In this document: positions 1-64,000 of the stretch, in pieces | Position numbering within the stretch: the stretch's first letter is position 1 | Layout: each line of letters opens with the position of its first letter | DNA from: Actinoplanes sp. L3-i22 | GTDB taxonomy: Bacteria > Actinomycetota > Actinomycetes > Mycobacteriales > Micromonosporaceae | DNA: 64,000 bases | Direction of reading: 5' to 3' | Assembly: GCF_019704555.1 (NCBI RefSeq) | Contig: NZ_AP024745.1 | Coordinates: forward strand, 10,343,501 to 10,407,500 | Translations under genes and position numbers: made by a program | Notes under the pieces: generated by a model | Told to the model about the DNA's origin: nothing | What the model saw: only the letters and a program-made list of their open reading frames with translations | Database searches by the model: none

Positions 1-111
1 GCACCGGGACGGAGATAGTGATCGCCGCCATTGTCTGCCCGCATTCTCACCTGCGAGACATCGCCTGTCCCATGCCGCCCCAGACATCACGACCCACAAG
101 CGGAGGATGAG

Positions 112-1020
112 ATGTCCCTCAGCATGTTGTTCGACAAGGGCACGGTCGCCGAGATGATGACCGACTGGCCGGCCAAGCCGGCGGTCCACGAGATTCCGCC
201 CGACAGCGTTTTCTCGAACATCATCAACGCGAAGCTCCTCAATACGTACCTCGACACCGGCTGCGCGCCGGCCGATGAGATCAACGTCGTTCGGGAGGGA
301 GCCGCTCGCCACCCGCGGGCCTACGCCCCGGCCGGCACGCTCGATCCGTCGCGCGTCTCCACCCTGCGTGCCCGGGGATACAGCTTCCAACTGCGAAACC
401 TCGACCGCTGGTACCCCCCGCTGCACGCCATGTGCCGGGCGATCCAGCGGGAGACCGGATACGGCTGCTACGTCACCGGCTTCGTCACCCCAGGCGGCGC
501 CCAAGGGCTCGATTACCACTGGGATCAGAACATGGGCCTCGTCTGTCAGCTCTCCGGCAGCAAGACCTGGGAGATCTGGCATCCCGTAGTCGCGGACCCG
601 CACCGCGACTTCAAGGCATCCAACCTGGAACCGCTCGACCAACTGGTGAAACAGCTCAAGGCCGACGGGCCGGACCAGGTGATCGAGCTGAAGGCCGGAC
701 AAGTCCTCGTCCTGCCGCGCGGCTGGGTCCACAACCCGCACGCCCGCCACCAGGCCACAGAGAGCACGCACCTGACGTTCGTGATGCGCGAGCGAACCGG
801 CTTCTGGATCGGCCAGAAGCTCGTCAAGGCCGCTATCGAATCCGCCCCGCTGCGCAACATAATCGCGCCGGCCGGCGTGGTCGACGAGGAGGCGTTCACG
901 AGCGCGGTCGAGCAGGCGCGGGATCAGCTCGTCGGCTGGCTCGGCAAGGTCGATGCGCGCGCGATGGCCGCGGAGTTGCTCGCCGTCGCGACGAGCGAAC
1001 TGGAACCGGACTACGTCTGA
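112..1020 (+). CDS. JmjC/cupin-like Fe(II)/2-oxoglutarate oxygenase
   Basis: A 302-residue protein of the JmjC/cupin_4 type, the family that includes ribosomal oxygenases and peptide or amino-acid hydroxylases. The metal site is visible as HWD (H136, D138) after the stretch VTPGGAQGLDYH, with the distal histidine in GWVHNP (H207). The substrate cannot be told from sequence. I chose the ATG at 112 because GGAGG at 102-106 sits five bases upstream; the open frame extends further 5' but without a ribosome site. The C-terminal 90 residues form a helical extension. It stands alone: the next downstream open stretch is a decayed fragment. Family assignment is firm and function is open. Confidence 0.82.
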   Translation: MSLSMLFDKGTVAEMMTDWPAKPAVHEIPPDSVFSNIINAKLLNTYLDTGCAPADEINVVREGAARHPRAYAPAGTLDPSRVSTLRARGYSFQLRNLDRWYPPLHAMCRAIQRETGYGCYVTGFVTPGGAQGLDYHWDQNMGLVCQLSGSKTWEIWHPVVADPHRDFKASNLEPLDQLVKQLKADGPDQVIELKAGQVLVLPRGWVHNPHARHQATESTHLTFVMRERTGFWIGQKLVKAAIESAPLRNIIAPAGVVDEEAFTSAVEQARDQLVGWLGKVDARAMAAELLAVATSELEPDYV

Positions 1021-1117
1021 CCACCCGGACCACCCGGCTCAGCGGGAACTTCCCCGGCTGCACCGAGCGGATCCACGCTGAACAGGTTGACGGCATCGCC
1101 GGACCAGAGGAGCAGCA

Positions 1118-1295
1118 ATGCGCACATTTCCGTGCCGGTCCTGGTCGAGCCGGACGAGGACGGCGTGTGGTGCGCCCACGCCCGGCTACGCCCCGGCGTC
1201 GGCGCCCACGGCGAGGCGACACGGCGGAGGCCGCCCTCGACGACCTCCGCGAAGCGCTCCGGGGACTGCTCGACGAGCCGCCCGGTCAGTTGTAG
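1118..1295 (+). pseudogene. Frameshifted HicB-like antitoxin remnant
   Basis: An ATG at 1118 preceded by AGGAGCAGC gives MRTF, after which the recognisable HicB-like sequence VPVLVEPDEDGVWCAHARL continues in a second frame. From about 1212 the motif GDTAEAALDDLREALRGLL continues in a third frame to a stop at 1293-1295. Joined, the pieces give a protein of about 58 residues resembling HicB-family antitoxins (small beta-alpha fold with an AEALxxLREAL tail). Two frame changes within 180 bases mean it is broken, unless there are sequencing errors. No HicA toxin gene is adjacent. The last ten bases overlap the convergent phospholipase gene. Confidence 0.55.
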
Positions 1296-2296
1296 GACAG
1301 GATCTTGTCGATCAGGGTGCCGCCCGGGAAGTCCATCAGCACGGCGCCGGTGCGGACCACCGGGGTGTGCACCGCCGGGCCCTCGTTGAGGTAGGTCAGC
1401 AGGAACGGGTTCACCCCCTGCACCCCGAGCGACCCCCCGGCCACCGACTGCGGCTGGGCGAACACGCTCGCGCCGCTGGTGAAGTTGACGTACATCAGCG
1501 ACGGGTCGCCCGCGCTGGTGGTGTCCAGGAAGCGGCGCACCTGGTCCCGCTTGGTGGCGATCGCACCCAGGTTCGGCACGTTGTACTCGTCCTGGACGTA
1601 GGTCGACGAGCCGTCGTGCCAGCCGGCGAACTGGGCCAGGCCGTAGTGCTCGACCACCCCGCCGCGCGGGCCGTTCAGCACCGCCAGCACCACCTTGCCG
1701 CGGATCTGCCCGAGCGTGGGCATCGCCGCCCCGGACGCGCGGGTCACCGACGGCGCCCAGAACAGGCCGGGGCGGCCGGCGACGTACCCGTCGAAGATGT
1801 CCTGGAAGCTGCTCTGCCCCGAAGCGTCGGTGCAGGAGCCCAGCTCACCGGTGCACTCCTGCTTGAGCCGCACCACCACGCTCTCCCCCGGGTGCGCGCC
1901 GAGGAACGCCGCCAGCCTGCTCAGCACGTCGTCGAAGTTGGCGTTCTGGTACGTCGCCCCGTGGTGCACCGTGAACGTGTTGCCGGTGTTCACCCGGGCC
2001 CGGATGTCGATCATCCGGATGCCGGCGTTCAGCTGCGCGGTCAGGGTCGCCGCGCTGTCGCCGAAGTCCTCCTGGGTCTGCGTCCACGCGCCGCCGTGGA
2101 TCGACAGCGTCTCGTGCGTGCCCGGGACGGAGAGCGCGGCCAGGCTCCGCGCGTCCGGCAGGGATCGCATCCAGTCCGGATGACTCGCCGTGCTCAACGT
2201 CCGGTACGACGCGTCGGCGGCGACCGCCGCCGACGGTGTCATCAGCACACTCAGACCCAGGACCAATCCGCCCACGGCGGCAAGCGCTCGCTTCAC
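1286..2296 (-). CDS. Secreted phosphatidylinositol-specific phospholipase C-like protein
   Basis: A 336-residue PI-PLC X-domain protein. The N-terminus is a Sec signal peptide (MKRALAAVGG..., hydrophobic core, cleavage near AVAADA at about residue 27), so it is exported. The first catalytic histidine lies in VPGTHETLS (H61) and the second in TFTVHHGATY (H111 or H112). Between them is GIRMIDIRARV, which carries the Arg and Asp of this fold. Length matches bacterial single-domain enzymes. The reaction known for the family is cleavage of phosphatidylinositol to inositol phosphate and diacylglycerol. It is divergent from the sigma factor gene, with 151 bases between the two starts. Confidence 0.88.
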   Translation of the reverse strand: MKRALAAVGGLVLGLSVLMTPSAAVAADASYRTLSTASHPDWMRSLPDARSLAALSVPGTHETLSIHGGAWTQTQEDFGDSAATLTAQLNAGIRMIDIRARVNTGNTFTVHHGATYQNANFDDVLSRLAAFLGAHPGESVVVRLKQECTGELGSCTDASGQSSFQDIFDGYVAGRPGLFWAPSVTRASGAAMPTLGQIRGKVVLAVLNGPRGGVVEHYGLAQFAGWHDGSSTYVQDEYNVPNLGAIATKRDQVRRFLDTTSAGDPSLMYVNFTSGASVFAQPQSVAGGSLGVQGVNPFLLTYLNEGPAVHTPVVRTGAVLMDFPGGTLIDKILSYN

Positions 2297-2447
2297 GTGT
2301 CGAAGATTATCGATCAGTCCGACAGGTGGGAAGCCGCCGGGGGACAGTCCGGCAAATCACTGGCGAAGTGTCTGATCGGCCCTTGCCGCACCCCGGCCAC
2401 GATCTCTACCGTCGTCCGGTCCGGTAAAAGTTTTCAGAGGGGTGCTG

Positions 2448-2954
2448 ATGCGCGACGACGCGTTCCGCGCGTACTTCGAGCGCCAGCACACCTCGCTGTC
2501 GCGGCTGGCGTTCCTGATGACCGGGGAGTCGTCGGCCGCCGACGACCTGGCCGCGGACGCGCTGACCGAGGTCTGGCGGCACTGGGACCGGGTGCAGGCC
2601 GCGGACGATCCGGCCGCTTACGGACACGGCATCCTGATGAACCTGGCCCGCCAGTGGGTCCGCCGGCGGGGCCGGGAACGCCTGCTCACCTTCGGGATGT
2701 CGCCGGGCACCCAGGAGAGCCGGGACGTGCCGGCGGTCCTCGACGTCCGCGGCGCGTTGCGCAAATTACCGCATAGGCGACGGGCGTGCGTAGTCTTGCG
2801 GTACGCGTTCGACCTGTCCGAGCGCGAGGTCGCCGCGACGCTGGGCATCTCCGTCGGCGCGGTGAAGAGCGCCACCTCACGGGGCGCGAAACAGTTGGCC
2901 GGGCTGCTCGGCGGGGCGGTCACCCGGATCGACGGCTGGGAGGCGGCCCGATGA
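2448..2954 (+). CDS. SigE-family ECF-type RNA polymerase sigma factor
   Basis: A 168-residue sigma factor. Region 2 spans about residues 8-70 (FRAYFERQHTSLSRLAFLMT, then AADDLAADALTEVWRHW). Region 4 spans about 105-155, with the helix-turn-helix LSEREVAATLGISVGAVKS. Length, composition and the lack of C-terminal extensions fit the actinobacterial SigE (SigE_Strep) family. The ATG at 2448 is preferred because AGAGGGG lies 5-6 bases upstream; a GTG at 2442 is also in frame. The stop overlaps the next gene's start in an ATGA, so the two are translationally coupled. That partner probably acts as anti-sigma or as a membrane-anchored output. Confidence 0.88.
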   Translation: MRDDAFRAYFERQHTSLSRLAFLMTGESSAADDLAADALTEVWRHWDRVQAADDPAAYGHGILMNLARQWVRRRGRERLLTFGMSPGTQESRDVPAVLDVRGALRKLPHRRRACVVLRYAFDLSEREVAATLGISVGAVKSATSRGAKQLAGLLGGAVTRIDGWEAAR

Positions 2955-3808
2955 CGCGCTCGGACTCGCCGCACGGCTTCTCCGATGATCAGTTGCGGTC
3001 GGTGCTGCGCGCCGAGGCGGCCGCCCACACGCCCGACCGCGAGGCGATGCTGGCCCGGATCACCTCGACCGCGATCAACGACCCGGCCCCGGTCCGCCGC
3101 CGCGGTGGCCCGCGCTTCCGGCTCGCGGTGGTCGGCGCGCTCGTCGCGCTGTTCGGCGGGGGCGGGTTCGCGGCACAGTTCGCGCTGGCCGGCGACTCCG
3201 GCAAGGAGGACGCCGCCCCGCCGGTCGTGACCACGCCGGCGACCACCCCGGCCGGCACGCCCGCGACCACGCCGCCGACCTCCTCGACGCCGACCCGTCC
3301 GCCCGCCTCGTCCGCGCCGCCCGCTTCGTCCGCGCCGGGCAGGACCACCGCGCCGACGACGGCTCCGCCGACCGGGGCGCCGGTCAAGGGCGCGCCCGGC
3401 AACACCCGGGTCGAGCAGGGGCCGCTCTGGTCGGACGGCTCGATCGACCCGGACAGCGGCGACACCCGGGGCGCGAGCGTGATCACCCTGAAGACCAGCG
3501 AGAAGCTCACGTCGCTGACCGTCACCGTCCGAGTGGCGAAGACCCCCGGCCTGGTCTCCCGGGGCGGCACCAAGTCGGTGCCGGGCGCGAGCGTCAGCGT
3601 CGCGGTGACCGAGCACTCCGACGCGCTGCTCTACACGTTCACGCTGGCCTCGGCGGACGAGGTCGCGCCGGGCACGTACACGTTCACCGCGAAGTACGAC
3701 CACGCGCCGGGCGGCCGGAACGCGGGCGGCGACACCTACGAGGCCGTCGCCACCGGCGCGAGCGGCCAGTCCCTCGACGTCTACGGGAACTTCTTCGCCA
3801 CGAACTGA
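2951..3808 (+). CDS. Single-pass membrane protein, probable anti-sigma-like partner
   Basis: A 285-residue protein overlapping the sigma gene by four bases. It has a short cytoplasmic head (residues 1-52, with the HTPDREAMLARI helix seen in such partners), one transmembrane segment (about 53-75, FRLAVVGALVALFGGGGFAA), a long Pro/Thr/Ser-rich linker (about 85-140) and an extracellular beta-rich domain ending in YGNFFATN. No zinc-binding anti-sigma motif (HxxxCxxC) is visible, so the regulatory role rests on coupling and topology. The family is not one I can name. Confidence 0.7.
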   Translation: MTRSDSPHGFSDDQLRSVLRAEAAAHTPDREAMLARITSTAINDPAPVRRRGGPRFRLAVVGALVALFGGGGFAAQFALAGDSGKEDAAPPVVTTPATTPAGTPATTPPTSSTPTRPPASSAPPASSAPGRTTAPTTAPPTGAPVKGAPGNTRVEQGPLWSDGSIDPDSGDTRGASVITLKTSEKLTSLTVTVRVAKTPGLVSRGGTKSVPGASVSVAVTEHSDALLYTFTLASADEVAPGTYTFTAKYDHAPGGRNAGGDTYEAVATGASGQSLDVYGNFFATN

Positions 3809-3831
3809 TTACCCGTGCGGACAACGACATT

Positions 3832-3848
3832 CCTATCGCATTGATAGG
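3832..3848. promoter_or_regulatory. Inverted repeat upstream of carbonic anhydrase
   Basis: CCTATC-gcatt-GATAGG, six-base arms with a five-base spacer, ends 14 bases before the carbonic anhydrase ATG. The position suits an operator or promoter-overlapping site. It is short and no regulator is linked to it. Confidence 0.3.
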
Positions 3849-3862
3849 GATAGCATCCGGTG

Positions 3863-4351
3863 ATGAGTGCGACCGACGAACTGCTCGCCAACGCCGAGCG
3901 CTATGCCGCGACCTTCGGCGGCCCCCTGCCCCTGCCGCCCGCCCAGCACGTCGCCGTGCTGGCCTGCATGGACGCCCGCCTCGACCCGCAGGCCGTGCTC
4001 GGCCTCAAGGAGGGCGACGCCCACGTCATCCGGAACGCCGGGGGCGTGGTCACCGCCGACGCGCTGCGCAGCCTGGCGATCAGTCAGCGCCTGCTCGGCA
4101 CCACCGAGATCATCCTGCTCCACCACACCGACTGCGGGATGCTGACCTTCACCGACGACCAGTTCAAGGCGTCGATCGAGGCCGAGGTCGGGATCCGCCC
4201 GCAGTGGGCCGCCGAGGCGTTCCCCGACCTGGACACCGACGTCCGCCAGTCGATCCGCCGCATCCAGGCCGACCCGTTCATCCCGCACAGGGACGCGATC
4301 CGCGGCTTCGTCTTCGACGTCACCACCGGCAAACTCACCGAGGTCGTCTAA
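3863..4351 (+). CDS. Beta-class carbonic anhydrase
   Basis: A 162-residue protein that hydrates CO2 to bicarbonate in the cytoplasm. The zinc ligands and dyad are visible: ACMDARLD (Cys35, with Asp37 and Arg39) and HHTDCGM (His88, Cys91). The short length and sequence fit the small Rv1284-like beta class. An in-frame GTG lies directly before the ATG, giving two adjacent candidate starts; neither has a strong ribosome site, so a leaderless or weakly initiated transcript is possible. It is convergent with the UvrA-like gene, with about 120 GC-rich bases between. Confidence 0.9.
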   Translation: MSATDELLANAERYAATFGGPLPLPPAQHVAVLACMDARLDPQAVLGLKEGDAHVIRNAGGVVTADALRSLAISQRLLGTTEIILLHHTDCGMLTFTDDQFKASIEAEVGIRPQWAAEAFPDLDTDVRQSIRRIQADPFIPHRDAIRGFVFDVTTGKLTEVV

Positions 4352-4474
4352 ATCAAAACCCGCTTACGGTACGACCGGAAACCCGCCCGCCGCGGCCGGA
4401 TCCGTCCCCCGCCCGCCGGTGACCAGCAATGCCGGAAGTACGGGCGCGGCGGGAGCGGGCGGCGCGGCGGCGGG

Positions 4475-6835
<2,361 letters not shown>

Positions 6836-6941
6836 GGCGGAAAGGCTAGTAGCGGCGTACCGCGGCTGCTTCTTCTTTCCTGACCGAAATACCGCGGGAA
6901 GACGACGCGCGGGCGGGAGCCCGGAAACTAACGTGAGCGGC

Positions 6942-8108
6942 ATGATCGCCGCCCGCCGACTCCTCGCCGGGCACCCGATCCTCGCCGACGGCCTGACCGC
7001 GCTGGCGGTCACCGCGGTCAGCGTGGCCGGCTACACCGCCGCCGCGATGAAGGCCCCGGTCCGCCCGTTGAACTGGGCGGACGTGGCCGGCCTCGGGGTC
7101 GCGGTGGTGGCCATGACGCTGCGCCGGACGTGGCCGCGGGCGATGCTCTTCGTGGCGACCACCGCGATGATCGCGCACGCCTGGACGCACCAGGGCCGGC
7201 ATCCGCTGCTGATCATCGCGGCCGGCGTCTGCGCCTACACGACGGCCACCCGCAACAGCCGCCGGACCACCTGGCTGACGTTCGCCGGGTGCGTGGTCAC
7301 GCTCTACCTCGGTGACGTGCTCTCCGGGAACTTTCCGCTGCTCACCGCGGCGACCATTCCGGTGGTCACGTTCGTCGGGATGGCCACCGCGTTCGGGGAC
7401 GCGACCCGGAACCGTCGCGCCTACCTGGCCGAGGTCGAGGAGCGCGCCCAGCGGGCCGAGCAGACCCGCGAGGAGGAGGCCCGCCGCCGGGTGATCCAGG
7501 AGCGGCTGCGGATCGCCCGGGAGCTGCACGACGTGGTCGCGCACCACATCGCGGTGATCAACGTGCAGGCCGGGGCGGCCAGTCACCTGCTGGACCGGCG
7601 GCCCGAGCAGGTGCGGCCGGCGCTGGACCACATCCGGCACGCCGGGGACACCGTGCTCAAGGAGCTGGCGTCGATCGTCGGGGTGCTGCGGCAGTCGGAC
7701 GACCCGGACGCGGTGACCGAGCCGACCCGCGGGCTGGCCCGGTTGCCGGAGCTGCTGGAGACGGTGACGGCGGCCGGGCTGGTGGTGCGGTTCCGGCAGG
7801 CCGGGGCGGAGCGGGGGCTGCCCGCGGTGGTGGATCTGGCCGCCTATCGGATCACCCAGGAAGCACTGACAAATGCCCATAAATACGGCATGGGGGACGC
7901 CGAGTTGGCCGTCACCTACACGCGTGAGGGCGTCCACATCGAGGCGACCAACGCCACCCGGATAAATCCCGACAAATCAGGTTCAGGGTACGGCATCGTC
8001 GGGATGCGCGAGCGCGCCGCGGCGGCGGACGGCACGCTCATCGCGTACGAAAAAGCCGGTTTCTTCTTTCTCAAAGCCGAACTTCCAGCACCGATCGAGG
8101 GCACATGA
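6942..8108 (+). CDS. Two-component sensor histidine kinase (NarL-partner type)
   Basis: A 388-residue membrane kinase. Four or five transmembrane helices fill residues 10-150, a short coiled segment (EVEERAQRAEQTREEEARRR) follows, then the HisKA_3 box ARELHDVVAHH (phospho-acceptor H196) and a HATPase domain with QEALTNAHKYG and GYGIVGMRERAAA. This architecture pairs with NarL/FixJ-type regulators, and the response regulator gene overlaps it by ATGA. An in-frame GTG three codons upstream is an alternative start. The signal sensed is unknown. Confidence 0.9.
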   Translation: MIAARRLLAGHPILADGLTALAVTAVSVAGYTAAAMKAPVRPLNWADVAGLGVAVVAMTLRRTWPRAMLFVATTAMIAHAWTHQGRHPLLIIAAGVCAYTTATRNSRRTTWLTFAGCVVTLYLGDVLSGNFPLLTAATIPVVTFVGMATAFGDATRNRRAYLAEVEERAQRAEQTREEEARRRVIQERLRIARELHDVVAHHIAVINVQAGAASHLLDRRPEQVRPALDHIRHAGDTVLKELASIVGVLRQSDDPDAVTEPTRGLARLPELLETVTAAGLVVRFRQAGAERGLPAVVDLAAYRITQEALTNAHKYGMGDAELAVTYTREGVHIEATNATRINPDKSGSGYGIVGMRERAAAADGTLIAYEKAGFFFLKAELPAPIEGT

Positions 8109-8776
8109 TCCGCGTCCTGCTCGCCGACGACCAGGCGCTGATCCGCGCCGGCTACCGGATGATCCTCGACTCCGAACCGGACATCGAGATCGTCGCCGAG
8201 GCGATCGACGGCCGGCAGGCGGTCGCGCTGGCCCGCACCGAGCGCGCCGACGTCGTTCTGATGGACATCCGGATGCCGGTGATGGACGGGATCGAGGCGA
8301 CCCGCCGGATCGCCGAGGACGACGACCTGGCCGGCGTCCGGGTCCTGGTGCTCACCACGTTCGAGCAGGACGACAACGTGATGCTCGCGGTCCGCGCCGG
8401 CGCGAGCGGCTTCCTGGGCAAGGGCGTCGGGCCGGACGAGTTGATCAACGCGGTCCGGGTGGTCGCGTCCGGGGACGCGCTGCTCTCCCCCAAGGCCACC
8501 CGCGGCCTGCTGGATCACCTGCTCAGCCAGCCGGAGGCCGGTCCGCCGCCGGCCGCCCTGGACGACCTGACCCAGCGGGAGCGGGAGGTGCTGGTGCTGG
8601 TCGCGCACGGGATGACCAACGACGAGATCGCCGAGCGGCTGTTCCTGTCCCCGCTGACCGCGAAGACGCACGTCAACCGGGCGATGGCCAAGCTGCGGGT
8701 GCGGGATCGCGCGCAGCTGGTCGTGGTCGCCTACCAGAGCGGCCTGGTCCGGCCGGGAAGTCCGCAGACGAAGTAG
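8105..8776 (+). CDS. NarL/FixJ-family response regulator
   Basis: A 223-residue regulator with a receiver domain (acidic pocket D8-D9, phospho-acceptor D54 in VVLMDIRMP, Lys105 in GFLGKG). The C-terminal LuxR-type helix-turn-helix is LTQREREVLVLVAHGMTNDEIA followed by LSPLTAKTHVNRAMAKL. It is translationally coupled to the kinase gene. An RND exporter gene begins 89 bases downstream and is the likely target. The intervening stretch contains an 18-base near-palindrome. Confidence 0.93.
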   Translation: MIRVLLADDQALIRAGYRMILDSEPDIEIVAEAIDGRQAVALARTERADVVLMDIRMPVMDGIEATRRIAEDDDLAGVRVLVLTTFEQDDNVMLAVRAGASGFLGKGVGPDELINAVRVVASGDALLSPKATRGLLDHLLSQPEAGPPPAALDDLTQREREVLVLVAHGMTNDEIAERLFLSPLTAKTHVNRAMAKLRVRDRAQLVVVAYQSGLVRPGSPQTK

Positions 8777-8789
8777 GCGCGGCCGGAAA

Positions 8790-8807
8790 CTACCGCGATC
8801 GTGGTAG
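8790..8807. promoter_or_regulatory. Near-palindrome before the RND exporter gene
   Basis: CTACCGCGATCGTGGTAG is an almost perfect 18-base palindrome (one mismatched pair) about 60 bases before the exporter start. It directly overlaps the decamer CCGGAAACTA (8783-8792), which also occurs 12 bases before the kinase start (6921-6930). It could be the binding site of the neighbouring response regulator. Confidence 0.35.
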
Positions 8808-8865
8808 CCGGACGGACCGCCGCCGGACGACGCGCGGCCGAGGTCCCACGCCCGAGACTTCCAGC

Positions 8866-11800
8866 GTGTCTCTCCTGTCCCGATTGAGTCTCGCGAATCG
8901 CAAGCTGGTGGCGCTCGTCGCCGCGCTGGTCGTCGCCTTCGGCTGCTACGCGGCGGCGTCGCTGAAGCAACAGCTCCTGCCCGATCTGTCGTTCCCGGCC
9001 GTCACGGTCCTGGCCACCTATCCGGGCGCCGCGCCCGGGGTGGTCGAGGAGCAGGTCACCACCCCGATCGAGGACGCCGTGCGGGGCGTGACCGGGGTGG
9101 AGACGACGACCTCGACCTCACGTCAGGGGTCGGTGACGGTCACCCTGTCGTTCGGCTACGACACCGACATCGACGCCGCGACCGGCGACATCCAGCAGGC
9201 CCTGGCCAAGGCCCGGCTGCCGGCGGGCGTCGACCCGCAGGTGCTCACCGGCAGCACCGGTGACCTGCCGACGATGACCCTGGCCGCGACGTCGGACGGC
9301 GACCAGCGCGCCTTCGCGGCGAAGCTGACCTCGACCGTGGTGCCCGCGCTGCAGGCGGTCGGCGGCGTCAACGAGGTGTCCGTCTCCGGCACCCGCGACC
9401 AGGTCGTCACGGTCACGCCGAAGGCCGGCACGGCCGCCTGGACCCAGTCGATCATGACGGCGCTGGGCACGCTGGGCGGCACCTCGTCGGCCGGTCAGAT
9501 CACCGCCGGCGGGAAGAACCTGAGCCTCGCCGTCGGGGCCGCGGTCACCTCGCTGGAGCAGGTCCAGAACCTCTGGATCGCCGGCCCGAGACCCGTCCAG
9601 CTCAAGGACATCGCGACGGTCACGCTGGCCGACGCGGCGGTCACGTCGATCACCCGTACGGACGGGAAGCCGTCCCTCGGGGTGTCGATCACCATGGCGC
9701 ACGACGGGTCGTCGTCCTCGATCTCCGACGACGTCCGCGCGAAGCTGGCCGGCCTGCAGGACTCGCTCGGGGACGGCGCCCGGCTGACCGTCGTGTCGGA
9801 CAGCGGGCCGCAGGTCAAGGACTCGGTGAACGGCCTGCTCGAGGAGGGCGCGCTCGGCCTGCTGATGGCCATCCTGGTGATCGTGCTGTTCCTGCGCTCG
9901 GGCCGGTCGACGCTGGTCACCGCGGTGTCCATCCCGCTGTCGCTGCTGATCGCGCTGATCGTGCTCTGGTGGCGCGACTACTCGCTGAACATCCTCACCC
10001 TGGGTGGGCTGACCATCGCGGTGGGCCGGGTCGTCGACGACTCGATCGTGGTACTGGAGAACATCAAACGGCATCTGGGGTACGGCGAGGACCGGCGCCA
10101 CGCGGTCCTCACCGCCGTCCGCGAGGTCGCCACCGCGGTCACCTCGTCGACGCTCACCACGGTCGCCGTGTTCCTGCCGATCGCGTTCGTCAGCGGCCTG
10201 GTCGGCGAGCTGTTCGGGGCCTTCTCGATCACCGTGACGGTGGCGATGCTGGCGTCGCTGCTGGTGTCGCTGACCGTGGTGCCGGCGCTCGCCTACTGGT
10301 TCCTGAAGTCGCCGGTCGTCACCGAGGACGGCGAGGCGTACCGGGAGCGGGTCGAGGCGCAGGAGCGGCAGGGGCTGCTGCCCCGGCTGTACCTGCCGGT
10401 GATCACCTGGTCGGTGCGCCGCCGCAAGACCGTGCTGACCGGGGCGGTCCTGCTGCTGATCGGCACGGTCGCGATGGCCGGCGCGCTCAAGACCAGCTTC
10501 ATCGGGGACTCCGGCTCGGACAGCGTCCGGGTCAGCCAGACCCTGCCGGCCGGGACCGACCTGGCCACCACCGACAAAGCCGCGCAACAGGTCGAGTCCG
10601 TGCTCGGCACGCTCGACGGGGTCGCGTCGTACCAGGTGACGATCGGGTCGTCGGGCGGGTTCTTCGGCGGGTCGGGTGGTGGCAACACGGTCTCGTACAC
10701 GATCAACGTGACCGGGGACTCCGCCGCCGTCGAAGACGCTCTCAAGGACAAGCTCGGGCAGATCGCCGGCGCCGGTGAGATCTCCGTCGGCGGCGGTGGC
10801 GGCGGGTTCGGCGGCAGCGACATCGAGGTGTCCGTCCGGGCCGGTGACGACGCCACGCTGACCGCCGCGACCGAGCGGATCCAGCAGGCGCTCACCAAGG
10901 TCCCCCAGGTCACCGACGTGAGCAGTGACCTGAGCGAGAGCGCGCCGCAGATCAGCATCGTGGCCCGGGGCGAGCAGGCCGCGAAGTACGGCCTGAGCGA
11001 CCAGACCATCGTCTCCGCGCTGCGCACCGCGGTGCAGGGCGCGACCGCCACCCAGGTCACCCTGAACGGCGCCCGGCACGACGTGCTCGTCCGGACCGGC
11101 GCGACCACGCCGGACAGCCTCGCCGAGGTGAAGGCCCTGCGGATCATGACGGCCACCGGGGCGGTCCGCCTCGACCAGGTGGCCACGGTCACCCAGGTGG
11201 ACGGGCCGGTGCAGCGGGTCCGGGTGGACGGCGGCCGGACCAACACGGTCACCGCGTCGCCGGCCGGGGACGACACCGGGGCGGCCAGCACCGCGGTGAG
11301 CGCCGCACTCGCGGACCTGACGCTGCCGGGCGGGGCGTCGTACCAGATGGGTGGGGTCACCTCGCAGCAGAGCGACGCCTTCAGCCAGCTGATCCTGGCC
11401 ATCGCGATCGCGATCGGCCTGGTGTTCCTGATCCTGGTCGCGGTCTTCGGCAGCATCCGGCAGACGTTCGTCCTGCTGGTGTCGATCCCGTTCGCGTTCG
11501 TCGGCGCGATCGCGCTGCTGCTGGTCACCGGCACCCCGATGGGGGTGGCCGCGCTGATCGGCCTGCTGATGCTGATCGGCATCGTGGTCACCAACGCGAT
11601 CGTGCTGATGGACCTGATCAACCAGTACCGCGAGCGGGGCCTGCCGGTCGACCGGGCGGTGGTCGAGGGTGGGCTGCGCCGGCTGCGGCCGATCCTGATG
11701 ACCGCGCTGGCGACGATCTTCGCGCTGCTGCCGATGGCGCTCGGGATCACCGGCTCGGGCGGGTTCATCTCGCAGCCGCTCGCCGTGGTGGTGATCGGCG

Positions 11801-11937
11801 GCCTGGTCACGTCGACGCTGCTCACGCTGGTGCTGATCCCGGTCCTCTACACGATGGTGGAGACCCGCCGGGACCGGAAGCGGCAGGCCGTCGCGCCGAG
11901 CCCGGAACCTGCCCCAGAACCGGTCCCGGTCGGGTAG
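8866..11937 (+). CDS. RND-superfamily efflux transporter (AcrB/HAE1-like)
   Basis: A 1,023-residue inner-membrane exporter with the standard RND plan. TM1 lies at about residues 11-30, followed by a periplasm-type pore domain, six helices from about 325 to 485, a second pore domain (about 550-835) and six C-terminal helices. The proton-relay aspartates are present in TM4 (GGLTIAVGRVVDDSIVVLEN). A Gly-rich insertion (GGFFGGSGGGN and GGGGGGFGGSD) lies near residues 600-650. The start is GTG at 8866. No membrane-fusion protein gene is adjacent, which is usual for Gram-positive RND genes. Regulation by the upstream two-component pair is inferred from position. Confidence 0.9.
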   Translation: MSLLSRLSLANRKLVALVAALVVAFGCYAAASLKQQLLPDLSFPAVTVLATYPGAAPGVVEEQVTTPIEDAVRGVTGVETTTSTSRQGSVTVTLSFGYDTDIDAATGDIQQALAKARLPAGVDPQVLTGSTGDLPTMTLAATSDGDQRAFAAKLTSTVVPALQAVGGVNEVSVSGTRDQVVTVTPKAGTAAWTQSIMTALGTLGGTSSAGQITAGGKNLSLAVGAAVTSLEQVQNLWIAGPRPVQLKDIATVTLADAAVTSITRTDGKPSLGVSITMAHDGSSSSISDDVRAKLAGLQDSLGDGARLTVVSDSGPQVKDSVNGLLEEGALGLLMAILVIVLFLRSGRSTLVTAVSIPLSLLIALIVLWWRDYSLNILTLGGLTIAVGRVVDDSIVVLENIKRHLGYGEDRRHAVLTAVREVATAVTSSTLTTVAVFLPIAFVSGLVGELFGAFSITVTVAMLASLLVSLTVVPALAYWFLKSPVVTEDGEAYRERVEAQERQGLLPRLYLPVITWSVRRRKTVLTGAVLLLIGTVAMAGALKTSFIGDSGSDSVRVSQTLPAGTDLATTDKAAQQVESVLGTLDGVASYQVTIGSSGGFFGGSGGGNTVSYTINVTGDSAAVEDALKDKLGQIAGAGEISVGGGGGGFGGSDIEVSVRAGDDATLTAATERIQQALTKVPQVTDVSSDLSESAPQISIVARGEQAAKYGLSDQTIVSALRTAVQGATATQVTLNGARHDVLVRTGATTPDSLAEVKALRIMTATGAVRLDQVATVTQVDGPVQRVRVDGGRTNTVTASPAGDDTGAASTAVSAALADLTLPGGASYQMGGVTSQQSDAFSQLILAIAIAIGLVFLILVAVFGSIRQTFVLLVSIPFAFVGAIALLLVTGTPMGVAALIGLLMLIGIVVTNAIVLMDLINQYRERGLPVDRAVVEGGLRRLRPILMTALATIFALLPMALGITGSGGFISQPLAVVVIGGLVTSTLLTLVLIPVLYTMVETRRDRKRQAVAPSPEPAPEPVPVG

Positions 11938-11947
11938 TTCTGCTAAA

Positions 11948-12004
11948 CGCGCTCTCCCGGCTGCCGATCTGAGGCTCAGCGGATCTAGACGCTGGGAGAG
12001 CGCG
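11948..12004 (+). promoter_or_regulatory. Long inverted repeat enclosing the ribosome site of the prepilin operon
   Basis: Perfect 11-base arms, CGCGCTCTCCC (11948-11958) and GGGAGAGCGCG (11994-12004), flank a 35-base loop that itself contains CTGAGGCTCAG. The right arm contains the only purine-rich ribosome site (GGGAGAG) and the first base of the GTG start at 12004. If formed in RNA it would hide the start. It may also act as the terminator of the RND transcript, whose stop codon ends ten bases before the left arm. Confidence 0.5.
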
Positions 12005-13719
12005 TGGGCAGCGAAAAAGACGAGGGCTTCAGCGTCCTCGAGATGGTCATCGCGCTGGCCGTGATCAGCGTGACCATGCTCGCCGGCGCCCCGTTCTTCG
12101 TCAGCAGCCTGACCAACGTCAACAAGCAGCGGTCCAAGCAGGCCGCGATGCAGCTCGCCGAGACGGCCATGGAGCAGGTGCGCGGCCTCAAGGGCAGCGC
12201 CCTGCTCACCGGCCGCAGCCAGAGCGCGACCCAGAGCCAGTTCGACGCGGTGCTGATCCCGGACGCGGCCAAGCCCTACCTCGCGGTGGCCCGGCCCTAC
12301 CTGACCGCGATGCAGGTGGCCGGCGACCCGATGATCACCGACCCGGCCTCGACGGTGGGCACGGACGCGCCGCTCCCCACGTCGCCTCAGCAGATCACCG
12401 TGGAGTCGCTCACCTACACCCAGAACATCTACGTCGGCCAGTGCGAGGTCTACCTGACCGGCACCTCGGAGTGCGTCTACCCGAAGGGCTCGGCGGCCCC
12501 GGCGGACACCACCCAGATCCTCAAGTTCTTCCGGGTCGTGGTGCTCGAGACCTGGCCGGACAGCACCTGCACGGCCACCGGCAACGTCTGCGCCTACGTC
12601 GCCACCACGCTGGTCTCCCGGTCGTCCGAGCCGACCTTCGACTTCAACCGGCCGGCGCCGGTGGTCATGGACAACAACCAGACCTGGTACGTCGGCGACA
12701 GCGTCTCGTACCAGCTGAAGGCCCGCGGTGGTCAGCTCCCGAACACCTGGACGCTCAGCGGCCTGCCGCCGGCCGGTCTCTCGATCGCGTCGTCCGGGAT
12801 GATCACCGGCACGCCCACCACCGCCGGGGTCACCACGCGGACCGCGACCGTCACCGACCACGCGAACCGGAACAACACCGGGGCGGTCACGTTCACCATC
12901 GTCCAGCTGCCCGTCCCGACCCTGCCGGCCAGCCCGGTCAGCCGGATCGGCGACACGTACAGCCTGGTCCTGGCGGCGACCGGCGGGGTGCCCGCGGCCG
13001 CGGTGCCGTACTACACGTTCACCGCGACCGGCCTCCCGCCCGGGCTGACCCTGGACGCCACCACCGGCACGATCGCCGGCGTCCCGACCACGGCCGGCGT
13101 CTACACCGTGACGCTGACCGCGGCCGACGCCAACGGCCGGACCAGCGTCGGCACCTACACGTACAAGCACACCGTCTATCCCGCGCTGACCCTGAGCGGG
13201 CTCTCGAACCAGACGATCGACATCAAGACGAAGCTCGACCTGACCGCGGTCGGCGGCGGCGGGGACGGCAACTACACGTACACCGGCACCGGCCTGCCGC
13301 CCGGCGTGAGCGTCAACAAGAACACCGGCGCCGTCTCCGGCAAGTCGACCGCGTCCGGCCGGTTCCTGCCGACGATCACCGTCACCGACGGCAGCGGCGG
13401 CACGGCCAGTCAGCAGATCGTGGTCGTCGTGACCACCACCGACTCGCTGGTCTTCACGGCGCCCGCGCTGACCGCGCCGGACCAGGCCGGCGTCAAGGGC
13501 ACCGCGACGTCGCTGACGCTGACCACGAACGGGACGCTGCTGGGCCTGTCCCCCGCGCTGAGCATCACCGGCCTGCCGCCCGGCCTGTCGCTGAACGCGC
13601 TGACCGGGGTGATCTCCGGGACGCCGACCACGGCCGGCAGCTACACGGTCACCGCCACGGCCAGCTCGCTGGCGCCGCCGAGCAGCAGCATCGTCACCTT
13701 CACCTGGAAGATCACATGA
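12004..13719 (+). CDS. Prepilin-like protein with Ig-like (He_PIG) repeats
   Basis: A 571-residue protein. The N-terminus carries a type IV prepilin signal: DEGFSVLEMVIALAVISV, with cleavage expected after G8 and the conserved Glu at mature position 5 (E13), followed by one hydrophobic helix. From about residue 240 it holds at least four putative Ig-like repeats of the He_PIG type, each with a GLPPGL...GxIxGTPTTAG signature. Such domains are common in secreted adhesins. The stop overlaps the next gene by ATGA. No pilus assembly ATPase, platform protein or prepilin peptidase gene is in the window, so the machinery must be elsewhere. Confidence 0.8.
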   Translation: MGSEKDEGFSVLEMVIALAVISVTMLAGAPFFVSSLTNVNKQRSKQAAMQLAETAMEQVRGLKGSALLTGRSQSATQSQFDAVLIPDAAKPYLAVARPYLTAMQVAGDPMITDPASTVGTDAPLPTSPQQITVESLTYTQNIYVGQCEVYLTGTSECVYPKGSAAPADTTQILKFFRVVVLETWPDSTCTATGNVCAYVATTLVSRSSEPTFDFNRPAPVVMDNNQTWYVGDSVSYQLKARGGQLPNTWTLSGLPPAGLSIASSGMITGTPTTAGVTTRTATVTDHANRNNTGAVTFTIVQLPVPTLPASPVSRIGDTYSLVLAATGGVPAAAVPYYTFTATGLPPGLTLDATTGTIAGVPTTAGVYTVTLTAADANGRTSVGTYTYKHTVYPALTLSGLSNQTIDIKTKLDLTAVGGGGDGNYTYTGTGLPPGVSVNKNTGAVSGKSTASGRFLPTITVTDGSGGTASQQIVVVVTTTDSLVFTAPALTAPDQAGVKGTATSLTLTTNGTLLGLSPALSITGLPPGLSLNALTGVISGTPTTAGSYTVTATASSLAPPSSSIVTFTWKIT

Positions 13720-14351
13720 GCGACGAGATCGAGGTCCCGGCCGCCGGGAAGTCCGGCGACGAGGGCTTCTCCCTGATCGACCTGATCGTCGCCACCTCGA
13801 TCATGTCGTTCATCATGGTGATCGTCACCGGCGCGATCATCGAGATCTACTCGGACGTGAACCGGACCGACGGGATCAGCACCGCCCGCGACCAGCTCGG
13901 CAACAGCTTCCGCCGGCTGGACCGGGAGATCCGCTACGCGACCTGGGTGAACACGCCCGGCAAGGTGGGCGGCGACTGGTACCTGGAGTTCGCCACGAAC
14001 TCCGGCTGCCAGCAGCTCAAGTTCTCCAACGGGGTGCTGAGCCGGGCGACGTACGCCTCGTCCCCCACCCCGACCGTGGGCCCCGCGCTCACCATCGCCA
14101 GCCAGCTGACCCAGACCGGGACCACCGACCCGTTCACCGTCTACGACCCGGGTGACCAGCCGTACGCCACGTCCACCCCGAACGTCAGCGGCGTCGGCCG
14201 CACCTACGAGCTGGAGCACAGCCAGGTGCGGCTGCGGTTCTCCGGGACCGTCGGCACCACCAGCCTGCCGCTCGACGTGCTCTTCACCGCGCAGAACACC
14301 AACCGCAACACGCCCGCGCTCAACAACTGCAGCTTCGGAAGGCCGACGTGA
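13716..14351 (+). CDS. Prepilin-like (PulJ/GspJ-type) protein
   Basis: A 211-residue protein whose N-terminal region EGFSLIDLIVATSIM is a type III/IV prepilin motif with cleavage expected after G17. The conserved Glu at mature position 5 is replaced by Asp (D22), which is unusual because that residue normally neutralises the neighbouring N-terminus during assembly. The hydrophobic helix is followed by LRREIRYATW-like sequence (RRLDREIRYATW) typical of minor pseudopilins of the J type. It is coupled by four-base overlaps to both neighbours. Confidence 0.78.
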   Translation: MSDEIEVPAAGKSGDEGFSLIDLIVATSIMSFIMVIVTGAIIEIYSDVNRTDGISTARDQLGNSFRRLDREIRYATWVNTPGKVGGDWYLEFATNSGCQQLKFSNGVLSRATYASSPTPTVGPALTIASQLTQTGTTDPFTVYDPGDQPYATSTPNVSGVGRTYELEHSQVRLRFSGTVGTTSLPLDVLFTAQNTNRNTPALNNCSFGRPT

Positions 14352-15874
14352 TGAGGCTCCCGCTCCGCCGCCGCGCCCTCCACCGGCCCGACGAGGGATC
14401 GTTGCCGCTGGCCATGCTGGTGGTGACGGTCGTCATGTCGCTCTCCGCGACGATGGTCCCGATCGTGGTCCGGCAGATCAAGAACACCCAGGGGTACGAC
14501 CAGCGCGGCGCCGCGCTCGACGCCGCCCAGACCGGCCTGGACGTGATGATGGCCCGGGTCCGCGCCGCCGCCGACGACGAGCAGAACGGCTACCTGGAGA
14601 ACATGCCGCCCTGCACGATGACCGGGACGGTCGGCGTGACCGGCACCGGCGTGCAGTCGACGTACAAGGTCACGGTCACCTACCGCGACCGGGACGCCAA
14701 CACCATCACCAACTGCGCGGTGAACGACGTGCCCACCACCGCGGTGGTCCAGTCGGCCGGCACGAACGGCACGAGCACCCGGACGCTGACCGCCACGTAC
14801 GTCTTCTCCACCAGCAACACCAACATCCCGGGCGGCCGGATCAAGATCTCCAGCAGCACCCTGGGCGACCAGTGCCTGGACGCCGGCTCGGCGGCCAGCC
14901 CGTCGGCCGGCACCGCGGTCACCATGAAGACCTGCAACGGCAGCAGCCAGCAGCAGTTCGGCTACACCCCGGACCTGTACCTGAAGCTGATCTACTCGGA
15001 GTCGTCCACCGCGACGCTGGGCATGTGCCTGTTCGCCGCCGCGACCAAGGTCAGCGGCACCACCCCGGTGGTCTTCCAGCCCTGCCCGGTCACCCGGACC
15101 ACGACCTACCAGTGGGCCCTGGACGGCAGCAGCGTCTTCCACGCCACCACCACGGCGAGCAAGTCCGACGGCTCCTACTGCATGAACGTCAAGACGCCGG
15201 GCTCGACCAGCGACCAGGCCGTGGTGCTGGCCGGCTGCGGCGCCACCTCGACCAAGAACGTCTTCTACTCGGCGCCCGGGGTCGGCGCCGGGATGGCCGG
15301 GGACAGCACCAACCAACTGGTCAACTACAAGCAGTTCAGCCGGTGCCTGGACGTGACCAGCAAGAACATGGGTGCGACGTACATGATCGCCTGGTTCTGC
15401 AAGCAGGACCCGGGCGCGCTCGTCGACTTCAACCAGCAGTGGGTGCACCCGGTGCCGGTGCTGCCGGCGATCTCCAAGTCCGGCCCGATCATCGTCAACA
15501 ACGCCTCCAGCAACAGCAACGCCAACAGCGGCGCCGCGGCCAACAACTACTGCCTGAAGTCGCCGGGCACCGCCACCTCGGTCTCCTGGGTGACCGTGGT
15601 GACCTGCACGACCGCCGCGGTCCAGGCCCAGCAGGCGCTGACCTGGACGGTCTACCACGACACCGGCGACTACGGCACCAGCTACCGGATCATGGACTAC
15701 AAGGGGAACTGCCTGCAGCCCACCGAGCAGGGCACCGGCATCAGCAACGACTTCCACAGCGACGGCACCAGCAAGGTCAAGGTCGCCACGTGCACCACGG
15801 CCGACATCCAGAAGTGGAACGCCCCGGCGAACATCAACCAGCCCACGCCGCTGACCAACCTGGTCGAGAAGTAG
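14348..15874 (+). CDS. PilX-like membrane protein with ricin-B-lectin-like domains
   Basis: A protein of about 508 residues starting at GTG 14348 or ATG 14351. The N-terminus (DEGSLPLAMLVVTVVMSLSA) resembles PilX/PilV-like proteins, with Gly17 before a hydrophobic helix but no canonical Phe. From about residue 165 two beta-trefoil-like stretches appear, with the recurring QCLDAGS, KTCNGSSQQQFGY and NYCLKSPG/QPTEQG elements of ricin-type carbohydrate-binding repeats. It is the third gene of a coupled prepilin operon. A surface adhesive tip that binds a glycan is a reasonable inference, not shown. Confidence 0.68.
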   Translation: MMRLPLRRRALHRPDEGSLPLAMLVVTVVMSLSATMVPIVVRQIKNTQGYDQRGAALDAAQTGLDVMMARVRAAADDEQNGYLENMPPCTMTGTVGVTGTGVQSTYKVTVTYRDRDANTITNCAVNDVPTTAVVQSAGTNGTSTRTLTATYVFSTSNTNIPGGRIKISSSTLGDQCLDAGSAASPSAGTAVTMKTCNGSSQQQFGYTPDLYLKLIYSESSTATLGMCLFAAATKVSGTTPVVFQPCPVTRTTTYQWALDGSSVFHATTTASKSDGSYCMNVKTPGSTSDQAVVLAGCGATSTKNVFYSAPGVGAGMAGDSTNQLVNYKQFSRCLDVTSKNMGATYMIAWFCKQDPGALVDFNQQWVHPVPVLPAISKSGPIIVNNASSNSNANSGAAANNYCLKSPGTATSVSWVTVVTCTTAAVQAQQALTWTVYHDTGDYGTSYRIMDYKGNCLQPTEQGTGISNDFHSDGTSKVKVATCTTADIQKWNAPANINQPTPLTNLVEK

Positions 15875-15877
15875 CCG

Positions 15878-16732
15878 TCACCGGATCCACAGCCGGCCGG
15901 CCGGCCCGGCCCAGTGGAAGTCCAGCAGGCGGCGCAGCGACGCGGAGCACCCGACGACGTCCAGCCGGTGCCCGCCGGTCGCGGCCGGCGCCAGCAGGAT
16001 CCGGGCCGCGGCCGAGTCGGCGAACCGCAGGTCGGTGACGTCCAGGGTGACCCGCGGCCGGGTCGCCGGGGAGTCCTCCAGCAGATGTTCCAGCACCGCG
16101 CTCAGCGCCTGCCGGTTCGACAGGTCCGCCTCGCCGGACAGGCGCAGCCCGTGCTCCCCGGCGCGCACCGCGCGCAGCAGCGGGATCCGGGACGGGTCGG
16201 TGTGCCGGGTGATCGTCGCCGGGTGCTCGCGGGTGACCCGGCGCAGCGCCGGCTCGTCGAACAGACGCCGGTCGTAGAGGCACAGCCCGGTCGTGAAGCC
16301 GTCCACGCAGATCCGGTTGACCTGGGACTCGTACCAGGAGAGCTGGTCGATCCCGATGTCGCGGCAGGCCCAGGACATGTCGCCGATGCCGCGCATCCCG
16401 CGGTACCCGGCGGCGCGGGCCGCCTCGACCTCGCCCGCCCAGCCCGCCAGGCTCGCCACCGGGTCGAAGACCCCGGCCGGCAGGTACGCCGCCTCGGCCC
16501 CGGCCACGGTCAGCTGCCCGTCGCGCACGGCGGCGGTGACGTCCACGCCCTGCCCGGCGAGCACCGGCGCCAGGCGGCCGGCGTCCTTCCCGCAGTACAG
16601 GATCCGATGATGCTGACGCAGCCCGGACCGGATGAACGCCGCCAGGCTCCGGGCCCACAACAGCTCGTCGTCGTAGACCAGACACGCGTGATCACCCGGA
16701 CCCAGGCGGTCGAGCAGCGTCGCCTCGGCCAT
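15878..16732 (-). CDS. MEDS-domain sensor protein with C-terminal STAS domain
   Basis: A 284-residue soluble protein. Residues 1-165 form a MEDS (DcmR-type) domain: DHACLVYDDE at the start, then RILYCGKDAG and the MSWACRDIGIDQLSWYESQVN stretch. Residues about 195-280 form a STAS domain (GLRLSGEADLSNRQAL..., LDVTDLRFADSAAARIL), as in anti-anti-sigma factors; the serine in FADSAAA is in the usual phosphorylation position. The fusion is common in actinomycetes and is thought to feed into anti-sigma networks. It is convergent with the prepilin operon, four bases away. Confidence 0.8.
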   Translation of the reverse strand: MAEATLLDRLGPGDHACLVYDDELLWARSLAAFIRSGLRQHHRILYCGKDAGRLAPVLAGQGVDVTAAVRDGQLTVAGAEAAYLPAGVFDPVASLAGWAGEVEAARAAGYRGMRGIGDMSWACRDIGIDQLSWYESQVNRICVDGFTTGLCLYDRRLFDEPALRRVTREHPATITRHTDPSRIPLLRAVRAGEHGLRLSGEADLSNRQALSAVLEHLLEDSPATRPRVTLDVTDLRFADSAAARILLAPAATGGHRLDVVGCSASLRRLLDFHWAGPAGRLWIR

Positions 16733-16846
16733 CGTGTCCCCCCGGAGCTGCCACCCCCGTGACGGTTTTGTTGGGCCTCACGGTATGCCCGGCCGCGCGC
16801 CCGTACCATCGCTGAATCGGGTGCGCCGCAGACCTCTGGAGGACCC

Positions 16847-18013
16847 ATGACCGTCACCGACCCGCTCGAACTGCTCGACTTCGCCGGACTGCTGAGCGCC
16901 GAGGAGCGGCAGATCCAGGAGACCGTGGCCCGGTTCGTCACCGACCACGTGCGGCCGAACGTCGCCGAGTGGTTCGAGGCCGGCACGTTCCCCCGCGAGC
17001 TCGCCCCGGAACTGGGCAAACTCGGCGTCCTCGGGATGCACCTGGAGGGTTACGGCTGCGCCGGGACGAGCGCGGTCGCCTACGGCCTGGCCTGCCTGGA
17101 GCTCGAGGCCGGCGACTCGGGCCTGCGCAGCTTCGTGTCGGTCCAGGGCTCCCTCGCGATGTTCTCGATCTGGAAGTACGGATCCGAGGAGCAGAAGCAG
17201 GAGTGGCTGCCCCGGATGGCGGCCGGCGAGGCGATCGGCTGTTTCGGCCTGACCGAGCCGGACTTCGGCAGCGACCCGGCCAACATGCGCACCCGCGCGG
17301 TCCGCGACGGCGGCGACTGGATCCTCACCGGCACCAAGATGTGGATCACCAACGGCAGCATCGCGGACGTCGCCACCGTCTGGGCGCAGACCGACGACGG
17401 CATCCGCGGCTTCCTCGTCCCGCGCGGCACCCCCGGCTTCACCAGCCGCACGATCAAGCAGAAGCTCTCGCTGCGCGCCTCGATCACCGGCGAGCTGATC
17501 CTCGACGACGTGCGCCTGCCGGACTCCGCCCGGCTGCCCGGCGCACGCAGCCTCGGCGCGCCGCTGAGCTGCTTGAACGAGGCCCGCTTCGGGATCATCT
17601 TCGGGGCGACCGGGGCCGCCCGGGACAGCCTTCAGGCTGCCCTCGACTATGCCGGCACCCGGGTGCAGTTCGACCGGCCGATCGCCGCGTTCCAGCTCAC
17701 CCAGGAGAAACTCGCCGACATGGCGGTCGACCTGAACACGTCCGCGCTGCTCGCCCTGCACCTGGGCCGGCTCAAGGACGCCGGCACGCTCAAGCCGCAC
17801 CAGGTCAGCGTCGGCAAGCTGAACAACGTCCGCAAGGCGATCGCGATCGCCCGCGAGTGCCGCACCATCCTCGGCGGCAGCGGCATCACCCTGGAGTACT
17901 CCCCGCTCCGGCACGCCAACAACCTGGAGTCGGTGCTCACCTACGAGGGCACGTCCGAGATCCACACCCTGGTCATCGGCCAGGCCCTGACCGGGCACGC
18001 CGCCTACCGCTGA
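16847..18013 (+). CDS. gcdH: Acyl-CoA dehydrogenase, glutaryl-CoA dehydrogenase-like
   Basis: A 388-residue flavoprotein with the full acyl-CoA dehydrogenase fold. FAD/substrate motifs GCFGLTEPDFGSDPANM and WITNGSIADVATVWAQ are present, and the catalytic Glu lies in LTYEGTSEIH (E367). The GSDPANM and EGTSEIH context is closest to glutaryl-CoA dehydrogenases, which convert glutaryl-CoA to crotonyl-CoA in lysine and tryptophan breakdown. A ribosome site (TGGAGGA) precedes the ATG. It is divergent from the MEDS-STAS gene and overlaps the ECF42 gene tail to tail by ten bases. The symbol is by resemblance only. Confidence 0.83.
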   Translation: MTVTDPLELLDFAGLLSAEERQIQETVARFVTDHVRPNVAEWFEAGTFPRELAPELGKLGVLGMHLEGYGCAGTSAVAYGLACLELEAGDSGLRSFVSVQGSLAMFSIWKYGSEEQKQEWLPRMAAGEAIGCFGLTEPDFGSDPANMRTRAVRDGGDWILTGTKMWITNGSIADVATVWAQTDDGIRGFLVPRGTPGFTSRTIKQKLSLRASITGELILDDVRLPDSARLPGARSLGAPLSCLNEARFGIIFGATGAARDSLQAALDYAGTRVQFDRPIAAFQLTQEKLADMAVDLNTSALLALHLGRLKDAGTLKPHQVSVGKLNNVRKAIAIARECRTILGGSGITLEYSPLRHANNLESVLTYEGTSEIHTLVIGQALTGHAAYR

Positions 18014-19884
18014 CGGAGGGTGCGCAGCGTGCGCCCGGTCGCCCGCTTGAACAGGTACTCCGCGCGCGGGTAGGAGAGCCGCCGCCGGCCGGTCTCCGGG
18101 CAGAGATCGGCCGGTGCCGGCCGACGGGCCGGCGCCGGGCGGCGATCGGAGAGGAAGAGCGGGCCCCGGGTACGGCCCCCGATCAGCTCCGGGAGCAGCG
18201 CGGCGGTTCGCTCGCCCCAGGTCACCCCGGGTCCGCGGCGACCGGTCAGATCCAGGCCCTGGACGTCGAGCGCGAGCACCACCCCGATCGGCGCGTCCGA
18301 TTCGCGCACCATCAGCCACAGCACGCGCTCCCGCACCGGGACGGTGTCGATCGGCACCGGCGCCGGCTCCCCGCCGGTCGTCCCGTCCGGCACGGGCCGA
18401 TTCCGCAGGTCCGCGGCCAGCCCAGGGAACCCGGCCCAGCCGGCGAAGGAACGGAACGCGGCGAGGTGCCGATTCCAGCCGCGCGGCGCGGCTTCCGGCC
18501 AGAGGGTGGCAACGACCGCGGCTACGCCGCCGGGGTCGAGGGTGGTCAAGGGAGTCCGTTCGCCCAGGGCCCGGCGGATTCTTCCCAACGATTTCCGGTA
18601 CGCGGTGGCAGTCCCCGATCCGAGCCCGGCCAGAAAGGCGTCGACCGTCGCGCCCAGCAACGGGCCGCCCGCCGTCGTGCCCGCGGACTCCGCCCGGGCG
18701 CGCAGGAAGTCACGCTCGGCGGTGTTGCGGGTCAGCGAGGCCGCCCGCTCCCACTCCGAGCGGGCCTCCGCGACCCGCCCCACCCGCCGCAGCAGGTCGG
18801 CCCGCACCCCCGGCAACAGGTGGTAGTCCCGCAGCGCCGGATCCGCCCGCAACTCGTCGACCAGCGCCAACCCGGCCGCCGGGCCGTGCGCGAAGCCGAC
18901 CGCGACGGCCCGGTTCAGCCGGACGACCGGGGTCGGCACCAGCCGTTCCAGCGCCTCGTAGAGCGTCGCGATCCGCGCCCAGCCGGTCTCCTCGGCGGTC
19001 CGGGCCTGGGCGTGGCACACGGCGATCGCGGCCTGCAGAACGTATGGCCCGGGCGCCTCGCCGGCCCCGGCCGCGCGGGCCCGCAGCATCGCCGCGAACC
19101 CCCGGTTGATCAGCAGCCGGTCCCACTTCCCGCGGTTCTGCTCGTGCAGCTGGACCGGCTCGCCGCGCGACCCGGTGCGCGCCGCCGAGCGGGACTGCTG
19201 GATCTCCATCAGCGCGACGAGACCGTGTACCTCCGGATCGTCCGGCGCCAGCTCGGCCAGCAACCGGCCCAGGCGCAGCGCCTCCAGGCACAGGCCGGGC
19301 CGGGTCAGATCGTCGCCCGAGGTCGCCGAGTAGCCCTCGTTGAAGACCAGGTAGACGACCTCGAGCACCGAGGCCAGCCGGCCGTGCAGCTCGGCGCCGG
19401 ACGGGAGTCCATAGGCGACACCGGAGTCGGCGAGGGTGCGCTTGGCGGCGGCGATCCGGTGCGCGATCGCCGGCTCGCCGACCAGGAATGCCCGGGCGAT
19501 CTCGGCGGGGCTCAGGCCCGCGACGACACGCAGCGTGAGGGCCGCGCGGGCCGGCTTGTCCAGGATCGGATGGCAGGAGATGAACATCAGCCGGAGGACG
19601 TCGTCGCTCTGCTGATCACCGGCGGGCGGCTCGACCTCCGTACCGTCGAATCTCTGGGATCGCCGCAGGTGGTCGACGGCCCTACGCCGGGCGACGGTGG
19701 TCAGCCAGGCGCCGGGATTGTCCGGGACGCCCTGATCGGGCCACTGCTCCATGGCCGTTACCAGGGCGTCCTGCGCGAGCTCCTCGGCCAGGCCGACGTC
19801 GTGGACCATCCGCAGGAGGGTCGCGACGATCCGCGCGGACTCCTGCCGCCAGACGACGCCGACCGTGGCCCGGACATCCGTCAT
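18004..19884 (-). CDS. ECF42 sigma factor fused to a decayed tyrosine-recombinase-like domain
   Basis: A 626-residue protein. Residues 1-155 carry sigma regions 2 and 4 (AEELAQDALVTAMEQWP, NPGAWLTTVARRRAVDHLRR, LSPAEIARAFLVGEPAIAHRI). Residues 160-400 form the helical TPR-like domain of ECF42 (EVVYLVFNEGYSATSG, RLNRAVAVGFAHGP). ECF42 proteins normally end near residue 410 and are paired with DGPF proteins, as here. From about 410 to 626 the sequence instead resembles an actinomycete tyrosine recombinase: core-binding part FLAGLGSGTATAYRKSLGRI and GWNRHLAAFRSFAGWA, then LALDVQGLDLTGRR, GGRTRGPLFLSDRRP and RLSYPRAEYLF. The first catalytic Arg position reads APIG, the HxLR(H) box reads RTLRQR, and the Tyr region is missing. 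Confidence 0.85.
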   Translation of the reverse strand: MTDVRATVGVVWRQESARIVATLLRMVHDVGLAEELAQDALVTAMEQWPDQGVPDNPGAWLTTVARRRAVDHLRRSQRFDGTEVEPPAGDQQSDDVLRLMFISCHPILDKPARAALTLRVVAGLSPAEIARAFLVGEPAIAHRIAAAKRTLADSGVAYGLPSGAELHGRLASVLEVVYLVFNEGYSATSGDDLTRPGLCLEALRLGRLLAELAPDDPEVHGLVALMEIQQSRSAARTGSRGEPVQLHEQNRGKWDRLLINRGFAAMLRARAAGAGEAPGPYVLQAAIAVCHAQARTAEETGWARIATLYEALERLVPTPVVRLNRAVAVGFAHGPAAGLALVDELRADPALRDYHLLPGVRADLLRRVGRVAEARSEWERAASLTRNTAERDFLRARAESAGTTAGGPLLGATVDAFLAGLGSGTATAYRKSLGRIRRALGERTPLTTLDPGGVAAVVATLWPEAAPRGWNRHLAAFRSFAGWAGFPGLAADLRNRPVPDGTTGGEPAPVPIDTVPVRERVLWLMVRESDAPIGVVLALDVQGLDLTGRRGPGVTWGERTAALLPELIGGRTRGPLFLSDRRPAPARRPAPADLCPETGRRRLSYPRAEYLFKRATGRTLRTLRQR

Positions 19885-19921
19885 GACCCGCTCCTTCGGC
19901 CGGCCGTTCGTCAGCCTGCGG

Positions 19922-20242
19922 TCAGTTGAAGACCTGGTGGATCAGGCTCTCGCCGTCACCGACGATCTTGCGGAAGCGGCGGCCGAGCTCGATCGCCTCC
20001 TCCTTCGAGCGCACCTCGACCAGCGCGAACCCGCCGACCGCCTCCTTCGCCTCGGTGAACGGCCCGTCGGTGACCGTCACGTCCTCGCCGGCCGAGGCGA
20101 TCTTGAAGCCGGCCGGGTCGAGGCCGCCGGTCGCCAGCAGCACACCGGAGGCGGTCATCTCCTCGATGAACGCGGCCATCTCGGCGAACAGCTTCTCGTC
20201 GGGCTGGGTGTCCTGCATCTTCGAGAGCATCAGGTAACGCAT
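19922..20242 (-). CDS. YCII-related DGPF-domain protein
   Basis: A 106-residue YCII/DGPF protein: MRYLMLSKM at the start, the diagnostic VTDGPFTEAKEAVGGFALVEV in the middle, and AIELGRRFRKI near the end. The family fold is a dimeric alpha-beta barrel. In ECF42 systems these proteins are the conserved genomic partner and usual regulatory target of the sigma factor. The gene lies 37 bases upstream of the sigma gene on the same strand, so they form an operon. The ATG at 20242 is preferred over a longer open frame because GGAGAA sits just upstream. Confidence 0.9.
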   Translation of the reverse strand: MRYLMLSKMQDTQPDEKLFAEMAAFIEEMTASGVLLATGGLDPAGFKIASAGEDVTVTDGPFTEAKEAVGGFALVEVRSKEEAIELGRRFRKIVGDGESLIHQVFN

Positions 20243-20532
20243 CGGTTTCTCCGTTCTCGGGGGTTTGCCTACACCCTGACGTCGCGCGGGCCCATGTGAC
20301 AGGTAATCACGTCGCTCGCCCTTCCGGCCCCGCTCCGGCGGCAGCTTTTGGGCGGCCGCCCCTCCAGCCGCTGCGGCATCTTTTGCCGGCCGCGGCGGCT
20401 TCGGAGCGGTCCGGCGCTCCGGGGTGCTCCGGGGCCTGGACGGCGGCGCGATGCGGATCACTGCGGCTTGGGATGGGCTCCGGGCGCGGGCAGACTGGGG
20501 CGCGGAAGACGGGGCCGGCCTGGGGGAATGCG
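20243..20532. other. Intergenic region between divergent DGPF and LuxR genes
   Basis: These 290 bases hold the promoters of two divergent units. They contain GC-rich, partly self-complementary sequence (CGGCAGCTTTTGGGCGGCCGCC and TGCGGCATCTTTTGCCGGCC). I see no convincing gene and no clear operator. The LuxR ribosome site TGGGGGA lies at its right end. Confidence 0.4.
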
Positions 20533-23500
20533 ATGGAACTCGACTCGGGCTCGCCCGGTCCGGTGGGCCGGGGGCAGGTGTGGGGCGAGCTGACCGCGCT
20601 GCTCGACCGGGATCGGCCGGAGCCGGCCGGGGTGCTGCTGGTCGGCGCGGCCGGCATCGGCAAGACGACGCTGGTGGAGCGGTTCGTGGCGCGGGCGCGG
20701 CAGCTCGGGTTCCCGGTGGCGCGGGCCACCGGTGAGGCCGGCGCCGAGCCGTACGCCGTGCTCCGGGCGCTGTTCGCGGGCGCCGACCCCGGCGCGCTCC
20801 CGGCCGGTCAGCAGCGGGCCCTCCGCGCCGCCCTCACCGACGACGGGACACCGGTGGACCTGCTGGCGTTGCGGGCCGCGGTGTGCGCGATGTGCGCGCT
20901 GCTGGCCGGCGAGCTTCCGCTGGTGCTGGTGGTGGACGACGTCGACCGCAGCGACCCGCCCACCCTGGACCTGCTGCTCACGGTGGCCTCGGTGCTCACC
21001 TGGCGGCAGGTGCCGGTGATCGCGGTGTTCGCCAGCCGGACCGAGCGGGTGCCGGTCGAGCTCGCCGACCTGCTGCGGCAGATCCCGGTGCCGCCGCTCG
21101 CCGAACGGGACGCGGAGATCCTGCTCGATCGGGTCGGCGCGCCCACCGGCTCGGCCCGCCTGGAGATCCTGCGCCGGGCGGCCGGCAATCCGCTCGCCCT
21201 GCTCGAGTACGGCGCCTGGACCCTCGCCCCGCGCGAGCGCGACGCCGGGAACCTCACCCCGCGCGAGCGCGACCCCGAGAACCTCACCCCGCGCGAGCAC
21301 GACCCCGAGAACCTCACCCCGCGCGAGCGCGACGCCGAGAACCTCACCCCGCGCGAAGGCGGCGCCGGGAACCTCGTCGCGCGCGAAGGCGGCGCGTGGA
21401 CCTCCGACGACCCGGGGAGTGTCGCGCAGGTCTTCGCCCGCCGGATCCGGGCGCTGCCGGAGGTCTCCCGGCGGGCGCTGACCCTGGCCGCCGCCGGGGA
21501 GCGGAACGTCGCCGTGCTGGCCCGGGCCGACCCGGCGCTGACCCCGGCCGCGTGGCCGCCCGCCGAGGAGGCCGGGCTGGTCACGGTCGCGGACGCGGTG
21601 GTGCGGTTCCGGCATCCGCTGGTCGAGTTCGCGGTCCTGGACCAGGCCGGGGCGGGCGCCCGGCGCCGGGCCCACCGGCTGCTGGCGGAGGCCACCGCCG
21701 ACCCGCGCCGGGCGCTGTGGCATCGCGCCGAGGCGGCCGGCGGCATCGACCCGGAGCTGGCCGGCGAACTGATCGCCGCGGCCCGCACGCTCGACGGCGC
21801 CGCCGCGGTGACCGCGATCGGCCTGCTCGAACAGGCCGGCGAGCTGCTCCCGCCCGGGGACCGTGCGCCGGTGCTGCTGGAGGCGTCGGTGCACGCGGCC
21901 GCGGTCGGCCGGATCCGCTGGGCCAGCGACATCGCCACCCGGGCCCGCGCCATCCTCAACCCGGACCCCGCCGACCTCGACCCGGACCCCGCCCAGGCCC
22001 ACGCCGACCTGGACCTGAACCCCACCCAGGCCGGCCTGGACTTGGACTTGGACTTGGACTTGGACCCCACCGTGGCTCCCGCCGACCCCGCCGACCCCGC
22101 CCCGGCTCCCGCCGACCCCGCCCCGGCTCGCGCCGACTCCGCTCTGGCTCGCGCCGGCCTGGGCTCGGACTCCGCGGCGGACCTGGCTCTGCGGGCGCAG
22201 CTGGATGCCTTCGCCTCCTGGATTCTGACCATGCGGGGGCGGGTCGACGACGCGGCCGTGGTGCTCACCGCGAGCATCGCCGCCGGGGCGACCGGGTTCC
22301 TGGAGACCGCCGCGCTGCCGGCGTTCCTGCTCGGGGACGGGCCGCTGAGCGACGCGCTGCGCGCCGCCCGACCGGCGACGCTCTTCCCGCGGGCGGCGGT
22401 GATGCCCGACGAGGACGTGCGGACGGCGATCCTGGCCGTGCCGGAGCCGGCTACGCCGGACGAGTTCGGGCCGGCCGCGGTGGCGGGCGCCGGGGCGATG
22501 CTGATCGACGAGCCCGAGCACGCGTTGCGCCTGCTCGGGCCGGCGACCCGGGCGGTGGTCGGTGGGACGGCGGCCGGCGCGTACCTCACCGCGCCGCTCG
22601 CCGCGTGCTGGGCGCTGATCGACACCGGGCGCTGGGTGGAGGCGGAGCAGTCGCTGGTTCCGTTGCTCGCGTCGCCGGTGATGGCCGAGGCGACGATGGT
22701 CCGGAGCGGCGCCGCGGCCCAACTCGCGGTGATCGAATCCGGGCGCGGCCTCACCGAGGAGCCCGCTGATCTGATCGGTTCCGGTCGCGGGCTCTCCGGG
22801 GAGTCCGTGGGCCTGATCGGTTCCGGGCGCGGACACTCCGGGGAGTCCGTGGGCCTGATCGGTTCCGGTCGCGGGCTCTCCGGCGGGTTCGCGGGGCCGA
22901 GCCGGGGGCCCGGGGTGGAACCGGCGGAGCCGGCGCTGGCGTTGCGGTGGCGGTGGGCGCGGGGCGTTGGCGCGCTGGCGGTCGGGGAGCATGCGGAGGC
23001 GTATCGGTTGCTCCACGCCGCGGCGGAAATCGCGCATCCGTGGCGGGTGCTGGTCCTACCGGATCTGATCACGGCCGCCGGGCATGCCGGGCGGGCGGCC
23101 GAGGGGCGGGAGATCTACGGGCGGGTGCTGCGCACGTACCGTAAATCGTGGTTGAGCGACCGCAAGCGAGGCCGCCTCGCCGCCGCCGGCGCCCTCCTGA
23201 TCGCGGAGCCCGGCCGCTCGGCGGAGGAGCTCGCCGCGGTCGTCGAGGCGGCCGGTGCGCAGCGGTGGCCGTTCGAGCGGGCGGTCCTCGCGGTCGAGCT
23301 CGCCGATCGCCTGCGGCGCGCACAGCAACCGGCTCGGGCCAAGGATGTGCTGGTCCGAGCGTTGGACACGTTCGAGCGGCTGCGTGCCGCGGCCTGGACG
23401 GGCCGAGTGCACGCGGACCTCCGGATCGCCGTGCCGGCCACCGCGAGCACGCTGACCGCCCAGCAGGACCAGATCGTCCGCCTCGCCGCGCAGGGGCTGA

Positions 23501-23649
23501 GCAACCGCGAGATCGGCGAGCGGCTCTTCCTGTCGCCGCGGACCGTCGGCTCGCACCTGTACCGGCTCTTTCCGCAACTCGGCGTCACCAACCGCACCCA
23601 GCTCGGCGAAGTGGTCGACCGGCTCTCCCCCGCGAAGGACGCGCAGTGA
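20533..23649 (+). CDS. Large ATP-binding LuxR-family regulator (LAL)
   Basis: A 1,038-residue LAL regulator. The N-terminal ATPase has a good Walker A (GAAGIGKTTL, about residue 40) and Walker B (LVLVVDDVDRS). The C-terminus is a LuxR helix-turn-helix (LTAQQDQIVRLAAQGLSNREIGERLFLSPRTVGSHL). The middle is a helical TPR-like sensor region. The ATG at 20533 follows TGGGGGA; a longer open frame upstream is not family-like. Three low-complexity repeats interrupt the protein: ten-residue NLTPRERDPE units near residue 230, an Asp/Pro/Ala tract near 480-545, and 14-residue LIGSGRGLSGESVG units near 735-785. The stop overlaps the next gene's GTG, so it heads a coupled four-gene unit. Confidence 0.85.
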   Translation: MELDSGSPGPVGRGQVWGELTALLDRDRPEPAGVLLVGAAGIGKTTLVERFVARARQLGFPVARATGEAGAEPYAVLRALFAGADPGALPAGQQRALRAALTDDGTPVDLLALRAAVCAMCALLAGELPLVLVVDDVDRSDPPTLDLLLTVASVLTWRQVPVIAVFASRTERVPVELADLLRQIPVPPLAERDAEILLDRVGAPTGSARLEILRRAAGNPLALLEYGAWTLAPRERDAGNLTPRERDPENLTPREHDPENLTPRERDAENLTPREGGAGNLVAREGGAWTSDDPGSVAQVFARRIRALPEVSRRALTLAAAGERNVAVLARADPALTPAAWPPAEEAGLVTVADAVVRFRHPLVEFAVLDQAGAGARRRAHRLLAEATADPRRALWHRAEAAGGIDPELAGELIAAARTLDGAAAVTAIGLLEQAGELLPPGDRAPVLLEASVHAAAVGRIRWASDIATRARAILNPDPADLDPDPAQAHADLDLNPTQAGLDLDLDLDLDPTVAPADPADPAPAPADPAPARADSALARAGLGSDSAADLALRAQLDAFASWILTMRGRVDDAAVVLTASIAAGATGFLETAALPAFLLGDGPLSDALRAARPATLFPRAAVMPDEDVRTAILAVPEPATPDEFGPAAVAGAGAMLIDEPEHALRLLGPATRAVVGGTAAGAYLTAPLAACWALIDTGRWVEAEQSLVPLLASPVMAEATMVRSGAAAQLAVIESGRGLTEEPADLIGSGRGLSGESVGLIGSGRGHSGESVGLIGSGRGLSGGFAGPSRGPGVEPAEPALALRWRWARGVGALAVGEHAEAYRLLHAAAEIAHPWRVLVLPDLITAAGHAGRAAEGREIYGRVLRTYRKSWLSDRKRGRLAAAGALLIAEPGRSAEELAAVVEAAGAQRWPFERAVLAVELADRLRRAQQPARAKDVLVRALDTFERLRAAAWTGRVHADLRIAVPATASTLTAQQDQIVRLAAQGLSNREIGERLFLSPRTVGSHLYRLFPQLGVTNRTQLGEVVDRLSPAKDAQ
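21211..21400 (+). repeat. In-frame 30-nt tandem repeat in LuxR gene 1
   Basis: About six copies of a 30-base unit encoding NLTPRERDPE-like decapeptides start at 21211, 21241, 21271, 21301, 21331 and 21361. Copies 2-5 differ by one to a few bases. The array lies between the ATPase core and the next helical part and keeps frame throughout. Confidence 0.9.
22729..22890 (+). repeat. In-frame 42-nt tandem repeat in LuxR gene 1
   Basis: Units of 42 bases (14 residues, LIGSGRGLSGESVG type) start at 22729 (divergent), 22771, 22813 and 22855 (partial). The second and third are nearly identical. The reading frame is preserved. Confidence 0.88.
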
Positions 23650-24836
23650 CCGAATTGGACGATGCCGCCCGGCGGCTGGCGGAGGGCGCGGCGCACCCGC
23701 CGTACCTGTACGCGATGGGGCCCGGCGACGCGCGCCTCGCGCTCGGCCTGATGCAGGCCCCGCCGGAGCTCCCGGCCGGTCTCGAGCATCGAACCGTCGA
23801 GATCAAAAGCGGTCCGGTCCATCTGCTGATCCCGCCGGGCGCGGTCGCCGCGCCGATCATTCTGTACGTCCACGGCGGCGGCTGGGTCCTCGGCGACTGG
23901 TCCACGCATCATCGGCTGGCCGTCGCGCTGTCCCGGGGCACCGGCGCGGTCGTCGTGATGCCGGAGTACGCGCGGGTGCCCGAGGCGCGCTATCCGGTGG
24001 CGATCGAGCAGCTCGTGGCGGTGCTCGCGGCGATCCGGGACGGCTCGCTGGAGGTGCCCGGCGATCGGCGCCGGATCGCGCTGGCCGGCGACTGCGCCGG
24101 GGCGACCCTGGCGCTGTCCCTCGCCATCCGCGACCGGGACCGGTCCCCCACCACCCGCGACCTGGCTCTCGCCACCCGCGACCGGGATTCCGCCGCCCAC
24201 GACCCGGCCTCCACCACCCGCGACCGGGATTCCGCCGCCCACGACCCGGCCTCCACCACCCGCGACCCAGCACTCGCCACCCGCGACCGGGGTTCCGAGC
24301 CGGCCGATCGGCGTGCCGGGCGTGGGCCAAGTGATCCGCGGTCCGACGGGGATCTCGGGCCGGCGGCCGCGCTGGTCGCTCAGGTGTTGCTCTATCCGAT
24401 CGGGCGGCCGGGCGCGGATGATCCGTCGGCGATCGAGTTCGCCACCGGGGCCGGGCTGCGGCTGGCCGACGTGCGCCGGATCTGCCGGGAGTACGCGCCG
24501 CGCGGCGAGGCCGGTGCCGATCCGCTGGCGGCGACGGAGCTGGCCGGGCTTCCGGCGACGCTGTTGATCACCGCGGAGGCGGATGTGACCCGGGATCGGG
24601 CCGAGGACTTCGGGAATCGGCTGCGGGCCGCCGGGGTGCCGGTGGTCGGTAGTCGCTATCTCGGGACGGTCCACGACTTCGCGGTGCTGGACAGTCTGCG
24701 GTGGACGCCGGCCGCGCGGGCCGCGGTCACCCAGGTCACGGACTATCTGCGGGCCGCTTTCACGGCCGCCGGTGGAGCCGCTCCAAGCGAATACGAAATA
24801 TCCGAAATGGACGCGGCCGGGGCGGAATGGGCGTGA
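23646..24836 (+). CDS. Alpha/beta hydrolase (HSL-type) with Cys in the nucleophile position
   Basis: A 396-residue member of the hormone-sensitive-lipase esterase family. The oxyanion motif is HGGGW (residues 76-80) and the acid and base are in ITAEADVTRD and GTVHDF. The nucleophile elbow reads GDCAGA (C150) instead of the usual GDSAGG, so Ser is replaced by Cys. Directly after the elbow an insert of about 60 residues is built from 14-residue repeats (DPASTTRDRDSAAH). This explains the length compared with about 310 for the family. The GTG start overlaps the LuxR stop (GTGA), and the 3' end overlaps the next LuxR gene. Activity is uncertain; it may be an inactive relative or a Cys esterase. 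Confidence 0.8.
   Translation: MTELDDAARRLAEGAAHPPYLYAMGPGDARLALGLMQAPPELPAGLEHRTVEIKSGPVHLLIPPGAVAAPIILYVHGGGWVLGDWSTHHRLAVALSRGTGAVVVMPEYARVPEARYPVAIEQLVAVLAAIRDGSLEVPGDRRRIALAGDCAGATLALSLAIRDRDRSPTTRDLALATRDRDSAAHDPASTTRDRDSAAHDPASTTRDPALATRDRGSEPADRRAGRGPSDPRSDGDLGPAAALVAQVLLYPIGRPGADDPSAIEFATGAGLRLADVRRICREYAPRGEAGADPLAATELAGLPATLLITAEADVTRDRAEDFGNRLRAAGVPVVGSRYLGTVHDFAVLDSLRWTPAARAAVTQVTDYLRAAFTAAGGAAPSEYEISEMDAAGAEWA
24138..24295 (+). repeat. In-frame 42-nt tandem repeat in esterase gene
   Basis: A 42-base unit encoding DRDSAAHDPASTTR starts at 24180 and 24222. It is flanked by degenerate copies (TTRDLALATR before, TRDPALATRDRG after). The array falls immediately behind the nucleophile elbow of the hydrolase. 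Confidence 0.85.
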
Positions 24837-27553
24837 CGCTGGTCGGGCGGGAGTCGCAGCTGGCGGCGATCGCCGCGGGCTTGCGGGACGGCCGGTCGGT
24901 TCGGGTGGTCGGTGAGCGGGGTACCGGACGGTCCGCGCTGCTCGCCGAGGCTGCCGGGCGGTATGCGGCCACCGGTGCGACGGTGCTCGCGGTTCGGGCT
25001 CTGCCCGGGGACGACGGCCTGCCCGGGGCGGGGCTGCAGCGGCTGCTCACGCCGGTGCAGGCCGAGGCCGGGGCGTTGCCGGCGGCGGCCGCGGCGGCGT
25101 TCGCCCGGCTCTTCGGGGCGGATCCGCCCGAGGTGGCGCCGCTTCCGCTGGCCGCCGCGGTCGCGCTGCTCGCCGAGGAGCTGGCCGCCCGTGGCCGATG
25201 GCTGTGGTGCGCTGACGATCTGGATCGGCTGGACGCGCTCTCGCGTACCGTAATCGTCTCGCAAACCCACCTCCCGGTCCTCGCCGCGACGCTGCCGCAA
25301 CCCACCGCCCACCTCGCGGATGAGGTTCGGATGGGGCGGCTGAGCCGGGGTGAGGCCGAGCGGGTGCTCGGGGCGCTGCCCGGGGTTCGGGCGCATCCGG
25401 GGGCGCGGTTGGTGCTCGCGCAGGCGGCCGGGAATCCGCTCGCGCTCACCGAACTGGCCCGCCATCTGCCGCCGCCGGCCGAGATCAGCCCGACCGCCAC
25501 CGAGCTGCCGGTTCCGCCGCGGCTCCGGCACGCCCTGGCCCCGGCCGTCGACGACCTGGACGAGCCGCAGCTGAGGGCCGCCGTGCTGGCCGCGCTCGCC
25601 GCCGAGACGCCCGGGCCGTGCACCGCCTCGGCGCTCGATGCCGCGGTCGATCGTGCACTGTGGACCGGGCTGATCGATCTCGGTCTGCTGCGGCCGGGGC
25701 GGGCTCGCCGGTTCCGGCATCCGGTCGCGCGGGCGGCGGTGCTGGACCGGGCCGGCTCGGCCCGGTGCCGCGAGGCCCGCCACGAACTGGCCGCCCTGCT
25801 CAAACCCGCCGGTGACGAGACCACCCAGCGCCTCGCCGCCGGCGGCGCGGCGGCCCCACACGTCGCCGCTGGCGGTGCGGCGGCCCTACACGTCGCCGCC
25901 GGCGGTGCGGCGGCCCGGACTCTCGCACCGGCCGAAGCGGGCGGCGGCGCGGCGGCGCGGAATCTCGCACGGGCCGAGGCGGGCGGCGGCGCGGCCGCCC
26001 GGAATCTCGCGCACGCCGGAGCGGACGATGGCGCGGCGGCCTGGCATCTCGGGCGGGGTGCGGCCGAGCCCGACGAAGGGCTGGCCACAACGCTGGAACG
26101 GACCGGCGCCGACCTGGCCCGGACCGGGCGGGTGCGGGCCGCCGCCTACGCCCTGGCCCTGGCCGCCGACCGCACCCCGGACCCCACCCTGGCCCGCACC
26201 CGCCGCCTGCGGGCCGCGCACCACGCCCGGCTCGCCGGCGAGCCCGCCTGGGAGGCCCAGCTCGGCATCTCCCTGGAGAACCTCGGCCAGCAACTGCGGA
26301 TCGCCTGGCTGCGCGGCGACACCGCGATCCGGGTCGAGGAGCCGCCGGCCGGGCTGATGGCCGTCTGGGCGCGCGCCGTGCTGGACGACACCGACCCGGG
26401 CGGCGACGTCCAGCGGCTGATCAACGAGCAGCCAAGACACCACGAGCGGATGGCTCCGGACGAGCGGGCCATCGTCCTGGGCACGATCGCCGCGACCCGG
26501 CACGAGACCGCGCCGGCCGTCCGGCACCTGACCCGGGCCGCCGCCTCGGCCCCGCCGGGCGGGCTGGTCCGGCCGATCGCACTGGGCGCGCTGGCCTGGG
26601 CATACTTCGACGGCGGCGACCTGGACGCGGCGCGGGACGCCGCCGAGCGGACGTTGCGGGCCGCCGACGCCGACCGGCACGGGGAGGCCACTTCGGACAC
26701 CCGGGCCGGGGCGCTGGCCACGCTCGCCGCGGTGGCCGTGCTGCGCGACGAGCCGGACGCCGCCGACCGGCTCGGCGACGCCCGCGACGCGCTGCGGCCC
26801 GGGCACCACGCCCTGCACGAGCTGCGACTGGATCGCGCGCAGGGGCTGATCGCCGGGATCCGCGGGGAGCACGCGCTGGCGTTCCACCGGCTGCGCCGGC
26901 ACTACGGGGAGGACGGCCGGCCGGTGCACCACCGGATCTCCGACCTGTGCCTGGCGGATCTGGCCCGGGTTCGGGCGGCGGATGACCGTACCGAAGCAAT
27001 TGAAGATCTTGTCGAAGCGGCCTCGAGCCGGGTGCGAACCTTGCGCTCCGCCCGCCTGGCCGCGGTCTGGCATCGCGCGAAAGCGCTGCTGGCGGGCCCG
27101 GATCCGGCGGCGGAGTCGTATTTCCGGCTGGCGCTGGCCGACCCGGGAACCGATCAGTGGGCGTTCGAGCGGGCCCTGACCCGGATGGACTACGCGATCT
27201 GGCTGCGCCGGCGGCAGCGCCCGGCCGAGTCGCGGCCGTTGCTGAGCGCCGCGCGGGACGTGTTCGCCGCGGCCGGGCTGGCGGCCTGGCGGGAGCGGGC
27301 CGAGACGGAACTGGCGGCGGCCGGGCGCGGCGAGCGGCGGGACGGGCTCACGCCGCAGCAGCGACAGGTCGTCACGCTGGCCGCGCAGGGGCTGACCAAC
27401 GCGCAGATCGGCGCGCGGCTGGGCCTGTCGGCGCGGACCGTAGGCACGCATCTGAGCCGGGCCTACCCGATCCTGGGAGTGACTCGGCGGTCGCAACTTT
27501 CCGGGATGCAGTCATTCGACAGACGACGCGCGGACGGAAATTCGGGAGCCTGA
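24827..27553 (+). CDS. Second large LuxR-family ATPase-like regulator
   Basis: A protein of about 908 residues with the LAL layout: N-terminal ATPase-like domain (VGRESQL..., P-loop GERGTGRSALL), a long helical middle, and a C-terminal LuxR helix-turn-helix (LTPQQRQVVTLAAQGLTNAQIGARLGLSARTVGTHL). The P-loop has Arg where Lys is expected, so ATP hydrolysis may be impaired. An Ala/Gly-rich repeat tract fills about residues 335-410. The start could be ATG 24827 or GTG 24833; the second would give the same GTGA overlap seen one gene upstream. It probably controls this unit together with the first LuxR protein. Confidence 0.83.
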   Translation: MGVTLVGRESQLAAIAAGLRDGRSVRVVGERGTGRSALLAEAAGRYAATGATVLAVRALPGDDGLPGAGLQRLLTPVQAEAGALPAAAAAAFARLFGADPPEVAPLPLAAAVALLAEELAARGRWLWCADDLDRLDALSRTVIVSQTHLPVLAATLPQPTAHLADEVRMGRLSRGEAERVLGALPGVRAHPGARLVLAQAAGNPLALTELARHLPPPAEISPTATELPVPPRLRHALAPAVDDLDEPQLRAAVLAALAAETPGPCTASALDAAVDRALWTGLIDLGLLRPGRARRFRHPVARAAVLDRAGSARCREARHELAALLKPAGDETTQRLAAGGAAAPHVAAGGAAALHVAAGGAAARTLAPAEAGGGAAARNLARAEAGGGAAARNLAHAGADDGAAAWHLGRGAAEPDEGLATTLERTGADLARTGRVRAAAYALALAADRTPDPTLARTRRLRAAHHARLAGEPAWEAQLGISLENLGQQLRIAWLRGDTAIRVEEPPAGLMAVWARAVLDDTDPGGDVQRLINEQPRHHERMAPDERAIVLGTIAATRHETAPAVRHLTRAAASAPPGGLVRPIALGALAWAYFDGGDLDAARDAAERTLRAADADRHGEATSDTRAGALATLAAVAVLRDEPDAADRLGDARDALRPGHHALHELRLDRAQGLIAGIRGEHALAFHRLRRHYGEDGRPVHHRISDLCLADLARVRAADDRTEAIEDLVEAASSRVRTLRSARLAAVWHRAKALLAGPDPAAESYFRLALADPGTDQWAFERALTRMDYAIWLRRRQRPAESRPLLSAARDVFAAAGLAAWRERAETELAAAGRGERRDGLTPQQRQVVTLAAQGLTNAQIGARLGLSARTVGTHLSRAYPILGVTRRSQLSGMQSFDRRRADGNSGA
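25831..26060 (+). repeat. 30-nt then 42-nt tandem repeats in LuxR gene 2
   Basis: Three 30-base units (LAAGGAAAPH-like decapeptides) start at 25831, 25861 and 25891. They are followed by units with 42-base spacing (the CTCGCAC element recurs at 25922, 25964, 26006 and 26048) encoding NLARAEAGGGAAAR-like 14-mers. All are in frame. Confidence 0.87.
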
Positions 27554-27557
27554 GGTC

Positions 27558-28508
27558 ATGAGCTATCCGAAACCGGTTCTGGAGCCCGCCGCCGAACAGT
27601 TCGCGCGGGACACGGCGCATCCGTTCGAGGGCGAGCCGGAACGGCTGCGCAAGGCGCTCGAGGCCGCGCAGACCAGGGACGACGTTCCGCTGCCCGAGGC
27701 GGCGATCGAGGAGCTCACGATCACCGGCGGTCCGTCCGGCCGGATCCGGATCCGGATCGTTCGCCCACCGGAAACCCAGGATCAAATTCCGGCGATTCTG
27801 TACGCCCATGGCGGCGGCTGGGTCGTCGGCGACGCCATCACCCACGAGCGCCTCACCCGGGAACTGGCCGTGCGATCCGGCGCCGCCGTGGTGTCCGTCG
27901 AGTACAGCCGCGCGCCGGAGGCCCGCTACCCGATCGCGGTCGAGGAGGTCTACGCGACGCTGGAGTGGGTGGCCGTGCACGGCGCCGGGCACGGCCTGGA
28001 CCCGTGCCGGATCGCGATCGCCGGCGACTCGGCCGGCGGGAACCTGGCCGCGGCCGTGACGATCATGGCGAAACAGCGGTCCGGGCCGACGCTGGCCGCA
28101 CAGGTACTGTTCTACCCGGTGACCGACGCGAGCTTCGACACCGACTCGTACCACCAGTTCGCCGAGGGTTTCTGGCTGCGGCGGGAGATGATGCCGTGGT
28201 TCTGGGACCAGTACGCGCCGGACGTGCCGGCCCGCGCCGAGATCACCGCGTCGCCGTTGCGGGCGACCGCCGAGCAGCTCGCCGGGCTGCCGCCGGCGCT
28301 GATCATCGTCGCCGAGGCGGACGTGCTGCGGGACGAGGGCGAGGCGTACGCGGCCAAGCTGCGCGCCGCCGGCGTTCCGGTCACCGCGGTGCGCTACCAG
28401 GGGATGATCCACGACTTCGTGATGCTGGACGCGCTGCGGGAGACGCATGCGGCGAAGGCCGCCACCTCGCAGGCGGCGGCCTTCCTCAAGGACCAGCTCT
28501 TCAGTTGA
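27558..28508 (+). CDS. Alpha/beta hydrolase, HSL-type esterase
   Basis: A 316-residue esterase of the hormone-sensitive-lipase family with intact motifs: HGGGW (residues 84-88), GDSAGG with nucleophile S158, EADVLRD and the histidine in GMIHDF. It is cytoplasmic, with no signal peptide. The ATG at 27558 lies four bases after the LuxR stop with GGGAGCC upstream, so it is the last gene of the four-gene unit. It is the normal-length paralogue of the Cys-bearing hydrolase two genes upstream. The natural ester is unknown. Confidence 0.9.
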   Translation: MSYPKPVLEPAAEQFARDTAHPFEGEPERLRKALEAAQTRDDVPLPEAAIEELTITGGPSGRIRIRIVRPPETQDQIPAILYAHGGGWVVGDAITHERLTRELAVRSGAAVVSVEYSRAPEARYPIAVEEVYATLEWVAVHGAGHGLDPCRIAIAGDSAGGNLAAAVTIMAKQRSGPTLAAQVLFYPVTDASFDTDSYHQFAEGFWLRREMMPWFWDQYAPDVPARAEITASPLRATAEQLAGLPPALIIVAEADVLRDEGEAYAAKLRAAGVPVTAVRYQGMIHDFVMLDALRETHAAKAATSQAAAFLKDQLFS

Positions 28509-28523
28509 CGCCGTTTTTGGGGG

Positions 28524-29669
28524 TCATCGGCCGGCCATCGCGGACGCCCGGTAGACCGTTCCGGCGCCGGCGGGCGGCGCCTGCTCCCGGACCGGGCGGC
28601 TCGGCCACGGCAGGAACCGCAGCCGCCGGCGGGCGGCCAGATCCTCCACCCAACCGAAGATCAGGACGGCGTTGACCAGCAACGCGAGCGCGATCGTCAC
28701 GTAGCCCACCTCGAAGAACCTGCCGAACCGCCACACCTCCAGCGCGTCCCCGATCGGGTAGCAGAGCGCGATCGCCACGTTGTTCCAGAGGTAGATCGTG
28801 ACCGCCCGGGCGTTGATCAGCGACACCCAGCTGTCCAGCCCGGTCCGCTTGATCAGCCACTCCATCCGCGGCCGCCACCGCAGCAGGACCAGGACGAAAC
28901 CGGCGTTGTAGACGGCGTACGCCACCGGCAGATACTTGATCCCGCCGGCGTCCGGATGCGCCCAGCTCCAGGCCAGCCCACCGGTCACGCAGGCCGCGCC
29001 CAGAATCGCGATCAGCAGCCCCGGAATGCGCCGCAGAGTGCCGTCCCGATGCGCGAACCCGAGCATCCAGCACGCCGCGAAAGTCAGAACATCAGTGCCG
29101 ACCTCCTGTACGGCGGCGACCGGCACCAGCGGCATCGCGGCGAGCGCCACCATCGGCGCGAGAATCGTCACCAGCCGGGCCCGGCGATACAGCCACAACA
29201 GCACCGGCGACAGCGCGACCAGCCACAGATAGGTGACCAGGTACCACAACACCTCGGCGGCCTGATCCCCGAACGTGCTGGCCGGCGGATCCGCGAACGG
29301 CACGATCCACGCGACCAGATGCCACAGCGGCGGCCGCTGCTCCCAGCCGACCAGGAACATCGCCGGCACCACCACCGCGCCGAGCACCCAGAGCGCCGGC
29401 AGCAGGCGCCGGACCCGCCCGTAGAGGACCCGCCCGGCACCCTGCCGCATCAGCGAGTTCGCCATCAGCGACCCGCCGAGCGCGAACATCACACCCATCG
29501 AAGGAAAGGCCAGTTCCAGTACGGCGAACGGGAACATGTGGAACACCGACACCCGGATGATCGCCAGCACTCGCAGCAGATCGAAATACCGATCCCGTCC
29601 CGTTGTCTCTGCCTCAGCCACCAGCTCCTCCAACGCTCGCGCAAAGCGGCTGCTCAGCCGCCCGCTCAA
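28524..29669 (-). CDS. Acyltransferase-3 family membrane protein
   Basis: A 381-residue integral membrane protein with about ten hydrophobic helices. The start YFDLLRVLAIIRVSVFHMFPF contains the R...H pattern of acyltransferase-3 proteins (OafA/NodX type), which O-acylate sugars or lipids at the membrane. GALVMANSLMR-like (GGSLMANSLMRQG) and RRLLPALWV segments also fit. The N-terminal 25 residues are cytoplasmic. It lies convergent to the esterase gene, 15 bases away. The acceptor is unknown. Confidence 0.8.
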   Translation of the reverse strand: MSGRLSSRFARALEELVAEAETTGRDRYFDLLRVLAIIRVSVFHMFPFAVLELAFPSMGVMFALGGSLMANSLMRQGAGRVLYGRVRRLLPALWVLGAVVVPAMFLVGWEQRPPLWHLVAWIVPFADPPASTFGDQAAEVLWYLVTYLWLVALSPVLLWLYRRARLVTILAPMVALAAMPLVPVAAVQEVGTDVLTFAACWMLGFAHRDGTLRRIPGLLIAILGAACVTGGLAWSWAHPDAGGIKYLPVAYAVYNAGFVLVLLRWRPRMEWLIKRTGLDSWVSLINARAVTIYLWNNVAIALCYPIGDALEVWRFGRFFEVGYVTIALALLVNAVLIFGWVEDLAARRRLRFLPWPSRPVREQAPPAGAGTVYRASAMAGR

Positions 29670-29746
29670 GCTAAGGCGCGAGCTTTTGGAGGCGCTGTGG
29701 CCGCCCTGTCAGCCACTCACAGCCAGCCACCCACCCCGGCCCACTG

Positions 29747-30787
29747 CTACCGCGCGGGACGCATGTTCCTGACAAGCTCCCCCGCCGTGGCGTCGGCGAG
29801 GGCCGGCCGCTCCAGGGAGAACGGCCCAGAGGCGTTGGCCAGCACAGCGTCCCGCCGAAGTTTCTCCACGACCTGGGTGATGGCACGCAGGGCGTTGGCC
29901 ACCTGTTGTTCCTGCGCGTAGGTGTCCCGCTCCAGCGCGCTCATCGCGATGGTGATCTTCGCGCAGATGTCAGCCGTGGTGCGCCCTTCGATCGGAAAGC
30001 TGCTGATGGGCAGGTTCGTCTTGTCCGGGACGAGTCCCTGAGCGACGGTTCCGCCCGCGTCCAGCAGCAACGAACCCAGGATTCCCAATCCATGAGCGAA
30101 AGGTCCGAGTGTGGTGCCGGCCGCCACCGCGACGATGGTGGCCCACTTGGCGTTCTCCGCCTTCTGTTCCGCGGCCAGATTCCGGGTCGCGAAGATCGAG
30201 GCGTCGAGCAGATCGAGCGCGGACTGCCGCCGCCGGATGTAGATGACCTTGTTGCAGGTCAGTTGCTCCTGGACCAGTTGGGCGAGGTTGCGCTGGCTGG
30301 GCAGCAGCGTCTCCAGCGGGGTCACGAAGTGGTCGATGAAATTCTCGGCGAACGCGCCGGTCCATCCGGTGGTCATCTCGGCCCGGACGCTGTTGACCCG
30401 GGTGAGACCGGGACTGGCGCCGGTCCAGTCGTTCGCCGAATCGACCCTCCCGTCGAACCAGCCCTGGATGGTTCCCAGCATGTCGACGGCGGGATTGATG
30501 TCGTCCGGATCGGGCGTCAGGAAGGTCTCGAAGGCCGGCACGACCCAGTCGAAGTAGTCCGCCAGGCCGCCGAGGAACGTCTCGGCCTCTTGCCGGTAGG
30601 ACAGCGACCCGGCCATCAACTCCGGATGTCTCCGGGTCACTCCCTCGTCGATCGCCCGCTCCCGGGAGTACTGGTCCTTCAGCGTCTGCTGAATCAGCGC
30701 GTCGCGGAGTTCGGCCGCTTTCTCCGTCAAGATCGACGCGTACGTTCCACCGGCGAGGTTCGCCGGGGTCGTGGCCAGGTTGCTCAT
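29747..30787 (-). CDS. Hypothetical helical protein, type VII secretion substrate-like
   Basis: A 346-residue protein I cannot place in a named family. It is mostly helical and has WTG motifs (DWTGASPG and TGWTGAFAENFIDHF) reminiscent of the WXG turn of ESX substrates. A central hydrophobic Gly/Ala-rich stretch (about residues 218-250) could be a membrane-inserting hairpin. It is the last of three same-strand genes with a WXG-like and an NHL protein, the layout of a secretion substrate locus. No ESX core genes (EccC, EccD, MycP) are present. Confidence 0.6.
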   Translation of the reverse strand: MSNLATTPANLAGGTYASILTEKAAELRDALIQQTLKDQYSRERAIDEGVTRRHPELMAGSLSYRQEAETFLGGLADYFDWVVPAFETFLTPDPDDINPAVDMLGTIQGWFDGRVDSANDWTGASPGLTRVNSVRAEMTTGWTGAFAENFIDHFVTPLETLLPSQRNLAQLVQEQLTCNKVIYIRRRQSALDLLDASIFATRNLAAEQKAENAKWATIVAVAAGTTLGPFAHGLGILGSLLLDAGGTVAQGLVPDKTNLPISSFPIEGRTTADICAKITIAMSALERDTYAQEQQVANALRAITQVVEKLRRDAVLANASGPFSLERPALADATAGELVRNMRPAR

Positions 30788-30822
30788 GATCGTCTCACCC
30801 CTGCCGGTCGTCAGGACGGAGC

Positions 30823-31257
30823 TCAGGAGCCCCAGGGCGTGCCGGGATAGTCCGCGGCCCAGGGAGACGGCGGGTTGACCACCGGGTCGTCCGGGTCGTG
30901 CTCGGCGGGATCGCGCAGGTAGTCGTTCAGCAGGTCGGCGTTACCCCGGTCGACCTCCTCGAAGGCGTGGGCGGCCGCCATCACGCCATCGCCGGTGTCG
31001 AGGATCGTGGTGCCGATCTGCTCCATCATCAGTTGCATCTCCAGGCACAGCTCCGACCAGGCGGACCCGACCGAGCTGGTCATGAAGCCCGATCCGGGAT
31101 AGGCGGCCTCATTCGCCCGGAAGGCCCGGCCGGTGCTGCCGCTGCCGTTGCCACCGAGCAGCCGGTTGGCGTCGTAGAACACATCGGCGACTCGGGGCAG
31201 ATGCACCTGAGCGACGCGCCAGAGCACGAACAGGTCACCTCCGGTGACGTCAGCCAT
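30823..31257 (-). CDS. Small WXG100-like hypothetical protein
   Basis: A 144-residue helical protein: FVLWRVAQVHLPRVADVFYDANRLL, then MTSSVGSAWSELCLEMQLMMEQ. The length, the two long helices separated by a polar loop and the acidic, Pro-rich tail (DPDDPVVNPPSPWAADYPG) resemble ESX-associated proteins, although no exact WXG motif is in the turn. Its start overlaps the NHL gene by eight bases and the next gene is 35 bases downstream. Confidence 0.58.
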   Translation of the reverse strand: MADVTGGDLFVLWRVAQVHLPRVADVFYDANRLLGGNGSGSTGRAFRANEAAYPGSGFMTSSVGSAWSELCLEMQLMMEQIGTTILDTGDGVMAAAHAFEEVDRGNADLLNDYLRDPAEHDPDDPVVNPPSPWAADYPGTPWGS

Positions 31258-32488
31258 GATCGATCCCTCCCACCCCGGCCTGGTACGACGGGGCGCGACG
31301 CCGCCGGATCCACCAGCCCGCGGTGACCACGGCGACGAGGAGCATCGCGCCGGCGGCGTAGGGCCACCACTCGGTCCGGTCCGGTGCGGGCTCGGCGGCG
31401 ACCGGGGCGACCCGGGCTGCCAGGACGCGGCTGTTCCGGTTGTCGGACAGGTAGACCGGGCCGTTCGGGGCGGATGCGGCCGCGGCCCAGAGGATGCTCC
31501 GGTCCGTGTCGGGAAGCGGCCCGACGGCCCGCACCCGGTGGTCCGGGGTCAGCCGCCGGATGGCTTTCGCCCCGTAGTCGAGGATGTACACGCCGTCGCG
31601 GCCGGCGGAGACGGTCGTGAACGAGGCCAGCGGCTTGTCGTTCTGCTGCTCCGCGGTCACCACCAGTTCCCACGTGCCGTCGACCGGCTCCCGGACCGGC
31701 GCCAGCGTGCCACTGTGGACCCGCATCAGGGACGAGGCGCTGCTGATCCACAGGTCGCCGGCGGCGTCGACCGTGATGCCGGTGACCGGACCGATCTGCG
31801 TCTCGGTGGCCGGCCCGCTCGAACCCGCGACTCCCCCGCCCACACCACCGGCGGCGATCCGCACCGAGCCGTCCGGGGCGAGCGCGAAGACCAGGTAGTT
31901 CGTCCGATCGGCGACGTACAGCGTGCCGTCCGGTCCGACTGCCAGCCCGGTAGGCGCGCCCATCGGGGCCGGCAGCACGCCTCGCCCGGTGCTCTGATCC
32001 GCCCGCACCGACAGGGTGCCGTCCGGGGCGAGCGCGTACACCCGGATCGTGCCGGCGTCGCCGATGAAGAGCGTGCCGTCCGGTCCTACCGCCAATTCAC
32101 CGGGGTCGCCGAAGGCCACGTCCGTTCCCTTGACCTTGCCGTTCGGAGCCGGTGCGTTCGTACCGTCCTGCCCGGTCCCCGCGACCGTGCGGAGGATGCC
32201 GTCGGCGCCGACCGCTCGAACCCGGCGGCTGCCGCTGTCGGCGAGATACACCGTGCCGTCCGGCGCCACGGCGATGCCGGTGACGTTGTTCAGTGGGCTC
32301 TCGGCGGCGGGAGCGCCGTCCTTCGCCGGCCCCTGCTCACCGATCCCGGCCAGCACCGTGATGCCCTCGCCGAGGGAGGGGCCGGACGATGGCGCGGCCG
32401 CGGCCGGCGACGTCATCCCCGCCACGAACACGAGCGCGGCCGCGAACGACGCCGCCCGCCGCGCCACGACCGGTCTTCTGGACTTCAT
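31250..32488 (-). CDS. Secreted, membrane-anchored NHL-repeat beta-propeller protein
   Basis: A 412-residue protein with a signal peptide (residues 1-32, ending AAAAP), then five or six NHL/beta-propeller repeats with the pattern GIAVAPDGTVYLADSGSRRVR, ELAVGPDGTLFIGD and GLAVGPDGTLYVADR. A C-terminal transmembrane helix (WWPYAAGAMLLVAVVTAGWWI) is followed by a positively charged tail. It would display a propeller outside the cell. It is first in the three-gene unit. Confidence 0.82.
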   Translation of the reverse strand: MKSRRPVVARRAASFAAALVFVAGMTSPAAAAPSSGPSLGEGITVLAGIGEQGPAKDGAPAAESPLNNVTGIAVAPDGTVYLADSGSRRVRAVGADGILRTVAGTGQDGTNAPAPNGKVKGTDVAFGDPGELAVGPDGTLFIGDAGTIRVYALAPDGTLSVRADQSTGRGVLPAPMGAPTGLAVGPDGTLYVADRTNYLVFALAPDGSVRIAAGGVGGGVAGSSGPATETQIGPVTGITVDAAGDLWISSASSLMRVHSGTLAPVREPVDGTWELVVTAEQQNDKPLASFTTVSAGRDGVYILDYGAKAIRRLTPDHRVRAVGPLPDTDRSILWAAAASAPNGPVYLSDNRNSRVLAARVAPVAAEPAPDRTEWWPYAAGAMLLVAVVTAGWWIRRRRAPSYQAGVGGIDHG

Positions 32489-32581
32489 GCTCTATCGATA
32501 CGCCGACACCGGCCGACCCGGTTCACCGACCCGGCCCGATGGCACATGGGGATTTCTCCGGGTCGGGACCGTCCACAGAGC

Positions 32582-32833
32582 TCAGGTACTCCGCTTCTTG
32601 TTCACGATGAGGTTGTAGAACCAACGGCACGCCTCATCCTCATTGGCGAACTCCTCGTCGGGCCACTCCTGGCCTCGCTCCCAGGTTCGCAGGGACCATC
32701 CGCCGTTCCCGGCCGGACCCAGAATCCAGCCGCCCTCGATGAGGCCGCCATCGGCCGCCACTCCCTCGATGCGGTAGGTCGCCCTGTCTACGCCGGCCGC
32801 GCGCAGCCTGGCATCGAGTTCATTCGCATTCAT
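32582..32833 (-). CDS. Small hypothetical protein, immunity-like
   Basis: An 83-residue protein. The ending pattern ERGQEWPDEEFANEDEACRWFYNLI resembles small proteins often found as immunity or accessory proteins beside secreted toxins. I cannot name the family. It lies 93 bases upstream of the NHL gene on the same strand and could protect against, or accompany, products of that locus. Confidence 0.5.
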   Translation of the reverse strand: MNANELDARLRAAGVDRATYRIEGVAADGGLIEGGWILGPAGNGGWSLRTWERGQEWPDEEFANEDEACRWFYNLIVNKKRST

Positions 32834-32869
32834 CAGTACTCCACACGGGGGACGAACGGGCTGCCCTGA

Positions 32870-33247
32870 TCAGAACGAACTGAAGCTTTCCACGTCGATC
32901 AAGGTGAGGATCTCGGTGCGGACGGCCGGGCACGTCTTCTTCGTGGCGGTGTCCAGGGTGGCGCCGTTCTCCGGCTTGCCGTGCTTCTCGAAGAACGTGG
33001 CGATCCCGCCGGCCAGGTTGGCGTGCCGGCCGACCGGGCTGCCGATGGCCTTGAGGGCCGGGATCTCGCCCTTCAGATACGCGCAGACGTCCGTCGCGTC
33101 GTAGGCGCCGCCCGCCGCCGCGGCCGGCTCGCCCTTCGCGGGCGCTGGGCCGTCGGCGGCCGGGGTGGTCTCGTCGGTGGTGCCGCAGGCGGCCAGGGCC
33201 AGCACCGCCGTGGCCGACAGGGCGATCAGGAACGGTCTGGTCATCAT
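32870..33247 (-). CDS. Small lipoprotein
   Basis: A 125-residue lipoprotein. The signal peptide ends in the lipobox LALAAC, with Cys21 as the lipidated residue, then an Ala/Pro/Glu-rich linker and a compact domain with two further Cys (DVCAYLKGEIPALKAIGSP and TKKTCPAVRTEIL) that may form a disulfide. Its double ATG overlaps the methyltransferase stop (ATGA), so it is co-translated. DUF3558-like by general plan only. Confidence 0.75.
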   Translation of the reverse strand: MMTRPFLIALSATAVLALAACGTTDETTPAADGPAPAKGEPAAAAGGAYDATDVCAYLKGEIPALKAIGSPVGRHANLAGGIATFFEKHGKPENGATLDTATKKTCPAVRTEILTLIDVESFSSF

Positions 33248-34125
33248 GCCTCTTCCAGGTTGTTCGTCGTCGTGCGGGCGGTGATCAGCCACAGTCCGGT
33301 CGGCAGGCGATAACCGCTGCCGGGGGTACGGAATCGTTCGAGCAGCCGGGCCGCGCCGGCGCGGGCGTTCTGCTGGCCGGCCGGGGTGGCGTCGCGGTAG
33401 GCCGCACCGGCGGGACCGATCTCGATGAGCCATTCGGTGACCGCCGGCGGGTCGTCCGGGGCGGCGAGCGTGACGTCGTACGGCTGAATCTCGATCTCGG
33501 CGAAGCCGGCCTCGGTGAGCAGGCCGGTGACCCGGACCGGGTCGGCGAACGCGAAGGGGCCCGGCTCGGCACCGATCGGCAGCGGCGGCAACGGCCCGAG
33601 GTGTGGCGCCGCGCCGAGCATCGCCGCCGGCAGCCAGGGGTTCACCCGGCCGTCGCGGAAGACCGTCGCCGCCAGCCGGGCGCCGGCCCGCATCGACCGC
33701 CGGATCGTGGTCAGGCCGGCGACCGGATCGGCGAGCAGCATCAAGGTCATCCGGGAGTAGACGGCGTCGAACGGCGCTCCGGGCACGGTGCCGAGCGTCT
33801 CGACGTCACCGGCGACGAACCGTGGCCCCGCGCCGCCCGGCCCGGTGAACCGGGCGCGGGCCGCCGCCACCATCTCCTCGGCGAGGTCGAGACCGACCAC
33901 GGCGCCCAGCGGCGCGACGGCCCGGGCGATCTCGGCGCTCGTGCCGCCGCACCCGCAGCCGACGTCCAGCACCCGCTCGCCGGGGCGGGGTCGCAGCCGG
34001 TCGAGCGCCACGGCGCCCAGCGGCCGGCCGAGCTCGTCGTGCCGGTCCGCCTGGTTGACCCAGCCGGGCGCCGCCCGGGCCCAGAACGAGGCGTTGCGGG
34101 CGCGCAGGGTGGCGGCGTCCGCCAT
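33244..34125 (-). CDS. SAM-dependent class I methyltransferase
   Basis: A 293-residue methyltransferase with motif I VLDVGCGCGGTSAEIA, an acidic loop GLDLAEEM and motif YSRMTLMLLADPVAG. UbiE/ArsM-like fold; the substrate is unknown. It overlaps both the downstream lipoprotein and the upstream small barrel protein by four bases, in an operon divergent from a TetR regulator. Confidence 0.85.
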   Translation of the reverse strand: MADAATLRARNASFWARAAPGWVNQADRHDELGRPLGAVALDRLRPRPGERVLDVGCGCGGTSAEIARAVAPLGAVVGLDLAEEMVAAARARFTGPGGAGPRFVAGDVETLGTVPGAPFDAVYSRMTLMLLADPVAGLTTIRRSMRAGARLAATVFRDGRVNPWLPAAMLGAAPHLGPLPPLPIGAEPGPFAFADPVRVTGLLTEAGFAEIEIQPYDVTLAAPDDPPAVTEWLIEIGPAGAAYRDATPAGQQNARAGAARLLERFRTPGSGYRLPTGLWLITARTTTNNLEEA

Positions 34126-34418
34126 CAGAACGGCATCTCGGCGCCGTCGACGCTGGCCGAGCGGAAGGAGGCGGCCTTCGCCGGGTCGAAGCCCTGCTCC
34201 TGGGCGGCCAGGCCGGCGGCCCGGACCAGGCGCTCGGACTGGAACCGGCGGAACGCGGCCTCGTCGGCCCAGATGTTGATGATCCGCCAGCCCTCGTCGG
34301 AGGGGCCGGACACGTGCGCCAGCAGGCCCGGCGGCCGGTCCGGGCCGAGGTGCTTCTCGACCTGCCGGTATTCCTGCTCGCTGACTCCGGGCATGTCTTG
34401 AACAACGCCGTACGGCAT
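34125..34418 (-). CDS. Small dimeric alpha-beta barrel protein (ABM-like)
   Basis: A 97-residue protein with the pattern VSEQEYRQVEKHL, GLLAHVSGPSDEGWRIINIWADEAAFRRF, typical of small antibiotic-biosynthesis-monooxygenase-like or stress-response barrel proteins. It is the first gene of a three-gene operon with the methyltransferase and lipoprotein, 66 bases from the divergent TetR start. Confidence 0.72.
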   Translation of the reverse strand: MPYGVVQDMPGVSEQEYRQVEKHLGPDRPPGLLAHVSGPSDEGWRIINIWADEAAFRRFQSERLVRAAGLAAQEQGFDPAKAASFRSASVDGAEMPF

Positions 34419-34439
34419 GGCCGTCCCCCTGATCCCTAG

Positions 34440-34462
34440 TCGATAGAGTTAAGCTCTATCGA
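34440..34462. promoter_or_regulatory. Palindromic TetR operator
   Basis: TCGATAGAG-TTAAG-CTCTATCGA has perfect nine-base arms around a five-base centre. It is placed between the divergent TetR gene (start 34484) and the barrel/methyltransferase operon (start 34418). Size, symmetry and position are those of a TetR operator controlling both directions. Confidence 0.75.
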
Positions 34463-34483
34463 ATATTCCACTACGCTTTCCAC

Positions 34484-35119
34484 GTGACTGTCAACCGGCC
34501 GTACGTCTCGCCCCGGCGTCAGGAACAGGCCCGGCAGACCCGGCGGGCGATCCTCGACGCGGCCGCCAAGCTGTTCGTGGATCCGGGCTACGCCGCGACG
34601 CCGCTGACCGCCGTCGCCGCCGAGGCCGGCGTCGCCGTGCAGACCGTGTACGCGGTGTTCGGCAACAAACGCCAGTTGCTCTCCGACCTGGTCGACGTCA
34701 CCCTGGTCGGCGACGACGAGCAGGTGGCGATGGCGAACCGGTCGTTCGTCGCCGACATCCGCACGCTGACCGGCCTGCGGGCCAAGCTCACCCGGTACGC
34801 CCGGCACCTCGCCGAGACGCACGGCCGCCAGGTGCACGTGATGCTCGCGCTGGCCGGCGCGGCGACCGCGGACGCCGACGCCGCGGCGATCTGGCGCAAG
34901 AACCTCGACGACCGGCGCGTCGGCATGCTGATGTTCGCGACCGACCTCGCGGCCGGCGGCGAGGTCGTGGTCAGCCAGGAGCGGGCCGCCGACGTGCTGT
35001 GGCTCGCGCAGGACGTCCGCAACTACGACTGGCTGGTGCGCGAGCGCGGGTGGCCGGTCGAGCGGTTCGAGCGGTGGTTCGTGGACAGCGTCGCCGCCCT
35101 GCTCACCGCGCCGGACTGA
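34484..35119 (+). CDS. TetR-family transcriptional regulator
   Basis: A 211-residue repressor. The N-terminal helix-turn-helix is RRAILDAAAKLFVDPGYAATPLTAVAAEAGVAVQTVYAVFGNKRQLL, followed by a helical ligand domain. The start is GTG at 34484. It is divergent from the barrel/methyltransferase/lipoprotein operon across a perfect palindrome, so local repression is likely. The ligand is unknown. Confidence 0.9.
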   Translation: MTVNRPYVSPRRQEQARQTRRAILDAAAKLFVDPGYAATPLTAVAAEAGVAVQTVYAVFGNKRQLLSDLVDVTLVGDDEQVAMANRSFVADIRTLTGLRAKLTRYARHLAETHGRQVHVMLALAGAATADADAAAIWRKNLDDRRVGMLMFATDLAAGGEVVVSQERAADVLWLAQDVRNYDWLVRERGWPVERFERWFVDSVAALLTAPD

Positions 35120-35202
35120 CCGACCGTCAGGCGCGCATCCCGCTGTCATCGTGCGATGTCCGACGACCAGTTCGATGCCGGAAACGGGCGGCCGTCCTGG
35201 CT

Positions 35203-35792
35203 GTGATCGGGAACGCACTCCGCGAACGCTACGTCTTCCCCGACGTCGTGCCCGCGATCCTCGACAACCTCGAGACCGGGCATCGCGCCGGACGGTACGA
35301 CCTGGACGATCCGGGCGTCTTCGCCGAGGTGGTCGGCGCGGACATGCGCGGAGCAGCCGACGACAAGCACCTCAATCTGCGGTTCGACCCCGCCGGGAAC
35401 GCGACCTACGCAAGCCGGGCCGACACGACGACGGTCTCGACTCGCTCGCCCGCCGCCAGTCGATCCGGATCCATCACCGACTCGTCGAGCAACGCATCCT
35501 CGACGGCAACGTCCGGTATCTACGGATCACCGACTTCGACTGGGTCCCCGGCGAGACCGAGGCCGCCCACGCGACCGCGTTGCGCCGGTTGATCGCCGCC
35601 GCACCGACCGGCGACCTGCGCGCCGAGCACGCCTGGGCGGTGGTCGCGGTGGACGCCCGGCGGCAGCCACCGCCACCGCCGGATCCTGCGGTTGTCGCCT
35701 CATATCTCGGTCGCTACGACACCGCCGAGGTCTGCCTCCGCGACGGCGAACTGTGGCTCATCCGGCCCCAGACGTATCGTCGCGCCGCCTGA
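35203..35792 (+). pseudogene. Broken S41-family peptidase fragment
   Basis: One frame from 35203 encodes VIGNALRERYVFPDVVPAIL... and MRGAADDKHLNLRFDP, the N-terminal helical part of S41 (IRBP-like) peptidases. After about 35430 the family-like sequence continues in another frame (DGNVRYLRITDFDW, then a C-terminal SYLGRYDTAEVCLRDGELWL). The PDZ/catalytic centre with the Ser-Lys residues is missing. A deletion plus frameshift inactivated it. It lies against the edge of the biosynthetic cluster. Confidence 0.65.
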
Positions 35793-35795
35793 CCA

Positions 35796-36752
35796 TCAGC
35801 CAATCACCAGGGCGGCCGACGCGGCCCTCTTCACCGTCTCGGTGAGCAGTTCCAGCAGCTTGGAGTCCAGCCGCCAGTGCTGCCAGTAGAGCGGTATGTC
35901 GAGGTGCCGCCCAGGCGCTACCTCGCGGTACTCGCCCGAATCGAGGTAGCCACGAGCCAGTGTCTCGGGCACCACCGCCCAGCCCAGGCCCAGCCGGACC
36001 GCCTCGTTGAACGCGGACACGGACGGCACGTAGTGGGTCGGCATGTGTGCCGGGCCATCACCGAGCGAACGCACGAAGCGATGCTGCAGGGTGTCCTTAC
36101 GGTCGAAGGCGACGACCGGCGCCCGGGCCAGAGCCTTGGCCAGGCCGTTCGGGTCCACCACGTCGTTCGTGCCATCCAGGTGTCGCACCACGAACTCCGG
36201 CGCCGAGACCGCCACGTAACGCATGGCGCCCAGCGGCTCGATCCGGCAGCCCTGGACGACGACCCGCTCGGCGGTTACCGCTGCCATCACTGAGCCGTTG
36301 CGCAGCAGTTCCACCGTATGGTCCTGGTCGTCCTGGCGGATGTCGAAGGCCAGCAGCGGCACCCGGCCGTTCCGGGACTCCTCGGCCATCGACGCCAGCG
36401 CGGGCAGGAACCAGGTGGCGAGCGAGTCGGCATTGACCACGACCGCCACCCGGACCACCCCGTCGTCCTCCTCGCCGCCGTCCGGGTAGGCGGCAAGGTT
36501 GCGCGCATTGTGCAGCGCCTCCCGTTCCAGCAGGGACATCTGCTCGACGAAACGGAGTAGTGACTGGCCGGCCTCGGTGGCGTGACACGGCTTCGCCCGT
36601 TGGATCAGAACTTGTCCGACGGCCCGTTCCAACGCTTTGATCCGCTGGCTGACCGATGACGGTGTCACGTTCAGCAACCGGGCCGCCGCCTCGAAGCTGC
36701 CTTCGCCGACCACGGTGGCAAAGGTGGTGAGCTGTGTCGAGTCCAAGTTCAT
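35796..36752 (-). CDS. LysR-type regulator, ArgP/LysG-like
   Basis: A 318-residue LysR protein whose first residues (MNLDSTQLTTFATVVGEGSFEAAARLLNVTPSSVSQRIKALE) match the ArgP/LysG subfamily better than generic LysR. Those proteins sense arginine or lysine. It starts seven bases after the amidinotransferase stop and closes the dpg operon on the same strand. Because amidinotransferases use arginine as amidino donor, arginine sensing here would make sense; that link is inference. Confidence 0.82.
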   Translation of the reverse strand: MNLDSTQLTTFATVVGEGSFEAAARLLNVTPSSVSQRIKALERAVGQVLIQRAKPCHATEAGQSLLRFVEQMSLLEREALHNARNLAAYPDGGEEDDGVVRVAVVVNADSLATWFLPALASMAEESRNGRVPLLAFDIRQDDQDHTVELLRNGSVMAAVTAERVVVQGCRIEPLGAMRYVAVSAPEFVVRHLDGTNDVVDPNGLAKALARAPVVAFDRKDTLQHRFVRSLGDGPAHMPTHYVPSVSAFNEAVRLGLGWAVVPETLARGYLDSGEYREVAPGRHLDIPLYWQHWRLDSKLLELLTETVKRAASAALVIG

Positions 36753-36759
36753 CGGGCAC

Positions 36760-37905
36760 CTACAGGTAGTTCTCGGCGGCGCCGGTGCGCACCGTGTCGA
36801 GGGTGAAGCAGTGGAACCCGCCGCCGAACAGACGCCGGTGCCGGTGCCGGACCGGGACGACGGTGAAATGGTGCTGTTCGAGCGTGTGGATCAGGGTCTT
36901 ACAGGCGTCGTTGACCAGCACGGTGTTCTCGTCGATCGACAACAGATTCAGGTCGATGTAAGGGCTCGCCGGAATCGGGTTGCCGTCCTCGTACTGCGGA
37001 TAGTCGTGGATCTCCGGGGTCGGCGAGACGATGGTGTCCCACGAGCGCAGTTTCTCGGGCAGGAAGTCAAGCACCCGCTCGGAGCGGATCAGCAGGGTTC
37101 CCGGACGCAACGGTATGACCACGCTGTCGATGTGGCTCTGGGTCAGCCGGTGCATCCGGTGCACCCGGAACCGGCCCTGGAGGTGCCGTTCGAGCCAATC
37201 GCAGGCCAGCGCGTGATTGGCGTTGGAGATGTTGACGATCAGGTCGCGGCCGAGGCGCAGGCAGTTCGCGCCGTCGATCATGATCTCGACGCCGACGTCG
37301 TACGGGGAGGCTTGCGGGTCCTGCGGCGCCTCGATGTTGGGCGCCGCGTTCGGCAGGTTGTCCGGGTCGAACGAGGAGTCGGTCATCATCGGGCGTGGCA
37401 TGGTGGTCCAGCGTGCGCCCTGGTCGAAATAGTTCATGAAGATCGGCTTGAGGAACTGCGTCTCGAAATAGCGCGCACGCAGCGTCGGTGGCGTCTCGAT
37501 GATCTCGTCGCCCAGGATGAGTGTGTTGTCGCGGACGTTCAGCGGCGGTGTGACCGGCGCCGACCAGCCCGGCGCGGTGACCTCGCCGAGCGACGGAGGC
37601 AGCGCCATCGGGCGGTGGACCGTCACGCCTAGCTGCGCGATCTGCGTACCCAGGCCCTCGATGTCCTCGACAAGTTCATCGAGGAACCGCTCCTTCAGGG
37701 CGAGTTTGGCCGGCTCGTTGCGGTGGTCCCGGTCCGCGCTCGGCCGCCAATCGGTGATGCTGGGGTAGTAGCCGCGGGCACCGGTCAGGTTGTCGCTGAT
37801 GAACATGTCGAACGACAGGTCGCGCAGACGCTGCGCGTAGTCGGTCGCCGAGCCGAGGATGACCTCTTTGAGCGGCGTGAAGTCGTCGTAGCTGTTGAGG
37901 CGCAT
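36760..37905 (-). CDS. L-arginine:amine amidinotransferase (paralogue 1)
   Basis: A 381-residue enzyme of the glycine/inosamine amidinotransferase family (AGAT, StrB1), which moves the amidino group of arginine to an amine to make a guanidine. The triad is visible: Asp211 in IMIDGANCLRLGRD, His258 in SHIDS, Cys366 in GGGFHCFTLDT. It lies 18 bases after the ferredoxin gene and inside the dpg operon. The likely acceptor is the amino group of Dpg or of a Dpg peptide; this is inferred by analogy with pheganomycin and resorcinomycin. AGGAGT precedes the ATG. A paralogue lies at 44051-45199. Confidence 0.88.
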   Translation of the reverse strand: MRLNSYDDFTPLKEVILGSATDYAQRLRDLSFDMFISDNLTGARGYYPSITDWRPSADRDHRNEPAKLALKERFLDELVEDIEGLGTQIAQLGVTVHRPMALPPSLGEVTAPGWSAPVTPPLNVRDNTLILGDEIIETPPTLRARYFETQFLKPIFMNYFDQGARWTTMPRPMMTDSSFDPDNLPNAAPNIEAPQDPQASPYDVGVEIMIDGANCLRLGRDLIVNISNANHALACDWLERHLQGRFRVHRMHRLTQSHIDSVVIPLRPGTLLIRSERVLDFLPEKLRSWDTIVSPTPEIHDYPQYEDGNPIPASPYIDLNLLSIDENTVLVNDACKTLIHTLEQHHFTVVPVRHRHRRLFGGGFHCFTLDTVRTGAAENYL

Positions 37906-37923
37906 GAGGGTCGGAACTCCTGT

Positions 37924-38133
37924 CTATCGGTCGGTCGGGGTGATGGCGCGCACCGGGCATCGACTCGCGGCGTCGCGCACTTCGTCGTGGAGTTCGGGCG
38001 GCGCGGTGGTGGCCAGCAGCAGCACGACTCCGTCGTCGTCCTGGTCGAAGATCTCCGGCACCGTCAGAGCGCACTGGCCCGACCCGATGCAGAGATCCAC
38101 GTCGACGTCCACCCGCATGGAGCCGGCGCTCAC
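37924..38133 (-). CDS. [3Fe-4S] ferredoxin
   Basis: A 69-residue ferredoxin of the type that feeds actinomycete P450s. Cys15 and Cys21 are in CIGSGQC and Cys59 in SRCPVRA, the three-cysteine pattern of a [3Fe-4S] cluster. The GTG at 38133 overlaps the P450 stop (GTGA); an ATG at 38118 is an alternative. Its place directly after the P450 gene marks it as the electron donor. Confidence 0.9.
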   Translation of the reverse strand: MSAGSMRVDVDVDLCIGSGQCALTVPEIFDQDDDGVVLLLATTAPPELHDEVRDAASRCPVRAITPTDR

Positions 38134-39320
38134 CAGGTCACCGGCAGACGGTGTACGCCGTAGACGCTCATGTCGGACGACAGCGGCACCTCGTCAGACG
38201 GCACGGCGAGGGCCAGCCCCGGGAACCGGCGGAACAGGGCCGGCAGCGCGGCACGCAGCTCCATCCGGACCAGGTTCTGACCCAGGCACTGGTGGATGCC
38301 GTATCCGAAGGCCATGTGACCGGTGCTCCGGCGCTCGATGTCCAGCCGGTCAGGGTGGTCGGCGAACCAGGCGGGATCGCGGTTGGCCGCCGGCAGCGAG
38401 ACGGTGATCGACTCGCCGGCCCTCAGCAGGTGCCCGCCGAATTCGACGTCCTCCAGGGGCGTACGCGGAACGCCGAAGTGGAACACGGACAGGTACCGCA
38501 TCAGCTCCTCGACCGCGTTGTCGATCAGGCCGGGGTCGGCGGTCAGCTTCGCGAGCTGGTCCGGGTGCGACAGCAGCGCAAACGTGCTGAGCGCCAGCGA
38601 GCTGGAGGTGGACTCGTGGCCGGCGGTGAGCAGCAACACGCCGACCCCGGCGATCTCCTCCCGGTCGAGGGTGCCGTCCTCGGCGAGCATGGCGAGCAGC
38701 CCGTCGCGATCGCCGCCGGGTCCGGACAGCACGCGCAGCAGCTCGTACAGCCGATCCATCGCGGCCGACGCCTCGTCAGCGGTCACCCGCAGGCTGAACA
38801 GCGTCTCGCTGTTCTGCTGGAACTCGGCACGTTTCTCGTACGGAACCCCGAGGATCTCGCAGATCATGATCGACGGCACCGGCAACGCGAACAATTCGAC
38901 CAAGTCGACCGGTGGGCCCTTGCGGGCCATCGTACTGAGCAAATCGTCGATCACGACGTCGAGCCGCGGCCGCAGGTCCCGCATACGCCGGGCGGTGAAC
39001 TTGCCGGCCAGCTGCTGGCGGATCCGGGTGTGCTCGGGCGCGTCCATGTCGACCAGCCAGCCGGGCAGTGCCGGCGCACCATAGAACGGATCGGCGCCCG
39101 GGCGCGACACCGGCGGCCGTTTGAACTCCGACCGCGCGCTGAACCGGCCGTCGCTCAGCATCGCGCGGGCCAGTTCGTGGCTCGTGATCAGCCAGCCGGC
39201 GTGCCCGTCCGGGTAGGCCATCCGACGGATCGGCTCGGTCTCGCGATAGCGGCCCAGCTCCAGCGGCGGATCGAACGGGTTGGGCCGCGTGACGGGGTGC
39301 GGCGTGAGATCGCTGGCCAT
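38130..39320 (-). CDS. Cytochrome P450
   Basis: A 396-residue soluble P450. The I-helix is LTAGHESTSSSL, the ExxR motif is in EELMRY, and the haem loop is MAFGYGIHQCLGQ with Cys345 as ligand. It resembles the CYP105/107 type of secondary metabolism. It is three bases downstream of the aminotransferase and coupled to the ferredoxin. Likely roles are hydroxylation of a Dpg or peptide intermediate, or phenol oxidation; the sequence does not decide. Confidence 0.9.
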   Translation of the reverse strand: MASDLTPHPVTRPNPFDPPLELGRYRETEPIRRMAYPDGHAGWLITSHELARAMLSDGRFSARSEFKRPPVSRPGADPFYGAPALPGWLVDMDAPEHTRIRQQLAGKFTARRMRDLRPRLDVVIDDLLSTMARKGPPVDLVELFALPVPSIMICEILGVPYEKRAEFQQNSETLFSLRVTADEASAAMDRLYELLRVLSGPGGDRDGLLAMLAEDGTLDREEIAGVGVLLLTAGHESTSSSLALSTFALLSHPDQLAKLTADPGLIDNAVEELMRYLSVFHFGVPRTPLEDVEFGGHLLRAGESITVSLPAANRDPAWFADHPDRLDIERRSTGHMAFGYGIHQCLGQNLVRMELRAALPALFRRFPGLALAVPSDEVPLSSDMSVYGVHRLPVTW

Positions 39321-39323
39321 CTG

Positions 39324-40604
39324 TCAGAGTCCTTCCTGGAGGAACGCGGCGAGCCTTGCCGCGCCTTCGTCGATCTGTTCGGCGTCGAGGTAACTGCAGG
39401 ACAAGCGCAGCTGACGGTCCCCCGCACCGGTCGGATAGAACTGCGCCATCGGAGTCCACAGGACACCGAACTCGGCCGCGGACCGCTCCAGCAACGCGAG
39501 AGTGACCGGCACCGGCAGATGGACGCGGACGAAGAAGCCCCCGTCCGGCCGGTTCCACCGCACTCCGGCCCGTGGCGACGGACCGAGCCAGGTGTCCAGG
39601 GCCCGCAGCAGGTGGTCCAGGTTCTGCTGGTAGCGGACCGCCCGGCGCCGGGCCGGGACGGCGAGCGAGCCGCCGTTGGCCAGCAGAATCCCGCCGATCA
39701 CCGCTTGGGCGATAGGCGCGGTGTTCACCGTGACCACGGACTTGAGCGCCGCGAGGTCGTCGGCGAGCAGCCGGTCGCCGCCCGACGGATGGGCCGCCAC
39801 CCGCTGGTCGGCGACGACGAACCCGACCCGAGCGCCGGGAAAGCAGACCTTGGCGAAAGTACCGATGTGCACCACCCGCCGGGACCGGTCGAGTGCCTTC
39901 AGCACCGGTCGCTCCTGCCCGGGAGCGGCGGTGAAACCGTAGGTGTTGTCCTCGATCACGAGGAAGTCGTGCTCCTCGGCCAGTTCGAGCAGCCGGTGGC
40001 GGCTCGCGACCGACATCCGGCCGCCACCCGGGTTGGCGAAGTCCGGGGCCACGTAGAAGGCCCTGATCCGCCGACCGGCCGTGCACGCCTTCGCGAGCGC
40101 GTCGAGGTCCGGGCCGTCCGCCGTCTCCTCGATGCCGACGACCGGGATGTCCAGCATCCGGGCCGCTCCGAGGATGCCGACGAAGGACGGGTCGGCCACC
40201 GCCAGCAGATCGTCACCCGGGGTGTAGAGCGCCCGCAGCGTCAGCAGCATCGCCTCCTGCGCGCCCACGGTGATGACGAGCGCCTCGGGCAAGGTGTGGA
40301 TGCCGGCGTCCCGGCGGAGCAGATCGGCCACCAGATCGTTGATCAGGCCGCGGCTCGGCCCGTACTCGAACAGCCGGCGCCGGGCAGCATCCGGTGCGAG
40401 CCCGCGATCGGTCTCCAGGTGGCGGAGGTACCGATCGAGGTGACCGGCCACGTCGACATCGTCGTAGAACTCCGGGTGCGGCGCGCCCGGCGCGAACGAG
40501 ATCGCCTCGGGATAGCGGCCCATCACCTCGTTCAAGAAGCCGATCGAGCCGAGCAGCGGATCCCGGAGCGAACCGTGCAGGTCGGTGAGCCTCTGCCCGG
40601 TCAT
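39324..40604 (-). CDS. hpgT: PLP aminotransferase, Dpg/Hpg-forming (HpgT-like)
   Basis: A 426-residue fold-type I aminotransferase like HpgT/PgaT, which converts 3,5-dihydroxyphenylglyoxylate to 3,5-dihydroxyphenylglycine. Visible are SFAPGAPHPE, FEYGPSRG, DPSFVGILGAARML, the PLP aspartate region IEDNTYG and the Schiff-base lysine K252 in GTFAKVCFPGARVGF. Its ATG overlaps the dpgC stop (ATGA). Position directly after dpgC supports the assignment over a general aromatic aminotransferase. Confidence 0.9.
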   Translation of the reverse strand: MTGQRLTDLHGSLRDPLLGSIGFLNEVMGRYPEAISFAPGAPHPEFYDDVDVAGHLDRYLRHLETDRGLAPDAARRRLFEYGPSRGLINDLVADLLRRDAGIHTLPEALVITVGAQEAMLLTLRALYTPGDDLLAVADPSFVGILGAARMLDIPVVGIEETADGPDLDALAKACTAGRRIRAFYVAPDFANPGGGRMSVASRHRLLELAEEHDFLVIEDNTYGFTAAPGQERPVLKALDRSRRVVHIGTFAKVCFPGARVGFVVADQRVAAHPSGGDRLLADDLAALKSVVTVNTAPIAQAVIGGILLANGGSLAVPARRRAVRYQQNLDHLLRALDTWLGPSPRAGVRWNRPDGGFFVRVHLPVPVTLALLERSAAEFGVLWTPMAQFYPTGAGDRQLRLSCSYLDAEQIDEGAARLAAFLQEGL

Positions 40605-41938
40605 CGTCCGGTGTCCTTGGATTCGGCCGGCGAGCGGCGCCGCTCGACCTTGGCCAGCACATCCGGGCTGTACGCCCGGATCGACTGGGCGACGGCGAAC
40701 TCGGCCAGGTACTGCCGGTACAGCTCGACCGGTTCCTCGGCCAGAGTCAGCATCCGCCGGTTGGCCGTGATCCCGGGAGCGGCCAACGACGCGGCGGCCC
40801 GGGCGATCGCGGCGTCCATCTCGTCCGGCCTCACCACTTCGTCGCAGACGGCGGCCGCCTCCGGTGTGCCGGCCTCGAGGCGCTCGCCGCCCAGGATGAT
40901 CCGCCGGGCCAGGCGGGTACCGGTGGCGCGGGTGAGGCGGAGGTTACCGAGCCCCGGCACGATGCCCTCGTCGGCCGCGGGCAGGCTGAAGAACGACCCG
41001 GTCTCCGCGATCACCCGGTCGAGCACCAACAGCAGCTGCATCCCGCCACCGATGGCGAACGAGTCGACCGCGCCGATCCACGGCTTGGCCACGGTCCGGT
41101 CGGACCAGGTCACGGCGGCCGGCTCGACCAGGAGCCCTCGTACGATCTTGTGCAGGTATCCGAGCTCGCGACCCATCAGGAAATCGACGAAGGAGATCCG
41201 GCCGTCGCGCAGGTGCTTGAGGTTGATACCCGCGCTGAAGACCCGGCGTCCGGCATACCGCGGATGCTCCACCGAACCGCCGCGGAGCACGCCGACCCGG
41301 GTCCGCTCGTCGAGCAGGACCAGGTCGACCGCCGTCTCCAGGTCAGCGATGAGCCGGCCGTCCTCGGCGTTGAGCGCGTGGCCGTTGTGGAAGGTCACGT
41401 GGGCGGTGGCCCCCTGGCGCTCGACGCCGACCGAGGGCAGCCGGACCGAGCCGGTGGCCCGGAACTCGTCGCGCAGCCGGTCGGGAACGATCGGGCGCAG
41501 CATGGCGTCGATCAGGTGGCTGCCGGCCCGGGGCGAGCGGAGGACCGCCGAGCAGAACAGGGCCTGATCGATCTCGAGCCCGTCCCGCTCCGACTGGATC
41601 AGAGCGAGCTCGGCCGCCATTCTCCGCGGGCCGGGCACCACCCCGGGGAAGCGGTCGACGGCGGCCGTGAGCAGATCGGCAAGCCTCAGATGCCGGGTCC
41701 GCGCGCCGGTCAGCTCGTCGTAGACCCGGTCGACGTGCACGGTCAGGAAGGCGAGCCGTGCTTTCCGGGCAGCGGCCAGCAGGGTCTCAGCGGTCCGCTG
41801 TTCGTTGACGTCTCGGTCCGGCCGGCGGGGCAGCCGATCCAGGCCATCTTCGGCGGCCTTGACGTCTACGGCGAGCCGGGCCGCATCGTCGGCCAGATCG
41901 CCGGCCAGGCCGACGGAACCGGAGAACGCGGTGATCAT
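40601..41938 (-). CDS. dpgC: DpgC, 3,5-dihydroxyphenylacetyl-CoA dioxygenase
   Basis: A 445-residue member of the crotonase fold with the long helical N-terminus characteristic of DpgC (residues 1-185). The C-terminal crotonase core has RVFSAGINLKHL, AVDSFAIGGGMQLLLVLD and FSLPAADEGIVPGLGNLRL. DpgC is a cofactor-free oxygenase that turns 3,5-dihydroxyphenylacetyl-CoA into 3,5-dihydroxyphenylglyoxylate. The ATG at 41938 overlaps the dpgB stop by ATGA. The long open frame upstream overlaps dpgB and is not DpgC-like. Confidence 0.95.
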   Translation of the reverse strand: MITAFSGSVGLAGDLADDAARLAVDVKAAEDGLDRLPRRPDRDVNEQRTAETLLAAARKARLAFLTVHVDRVYDELTGARTRHLRLADLLTAAVDRFPGVVPGPRRMAAELALIQSERDGLEIDQALFCSAVLRSPRAGSHLIDAMLRPIVPDRLRDEFRATGSVRLPSVGVERQGATAHVTFHNGHALNAEDGRLIADLETAVDLVLLDERTRVGVLRGGSVEHPRYAGRRVFSAGINLKHLRDGRISFVDFLMGRELGYLHKIVRGLLVEPAAVTWSDRTVAKPWIGAVDSFAIGGGMQLLLVLDRVIAETGSFFSLPAADEGIVPGLGNLRLTRATGTRLARRIILGGERLEAGTPEAAAVCDEVVRPDEMDAAIARAAASLAAPGITANRRMLTLAEEPVELYRQYLAEFAVAQSIRAYSPDVLAKVERRRSPAESKDTGR

Positions 41939-42666
41939 GGTTGCGACACTTCGGGGGCGCGCTCGTCCACGCGGGCGCCGACCGCCCGCAGCCGGCGCAG
42001 CTCCCGGTCGCATGCGGCCAGGTGCGCGCCGAGTGCCTCCTCGTACTCCGCCGAGCCGGCCTCGAGCAGCAGCTGACGGCGCACGGTCAGCTCCTTGTCC
42101 GAGATCCGGCCGGTGAGCACAGCGGCGGTGTGCACGGCCTCGACGAGGTCCTCGGTGACCTGGTCGACGAGGCCAAGCTCGGTCGCCGTGGCCGCGGGGA
42201 TGTCGACGCCCCACAGCACGATCTGGCGTGCGCGGGCCACGCCGAGGTGCTGGACGAGCCGGTACAGCGACATGCCCGGCCAGAAGTGGCCGTCGTTCAC
42301 CGGCAACATGAGCTGCAGGTCGGTGCCACCGATCCGGAAGTCGGCGGCGAGCAGGACATCCAGAGTCGGGCCGCCGCAGGTGCCCGTCGCGACGGCGATG
42401 TTCACCGCGCTCAGCCGTTCCAGCCGGCGGACGGCTCGTTCCCACCGGTTGACCAGCCGGACGCTCACGTCGCCTGGCCACTCGCGACCGGTGGCCGACG
42501 TGCCGTACAGCCGGAGCACGACGACGGTTCGCTCCGTACCACCCTCGACCTGCGTGCAGACCTCGTTCAGCATCACGGTGAGGTCCTCGAGTGGGCGGGC
42601 GCAGTCGATGTCGACGGTGAGGGCCAAGCCGTCCACGACCGGCGCCAAATCCATATTGCTGATCAT
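41935..42666 (-). CDS. dpgB: DpgB, crotonase-like partner of DpgA
   Basis: A 243-residue degenerate crotonase. The core has VATGTCGGPTLDVLLAADFRIGGTDLQLMLP, lacking the usual FSAGADL oxyanion element found in true hydratases, which fits DpgB rather than DpgD. DpgB raises the activity of the type III PKS and helps dehydrate and aromatise the product. GAAAGGAA precedes the ATG. It sits between dpgA and dpgC as in glycopeptide clusters. No separate dpgD gene is in the window. Confidence 0.88.
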   Translation of the reverse strand: MISNMDLAPVVDGLALTVDIDCARPLEDLTVMLNEVCTQVEGGTERTVVVLRLYGTSATGREWPGDVSVRLVNRWERAVRRLERLSAVNIAVATGTCGGPTLDVLLAADFRIGGTDLQLMLPVNDGHFWPGMSLYRLVQHLGVARARQIVLWGVDIPAATATELGLVDQVTEDLVEAVHTAAVLTGRISDKELTVRRQLLLEAGSAEYEEALGAHLAACDRELRRLRAVGARVDERAPEVSQP

Positions 42667-42702
42667 TAGTTGAGGTTTCCTTTCGTCACCGGGGGCATCG
42701 CG

Positions 42703-43800
42703 TTACCAACGGACCAGGGCCATCTCAATGGTCGAGCCGGGTCCCATGGTCATCAGCACGCCGTACTCGCCGGCCTGCGTACACCGCTCGGCACGTAGTC
42801 GTTCGTAGGAGAACAGGAAGGAACCGCTCGACACGTTGCCGTGATCACGCAGCACCCCGGTGGTGTGCCGGACGTCGTGCCGGCTCAGGCCCAGGTTGGC
42901 CCGCACCGAGTCGATGACTTTCTTGCCACCGGAATGGACGATCCAATGCGAGATGTCGTTGCGGTCCAGGCCGGTGCCCACGAGCAGCCGGCCGAGGGCG
43001 GTCTCGGCGTTGGCGCCGACGACGTAGGGCACTTCCTGGTCCAGGAAGAAGCTGAACTTGCCCTGTTCGTCGTCCCAGTCGTAGCGCATCGCATCGATTG
43101 CCTCGGTGATGATGCAACTGGAGAAGCGCAGCAGCTCCGGACCGGCGCCGCCGTCGTCTCCGCCGGCACGTACGCAGACAGCCGCCGAACCGTCGCCGAA
43201 GAGGCTGTTGACGACCGACGTCCGCATCGAGCCGTCGATGACGTACGCCGCGGAGCACACCTCGATGCACACCATCAGCGCGAGCTGACCCGGATGCGAG
43301 TGGGCCCACGAGGCGACGGCGGTGAGCCCGTTGAGTCCGGCATTGCACCCCATGCCGACCACGTCGAGCCGGGAGCAGTGCCGGTCGATGCCGAGGTCCT
43401 TGACCAGCAGGGCGGAGAAGCCCGGGGTGAGGAGCCCGGTGGTGGTGATGCAGCACAGATACCCGACGTCGGCCAGAGTCGCGCCGGCGTCAGCGAGGCC
43501 TTTCGCGATCGCCTCACGGGCCATCGCCATGCCGTGCGCAGTGTGCTTGCGCAGCAACTCACCCTGGGACTCGACCCGGTAAGCGCCCTCGGCGTCCTTG
43601 GGCGGGAGAACCAGGCCCCGACGCTCAATCGCGCTCTGCAGGAAGACCGACCGGATTCGGGGATCGTCGATCCGGAACTCGTCGAGCACCTCCTGCTGAG
43701 CGTACGACGTGGTCGGCACCGCGGTGCCGACCCCGGTGATCCGGGTGGAAGTGAGGAAACCAGGTGTCCCGCGTGTCTGGTCCCGTTCGTCGACCTGCAT
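42703..43800 (-). CDS. dpgA: DpgA, type III polyketide synthase for 3,5-dihydroxyphenylacetyl-CoA
   Basis: A 365-residue chalcone-synthase-like enzyme that condenses four malonyl-CoA to 3,5-dihydroxyphenylacetyl-CoA. The active-site Cys152 is in VGMGCNAGLNG, the His in WIVHSGGKKVIDSV and the Asn in DHGNVSSGSFLF. GGAGGA lies five bases before the ATG. It is the first gene of the eight-gene minus-strand operon and has a palindrome about 70 bases upstream. Confidence 0.95.
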   Translation of the reverse strand: MQVDERDQTRGTPGFLTSTRITGVGTAVPTTSYAQQEVLDEFRIDDPRIRSVFLQSAIERRGLVLPPKDAEGAYRVESQGELLRKHTAHGMAMAREAIAKGLADAGATLADVGYLCCITTTGLLTPGFSALLVKDLGIDRHCSRLDVVGMGCNAGLNGLTAVASWAHSHPGQLALMVCIEVCSAAYVIDGSMRTSVVNSLFGDGSAAVCVRAGGDDGGAGPELLRFSSCIITEAIDAMRYDWDDEQGKFSFFLDQEVPYVVGANAETALGRLLVGTGLDRNDISHWIVHSGGKKVIDSVRANLGLSRHDVRHTTGVLRDHGNVSSGSFLFSYERLRAERCTQAGEYGVLMTMGPGSTIEMALVRW

Positions 43801-43867
43801 GCTGGTCCTCCGAAGTGGACAAAGTGCTGACAGTTTTTCGATGAAAGTTGGTTTGCAGCGTGATACG

Positions 43868-43893
43868 AACTTTCGGCGGTACTGCCGAAAGTT
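43868..43893. promoter_or_regulatory. 26-base palindrome upstream of dpgA
   Basis: AACTTTCGGC-ggtact-GCCGAAAGTT has perfect ten-base arms. A related half-site, GAAAGTTGGTTTGCA, lies about 45 bases closer to dpgA and matches GAAAGTTGGTTGCA at the right arm. There is no T-tract on either side, so a regulator-binding site for the dpg operon is more likely than a terminator. Confidence 0.6.
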
Positions 43894-44050
43894 GGTTGCA
43901 CCAAAGCCGGGTCACGCTGGCCCGGCCGACGTCCTCAACGCGATGGACCTGCGGATGTATGAGGAGTCGGCGCTCCGTCGCCGGGACAGGCGACGAAGGA
44001 GGCCGAGACGCGGGAACCGCGCCGGTGGTCCTGCTGACCGACCGTCGCCC

Positions 44051-45199
44051 TCAGCTCAGGTAGTCCTCGAGGCCACCCTCACGAACGGTGTCGAGGGTGA
44101 AGCAGTGGAATCCGCCGCCGAACAACCGCCGGTGGCGATGGCGAACCGGGACGACGGTGAACTTGTGGTCTTCGAGTTCGCGGATCAGCTCGGGGCAGGC
44201 TTCGTTCACGAGAACCGTGTCCGGGTCGACCGAGAGCACGTTGAGATCGATGAACTTGCTGGTGAGGACCAGGTCGTCGTCGTCGTACCGGGGGAAGTTG
44301 TTGCTCCGCGGTACCGGCGGGACGATGATGTCCCACCGCCGCAGCGCTTCCGGGAGCTTGTCCAGGACGGCCGGCGACCGCACCAGCAGCGTGCCGGGTC
44401 GCAGCGCCAGGACCATGCTGTCGATGTGGCTGTCGCTGAGCCGGTGCACCCGGTGGATGCGGAAGCGTCCCTCGAGGTGACGTTCCAGCCAGTCGCAGGC
44501 GAGCGCGTGGTTCGCGGTCGACACGTTGGCGATGATGTCCCGGCCGAGGCGCAGGCACTGCGCGGCGTCGAACATCATCTCGTGGCCCACGTCGTACGGC
44601 GACGGCCGCGGGTCGTGGATCACCTCGGTCGGTCCGCCGGCCGAGGTGTCCCGGACGTAGGACAGATCGAACGATGCGTCGGTCATCAGCGGCCGGGGCA
44701 TGACCGACCACCGTGCGCCGTGGCGGAAATATTCCTGGAAGATCGGCTTGAGCAGCTGCGTCTCGAAATAGCGCGAGCGGATCATCGGCGGTGTCTCGAT
44801 GATCTCGTCGCCGACGATCAGCGTGTTGTCCCGGACGTTCAGCGCGGGGACCGTCGAGGCCGCCCAGGCCGGCGTTCGCACCGTCCCGGTGGAGTCGGGC
44901 AGGTCCATCGGCCGCAGCACGGTGACCGACAGTCCGGCCAGCGCGGCGGCGATGCCATCGAGATCCTCGGCCAGCTCGTCGACGTACTGCTGCTTGATGG
45001 GCGTGGCCCGCGGTGCGGTGGCGTCACGCTGCGACAGTCGCGGGTAGTACCACTCGGTGCGGAACGCGTTGTCGTTGACGATGTTGTCGTGAAAGAACAG
45101 GTCGAACGACAACTCACGTTCATGCGAAATATAATTCCGCGCAGAGCCGACGATCACCTCGCGTAGAGGTGACCATTCGTCATAGCTATTCAGATGCAT
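44051..45199 (-). CDS. L-arginine:amine amidinotransferase (paralogue 2)
   Basis: A 382-residue paralogue of the enzyme at 36760-37905, sharing its full layout: Asp211 in MMFDAAQCLRLGRD, His258 in SDSHIDS, Cys366 in GGGFHCFTLDT. The ATG at 45199 follows GGGGGAAG; the open frame extends 48 residues further but those are not family-like. It has its own promoter region with a palindrome, 26 bases upstream, and is followed by 250 bases before dpgA. The acceptor may differ from that of paralogue 1, for example free amino acid against carrier-bound residue. Confidence 0.88.
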   Translation of the reverse strand: MHLNSYDEWSPLREVIVGSARNYISHERELSFDLFFHDNIVNDNAFRTEWYYPRLSQRDATAPRATPIKQQYVDELAEDLDGIAAALAGLSVTVLRPMDLPDSTGTVRTPAWAASTVPALNVRDNTLIVGDEIIETPPMIRSRYFETQLLKPIFQEYFRHGARWSVMPRPLMTDASFDLSYVRDTSAGGPTEVIHDPRPSPYDVGHEMMFDAAQCLRLGRDIIANVSTANHALACDWLERHLEGRFRIHRVHRLSDSHIDSMVLALRPGTLLVRSPAVLDKLPEALRRWDIIVPPVPRSNNFPRYDDDDLVLTSKFIDLNVLSVDPDTVLVNEACPELIRELEDHKFTVVPVRHRHRRLFGGGFHCFTLDTVREGGLEDYLS

Positions 45200-45714
45200 A
45201 CTTCCCCCGTGTTCTGGAATAGCGCACGAGTGCCACTCGTGATTTTGGGACCGCGCCGGCAGGCGGCCCATGCTATTCGCAGCTGATCGACACTCTTCGG
45301 TGCGATGATCGACATAAAAGCACACGGGCCCAAGTCCTCGCAATGCCGGTCCGCGACTCAGAGAAGCCTGTGTGTCCCCTATGGCCTCATCGGATCAGAG
45401 GCGGCGTTCGGAGCCGACGCGTTCCAGCGAAACTCACCGCCCAGAGCCATAGCGGCAGGTCAACCCGGTTCCGTTTGCCACTGCTTTCCTAAGTGGACTT
45501 CATGGGCCCCGCGTGGGCGCCTACCTGCGCGTGCGACCTGCGACTTTCCTACAAGATTGCAAGACTTTCCTGCTGATGCTGGTAGAGACATCGACGATCA
45601 AGCATGTGACATATTTCATAGATCTGCGGCCTTGTTGCCCTTGCATTCATACGGTTGCATGCTCGTGATGCCATGCTGGCCAAAGCGGGCATTGACACGG
45701 GGAGATGGCATCTA
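45200..45714. promoter_or_regulatory. Divergent promoter region of the cluster
   Basis: This 515-base region separates amidinotransferase 2 (leftward) from the methyltransferase/MbtH/NRPS genes (rightward). It is clearly less GC-rich than its surroundings. CACGAGT-GCC-ACTCGTG (45225-45241) is a perfect palindrome 26 bases from the amidinotransferase start. GACTTTCCT occurs twice at 45542 and 45563 (21-base spacing, two helical turns), with a related GCTTTCCT at 45483. No convincing gene is present; a 136-codon open frame (45305-45715) lacks coding character. Confidence 0.5.
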
Positions 45715-46749
45715 ATGGCACCATTGCGCGATGATTCAATTCTTGAGCGGTTTCATCTGCTCGTCAACGCACCAGCGCTTTTCAATGCGATGACAACTGC
45801 GGTGGAACTCAACATCTACGGCTTTCTGGCCGAACATCCGGACTCCGGATTCACCGAGATCCAGGAATACACCGGTGTGCCCGCACACCAGCTCCGGGTC
45901 CTGTTACAGGCGGTCTGTGCGACCGGGTTGCTCGAGCGCCACGACGGTTTGTATCGCAATTCGGAGGTCGCCGCCGAGTTGTTGGCGACCGACGCCGACG
46001 ACAGCTGGGGTCACATTCTCGTCGGGTGGAAAGAGGTCTATTATCCCGCTTTCGCCCAGATGACGACGGCGCTGCGGGCCGGGCGGAACACGGCGCTCGA
46101 GGTGTACCCCGGCGACGAGCCGACCCTCTATCAGCGGCTCGCCCGCAATCCCGACCTGGAGCGGGTCTTCCACCGCGCGATGAGCGCGTTCACGCTGCGA
46201 TCGGTCGACGCGCTGGTGGAGCGCCCCGAGTTCGCCGGCGTACGCCACCTCCTGGACATCGGCGGCGGCGACGGAACCACCTCGCTCCGGCTGGCCACCC
46301 GCCACCCGGAGTTGCGCTGCACCGTGGTTGACATGCCCAGCGTTTCTCGCCTGGGGGATGCCTCGGCATCGGCCATTCCGGACCGCGTCGCCCTCCACCC
46401 GGCCGACATCTTCGCCGACGATTTCCCGTCCGGTGCTGACGCCGTCCTGTTCAGCCACGTGCTGGAGATCTTCGACGAGGACCGGATCGTCGGGCAGCTG
46501 AAGAAGGCTTACGACGTGTTGCCGGACGGCGGCACGGTCTTCGTGTACGGCTACAACGTCTCCGACGACGAGACCACCGGCCTGTTCGGCGCCCGGCTGG
46601 GGCTGTACTTCAACGTGCTCGCCAGTGGCCAAGGCATGGCGTACCCGGCTCGTGACTACGAGAACTGGCTGCGCGGCGTCGGCTTCAAGGCCGTCAGCAC
46701 AGTTGCCGGGTTGCCGTACGAGCACGGCCTCACTATCGGCGTCAAGTAA
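45715..46749 (+). CDS. SAM-dependent O-methyltransferase (Methyltransf_2 type)
   Basis: A 344-residue methyltransferase with an N-terminal dimerisation/winged-helix part (FNAMTTAVELNIYGFLAEHP, GVPAHQLRVLLQAVCATGLL) and a C-terminal Rossmann domain with HLLDIGGGDGTTSLRLA and VVDMPSV. This is the plan of small-molecule O- or N-methyltransferases of secondary metabolism. The ATG at 45715 is the first in-frame start with family-like sequence; GGGGA lies 11 bases upstream. A hairpin follows the stop. A Dpg phenol or the peptide is a plausible acceptor. Confidence 0.85.
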   Translation: MAPLRDDSILERFHLLVNAPALFNAMTTAVELNIYGFLAEHPDSGFTEIQEYTGVPAHQLRVLLQAVCATGLLERHDGLYRNSEVAAELLATDADDSWGHILVGWKEVYYPAFAQMTTALRAGRNTALEVYPGDEPTLYQRLARNPDLERVFHRAMSAFTLRSVDALVERPEFAGVRHLLDIGGGDGTTSLRLATRHPELRCTVVDMPSVSRLGDASASAIPDRVALHPADIFADDFPSGADAVLFSHVLEIFDEDRIVGQLKKAYDVLPDGGTVFVYGYNVSDDETTGLFGARLGLYFNVLASGQGMAYPARDYENWLRGVGFKAVSTVAGLPYEHGLTIGVK

Positions 46750-46768
46750 CACCGCCCAAGTCTCGGCC

Positions 46769-46797
46769 GACCGCGGAGCCGCGCCGGCTCCGCGGTC
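46769..46797 (+). terminator. Strong hairpin after the methyltransferase gene
   Basis: GACCGCGGAGCC-GCGCC-GGCTCCGCGGTC has perfect 12-base arms and a five-base loop, 19 bases after the stop codon. There is no T-tract, as is common for actinomycete terminators. It may attenuate rather than end transcription before mbtH and the NRPS. Confidence 0.6.
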
Positions 46798-46893
46798 CCC
46801 TCGCCTTCCACCTCACCTGCCGGTCTGGCCGATGAGGTATCGCCTGCTGGGTTCGGCCCGGGTGCCCCCAGTCCACGGAGTAAGGATCCTTCG

Positions 46894-47109
46894 ATGGCCA
46901 ATCCATTCGACAACTCCGACGGTCGCTTCTTCGTGCTCGTGAATGACGAGGGCCAGCACTCGCTGTGGCCCACGTTCACCGCTGTCCCGGACGGCTGGAC
47001 CGTCGCGTTCGGCGAGTCCGACCGCTCCTCCTGCATGACGTACATCAACGAGAACTGGGTCGACATGCGGCCGCGGAGCCTGGTTGTCCAGATGGAAGCG
47101 GCGCGTTAG
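46894..47109 (+). CDS. MbtH-like protein
   Basis: A 71-residue MbtH-like protein, the small partner that binds and activates NRPS adenylation domains. The family signature is complete: [32 protein letters not shown] with the invariant tryptophans. It lies 213 bases upstream of the NRPS gene on the same strand. One or more of the NRPS A domains is therefore expected to need it. Confidence 0.97.
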
Positions 47110-47322
47110 CCGCCGAGCTTCGCAAGTCTGACCGACGTGGCCGGCGGCGACGGCACGGCTGGGTTCCGGCCCGCCGGGCCGCCGGCCCGCAGTCGCCACA
47201 CTTCAGTCCGCGATTCCCCCGACAGACCAAATTACGGCCCGGTCGAGTACTCCTGGGCCGTCGCCGCGGCGTGCGGTCGTCCGCCCGGTCGACAACATCT
47301 CCCTTTCTAGGAGTAGCGAGAA

Positions 47323-48570
47323 ATGATCGTGGGTTCGGTGCAGGAGGCCTTTCAAACGCAGGTCCGGCGAACACCCGACCTGGTGGCGGTACGGGCCGAC
47401 GGTCGTGGTCTCACCTATCAGGAACTGGACGAGCAGTCCGGCCGACTGGCCCGGCGCCTGGTCATCGCGGGGGCGGCTCCGGACCGTCCGGTCCTGGTCC
47501 GGACCGGCCGCGGGGTCGACCTCGCGGTGGCGCTGCTGGCCGTGCTCAAAGCCGGCTCGTTCTATGTGACGCTGCCGCCGGCACTCACCGCCGCGCAGGC
47601 GGACGTCATCGCTGCGGACAGCAAGGCTGTCGTGCTCTTGACCGATTCGACGGTCGACCCGCGGTCCCGGCCCGCTGTGCCGGTGACCCTGCTGCTCGAT
47701 GAGCCGGACGAAGCCATCGACTTCGCCCTGGACACCGCGCGGACCGAGCCGGCCGGCGCCGACCGGATCGCCTACGTGCTCTACCGGGTGGATCGGGCTG
47801 ACCCGGTCGGCGTCGCCTGTACGCACGGTTCGGTCACCGGTGGTCTCGGTGGGCACACGGCCGGGGTCGAACAACGCTTCGCGCTCCTCGCCCCGTACGC
47901 CGTCGGCGGCCTGTTCTGGCATCCGTTGCTGACCGGCGGCACCCTCGTCCTCGTCGGCGACGCCGATTTCAGCGCCGATCGGCTGGCGGCGTTGCTCGGA
48001 TCGGAGCGGGTCACCGGCGTCGCCCTCCCGACCGACATGTTCCGTGCGCTGGCAATCGACGCACCGGGTTGCCTGGCCGGAGTCCGCGATGTCGTCACCG
48101 GGTTCGATCCCGAGGTCGCCGATATCGCGCGGCGGGTACTGCCCGAGTGCCCCGGCCTCACGGTCCGGGCCGCTTACGGCCCGGCTGAACTGGGCCGTTC
48201 GGTGGCCGAGGCGGCATGGACCGCGGCCGACCAGGTGCCCGAACACCGGCCGGCGGCTGACCTGGCCCCGGAGGTACGGGCATACCTGCTGGACAAGAAG
48301 CTGTCCGCCGTCGGTGACGGGGAGGTCGGCGAGCTCTACCTCGCCGGCGCCGGACTCGCCCGTGGATACCTCACCGGCCCGGCTGTCACCGCGGCGAATT
48401 TCGTCGCCGAACCCGGCGGTGCGGCCGGATCACGTATGTTTCGCACCGGCGACCTGGCCCGGCGTCATCCGGACGGTCGTCTCGAGGTGGTCGGGCGCGC
48501 CGACGCCGCCGGTGAACTCGCCCGTGACCTGGTTCGCTGGAACGACACCGCGATCGAACCGCCGTCCGGC
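47323..48570 (+). other. Degenerate, truncated N-terminal adenylation domain (A*)
   Basis: This is the first 415 residues of the NRPS. The sequence parallels A2 and A4 ([18 protein letters not shown] against [21 protein letters not shown]), but the ATP loop reads [19 protein letters not shown] instead of [16 protein letters not shown], the substrate Asp235 is lost and YGPTE reads YGPAE. It stops after [24 protein letters not shown]. The A8-A10 C-terminal lobe, carrier protein and condensation domain are missing, and a C-A linker-like stretch ([14 protein letters not shown]) leads straight into A1. Confidence 0.88.
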
Positions 48571-51500
48571 GCCCGATCGGTGGCCGCGATGTTCGAGACC
48601 CAGGCGGTGGCCACCCCGGACGCGGTCGCTGTCTGGGCCGACGGTGTCTCGGTCAGCTACGCGGAGCTCAACCGGCAAGCCAACCGCCTCGCTCACCTGT
48701 TGATCGACCGGGGCGTCGGCCCCGAGCACCTGGTCGCTCTCTCGGTGCCGCGCGACGCCCATCTGGTGACCGCGGTGATGGCCGTGCTCAAAGCGGGCGC
48801 CGGTTACCTTCCGCTGGACCCCACCTATCCCGGCGATCGCCTGTCCTACATGGTGCAGCACGCCCGGCCCGCCCTCGCCATCGGCGGGGACGACGGCGGC
48901 GCAGTCGCGGCCGCCTGCCGTGCGGCCGGCGTGATCCGGCTGGATCTGGACGCTCCCGAGACCGCCGCCGAGCTGGCGGCGCGCCCGGACACCGATCCCC
49001 GGGACCGGGACCGGGTCGCCCCGCTCGACCCCCGCAACGTCGCCTACACCATTTTCACCTCGGGCTCGACCGGCCAGCCCAAGGGCGTCGCGATCACCCA
49101 CGCCAACATGACCAACCTGATGCTGTGGGCGGTCCGGGAGTTCGGCCGCCGGCAGCTCGGCCACGTCCTGTTCACCACCTCGCTCAGCTTCGACGTGTCG
49201 GTCTTCGAGCTGTTCAGCCCGCTCGTCTGGGGCGGAACCGTGGAGATCCAGGAGAATCTGCTGGCCCTCGCCCAACGCCCGGACGAAGCGCCGCGGCCGA
49301 CGCTGATCAGCGGCGTGCCCTCGGTGCTCGCCCAACTGGTCACCGAGGGACAGTTGCGGATCTCGACCGACACGGTGGTGCTCTGCGGCGAGGCCCTCCC
49401 GGCGCACGCCGCCCGGGTGATCAAGGCCGCGGTCTCGGCGAAGCGGCTGGTGAACATGTACGGGCCGACCGAGACGACCGTCTACGCCACCGGATGGACC
49501 GACCACGAGCCGGTGTTCGGGCCGCCGCCGATCGGTGCTCCGATGATCAACACGATGGCGTACGTCCTGGACGAGTGCCTGCGTCCGGTTCCGGTGGGTA
49601 CCGTCGGTGACCTCTACATCGGCGGCGCCGGTGTGGCGCGGGGCTACCTGAATCGTGCGGACTTGACCGCCGAGCGATTCTTGGCGGATCCGTTCGGCGG
49701 TGGTGGTCAGCGGATGTATCGCACCGGAGACCGGGCGCGGTGGACATCGACGGGCCTGCTGGACTTCGTGGGTCGTGACGACGCGCAGGTGAAGATCCGT
49801 GGTTTCCGGATCGAGTTGTCGGAGATCGAGTCGGTGCTGGCCGGTTTCCCGGGTGTGCGTCAGGTGGTGGTGCTGGCGCGGGAGGACCGGCCGGGAGACA
49901 AGCGGCTGGTCAGCTATCTGGTCGCCGACGAGGATCTCGATGAGCCCGGTCTGGCGGCACACCTGCGCGCTCTCCTGCCGGAGTACATGGTGCCGGCGGC
50001 AATGGTCCGGCTGGACCGGTTGCCGCTGACCGTCAACGGGAAGCTGAACCGGAAGGCACTACCGGCTCCGGACTACTCGGCCGGCCGGGCACCCGGTTCC
50101 GGCCGCGCGCCGCGGACCGACGTCGAGGCCCGACTGTGCGACCTTTTCGCCGACGTTCTGGGCGTGCCCGAGGTTGACCCGGAGGACAACTTCTTCAACC
50201 TGGGTGGGCACTCCCTGCTTGCCACCCGGTTGGTCTATCGGATCCGCAACGCCTTCGGCGTCGAATTGCCGATGGCGACGGTCTTCCAGGCGCCGTCCGT
50301 GGAATCGCTGGCGTCGCACCTGGACCAGGGTCCGGCGGTGCGGTCGGCCGCATTGGAGGCGGTGGCTCGTTCGGGTCCGGTACCGATGTCGTACGCCCAG
50401 CAGCGGTTGTGGTTCGCGGCGCAGTTGGAGGGTCCGACTCCGGCCTACAACCTGCCGGTCGGCTTCCGGTTGGCCGGCCCACTGAACGTGGCGGCACTGG
50501 AGGCGGCGCTGTTCGACGTCGTCGGCCGGCACGAAAGCCTGCGGACGGTGCTGCAGGAGGTCGGCGGCCAACCTGTTCAGGTGGTGCTGCCGGCGGAGCC
50601 TTTGCCGCTGCACCGGGTTTCCGCGGCGGACGGCGACGTGGATCGGCTGCTGCGGGAGCTGAGCGGATATCGCTTCGACCTCGCGGCCGAACCACCGCTA
50701 CGGGTGACCCTGATTGATGCCGGTCCGGACGACCATGCGCTGCTCGCGTTGTTCCATCACTCGGCGAGTGATGGTGAGTCGATGGGCCCGTTCCGCCGGG
50801 ATCTGGCGCTGGCCTACCGTGCTCGCCTCGACGGCACGGCGCCCGCCTGGGTGCCGTTGCCGGTGCAGTATGCGGATTATGCGTTGTGGCAGCGGGAGCT
50901 GTTGGGCGATGAGGCTGATCCGGGCTCGTTGATCGGTACTCAGCTGAGTTTTTGGCGTTCGGCGTTGGCTGGTCTGCCGGTGGAGCTGGACTATCCGACC
51001 GATCGGGTGCGGCCCGCGGTGGCGTCGGGCCGGGGTCAGGGATTCTCGGTTGATCTGGATGCCGATCTTCATGCGGCGATGGCTGAGCTGTGCCGTGGTA
51101 CAGCGACGACGTTGTTGATGCTGGCGCATGCGTCACTGGCAACGGTATTGACCCGGGTGGGTGCGGGTACGGACATTCCGATCGGTACGCCGACGGCGGG
51201 GCGCAGCGATGAGAAGCTCGACGATCTGGTCGGATTTTTCGTCAATACGTTGGTGTTGCGGACGGATACCAGTGGCGATCCGACGTTCCGGGAGCTGTTG
51301 GCTCGGGTGCGGGAGACGAGTCTGGCCGCGTACGCGAATCAGGAGGTTCCGTTCGATCGGGTGGTCGAGGCGCTCAATCCGCCCCGGTCGGCCGCCCGCA
51401 ACCCGCTGTTCCAGGTCATGCTGCAGGTCGATGTCCACACGGACGACCTGCCGCTCGACCTCGGCGGTATCCGAGGCGAGGAGATCCTTGCCGAGCGTCG

Positions 51501-54500
51501 AAACGAGAAGTTCGACTTCTCGATGATCCTGCACGCGTCGGTCACCGCCGGGGGCGGGGCCACGCCGATCCGGGCCGACGTCGGTTTCGCCACCGACCTG
51601 TTCGACGAGTCGACGATCCGGCACCTGTTCGATCGGATGGTGCGGGTCCTTCGGGTCGCCACCGCGAATCCCGACACGCGGCTCAGCGCCATCGACATCC
51701 TCGGCGAGGCCGAGCGCACCGATCTGATCCGGCTGGGCACCGGTCGTGCCCTCGACCCGGCGAGGTTCACCGAGCCGTCTCTGCAGAAGGCGTTCCGGCA
51801 GCAGGTGACACGGACACCGGACGCGGTCGCGGTGCGCTGCGCGGGCCGCAGCCTGACCTACGCCGAGCTCGATCGGCAGGCCAACCGGCTGGCCCGGCGG
51901 CTGCTGGCGGCCGGCGCCGGCCCGGAGCAGCCGGTGGCCACGCTGCTCGACCGCACGGTCGACCTGGTGGTGGCACTGACCGCGATTCTCAAGGCGGGCT
52001 CGTACTACGTACCGCTGCATCATGCTTCCCCACTCGACCGGATGCAGTGGGTAGTAGGGGAGAGCGGCGCCCGGGTGCTGCTGACGGACCTGGCCATGCG
52101 GGAGCGGGGACTGCCGACCGCGGACGTGACGGTGCTGGTCGACGACGACACCGCCGACGTGCCGGGCTTTCCATCGACCGATCCGGACGTGCCGGGGCTG
52201 CGGGAACAGTTGGCCTACGTGATGTACACGTCCGGCTCGACCGGCCGCCCCAAGGGTGTGGCGATCACCCACCAGGATGTCTTCGAACTGGTCAGCGATT
52301 CGCTTTTCACCCCCGGCGACCACGACCGGGTGTTGCTGCTGACCCCGTACGAGTTCGACCCGTCGACCTACTCGTTCTGGTACCCGCTGCTGCACGGCGG
52401 CACCGCGATCATCGCGCCCGAGGCCGACCTCACGGTCGAGCGGCTGGGCCGGCTCATGCAGCAGGAGCGGATCACCGGCGTGGACATCACGGCCGGGCTG
52501 TTCCGGGTGATGGCCGAGGAACAGCCGGAGTGCTTCGCCGGTGTCCACGTGGTCATCACCGGTGGCGACATCGTCTCCCCCGTCGCCGTCCGCCGCGCTC
52601 TTGAGCACTGCCCCGGGCTGCTGGTACGCAGCAACTATGGCCCGACCGAGACCACCCTGTTCGCGAGTTCCGCGCCGTGGCGCCGGGCCGCCGATGTCCC
52701 GGCGCCGGTCCCGATCGGCCGGCCGTTGGACGGGATGTCGGCGTACGTCCTCGATGACGCGTTGGATCTGGTGCCGGTGGGTGTGGTCGGTGATCTGTAT
52801 CTGGCTGGTTCGGGTCTGGCGCGGGGATATCTGAACCGTGCGGATCTGACCGGGGAGCGGTTCGTGGCGGATCCGTTCGGTGTCGTGGGTACGCGGATGT
52901 ATCGCACGGGTGACCGGGTGCGGTGGACGTCGGCCGGGTTGCTGGATTTTGTGGGTCGTGCTGACGCGCAGGTGAAGATTCGTGGTTTCCGGATCGAGTT
53001 GTCGGAGATCGAGTCGGTGCTGGCGGGCTGCGCCGGGGTGCGTCAGGTGGCGGTGGTGGCGCGCGAGGATCGGCCGGGTGACAAACGCCTGGTGGGTTAC
53101 GTGGTGGTGGACCCGGGTGTCGAGCTGGCGGAGCTGGAGTCGCATGCCCGGGAGGTCCTGCCCGACTACATGATCCCCAGCGCCATGATCCGCCTGGAGA
53201 AGCTCCCCCTCACCCCCAACAACAAGGTCGACCTGCGGGCCTTGCCCGCGCCCGAGGTCACAGCGGGCGAAGGACGCGAGCCGGCCACTCCGGTCGAGGA
53301 GATCCTCTGCGGGCTGTACGCGGAGGTGTTGGGCGTGCCGCGGGTGGGTGTGGAGGACAGCTTCTTCGACCTCGGTGGGCACTCGCTGCTGGTAACCCGC
53401 CTGGTCGCACGGATCCGCTCCGCCTTCGGCGTCGACCTGTCCGTCCGAACAGTTTTCGAGGCCCCGTCCGTCGCCCTGCTCGCGTCACGGCTGGAAACCG
53501 GCCCAGCAGTACGCTCGGTGCCGCTTGAGCCGGCGACACGTTCGGGCCCGGTCCCGATGTCATTCGCTCAACAACGGTTGTGGTTCATCGGGCAACTCGA
53601 CGGCGCCACCTCGGCCTACAACATGCCGATAGCCCTGCGACTGACCGGCACGCTCGACGCGGACGCATTGCAAGAAGCACTGTCCGACGTCACCGACCGC
53701 CACGAAAGCCTGCGCACCGTCCTACGTGAGGTCGACAGCGAACCAGTACAAATCGTCCTACCCGCCACACCGATAACTCTGCACCGCACCTCAACCACCG
53801 ACATTGACACGCTCCTACACGACCTGGCCGGCCACGTCTTCGACCTGTCAGCCGAACCCCCACTACGAGCCACCCTGATCCAGGAAGCCCCGGACACCCA
53901 CGTCCTACTCCTCCTGTTCCACCACATCGCCAGCGACGGCGAATCGATGGGGCCGTTCCGGCGAGACCTGGCCCTCGCCTACCGCGCCCGCCTCAACGGC
54001 CACGCCCCGACCTGGACACCACTACCGGTCCAATACGCCGACTACGCCCAATGGCAACGCGAGCTGCTCGGCGACGAAGACGACCCCGAATCCCTGATCA
54101 CCTCGCAACTCAACTTCTGGCGCCAAGCACTGGCCGAGCTACCCACGGAACTGACCTACCCGACGGACCGAATCCGGCCGGCGGTCGCATCCGGCCACGG
54201 TCGTGGGTTCTCGGTCGATCTGTCCGCCCGTCTTCACGCGGCGATGGACGACCTGTGCCGTCGTACCGGTACGACGATGGTGATGGTGGCGCACGCCGCC
54301 CTGGCAACCCTGCTGACCAGACTCGGCGCAGGCACCGACATCCCGATCGGCACACCAGCCGCCGGCCGCAACGACGAAAAACTCGACAACCTCGTCGGCT
54401 TCTTCGTCAACACACTCGTCCTGCGCACCGACACCAGCGGCGACCCCACCTTCCGAGACCTACTCGCCCGAGTACGCGACACAAGCCTCGCCGCCTACGC

Positions 54501-57500
54501 CAACCAAGAAGTCCCATTCGACCGCATCGTCGAAACCATCAACCCACCACGCTCCGCCGCCCGCAACCCACTCTTCCAGATCATGATGCAGGTCGAGGTC
54601 GGCACCGACGACACTCTCGACCTGCCGGGTGTCACGGGCCAGCTGCTGCGCGAGACCCCTCAGACCGAGATGTTCGACCTGTCGTTCGAGTTGCAGACGC
54701 GGATCGACGAGGACGGCGCTCCGGGACCGCTGCGGCTCGACACCGGCTTCGCCACCGACCTGTTCGACGAGACCACCGCCCGGCAGTTCACCACCCGCCT
54801 CGTCCGAGTGCTCCAGTCGATCACCGCGGACCCTGATCGCCGGCTCAGCGCCGTCGACCTGATGGACGACGACGAACGGCAGCGCACGCTGATCGAGTGG
54901 AACCGGACCACGGTGCCGGCCGCGTTGGACACCCCGCTGGTGCCCGAGCTTTTCGCCGCCCAGGTGCGGCGCACCCCCGGCGCCGTCGCTCTGGTCGACG
55001 AGGGCCTCGAGATCTCGTACGCCGAACTGGACGGACGGGCGAACCGCCTGGCCCGAAAGCTCGTCGCGCTCGGCGCGGGCCCCGAACAGTCGGTCGCCGT
55101 CTGCGTGCCACGCGGTCCTGACCTGATCAGCGCCCTGCTCGCGGTCCTCAAGGCGGGCGCGTCCTACCTTCCTCTGGACGCCGACTACCCGGCCGACCGG
55201 CTCACCTTCATGCTCGAGGACTGCGCCCCGATCTGCGCGGTGGCGGTCGGCGAGACAGCGGCCGGACTCGGCGACGCCGTGCCGGTCGTGGTCCTCGACG
55301 AGCCGGGCACAGCCGCCGAGCTGAGCCGCCTCTCCGGCGAACCGATCACCGACCGTGACCGGCTCGCCGCGTTGCAGCCCGGCCACCCGGCGTACGTGAT
55401 CTACACGTCCGGTTCGACCGGCCGGCCCAAGGGCACGGTCATCCCGTACTCCGCCATGGTCAGCCAGGTTCTCTGGGTACGGGACTTCTTCAGCCTCGGG
55501 CCCGTCGACCGGCTGGTCCAGTTCTCGTCGGTCAGCTGGGACCCGCACGTCGAGGACATCTACCCGATCCTGGTGTCCGGCGGCTCGCTGCTGGTTCCCC
55601 GCGACCCGGCCGGGCAGCTGCCCACGCTGATGCGCCGGCCGGTCGGCGCGGCCCTGACGATGATCGGCCTGCCCACCGGTTTCTGGCACGAGCTGGTGGC
55701 GGCCGGCGAGACGATCGACTGGCCGACAGGCCTACGGGTGGTCAACGTCGCCGGTGAGGCGATGCGGCAGCACTCGGTCGCCCTCTGGCTGGAGCGCTTC
55801 GGCGACGGGGTGCGGCTGACCAACACGTACGGACCCACCGAGGTAACGGTCAACTCGACGGCGACCTTCGTGTCGACCGCCGACAGGGACGACCCACCGA
55901 TCGGTCGGCCGGTCTGGAACACCCGTGCGTACGTGCTCGATGACGCGTTGCGGCCGGTCCCTGCCGGTGTTCCCGGCGAGCTCTATCTGGCCGGGACCCA
56001 GTTGGCCCGCGGCTACCGCGGCCGGCCGGACCTGTCGGCCGAGCGGTTCGTGGCCTGCCCGTTCGAGACCGGCGGCGAGCGCATGTACCGTACCGGCGAC
56101 CTCGCGCGGTGGAACACCGACGGGACGCTGACCTTCCTCGGCCGGGCCGACGACCAGGTGAAGGTCCGGGGCTTCCGGATCGAGCCGGGCGAGGTCCAGT
56201 CCGCGATCGAGACCGACCCGAGGGTGGCCCAGGCCGCTGTCATCGCCCGGCAGGATCCGCCCGGCGACACCCGCCTGGTCGCCTACGTCGTCGCGGCCGA
56301 CGGTGTCGGCGGGGAGGAACTGCCGGCTCGGATCCGCGATCACGCCCGGGGGCTGCTGCCGGAATACATGGTCCCGGCGGCGGTGGTGCTGATGGATCGG
56401 CTGCCGTTGACGTCGAACGGGAAGCTGGACCGCCGGGCGTTGCCGGCGCCCGACTACACCGCCGGCACGGTCGCGGGATCGGTGCCGGGCACTCCGGTCG
56501 AGGAGATCCTCTGCGGACTGTTCGCGGATGTGCTGGGTGCCGCTCAGGTGGGTGTGGACGACAGTTTCTTCGACCTCGGTGGGCACTCGCTGCTGGTAAC
56601 CCGCCTGGTCGCACGGATCCGCTCCGCCTTCGGCATCGACCTGTCCGTCCGAGCCGTCTTCGAAGCACCCTCAGTACGCCTGCTCGCAACACGTCTCGAC
56701 GAAGGCACACCAGCACACCGGACAACACTGGAACCGGCACCACGCACCGGCCCGATCCCGATGTCATTCGCCCAACAACGGCTGTGGTTCATCGGACAAC
56801 TCGAAGGCGCCACCTCCACCTACAACATGCCGGTAAGCCTGCGCCTGACCGGCCCACTCGACATACCAGCACTACAAGCGGCACTGACCGACATCACCGA
56901 CCGCCACGAAAGCCTGCGCACGGTCCTACGCGAGATCGACAGCGAACCCGTACAAATCGTCCTACCCGCCACACCGGTAACCCTGCACCACGCCTCAACC
57001 ACCAACACCGACACCGACACCGTGCTGCGAGACCTCACCAACCACATCTTCGACCTCTCAGCCGAACCACCCTTCCGGGCAACCCTGATCCAGGAAAACC
57101 CGGACACCCACGTACTCCTCATCCTGTTCCACCACATCGCCAGCGACGGCGAATCAATGGGCCCATTCCGGCGAGACCTCACCCACGCCTACCACGCCCG
57201 CCTCAACGGCCACGCCCCAACCTGGACACCACTACCAGTCCAATACGCCGACTACGCCCAATGGCAACGACAACTACTCGGCGACGAAACCGACCCACAC
57301 TCACTGATCAACTCGCAGCTCGCATTCTGGCGCCAGACACTGACCGACCTACCGGTAGAACTGGACTACCCGACCGACCGAACCCGACCCGCAGTCGCAT
57401 CCGGACGCGGCGCAGCCTTCACCATCGACCTCGACACCTCACTGCACGACCGCCTGACCCGACTCGCCCGACTCACCAGCACCACCATGTCGATGATCGC

Positions 57501-60500
57501 CCACGCCGCCCTGGCAACCCTGCTCACCAGACTCGGCGCAGGCACCGACATCCCGATCGGCACACCAGCCGCCGGCCGCAACGACGAAAAACTCGACAAC
57601 CTCGTCGGCTTCTTCGTCAACACACTCGTCCTGCGCACCGACACCAGCGGCGACCCCACCTTCCGAGACCTACTCGCCCGAGTCCGCGACACAAGCCTCG
57701 CCGCCTACGCCAACCAAGAAATCCCATTCGACCGCATCGTCGAAACCATCAACCCACCACGCTCCGCCGCCCGCAACCCACTCTTCCAAATCCTGCTCCA
57801 AGTCGACCTGGGCACCGACGACCATGCCCTCGACCTGCCCGGACTCCAGGTGTCCGAGACAACCGAGTTCCAGGACCTGGCCCGCTTCGACTTCACCGTC
57901 GACATCTCGGCACCGACGACCGACGACGGGCCGAGCCCTCTCCGCGCCACGATCAACTACGCCACCGACCTCTTCGACGAGGTGACGATGCGGTCGATGG
58001 TGGACCACCTCGTACGGATCCTGGAGTCCGCGGCGACAGACCCGGAACAGCACCTGAGCCGCATCGACCTCCTCGGCGAAGCCGCCCGTGCCGACCTGAT
58101 CCGCCTGGGCACCGGCGGGCCCCTCACCTGTGCGGGGTCGACCGGCGTGTCTTTGCAGGAGGAGTTCCGCCGGCAGGTACGGCGTACACCGGACGCGGAG
58201 GCGGTGAGCTGCGCCGGGCACCGCCTGACCTACGCCCAGCTCGACCACTTGGCCAACCGACTCGCGCAGCGCCTGCTGGCAGCCGGTGCCGGCCCGGAGC
58301 GGCCGGTGGCCATGCTGATGGGCCGCAGCGTCCAGCTCGTCGTCGCCCTCATCGCGATCGGCAAGACCGGTTCCTTCTACCTTCCGTTGCAGGCCACGTT
58401 CCCGCTCGACCGGATGGCCGGGGTGCTCGCCGAGTCCGGCACGACGGTGCTGGTCACCGACCGCGAGATGCGCGATCGCGGCCTACCCGCGGTGCCGGTG
58501 GTGGTGGTCGCGGACGACGAGGACCAGGACGGCCCGGGCGAGGACCCCGGCGTGATCGGCGGCCGGGACCAGCTGGCGTACGTGATCTACACATCCGGCT
58601 CCACCGGGCGCCCGAAGGGCGTCGGTGTCAGCCACCAGAACGTGTTCGACCTGCTCGACGACTCGTTGTTCCGGTCCGGCACGCACGATCGGGTGCTGAT
58701 GGTGACGCCGTACGAGTTCGACCCGTCGACCTACATGTTCTGGTACCCGCTGCTGCACGGCGGAACGACCGTCATCGCGCCCGACCCGAACCTGAGCGTG
58801 GAGCAGATCGCCGATCTCATCCGCACCGAGCGAATCACCGCCCTGGATGTGTCGGCCGGCCTGTTCCGGGTGATGGCCGAGGAACAGCCGGAGTGCTTCG
58901 CCGGCGTGAGCGAGGTCTTCACCGGTGGCGACATCGCCTCACCGGTCGCGATCCGCCGGGTCTTGGAGGCATGTCCCGGAATCCGGGTGCGAACCGCGTA
59001 CGGCCCGACCGAGACCACGCTGTTCGCCGCCACCGCACGCTGGGATCGGCCGGACCAGGTGCCGTCCGTCGTACCCCTCGGCCAGGTGCTCGACGGGATG
59101 TCGGCGTACGTCCTCGATGACGCGTTGGATCTGGTGCCGGTGGGTGTGGTCGGTGATCTGTATCTGGCTGGTTCGGGTCTGGCGCGGGGGTATCTGAACC
59201 GTGCGGATCTGACCGGGGAGCGGTTCGTGGCGGATCCGTTCGGTGTCGTGGGTACGCGGATGTATCGCACGGGTGACCGGGTGCGGTGGACGTCGGCCGG
59301 GTTGCTGGATTTTGTGGGTCGTGCTGACGCGCAGGTGAAGATTCGTGGTTTCCGGATCGAGTTGTCGGAGATCGAGTCGGTGCTGGCGGGCTGCGCCGGG
59401 GTGCGTCAGGTGGCGGTGGTGGCGCGCGAGGATCGGCCGGGTGACAAACGCCTGGTGGGTTACGTGGTGGTGGACCCGGGTGTCGAGCTGGCGGAGCTGG
59501 AGTCGCATGCCCGGGAGGTCCTGCCCGACTACATGATCCCCAGCGCCATGATCATTCTCAACACCCTGCCGTTGACGTCGAACGGGAAGCTGGATCGCCG
59601 TGCTCTTCCCGCGCCGCAGGTCGCGGCCGGGGAAAGCGTCGAGCCGACCACCCCGGCCGAGGCGCGATTGTGCGAGTTGTTCGCGGATGTGCTGGGTGCC
59701 GCTCAGGTGGGTGTGGACGACAGTTTCTTCGACCTCGGTGGGCACTCGCTGCTGGTAACCCGCCTGGTCGCACGGATCCGCTCCGCCTTCGGCATCGACC
59801 TGTCCGTCCGAGCCGTCTTCGAAGCACCCTCAGTACGCCTGCTCGCAACACGTCTCGACGAAGGCACACCAGCACACCGGACAACACTGGAACCGGCACC
59901 ACGCACCGGCCCGATCCCGATGTCATTCGCCCAACAACGGCTGTGGTTCATCGGACAACTCGAAGGCGCCACCTCCACCTACAACATGCCGGTAAGCCTG
60001 CGCCTGACCGGCCCACTCGACATACCAGCACTACAAGCGGCACTGACCGACATCACCGACCGCCACGAAAGCCTGCGCACGGTCCTACGCGAGATCGACA
60101 GCGAACCCGTACAAATCGTCCTACCCGCCACACCGGTAACCCTGCACCACGCCTCAACCACCAACACCGACACCGACACCGTGCTGCGAGACCTCACCAA
60201 CCACATCTTCGACCTCTCAGCCGAACCACCCTTCCGGGCAACCCTGATCCAGGAAAACCCGGACACCCACGTACTCCTCATCCTGTTCCACCACATCGCC
60301 AGCGACGGCGAATCAATGGGCCCATTCCGGCGAGACCTCACCCACGCCTACCACGCCCGCCTCAACGGCCACGCCCCAACCTGGACACCACTACCAGTCC
60401 AATACGCCGACTACGCCCAATGGCAACGACAACTACTCGGCGACGAAACCGACCCACACTCACTGATCAACTCGCAGCTCGCATTCTGGCGCCAGACACT

Positions 60501-63500
60501 GACCGACCTACCGGTAGAACTGGACTACCCGACCGACCGAACCCGACCCGCAGTCGCATCCGGACGCGGCGCAGCCTTCACCATCGACCTCGACACCTCA
60601 CTGCACGACCGCCTGACCCGACTCGCCCGACTCACCAGCACCACCATGTCGATGATCGCCCACGCCGCCCTGGCAACCCTGCTCACCAGACTCGGCGCAG
60701 GCACCGACATCCCGATCGGCACACCAGCCGCCGGCCGCAACGACGAAAAACTCGACAACCTCGTCGGCTTCTTCGTCAACACACTCGTCCTGCGCACCGA
60801 CACCAGCGGCGACCCCACCTTCCGAGACCTACTCGCCCGAGTCCGCGACACAAGCCTCGCCGCCTACGCCAACCAAGAAATCCCATTCGACCGCATCGTC
60901 GAAACCATCAACCCACCACGCTCCGCCGCCCGCAACCCACTCTTCCAAATCCTGCTCCAGGTCGACCTGGGCACCGACGACCATGCCCTCGACCTGCCCG
61001 GAGTGGAGATCTCCGAGATCTCGACGGCCCCACAGATGGAGAAGTTCGACCTCTCGATCACCTTGCAGGGCGCCCCCGGGGGAGCGCTGCGGGCCTACGT
61101 CCGGTACGCCACGGACCTGCTCGACCAGCCGACCGTACGCCGGATGTTCGACCGGTTCGCCCGGGTCCTGGCCGCGATGGCCGCCGACCCGGACACCCGG
61201 CTCGGCGCGGTCGACATCCTCGACCCGGTCGAGCGGCAGTCGCTGCTGACCGGGTGGAGCCACACCTCCTCGCCGATCCCCGCCGAGTTGCTCGCCGACC
61301 GGTTCGGCGAGTGGGCGGAGCACACGCCGTCGGCCCGGGCGCTGATCGTGGGTGAGGAGTCCGCCACCTACGCCGAACTGGACGTGCTCACCAACCGGCT
61401 GGCCCATCATCTCGTGGCCCAGGGCATCGGGCCGGAGTCCGTGGTGGCGCTGTGTCTGCCACGCGGCGCCGACACCATTGCCGCCATCTTGGCGGTCTGG
61501 AAGGCCGGCGCGGCCTACCTGCCCGTGGATCCGGCCTTCCCGTCCGACCGGATCGCCTTCATGCTCGCCGACAGCGGAGCCGCGACCGTCCTCGGTGCAC
61601 ACCTTCCGGCGGACGTGCCGTGGCCGCCGGGTGTCCACCCGATTCGCCTCGACGATCCCGGCGTCTTCCAGCAGGTCCAGCGGTATCCGGCAACCCGGCC
61701 CCGGGTGCACGTCCCGGCGACCGCGCTGGCCTATGTGATGTACACGTCCGGATCGACCGGGCGCCCCAAGGGCGTCGCGGTCACCCACCATTCCTTGAGC
61801 AACTACGTGGCGTCGGCGACCGGGCGGCTCTCGTTGGGCCGGCCCGGTGGGCGGTACGCGCTGCTGCAGCCGCAGGTGACCGACCTCGGGAACACCATGC
61901 TGTTCGCCGCCCTGGCCACTGGTGGTGAACTGCACATCCTCGACGCCGAGGCGGTGACCGACCCGGACGCGGTGGCCGACTACCTGAAGGTCCACCGCAT
62001 CGACTACCTCAAGGCGGTGCCGTCACATCTCGCGGCGTTGTCGGTCGACGGACTGGAGCGGGTGCTGCCGGCCCGGTCACTGGTGCTCGGTGGCGAGGCC
62101 GCGGCGCCCGGGTGGATGCGCGAACTGCTCAGGGTGGCCGGCGGCCGGCAGATCTTCAACCACTACGGACCCACCGAGACGACCATCGGCGTCCTCACCA
62201 CGGCGATCACCGCCGGATCGGCACCGGACGGACAGGTACCGCTCGGCACCCCGATCGCGAACACCGGGACGTACGTGCTGGACGAGGGGCTGCGGCCGGT
62301 GCCGCCCGGCGTGGTCGGCGAGTTGTACGTCACCGGCGCCGGGCTGGCCCGGGGCTACCACGCCCGGCCCGGGCTGACCGCGGAACGCTTCGTGGCCTGT
62401 CCGTTCGAGCCGGGCGTACGGATGTACCGCACCGGCGACCTGGTGCGATGGACGGCGGACCGAACCCTGCGGTACGAGGGACGGGCCGACGACCAGGTAA
62501 AGGTCCGCGGTTTCCGGATCGAGCCCGACGAGGTGCGCGCGGCGGTGGAAGCCGTCCCCGGCGTCGCCCAGGCGGCGGTGGTGGCCCGCGCGGACGCGCA
62601 CGGTGACCTGCGATTGTTCGCCTACGTGGTGCCGGCGGTGGGCACCACCGAAGCCGGGATGCCGGAAGCGGTGCGCACGTACGTCGGAGCCCGGTTGCCG
62701 GCGTTCATGGTGCCGGCCGCGGTGGTGGCGCTCGACCGGCTCCCGTTGACCGCCAACGGAAAGCTGGACCGCGCGCTGCTGCCGGCGCCGGATTTCGGCG
62801 CCACGGCGGCCGGGACCGAACCCCGCAACGCCCAGGAGCAGATGGTCTGCGACCTGTTCGCCGAGTTGCTGGACCGGCCGGCGGTCAGCGTCGACGACAA
62901 CTTCTTCGACCTCGGTGGACACTCCCTGCTGGCCACCCGCCTCGTCGCCCGGGTCCGTTCGACATTCGACTGCGATATACCGGTGCGGGCGCTGTTCGAG
63001 GCGCCGACCCCGGGTGGGCTGGCCCGGTGGCTGGTCACCGGCGGCATCGGCGACGCCTTCGACGTGCTGTACCCGATGCGTACGAGCGGGTCGCAGCCGC
63101 CGCTGTTCTGTCTGCACGCGGGAAGCGGCCTGGCCTGGGTCTACAGCGGGCTGCTGCGGCACCTCAATCCGGAGATCCCGCTGTACGGCGTCCAGTCGCT
63201 CGGCCTGGCGATGACCACCCAGCGGCCGGACACCTTGGCCCTGATGGCCCGGGAATACACGGCGCGGATCCGCTCGGTTCAGCCGCACGGACCGTACCGG
63301 CTGATGGGTTGGTCGCTGGGTGGCGTCGTGGCGCACGAGGTGGCGGTGCAGTTGCAGGCGGCCGGAGAGCGGGTGACGTTCCTCAGCGTGCTCGACACCG
63401 AGATGATCTGGGACGAGGAGACGGCGGGCACGCCGGTGCCGGCCGAGTTCCTCCGTTACGTGGCCGGAGATCCCGAGCTGGTGACGGCCGAGATCGCCGA

Positions 63501-63855
63501 ATTGGCGGCCGGTGGTCCGAACGGCGTACCGGTGCTGAACGCGCTGGAGGGCGACGAACAGAAGATGGTGGTCAGCGCACTGCGCTACCACCAGCAGATC
63601 CGGCCCCGGCACGTGCCCACGGCCTACCGCGGGGACCTGCTGTTCGTGCGCGCCACCGCTGACAAGGACGAACTCCTCACCGCCGCGAGCACCTGGGGAC
63701 CGTACGTCACCGGTGTCATCGACGAATTGCACATCGACTGCACGCACTACCAACTGCTCGACATGGCGCCGCTGGCCGCCATCGGTGCATCACCGGCCGC
63801 GAAGCCGCTGCTGACGATCGCCCAGGCCCTGAACGAACGGCTCGGCTCGTCCTGA
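47323..63855 (+). CDS. Five-module non-ribosomal peptide synthetase with C-terminal thioesterase
   Basis: A 5,510-residue NRPS. Order with approximate residues: A* (1-415, degenerate), A1 (420-910), T1 (930-1000), C1 (1010-1450), A2 (1480-1960), T2 (~2018), C2 (2065-2510), A3 (2535-3040), T3 (~3085), C3 (3135-3590), A4 (3605-4110), T4 (~4138), C4 (4190-4630), A5 (4650-5150), T5 (~5195), TE (5245-5510, GWSLGG near 5330). C domains carry HHSASDG or HHIASDG; no E or methylation domains. Ten-residue codes read by eye against GrsA: A1 DVFSVCMVYK, A2 DPYDIGNLFK, A3 DPEINATVNK, A4 DPYDFGALFK, A5 DLTKVGHIGK. A5 is the exact Asp code; A2 and A4 resemble Dpg (DPYHGGTLCK); A1 and A3 are unassigned. AGGAG precedes the ATG. 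With no N-terminal C domain and a TE, it looks complete. Confidence 0.95.
52729..53190 (+). repeat. 462-base A-domain block, copy in module 2
   Basis: It encodes the A6-A9 part of A2, from [16 protein letters not shown] to DYMIPSAMI. It matches 59092-59553 in A4 (offset 6,363 bases) with one mismatch that I could find (GGGGATATC against GGGGGTATC). Confidence 0.9.
56519..57843 (+). repeat. 1,325-base T-C block, copy in module 3
   Basis: It covers the carrier protein T3 and most of C3. It is identical to 59678-61002 (offset 3,159 bases) except for one base that I could find (57801 A against 60960 G). Both edges are abrupt. Confidence 0.92.
59092..59553 (+). repeat. 462-base A-domain block, copy in module 4
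   Basis: Second copy of the block at 52729-53190, in A4. The sequence on both sides diverges sharply (A2 continues with [13 protein letters not shown]4 with [12 protein letters not shown]), which gives crisp recombination edges. Confidence 0.9.
59678..61002 (+). repeat. 1,325-base T-C block, copy in module 4
   Basis: It covers T4 and most of C4, a near-exact copy of 56519-57843. After the edge at 61002 the two C-A linkers diverge completely ([18 protein letters not shown] here, [18 protein letters not shown] in module 3). Confidence 0.92.
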
Positions 63856-63908
63856 CCGACGCACCTCCGATCTCGGCACCACCTTTCCAACACATATGGG
63901 AGTCACGA

Positions 63909-64000
63909 GTGAGTCAAGTCCCGACCACATCGACCGACACTGCGGAAGGACCTGATCCGGCCGCATCCGATAGTCGATCCTGGCTGGTCCGCAAGGGGCT
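63909..64000 (+). CDS. Start of a downstream gene, cut by the window end
   Basis: A GTG at 63909 preceded by GGGAG opens a frame that stays open to the end of the window (VSQVPTTSTDTAEGPDP..., ending RSWLVRKG). The low-complexity head followed by a basic, hydrophobic turn would fit the cytoplasmic start of an ABC exporter or other membrane protein, but 30 residues are too few to say. It lies 53 bases after the NRPS stop and is probably in the same operon. Confidence 0.5.
   Translation, partial: MSQVPTTSTDTAEGPDPAASDSRSWLVRKG

Follow-up and report, generated by a model that had tools for sequence, protein, structure and literature searches.

In the genome of Actinoplanes sp. L3-i22, genes for 3,5-dihydroxyphenylglycine (Dpg), two amidinotransferases (AmT1 and AmT2) and a nonribosomal peptide synthetase (NRPS) occur together, and we put it at about an even chance that a nonribosomal-peptide cluster took over a pheganomycin-type building-block pathway, with the NRPS replacing the PGM1-type peptide ligase. 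This reading builds on the gene content, the similarity between AmT2 and its counterparts in ligase operons, the mutual exclusion of AmT1 and PGM1 among the loci compared, and the order of the NRPS modules. It is also favored by a Dpg gene set that passes curated cut-offs, by SibL as the nearest structure to the methyltransferase, and by an NRPS of S. antimicrobicus that opens with a DPY-type adenylation (A) domain.

The window, i.e., the whole stretch of 64,000 nucleotides that was analyzed, contains all of the genes named in the initial annotation (dpgA-B-C, aminotransferase, P450/ferredoxin, methyltransferase, MbtH, AmT1, AmT2 and one NRPS), each where it had been placed, within positions 35796-63855. 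The gene set was thus confirmed, but the cluster does not end at the window edge: genes for an MFS protein, SbnA/SbnB, a GntB-like hydroxylase and DpgD continue it past the window end. SbnA, SbnB and DpgD each score above their cut-offs, and the hydroxylase, which is desaturase-like, is only remotely related to GntB (78 bits vs a cut-off of 380); a 47% relative of it adjoins AmT1 in strain CB01881. At the left cluster edge, a LysR-type regulator (35796-36752; PF00126, PF03466) is encoded on the minus strand, as are all of the genes up to AmT2.

The Dpg pathway genes were identified as DpgA, a type III PKS (42703-43800, minus strand; 615 bits vs the NCBIfam equivalog cut-off of 425, NF042429), DpgB (41935-42666, minus; 236 vs 140 bits, NF042431) and the DpgC dioxygenase (40601-41905, minus; 537 vs 530 bits, NF042432), whose reading frame is open to 42481 with the position of the start codon uncertain. 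The aminotransferase (39324-40604, minus; PF00155) is 48-49% identical to its counterpart in four glycopeptide-type clusters and probably converts the glyoxylate to Dpg. The cytochrome P450 (38130-39320, minus; PF00067) with its partner ferredoxin (37924-38133, minus; Fer4_15, Fer4_13) is a candidate ring-methyl hydroxylase, and relatives of the P450 (51-68%) are present in 12 of the 18 PGM1-ligase loci described below. The methyltransferase (45655-46749, plus; PF00891), with SibL as the closest solved structure (PDB 4qvg, E 1.2e-49), is likely to be an aromatic C-methyltransferase of Dpg.

The pairing of Dpg genes with amidinotransferases is not due to chance, because, within 10 kb of AmT1, all 16 loci fetched from other species have a DpgC relative and 12 have DpgA. 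By comparison, of 200 genomes from a single order, 11 have DpgC above its cut-off, and a chance association was rejected. The four loci without DpgA are those of genomes G398 and G399, where dpgA above cut-off is absent genome-wide, and L012 and L020 (short contigs or cut). Against the main reading, three AmT1-bearing genomes (G398, G399 and G736) lack dpgA above cut-off, and the DpgC relative near their amidinotransferases is no closer than 46-50%.

AmT1 (36760-37905, minus; StrB1, PDB 1bwd, E 2.3e-51) and AmT2 (44051-45199, minus; reading frame open to 45343, with the ATG at 45199 matching the start of its relatives) both match StrB1 and human AGAT. The Asp-His-Cys triads that the initial annotation had called intact are so in both, as Asp211, His258 and Cys366 are invariant in all 47 aligned amidinotransferase rows. 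In the tree, AmT1 forms a separate clade (support 98/99), whereas AmT2 of the two-amidinotransferase clusters intermingles with AmT2 of PGM1 operons, so the pheganomycin-type assignment proposed for both enzymes applies to AmT2 and not to AmT1. For this comparison, the published pheganomycin and resorcinomycin enzymes were represented by a stand-in, the AmT2 of an operon in which a close PGM1 relative (PDB 3wvq, E 6.8e-141) directly precedes it. The alignment agrees: 22 columns split AmT1 from AmT2 (95% criterion), with fixed differences adjoining the catalytic His and Asp, and one column splits AmT2 of the two-amidinotransferase clusters from AmT2 of the PGM1 operons (90% criterion). AmT2 is hardly separable, by its sequence, from the amidinotransferase of pheganomycin-type operons, although the branch joining all AmT2 rows is weak (81/60), which counts against the main reading. 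A grouping with aminocyclitol enzymes, checked with StrB1, was not seen; StrB1 is a very long outer branch (36% identical to AmT1 and 37% to AmT2), which together with the Dpg context disfavors a streptidine-like role. Glycine amidinotransferases were compared by PDB match only.

The two amidinotransferases co-occur in NRPS, PKS-NRPS and NRPS-less clusters alike, in most cases accompanied by Dpg genes. The NRPS-less kind is evidence against the main reading: A. siamensis and genome G204 have both enzymes and Dpg genes with no NRPS or PKS within the 60 and 80 kb examined, respectively.

The distribution of the ligase bore out, across this family of clusters, the switch from ligase to NRPS that had been suggested for the single locus. 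A PGM1-type ligase lies within about 16 kb in all 18 loci with AmT2 only (≥70% identity), 17 of which have a full-length DpgA; two of these ligases (L054 and L056), 12-16 kb away and outside the 20-kb stretch, were found by whole-genome search and counted. In contrast, none of the 20 AmT1-bearing regions contains a PGM1-like ligase (E 1e-5), so AmT1 and PGM1 are mutually exclusive among the loci compared. When AmT1-bearing genomes were searched whole, the ligase family PF18105 was absent from 16 of 20 and occurred elsewhere in the genome in four (G396, G398, G411 and G736); the whole genome of the present strain has none. A guanidino-Dpg building-block set is therefore combined with three kinds of assembly, by peptide ligase, by NRPS and by PKS-NRPS. 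The exclusion may rest on few independent events, AmT1 being one clade. The 18 loci do not include L064-L072 (47-67% to AmT2, with the 20 kb examined free of Dpg genes) and L131-L133 (63-68% to AmT2, no Dpg genes), and AmT1 matches of 53-58% were left outside the AmT1 counts. A PGM1-like gene is present in two of the three L131-L133 loci and in seven of the nine L064-L072 loci (L064-L070). The latter speak against the main reading, because they place a ligase next to amidinotransferases that are more distant and have no Dpg genes nearby, so an association with the ligase is not confined to Dpg.

Next to an MbtH-like protein (46894-47109, plus; PF03621, 92 bits, above cut-off), the NRPS of 5510 aa (47323-63855, plus) is arranged as A*-A1-T-C-A2-T-C-A3-T-C-A4-T-C-A5-T-TE, which together make this a nonribosomal peptide synthetase cluster. 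It is the single NRPS in the window, as annotated, but its composition was amended: a degenerate A-domain remnant, A* (47323-48522), without the A3 P-loop and the C-terminal subdomain, precedes five A domains, the accompanying T and C domains and the thioesterase (TE; 63073-63822, PF00975). All domains are on the plus strand. Among the domains compared, A* is most similar to the loader of S. antimicrobicus (46%). A1 (48589-50031) has the code DVFSVCMVY, perhaps Thr-like, and is only 44-46% identical to DPY domains. A2 (51787-53214; DPYDIGNLF), 80% identical to a G1345 domain with the same code, and A4 (58156-59577; DPYDFGALF), 77% identical to A2, are Dpg-like; A2 has an acidic residue in the place of His. 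For A3 (54946-56412; DPEGNATVN), a basic or Dap-like substrate is our guess. A5 (61297-62751; DLTKVGHIG) is 61% identical to the last A domain of G1345, which has the same code, and we take this to be an Asp code, consistent with the C-terminal Asp predicted earlier. The code reader was checked on glycopeptide-type Dpg modules, giving DPYHGGTLC for the C-A-T-X-TE module seen in three of five Dpg clusters fetched, and a DPY-type code for A2 and A4; the non-Dpg assignments are tentative.

The Dpg-like domains are internal, in modules 2 and 4: module 1 ahead of them is intact, and each follows a C domain with an intact HHxxxDG motif. Because the alpha-amine of an alpha-guanidino acid is not free, such a residue could not accept an acyl group at these positions, which counts against the main reading, and collinearity does not predict the N-terminal guanidino-Dpg of the initial annotation. 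A DPY-type A domain comes first in only two sibling NRPSs: that of S. antimicrobicus, with no C domain ahead of it, and that of G1345, where the nine-residue code of A2 is in the first complete module, after a C domain without a preceding carrier domain; that this code is in module 2 here and in the first complete module there also speaks against the main reading. The A3 code of G1345 aligned badly (EPHDLRYPL) and was excluded. When residues 1-1000 of the NRPS were searched by scoring the 947 candidates that share the most words, the best 120 of at least 946 matches, apart from the query, were 40-53% identical; judged from the matches as listed rather than from their domain orders, none of these 120 stood out as sharing the A*-A1 opening.

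In the pathway that we propose, DpgA/B/C, with DpgD, and the aminotransferase would form Dpg, and AmT2 would transfer the amidino group of arginine to its alpha-amine. The SibL-like enzyme would methylate the ring carbon and the P450/ferredoxin pair would hydroxylate the ring methyl, giving the pheganomycin unit or close kin. The NRPS would then build X1 - modified Dpg - X3 - modified Dpg - Asp, released by the TE, where X3 (or X1) is plausibly Dap from SbnA/SbnB. AmT1 would perform a second amidine transfer specific to the non-ligase branch. We infer these substrates, the order of steps, the ring tailoring and the product.

Other explanations were weighed against this proposal. AmT1 could amidinate a second amine, on a ring aminomethyl group, on the side chain of Dap or on the completed peptide, so that the product has two guanidines; two intact enzymes with different fixed residues, the diamino acid supplied by SbnA/SbnB and the hydroxylase whose relative adjoins AmT1 in CB01881 would fit, but the exclusion of PGM1 is not predicted, and we regard this as possible if rather doubtful. 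As the other 19 AmT1-bearing regions have no SbnB relative, and only two have weak SbnA relatives (30-31%), Dap is unlikely to be the general acceptor of AmT1. It is unlikely that the first residue is alpha-guanidino-Dpg, loaded by A1 or in trans, with plain Dpg at the two internal positions: the loader counterpart A* is degenerate here and the A1 code differs, despite the likeness of AmT2 to ligase-operon enzymes, the DPY-type loader with which the S. antimicrobicus NRPS begins and the similarity of A* to it.

The amidine could instead be a protecting group, with AmT2 masking the alpha-amine of Dpg during ring tailoring and AmT1 moving the amidine off to ornithine, so that the NRPS or PKS receives the free amino acid. 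Reversibility is a feature of the AGAT-type reaction, and marginolactones offer a precedent for amidine protection. This would account for the ligase in 18/18 AmT2-only loci and 0/20 AmT1-bearing regions, for internal DPY modules behind intact C domains and for the fixed residues that differ next to the catalytic His and Asp; ligase systems, which have no AmT1, would keep the amidine as the guanidine of pheganomycin. However, the S. antimicrobicus loader with an N-terminal DPY residue would need no deprotection and a single origin of AmT1 could explain the exclusion, so we consider it quite improbable. Least probable, in our estimate very much so, is that the amidinotransferases serve a side product and the peptide holds ordinary Dpg; the internal DPY modules would allow it, but the two enzymes stay together, mostly with Dpg genes, in NRPS, PKS-NRPS and NRPS-less clusters.

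One rare building-block pathway thus accompanies three types of assembly, and lack of the ligase coincides with the presence of one further amidinotransferase, which makes the role of AmT1 a testable question and may represent a case of amidine protection. AmT1 could serve as a marker gene in the search for NRPS and PKS products of the guanidino-Dpg type. For chemists, the product to look for would be a pentapeptide that contains Asp and two modified Dpg residues, with 0 to 2 amidino groups.

We know of no PKS-NRPS compound of S. violaceusniger or Saccharopolyspora that matches, and in the open-access literature, with most subscription papers outside this scope, we found no description of a cluster combining Dpg, an amidinotransferase and an NRPS. 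The amidinotransferase savT is described in biarylitide-type clusters in one report (PMC13417212). Loci in which a PGM1-like gene adjoins an amidinotransferase of 57-61% identity are probably biarylitide clusters, given that a P450-like protein and an Asp/Arg hydroxylase are encoded there; unlike the present cluster, they have no Dpg genes within the 20 kb examined and a distinct amidinotransferase clade. StrB1/AGAT share family and catalytic triad with AmT1 and AmT2, with StrB1 on its far branch. Glycopeptide clusters (Dpg as residue 7) share dpgA-D, a related aminotransferase and the Dpg code DPY...L, but a glycopeptide cluster was rejected here, as the last module is C-A-T-TE without an X domain and there is a single P450; an acidic residue also replaces His in the A2/A4 codes. 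Resorcinomycin has a guanidino-Dpg type residue in common with the proposed product but is a dipeptide; its biosynthesis is reportedly the subject of Ooya et al. (2015). Pheganomycin is said to be made by the PGM1 ligase (Noike et al. 2015, as cited in PMC8939145). Its cluster and the present one both have Dpg pathway genes (here DpgA-D and the aminotransferase), an amidinotransferase, of the same group in the case of AmT2, and a C-methyltransferase. An NRPS gene is reported for the pheganomycin cluster as well (PMC8939145). In contrast to pheganomycin, the present genome has no PF18105 ligase and combines a five-module, TE-ending NRPS with the extra AmT1, MbtH and Dap genes.

Every gene named in the initial annotation was found in the window (bases 10343501–10407500 of one 12.01-Mb contig), and alignment bore out its claim of an Asp-His-Cys triad in both amidinotransferases, AmT1 (36760..37905, minus strand) and the pheganomycin-type AmT2 (44051..45199, minus strand). 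DpgA, DpgB and DpgC of the 3,5-dihydroxyphenylglycine (Dpg) pathway passed the curated NCBIfam cut-offs, and the cluster aminotransferase was 48–49% identical to those of four glycopeptide-type clusters. The nearest solved structure to the cluster methyltransferase was SibL, which we take to be an aromatic C-methyltransferase, so C-methylation of Dpg fits this enzyme better than O-methylation. The cluster starts at 35796 and extends beyond the window end, where, in continued window coordinates, it encodes an MFS protein (63909–65204), a 418-aa protein without a Pfam or NCBIfam match (65939–67195; L006:2939–4195), SbnA (67192–68181) and SbnB (68224–69222), both over cut-off, a threonine-synthase-like enzyme below cut-off (69216–70421), a desaturase-like protein weakly matching the arginine hydroxylase GntB (70408–71397; L006:7408–8397) and DpgD, over cut-off (72227–73039). 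In strain CB01881, a 47% relative of the desaturase-like protein adjoins AmT1.

The cluster is real and is one of a family. A scan of named genomes for AmT1 relatives gave 16 loci (73–83% identity), all with a DpgC relative within 10 kb of AmT1 and 12 with DpgA. Each of the 16 genomes also held an AmT2 relative of 75–80%, located on the contig of AmT1 in 10 (about 1 to 51 kb apart) and on another contig in 6. With the window's own genome, G204, G736 and G1345, the AmT1-bearing set comprised 20 genomes, three of which (G398, G399 and G736) had no DpgA over cut-off. An NRPS assembly stood beside the AmT1 cluster in the window, S. antimicrobicus and G1345, PKS plus NRPS occurred in the AmT1 clusters of S. 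violaceusniger and Saccharopolyspora flava, and A-T proteins without a C domain were found in those of G398, G399 and G736. The latter three (L089, L094 and L073, respectively) carry both amidinotransferases, the methyltransferase and the P450/ferredoxin pair; their DpgC relative is only 46–50% identical, and they additionally encode another P450 and a protein whose A domain has the code DAILLGVLF, which suggests a different route to an arylglycine.

No NRPS or PKS machinery was detected in the examined stretches of G204 (L050–L051) and Actinoplanes siamensis (L047–L049), which contained both amidinotransferases and Dpg genes. The neighbours included an asparagine-synthase-like protein in G204, GNAT and DUF6002 proteins in A. 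siamensis and an MFS protein in both, and ORFs of similar size to these neighbours occur in the other genome of the pair. These two clusters perhaps form amides by another means than an NRPS or PKS. Near the G204 cluster, a 3,244-aa protein was encoded that has RHS repeats and ends in a CDI-type domain (L050:5272–15006).

Searches covered 392 genomes of one genus (Streptomyces, as the S. albidochromogenes genome is among them), 70 from the genus to which CB01881 belongs and 300 from the family of the window. They yielded 21 AmT2-like loci without AmT1, matching AmT1 at about 59–62%, and the stretches of all 21 were examined. A ligase with the PGM1_C profile (PF18105) of PGM1, the peptide ligase of the pheganomycin pathway, lay within about 16 kb in all 18 AmT2-only loci of at least 70% identity to AmT2, and 17 of these 18 had a full-length DpgA. 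The remaining three loci (63–68%) had the ligase in two cases and no Dpg genes in the examined stretch. One ligase directly precedes its AmT2 and matches PGM1 itself (3wvq, E 6.8e-141). Nine more distant amidinotransferases (L064–L072, 47–67% to AmT2) had no Dpg genes within 20 kb, and a PGM1-like protein was present at seven of them. None of the 20 AmT1-bearing regions (14 to 120 kb each, with the AmT2 gene outside the examined stretch in eight) contained a PGM1-like protein at E 1e-5. Whole-genome search showed that PF18105 was absent from 16 of the 20 genomes, and in the other four (G396, G398, G411 and G736) it lay on another contig or more than 300 kb away. In one ligase-bearing genome, the AmT2-Dpg operon has a further, highly diverged amidinotransferase beside it (31% identity to AmT2; L054:5350–6726), and an A-domain NRPS protein with the shared code DAMHVGG was observed at five PGM1-ligase loci (L063, L123, L124, L127 and L128).

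In a tree of 52 amidinotransferase proteins, AmT1 formed a single clade (support 98/99), and AmT2 proteins from two-amidinotransferase clusters were intermixed with those from ligase operons; the two kinds of AmT2 required three label changes, only one of which was demanded by well-supported branches. The branch joining all AmT2 rows was weak (81/60), biarylitide-type amidinotransferases formed a clade of their own, and StrB1 was a very long outer branch flagged as unsure by the tree program. AmT1 and AmT2 had different fixed residues in 22 alignment columns, including 255–256, just ahead of the catalytic His258, and 214, just past Asp211, whereas a single column set apart the AmT2 of the two cluster kinds. 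Based on this tree and these residues, AmT2 most likely has the same role in the NRPS clusters as in the pheganomycin-type operons, and that of AmT1 most likely differs.

The 5,510-aa NRPS (47323..63855) has the domain order A*-A1-T-C-A2-T-C-A3-T-C-A4-T-C-A5-T-TE, in which A* lacks the P-loop and the C-terminal subdomain. Specificity codes were read off the alignment, and the module preceding the X-like domain, present in three of the five Dpg clusters fetched for comparison, was used as a control; it gave DPYHGGTLC, presumably the Dpg code, in all three. A2 (DPYDIGNLF) and A4 (DPYDFGALF) have DPY-type codes with Asp replacing His, the A5 code is DLTKVGHIG, which we assume to specify Asp, and those of A1 and A3 are DVFSVCMVY and DPEGNATVN. 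At the protein level, C domains 4 and 5 are almost duplicates of each other (88%), and between 300-base stretches located within or next to C3, C4 and C5 the similarity reaches 95–96%; the second DPY module therefore appears to have arisen by duplication fairly recently. The NRPSs of the window and G1345 (L119–L120) share a decayed N-terminal A domain (47323–48522 in the window) with a related start, MI[VA]GSVQE, and without catalytic motifs; a structural or docking role is possible.

AmT2 is proposed to amidinate the alpha-amine of Dpg, and the start of the S. antimicrobicus NRPS agrees with an alpha-guanidino acid at the N-terminus: a DPY-type A domain comes first, without a C domain, on a contig that stops inside the NRPS. 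The first complete module of G1345 has the same code as A2 of the window (80% identity) and follows a remnant A domain and a C domain whose motif reads HHxxxDA, with no carrier domain. In the window, the DPYDIGNLF domain is in module 2 and its relative in module 4, each preceded by a C domain with an intact HHxxxDG. A residue with the guanidine as its alpha-nitrogen cannot be acylated normally in these internal modules; therefore, either the guanidino unit is loaded by A1, or the guanidine is located elsewhere, or it is removed beforehand. AmT1, which occurs where the ligase is absent, could be the enzyme for such removal; this would be the boldest of the possible readings.

Among the matches listed, we found no description in the open-access literature of a cluster combining Dpg genes, an amidinotransferase and an NRPS. 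Passages of two reports (PMC12283262 and PMC5350119) added nothing on this kind of cluster, and another described a biarylitide cluster with an amidinotransferase in which the unmodified cross-linked peptide was the sole product detected (PMC13417212). The kinship of the genes supports a pathway to a guanidino-Dpg unit, and the cluster is best seen as guanidino-Dpg biosynthesis in a new form, coupled to NRPS assembly.
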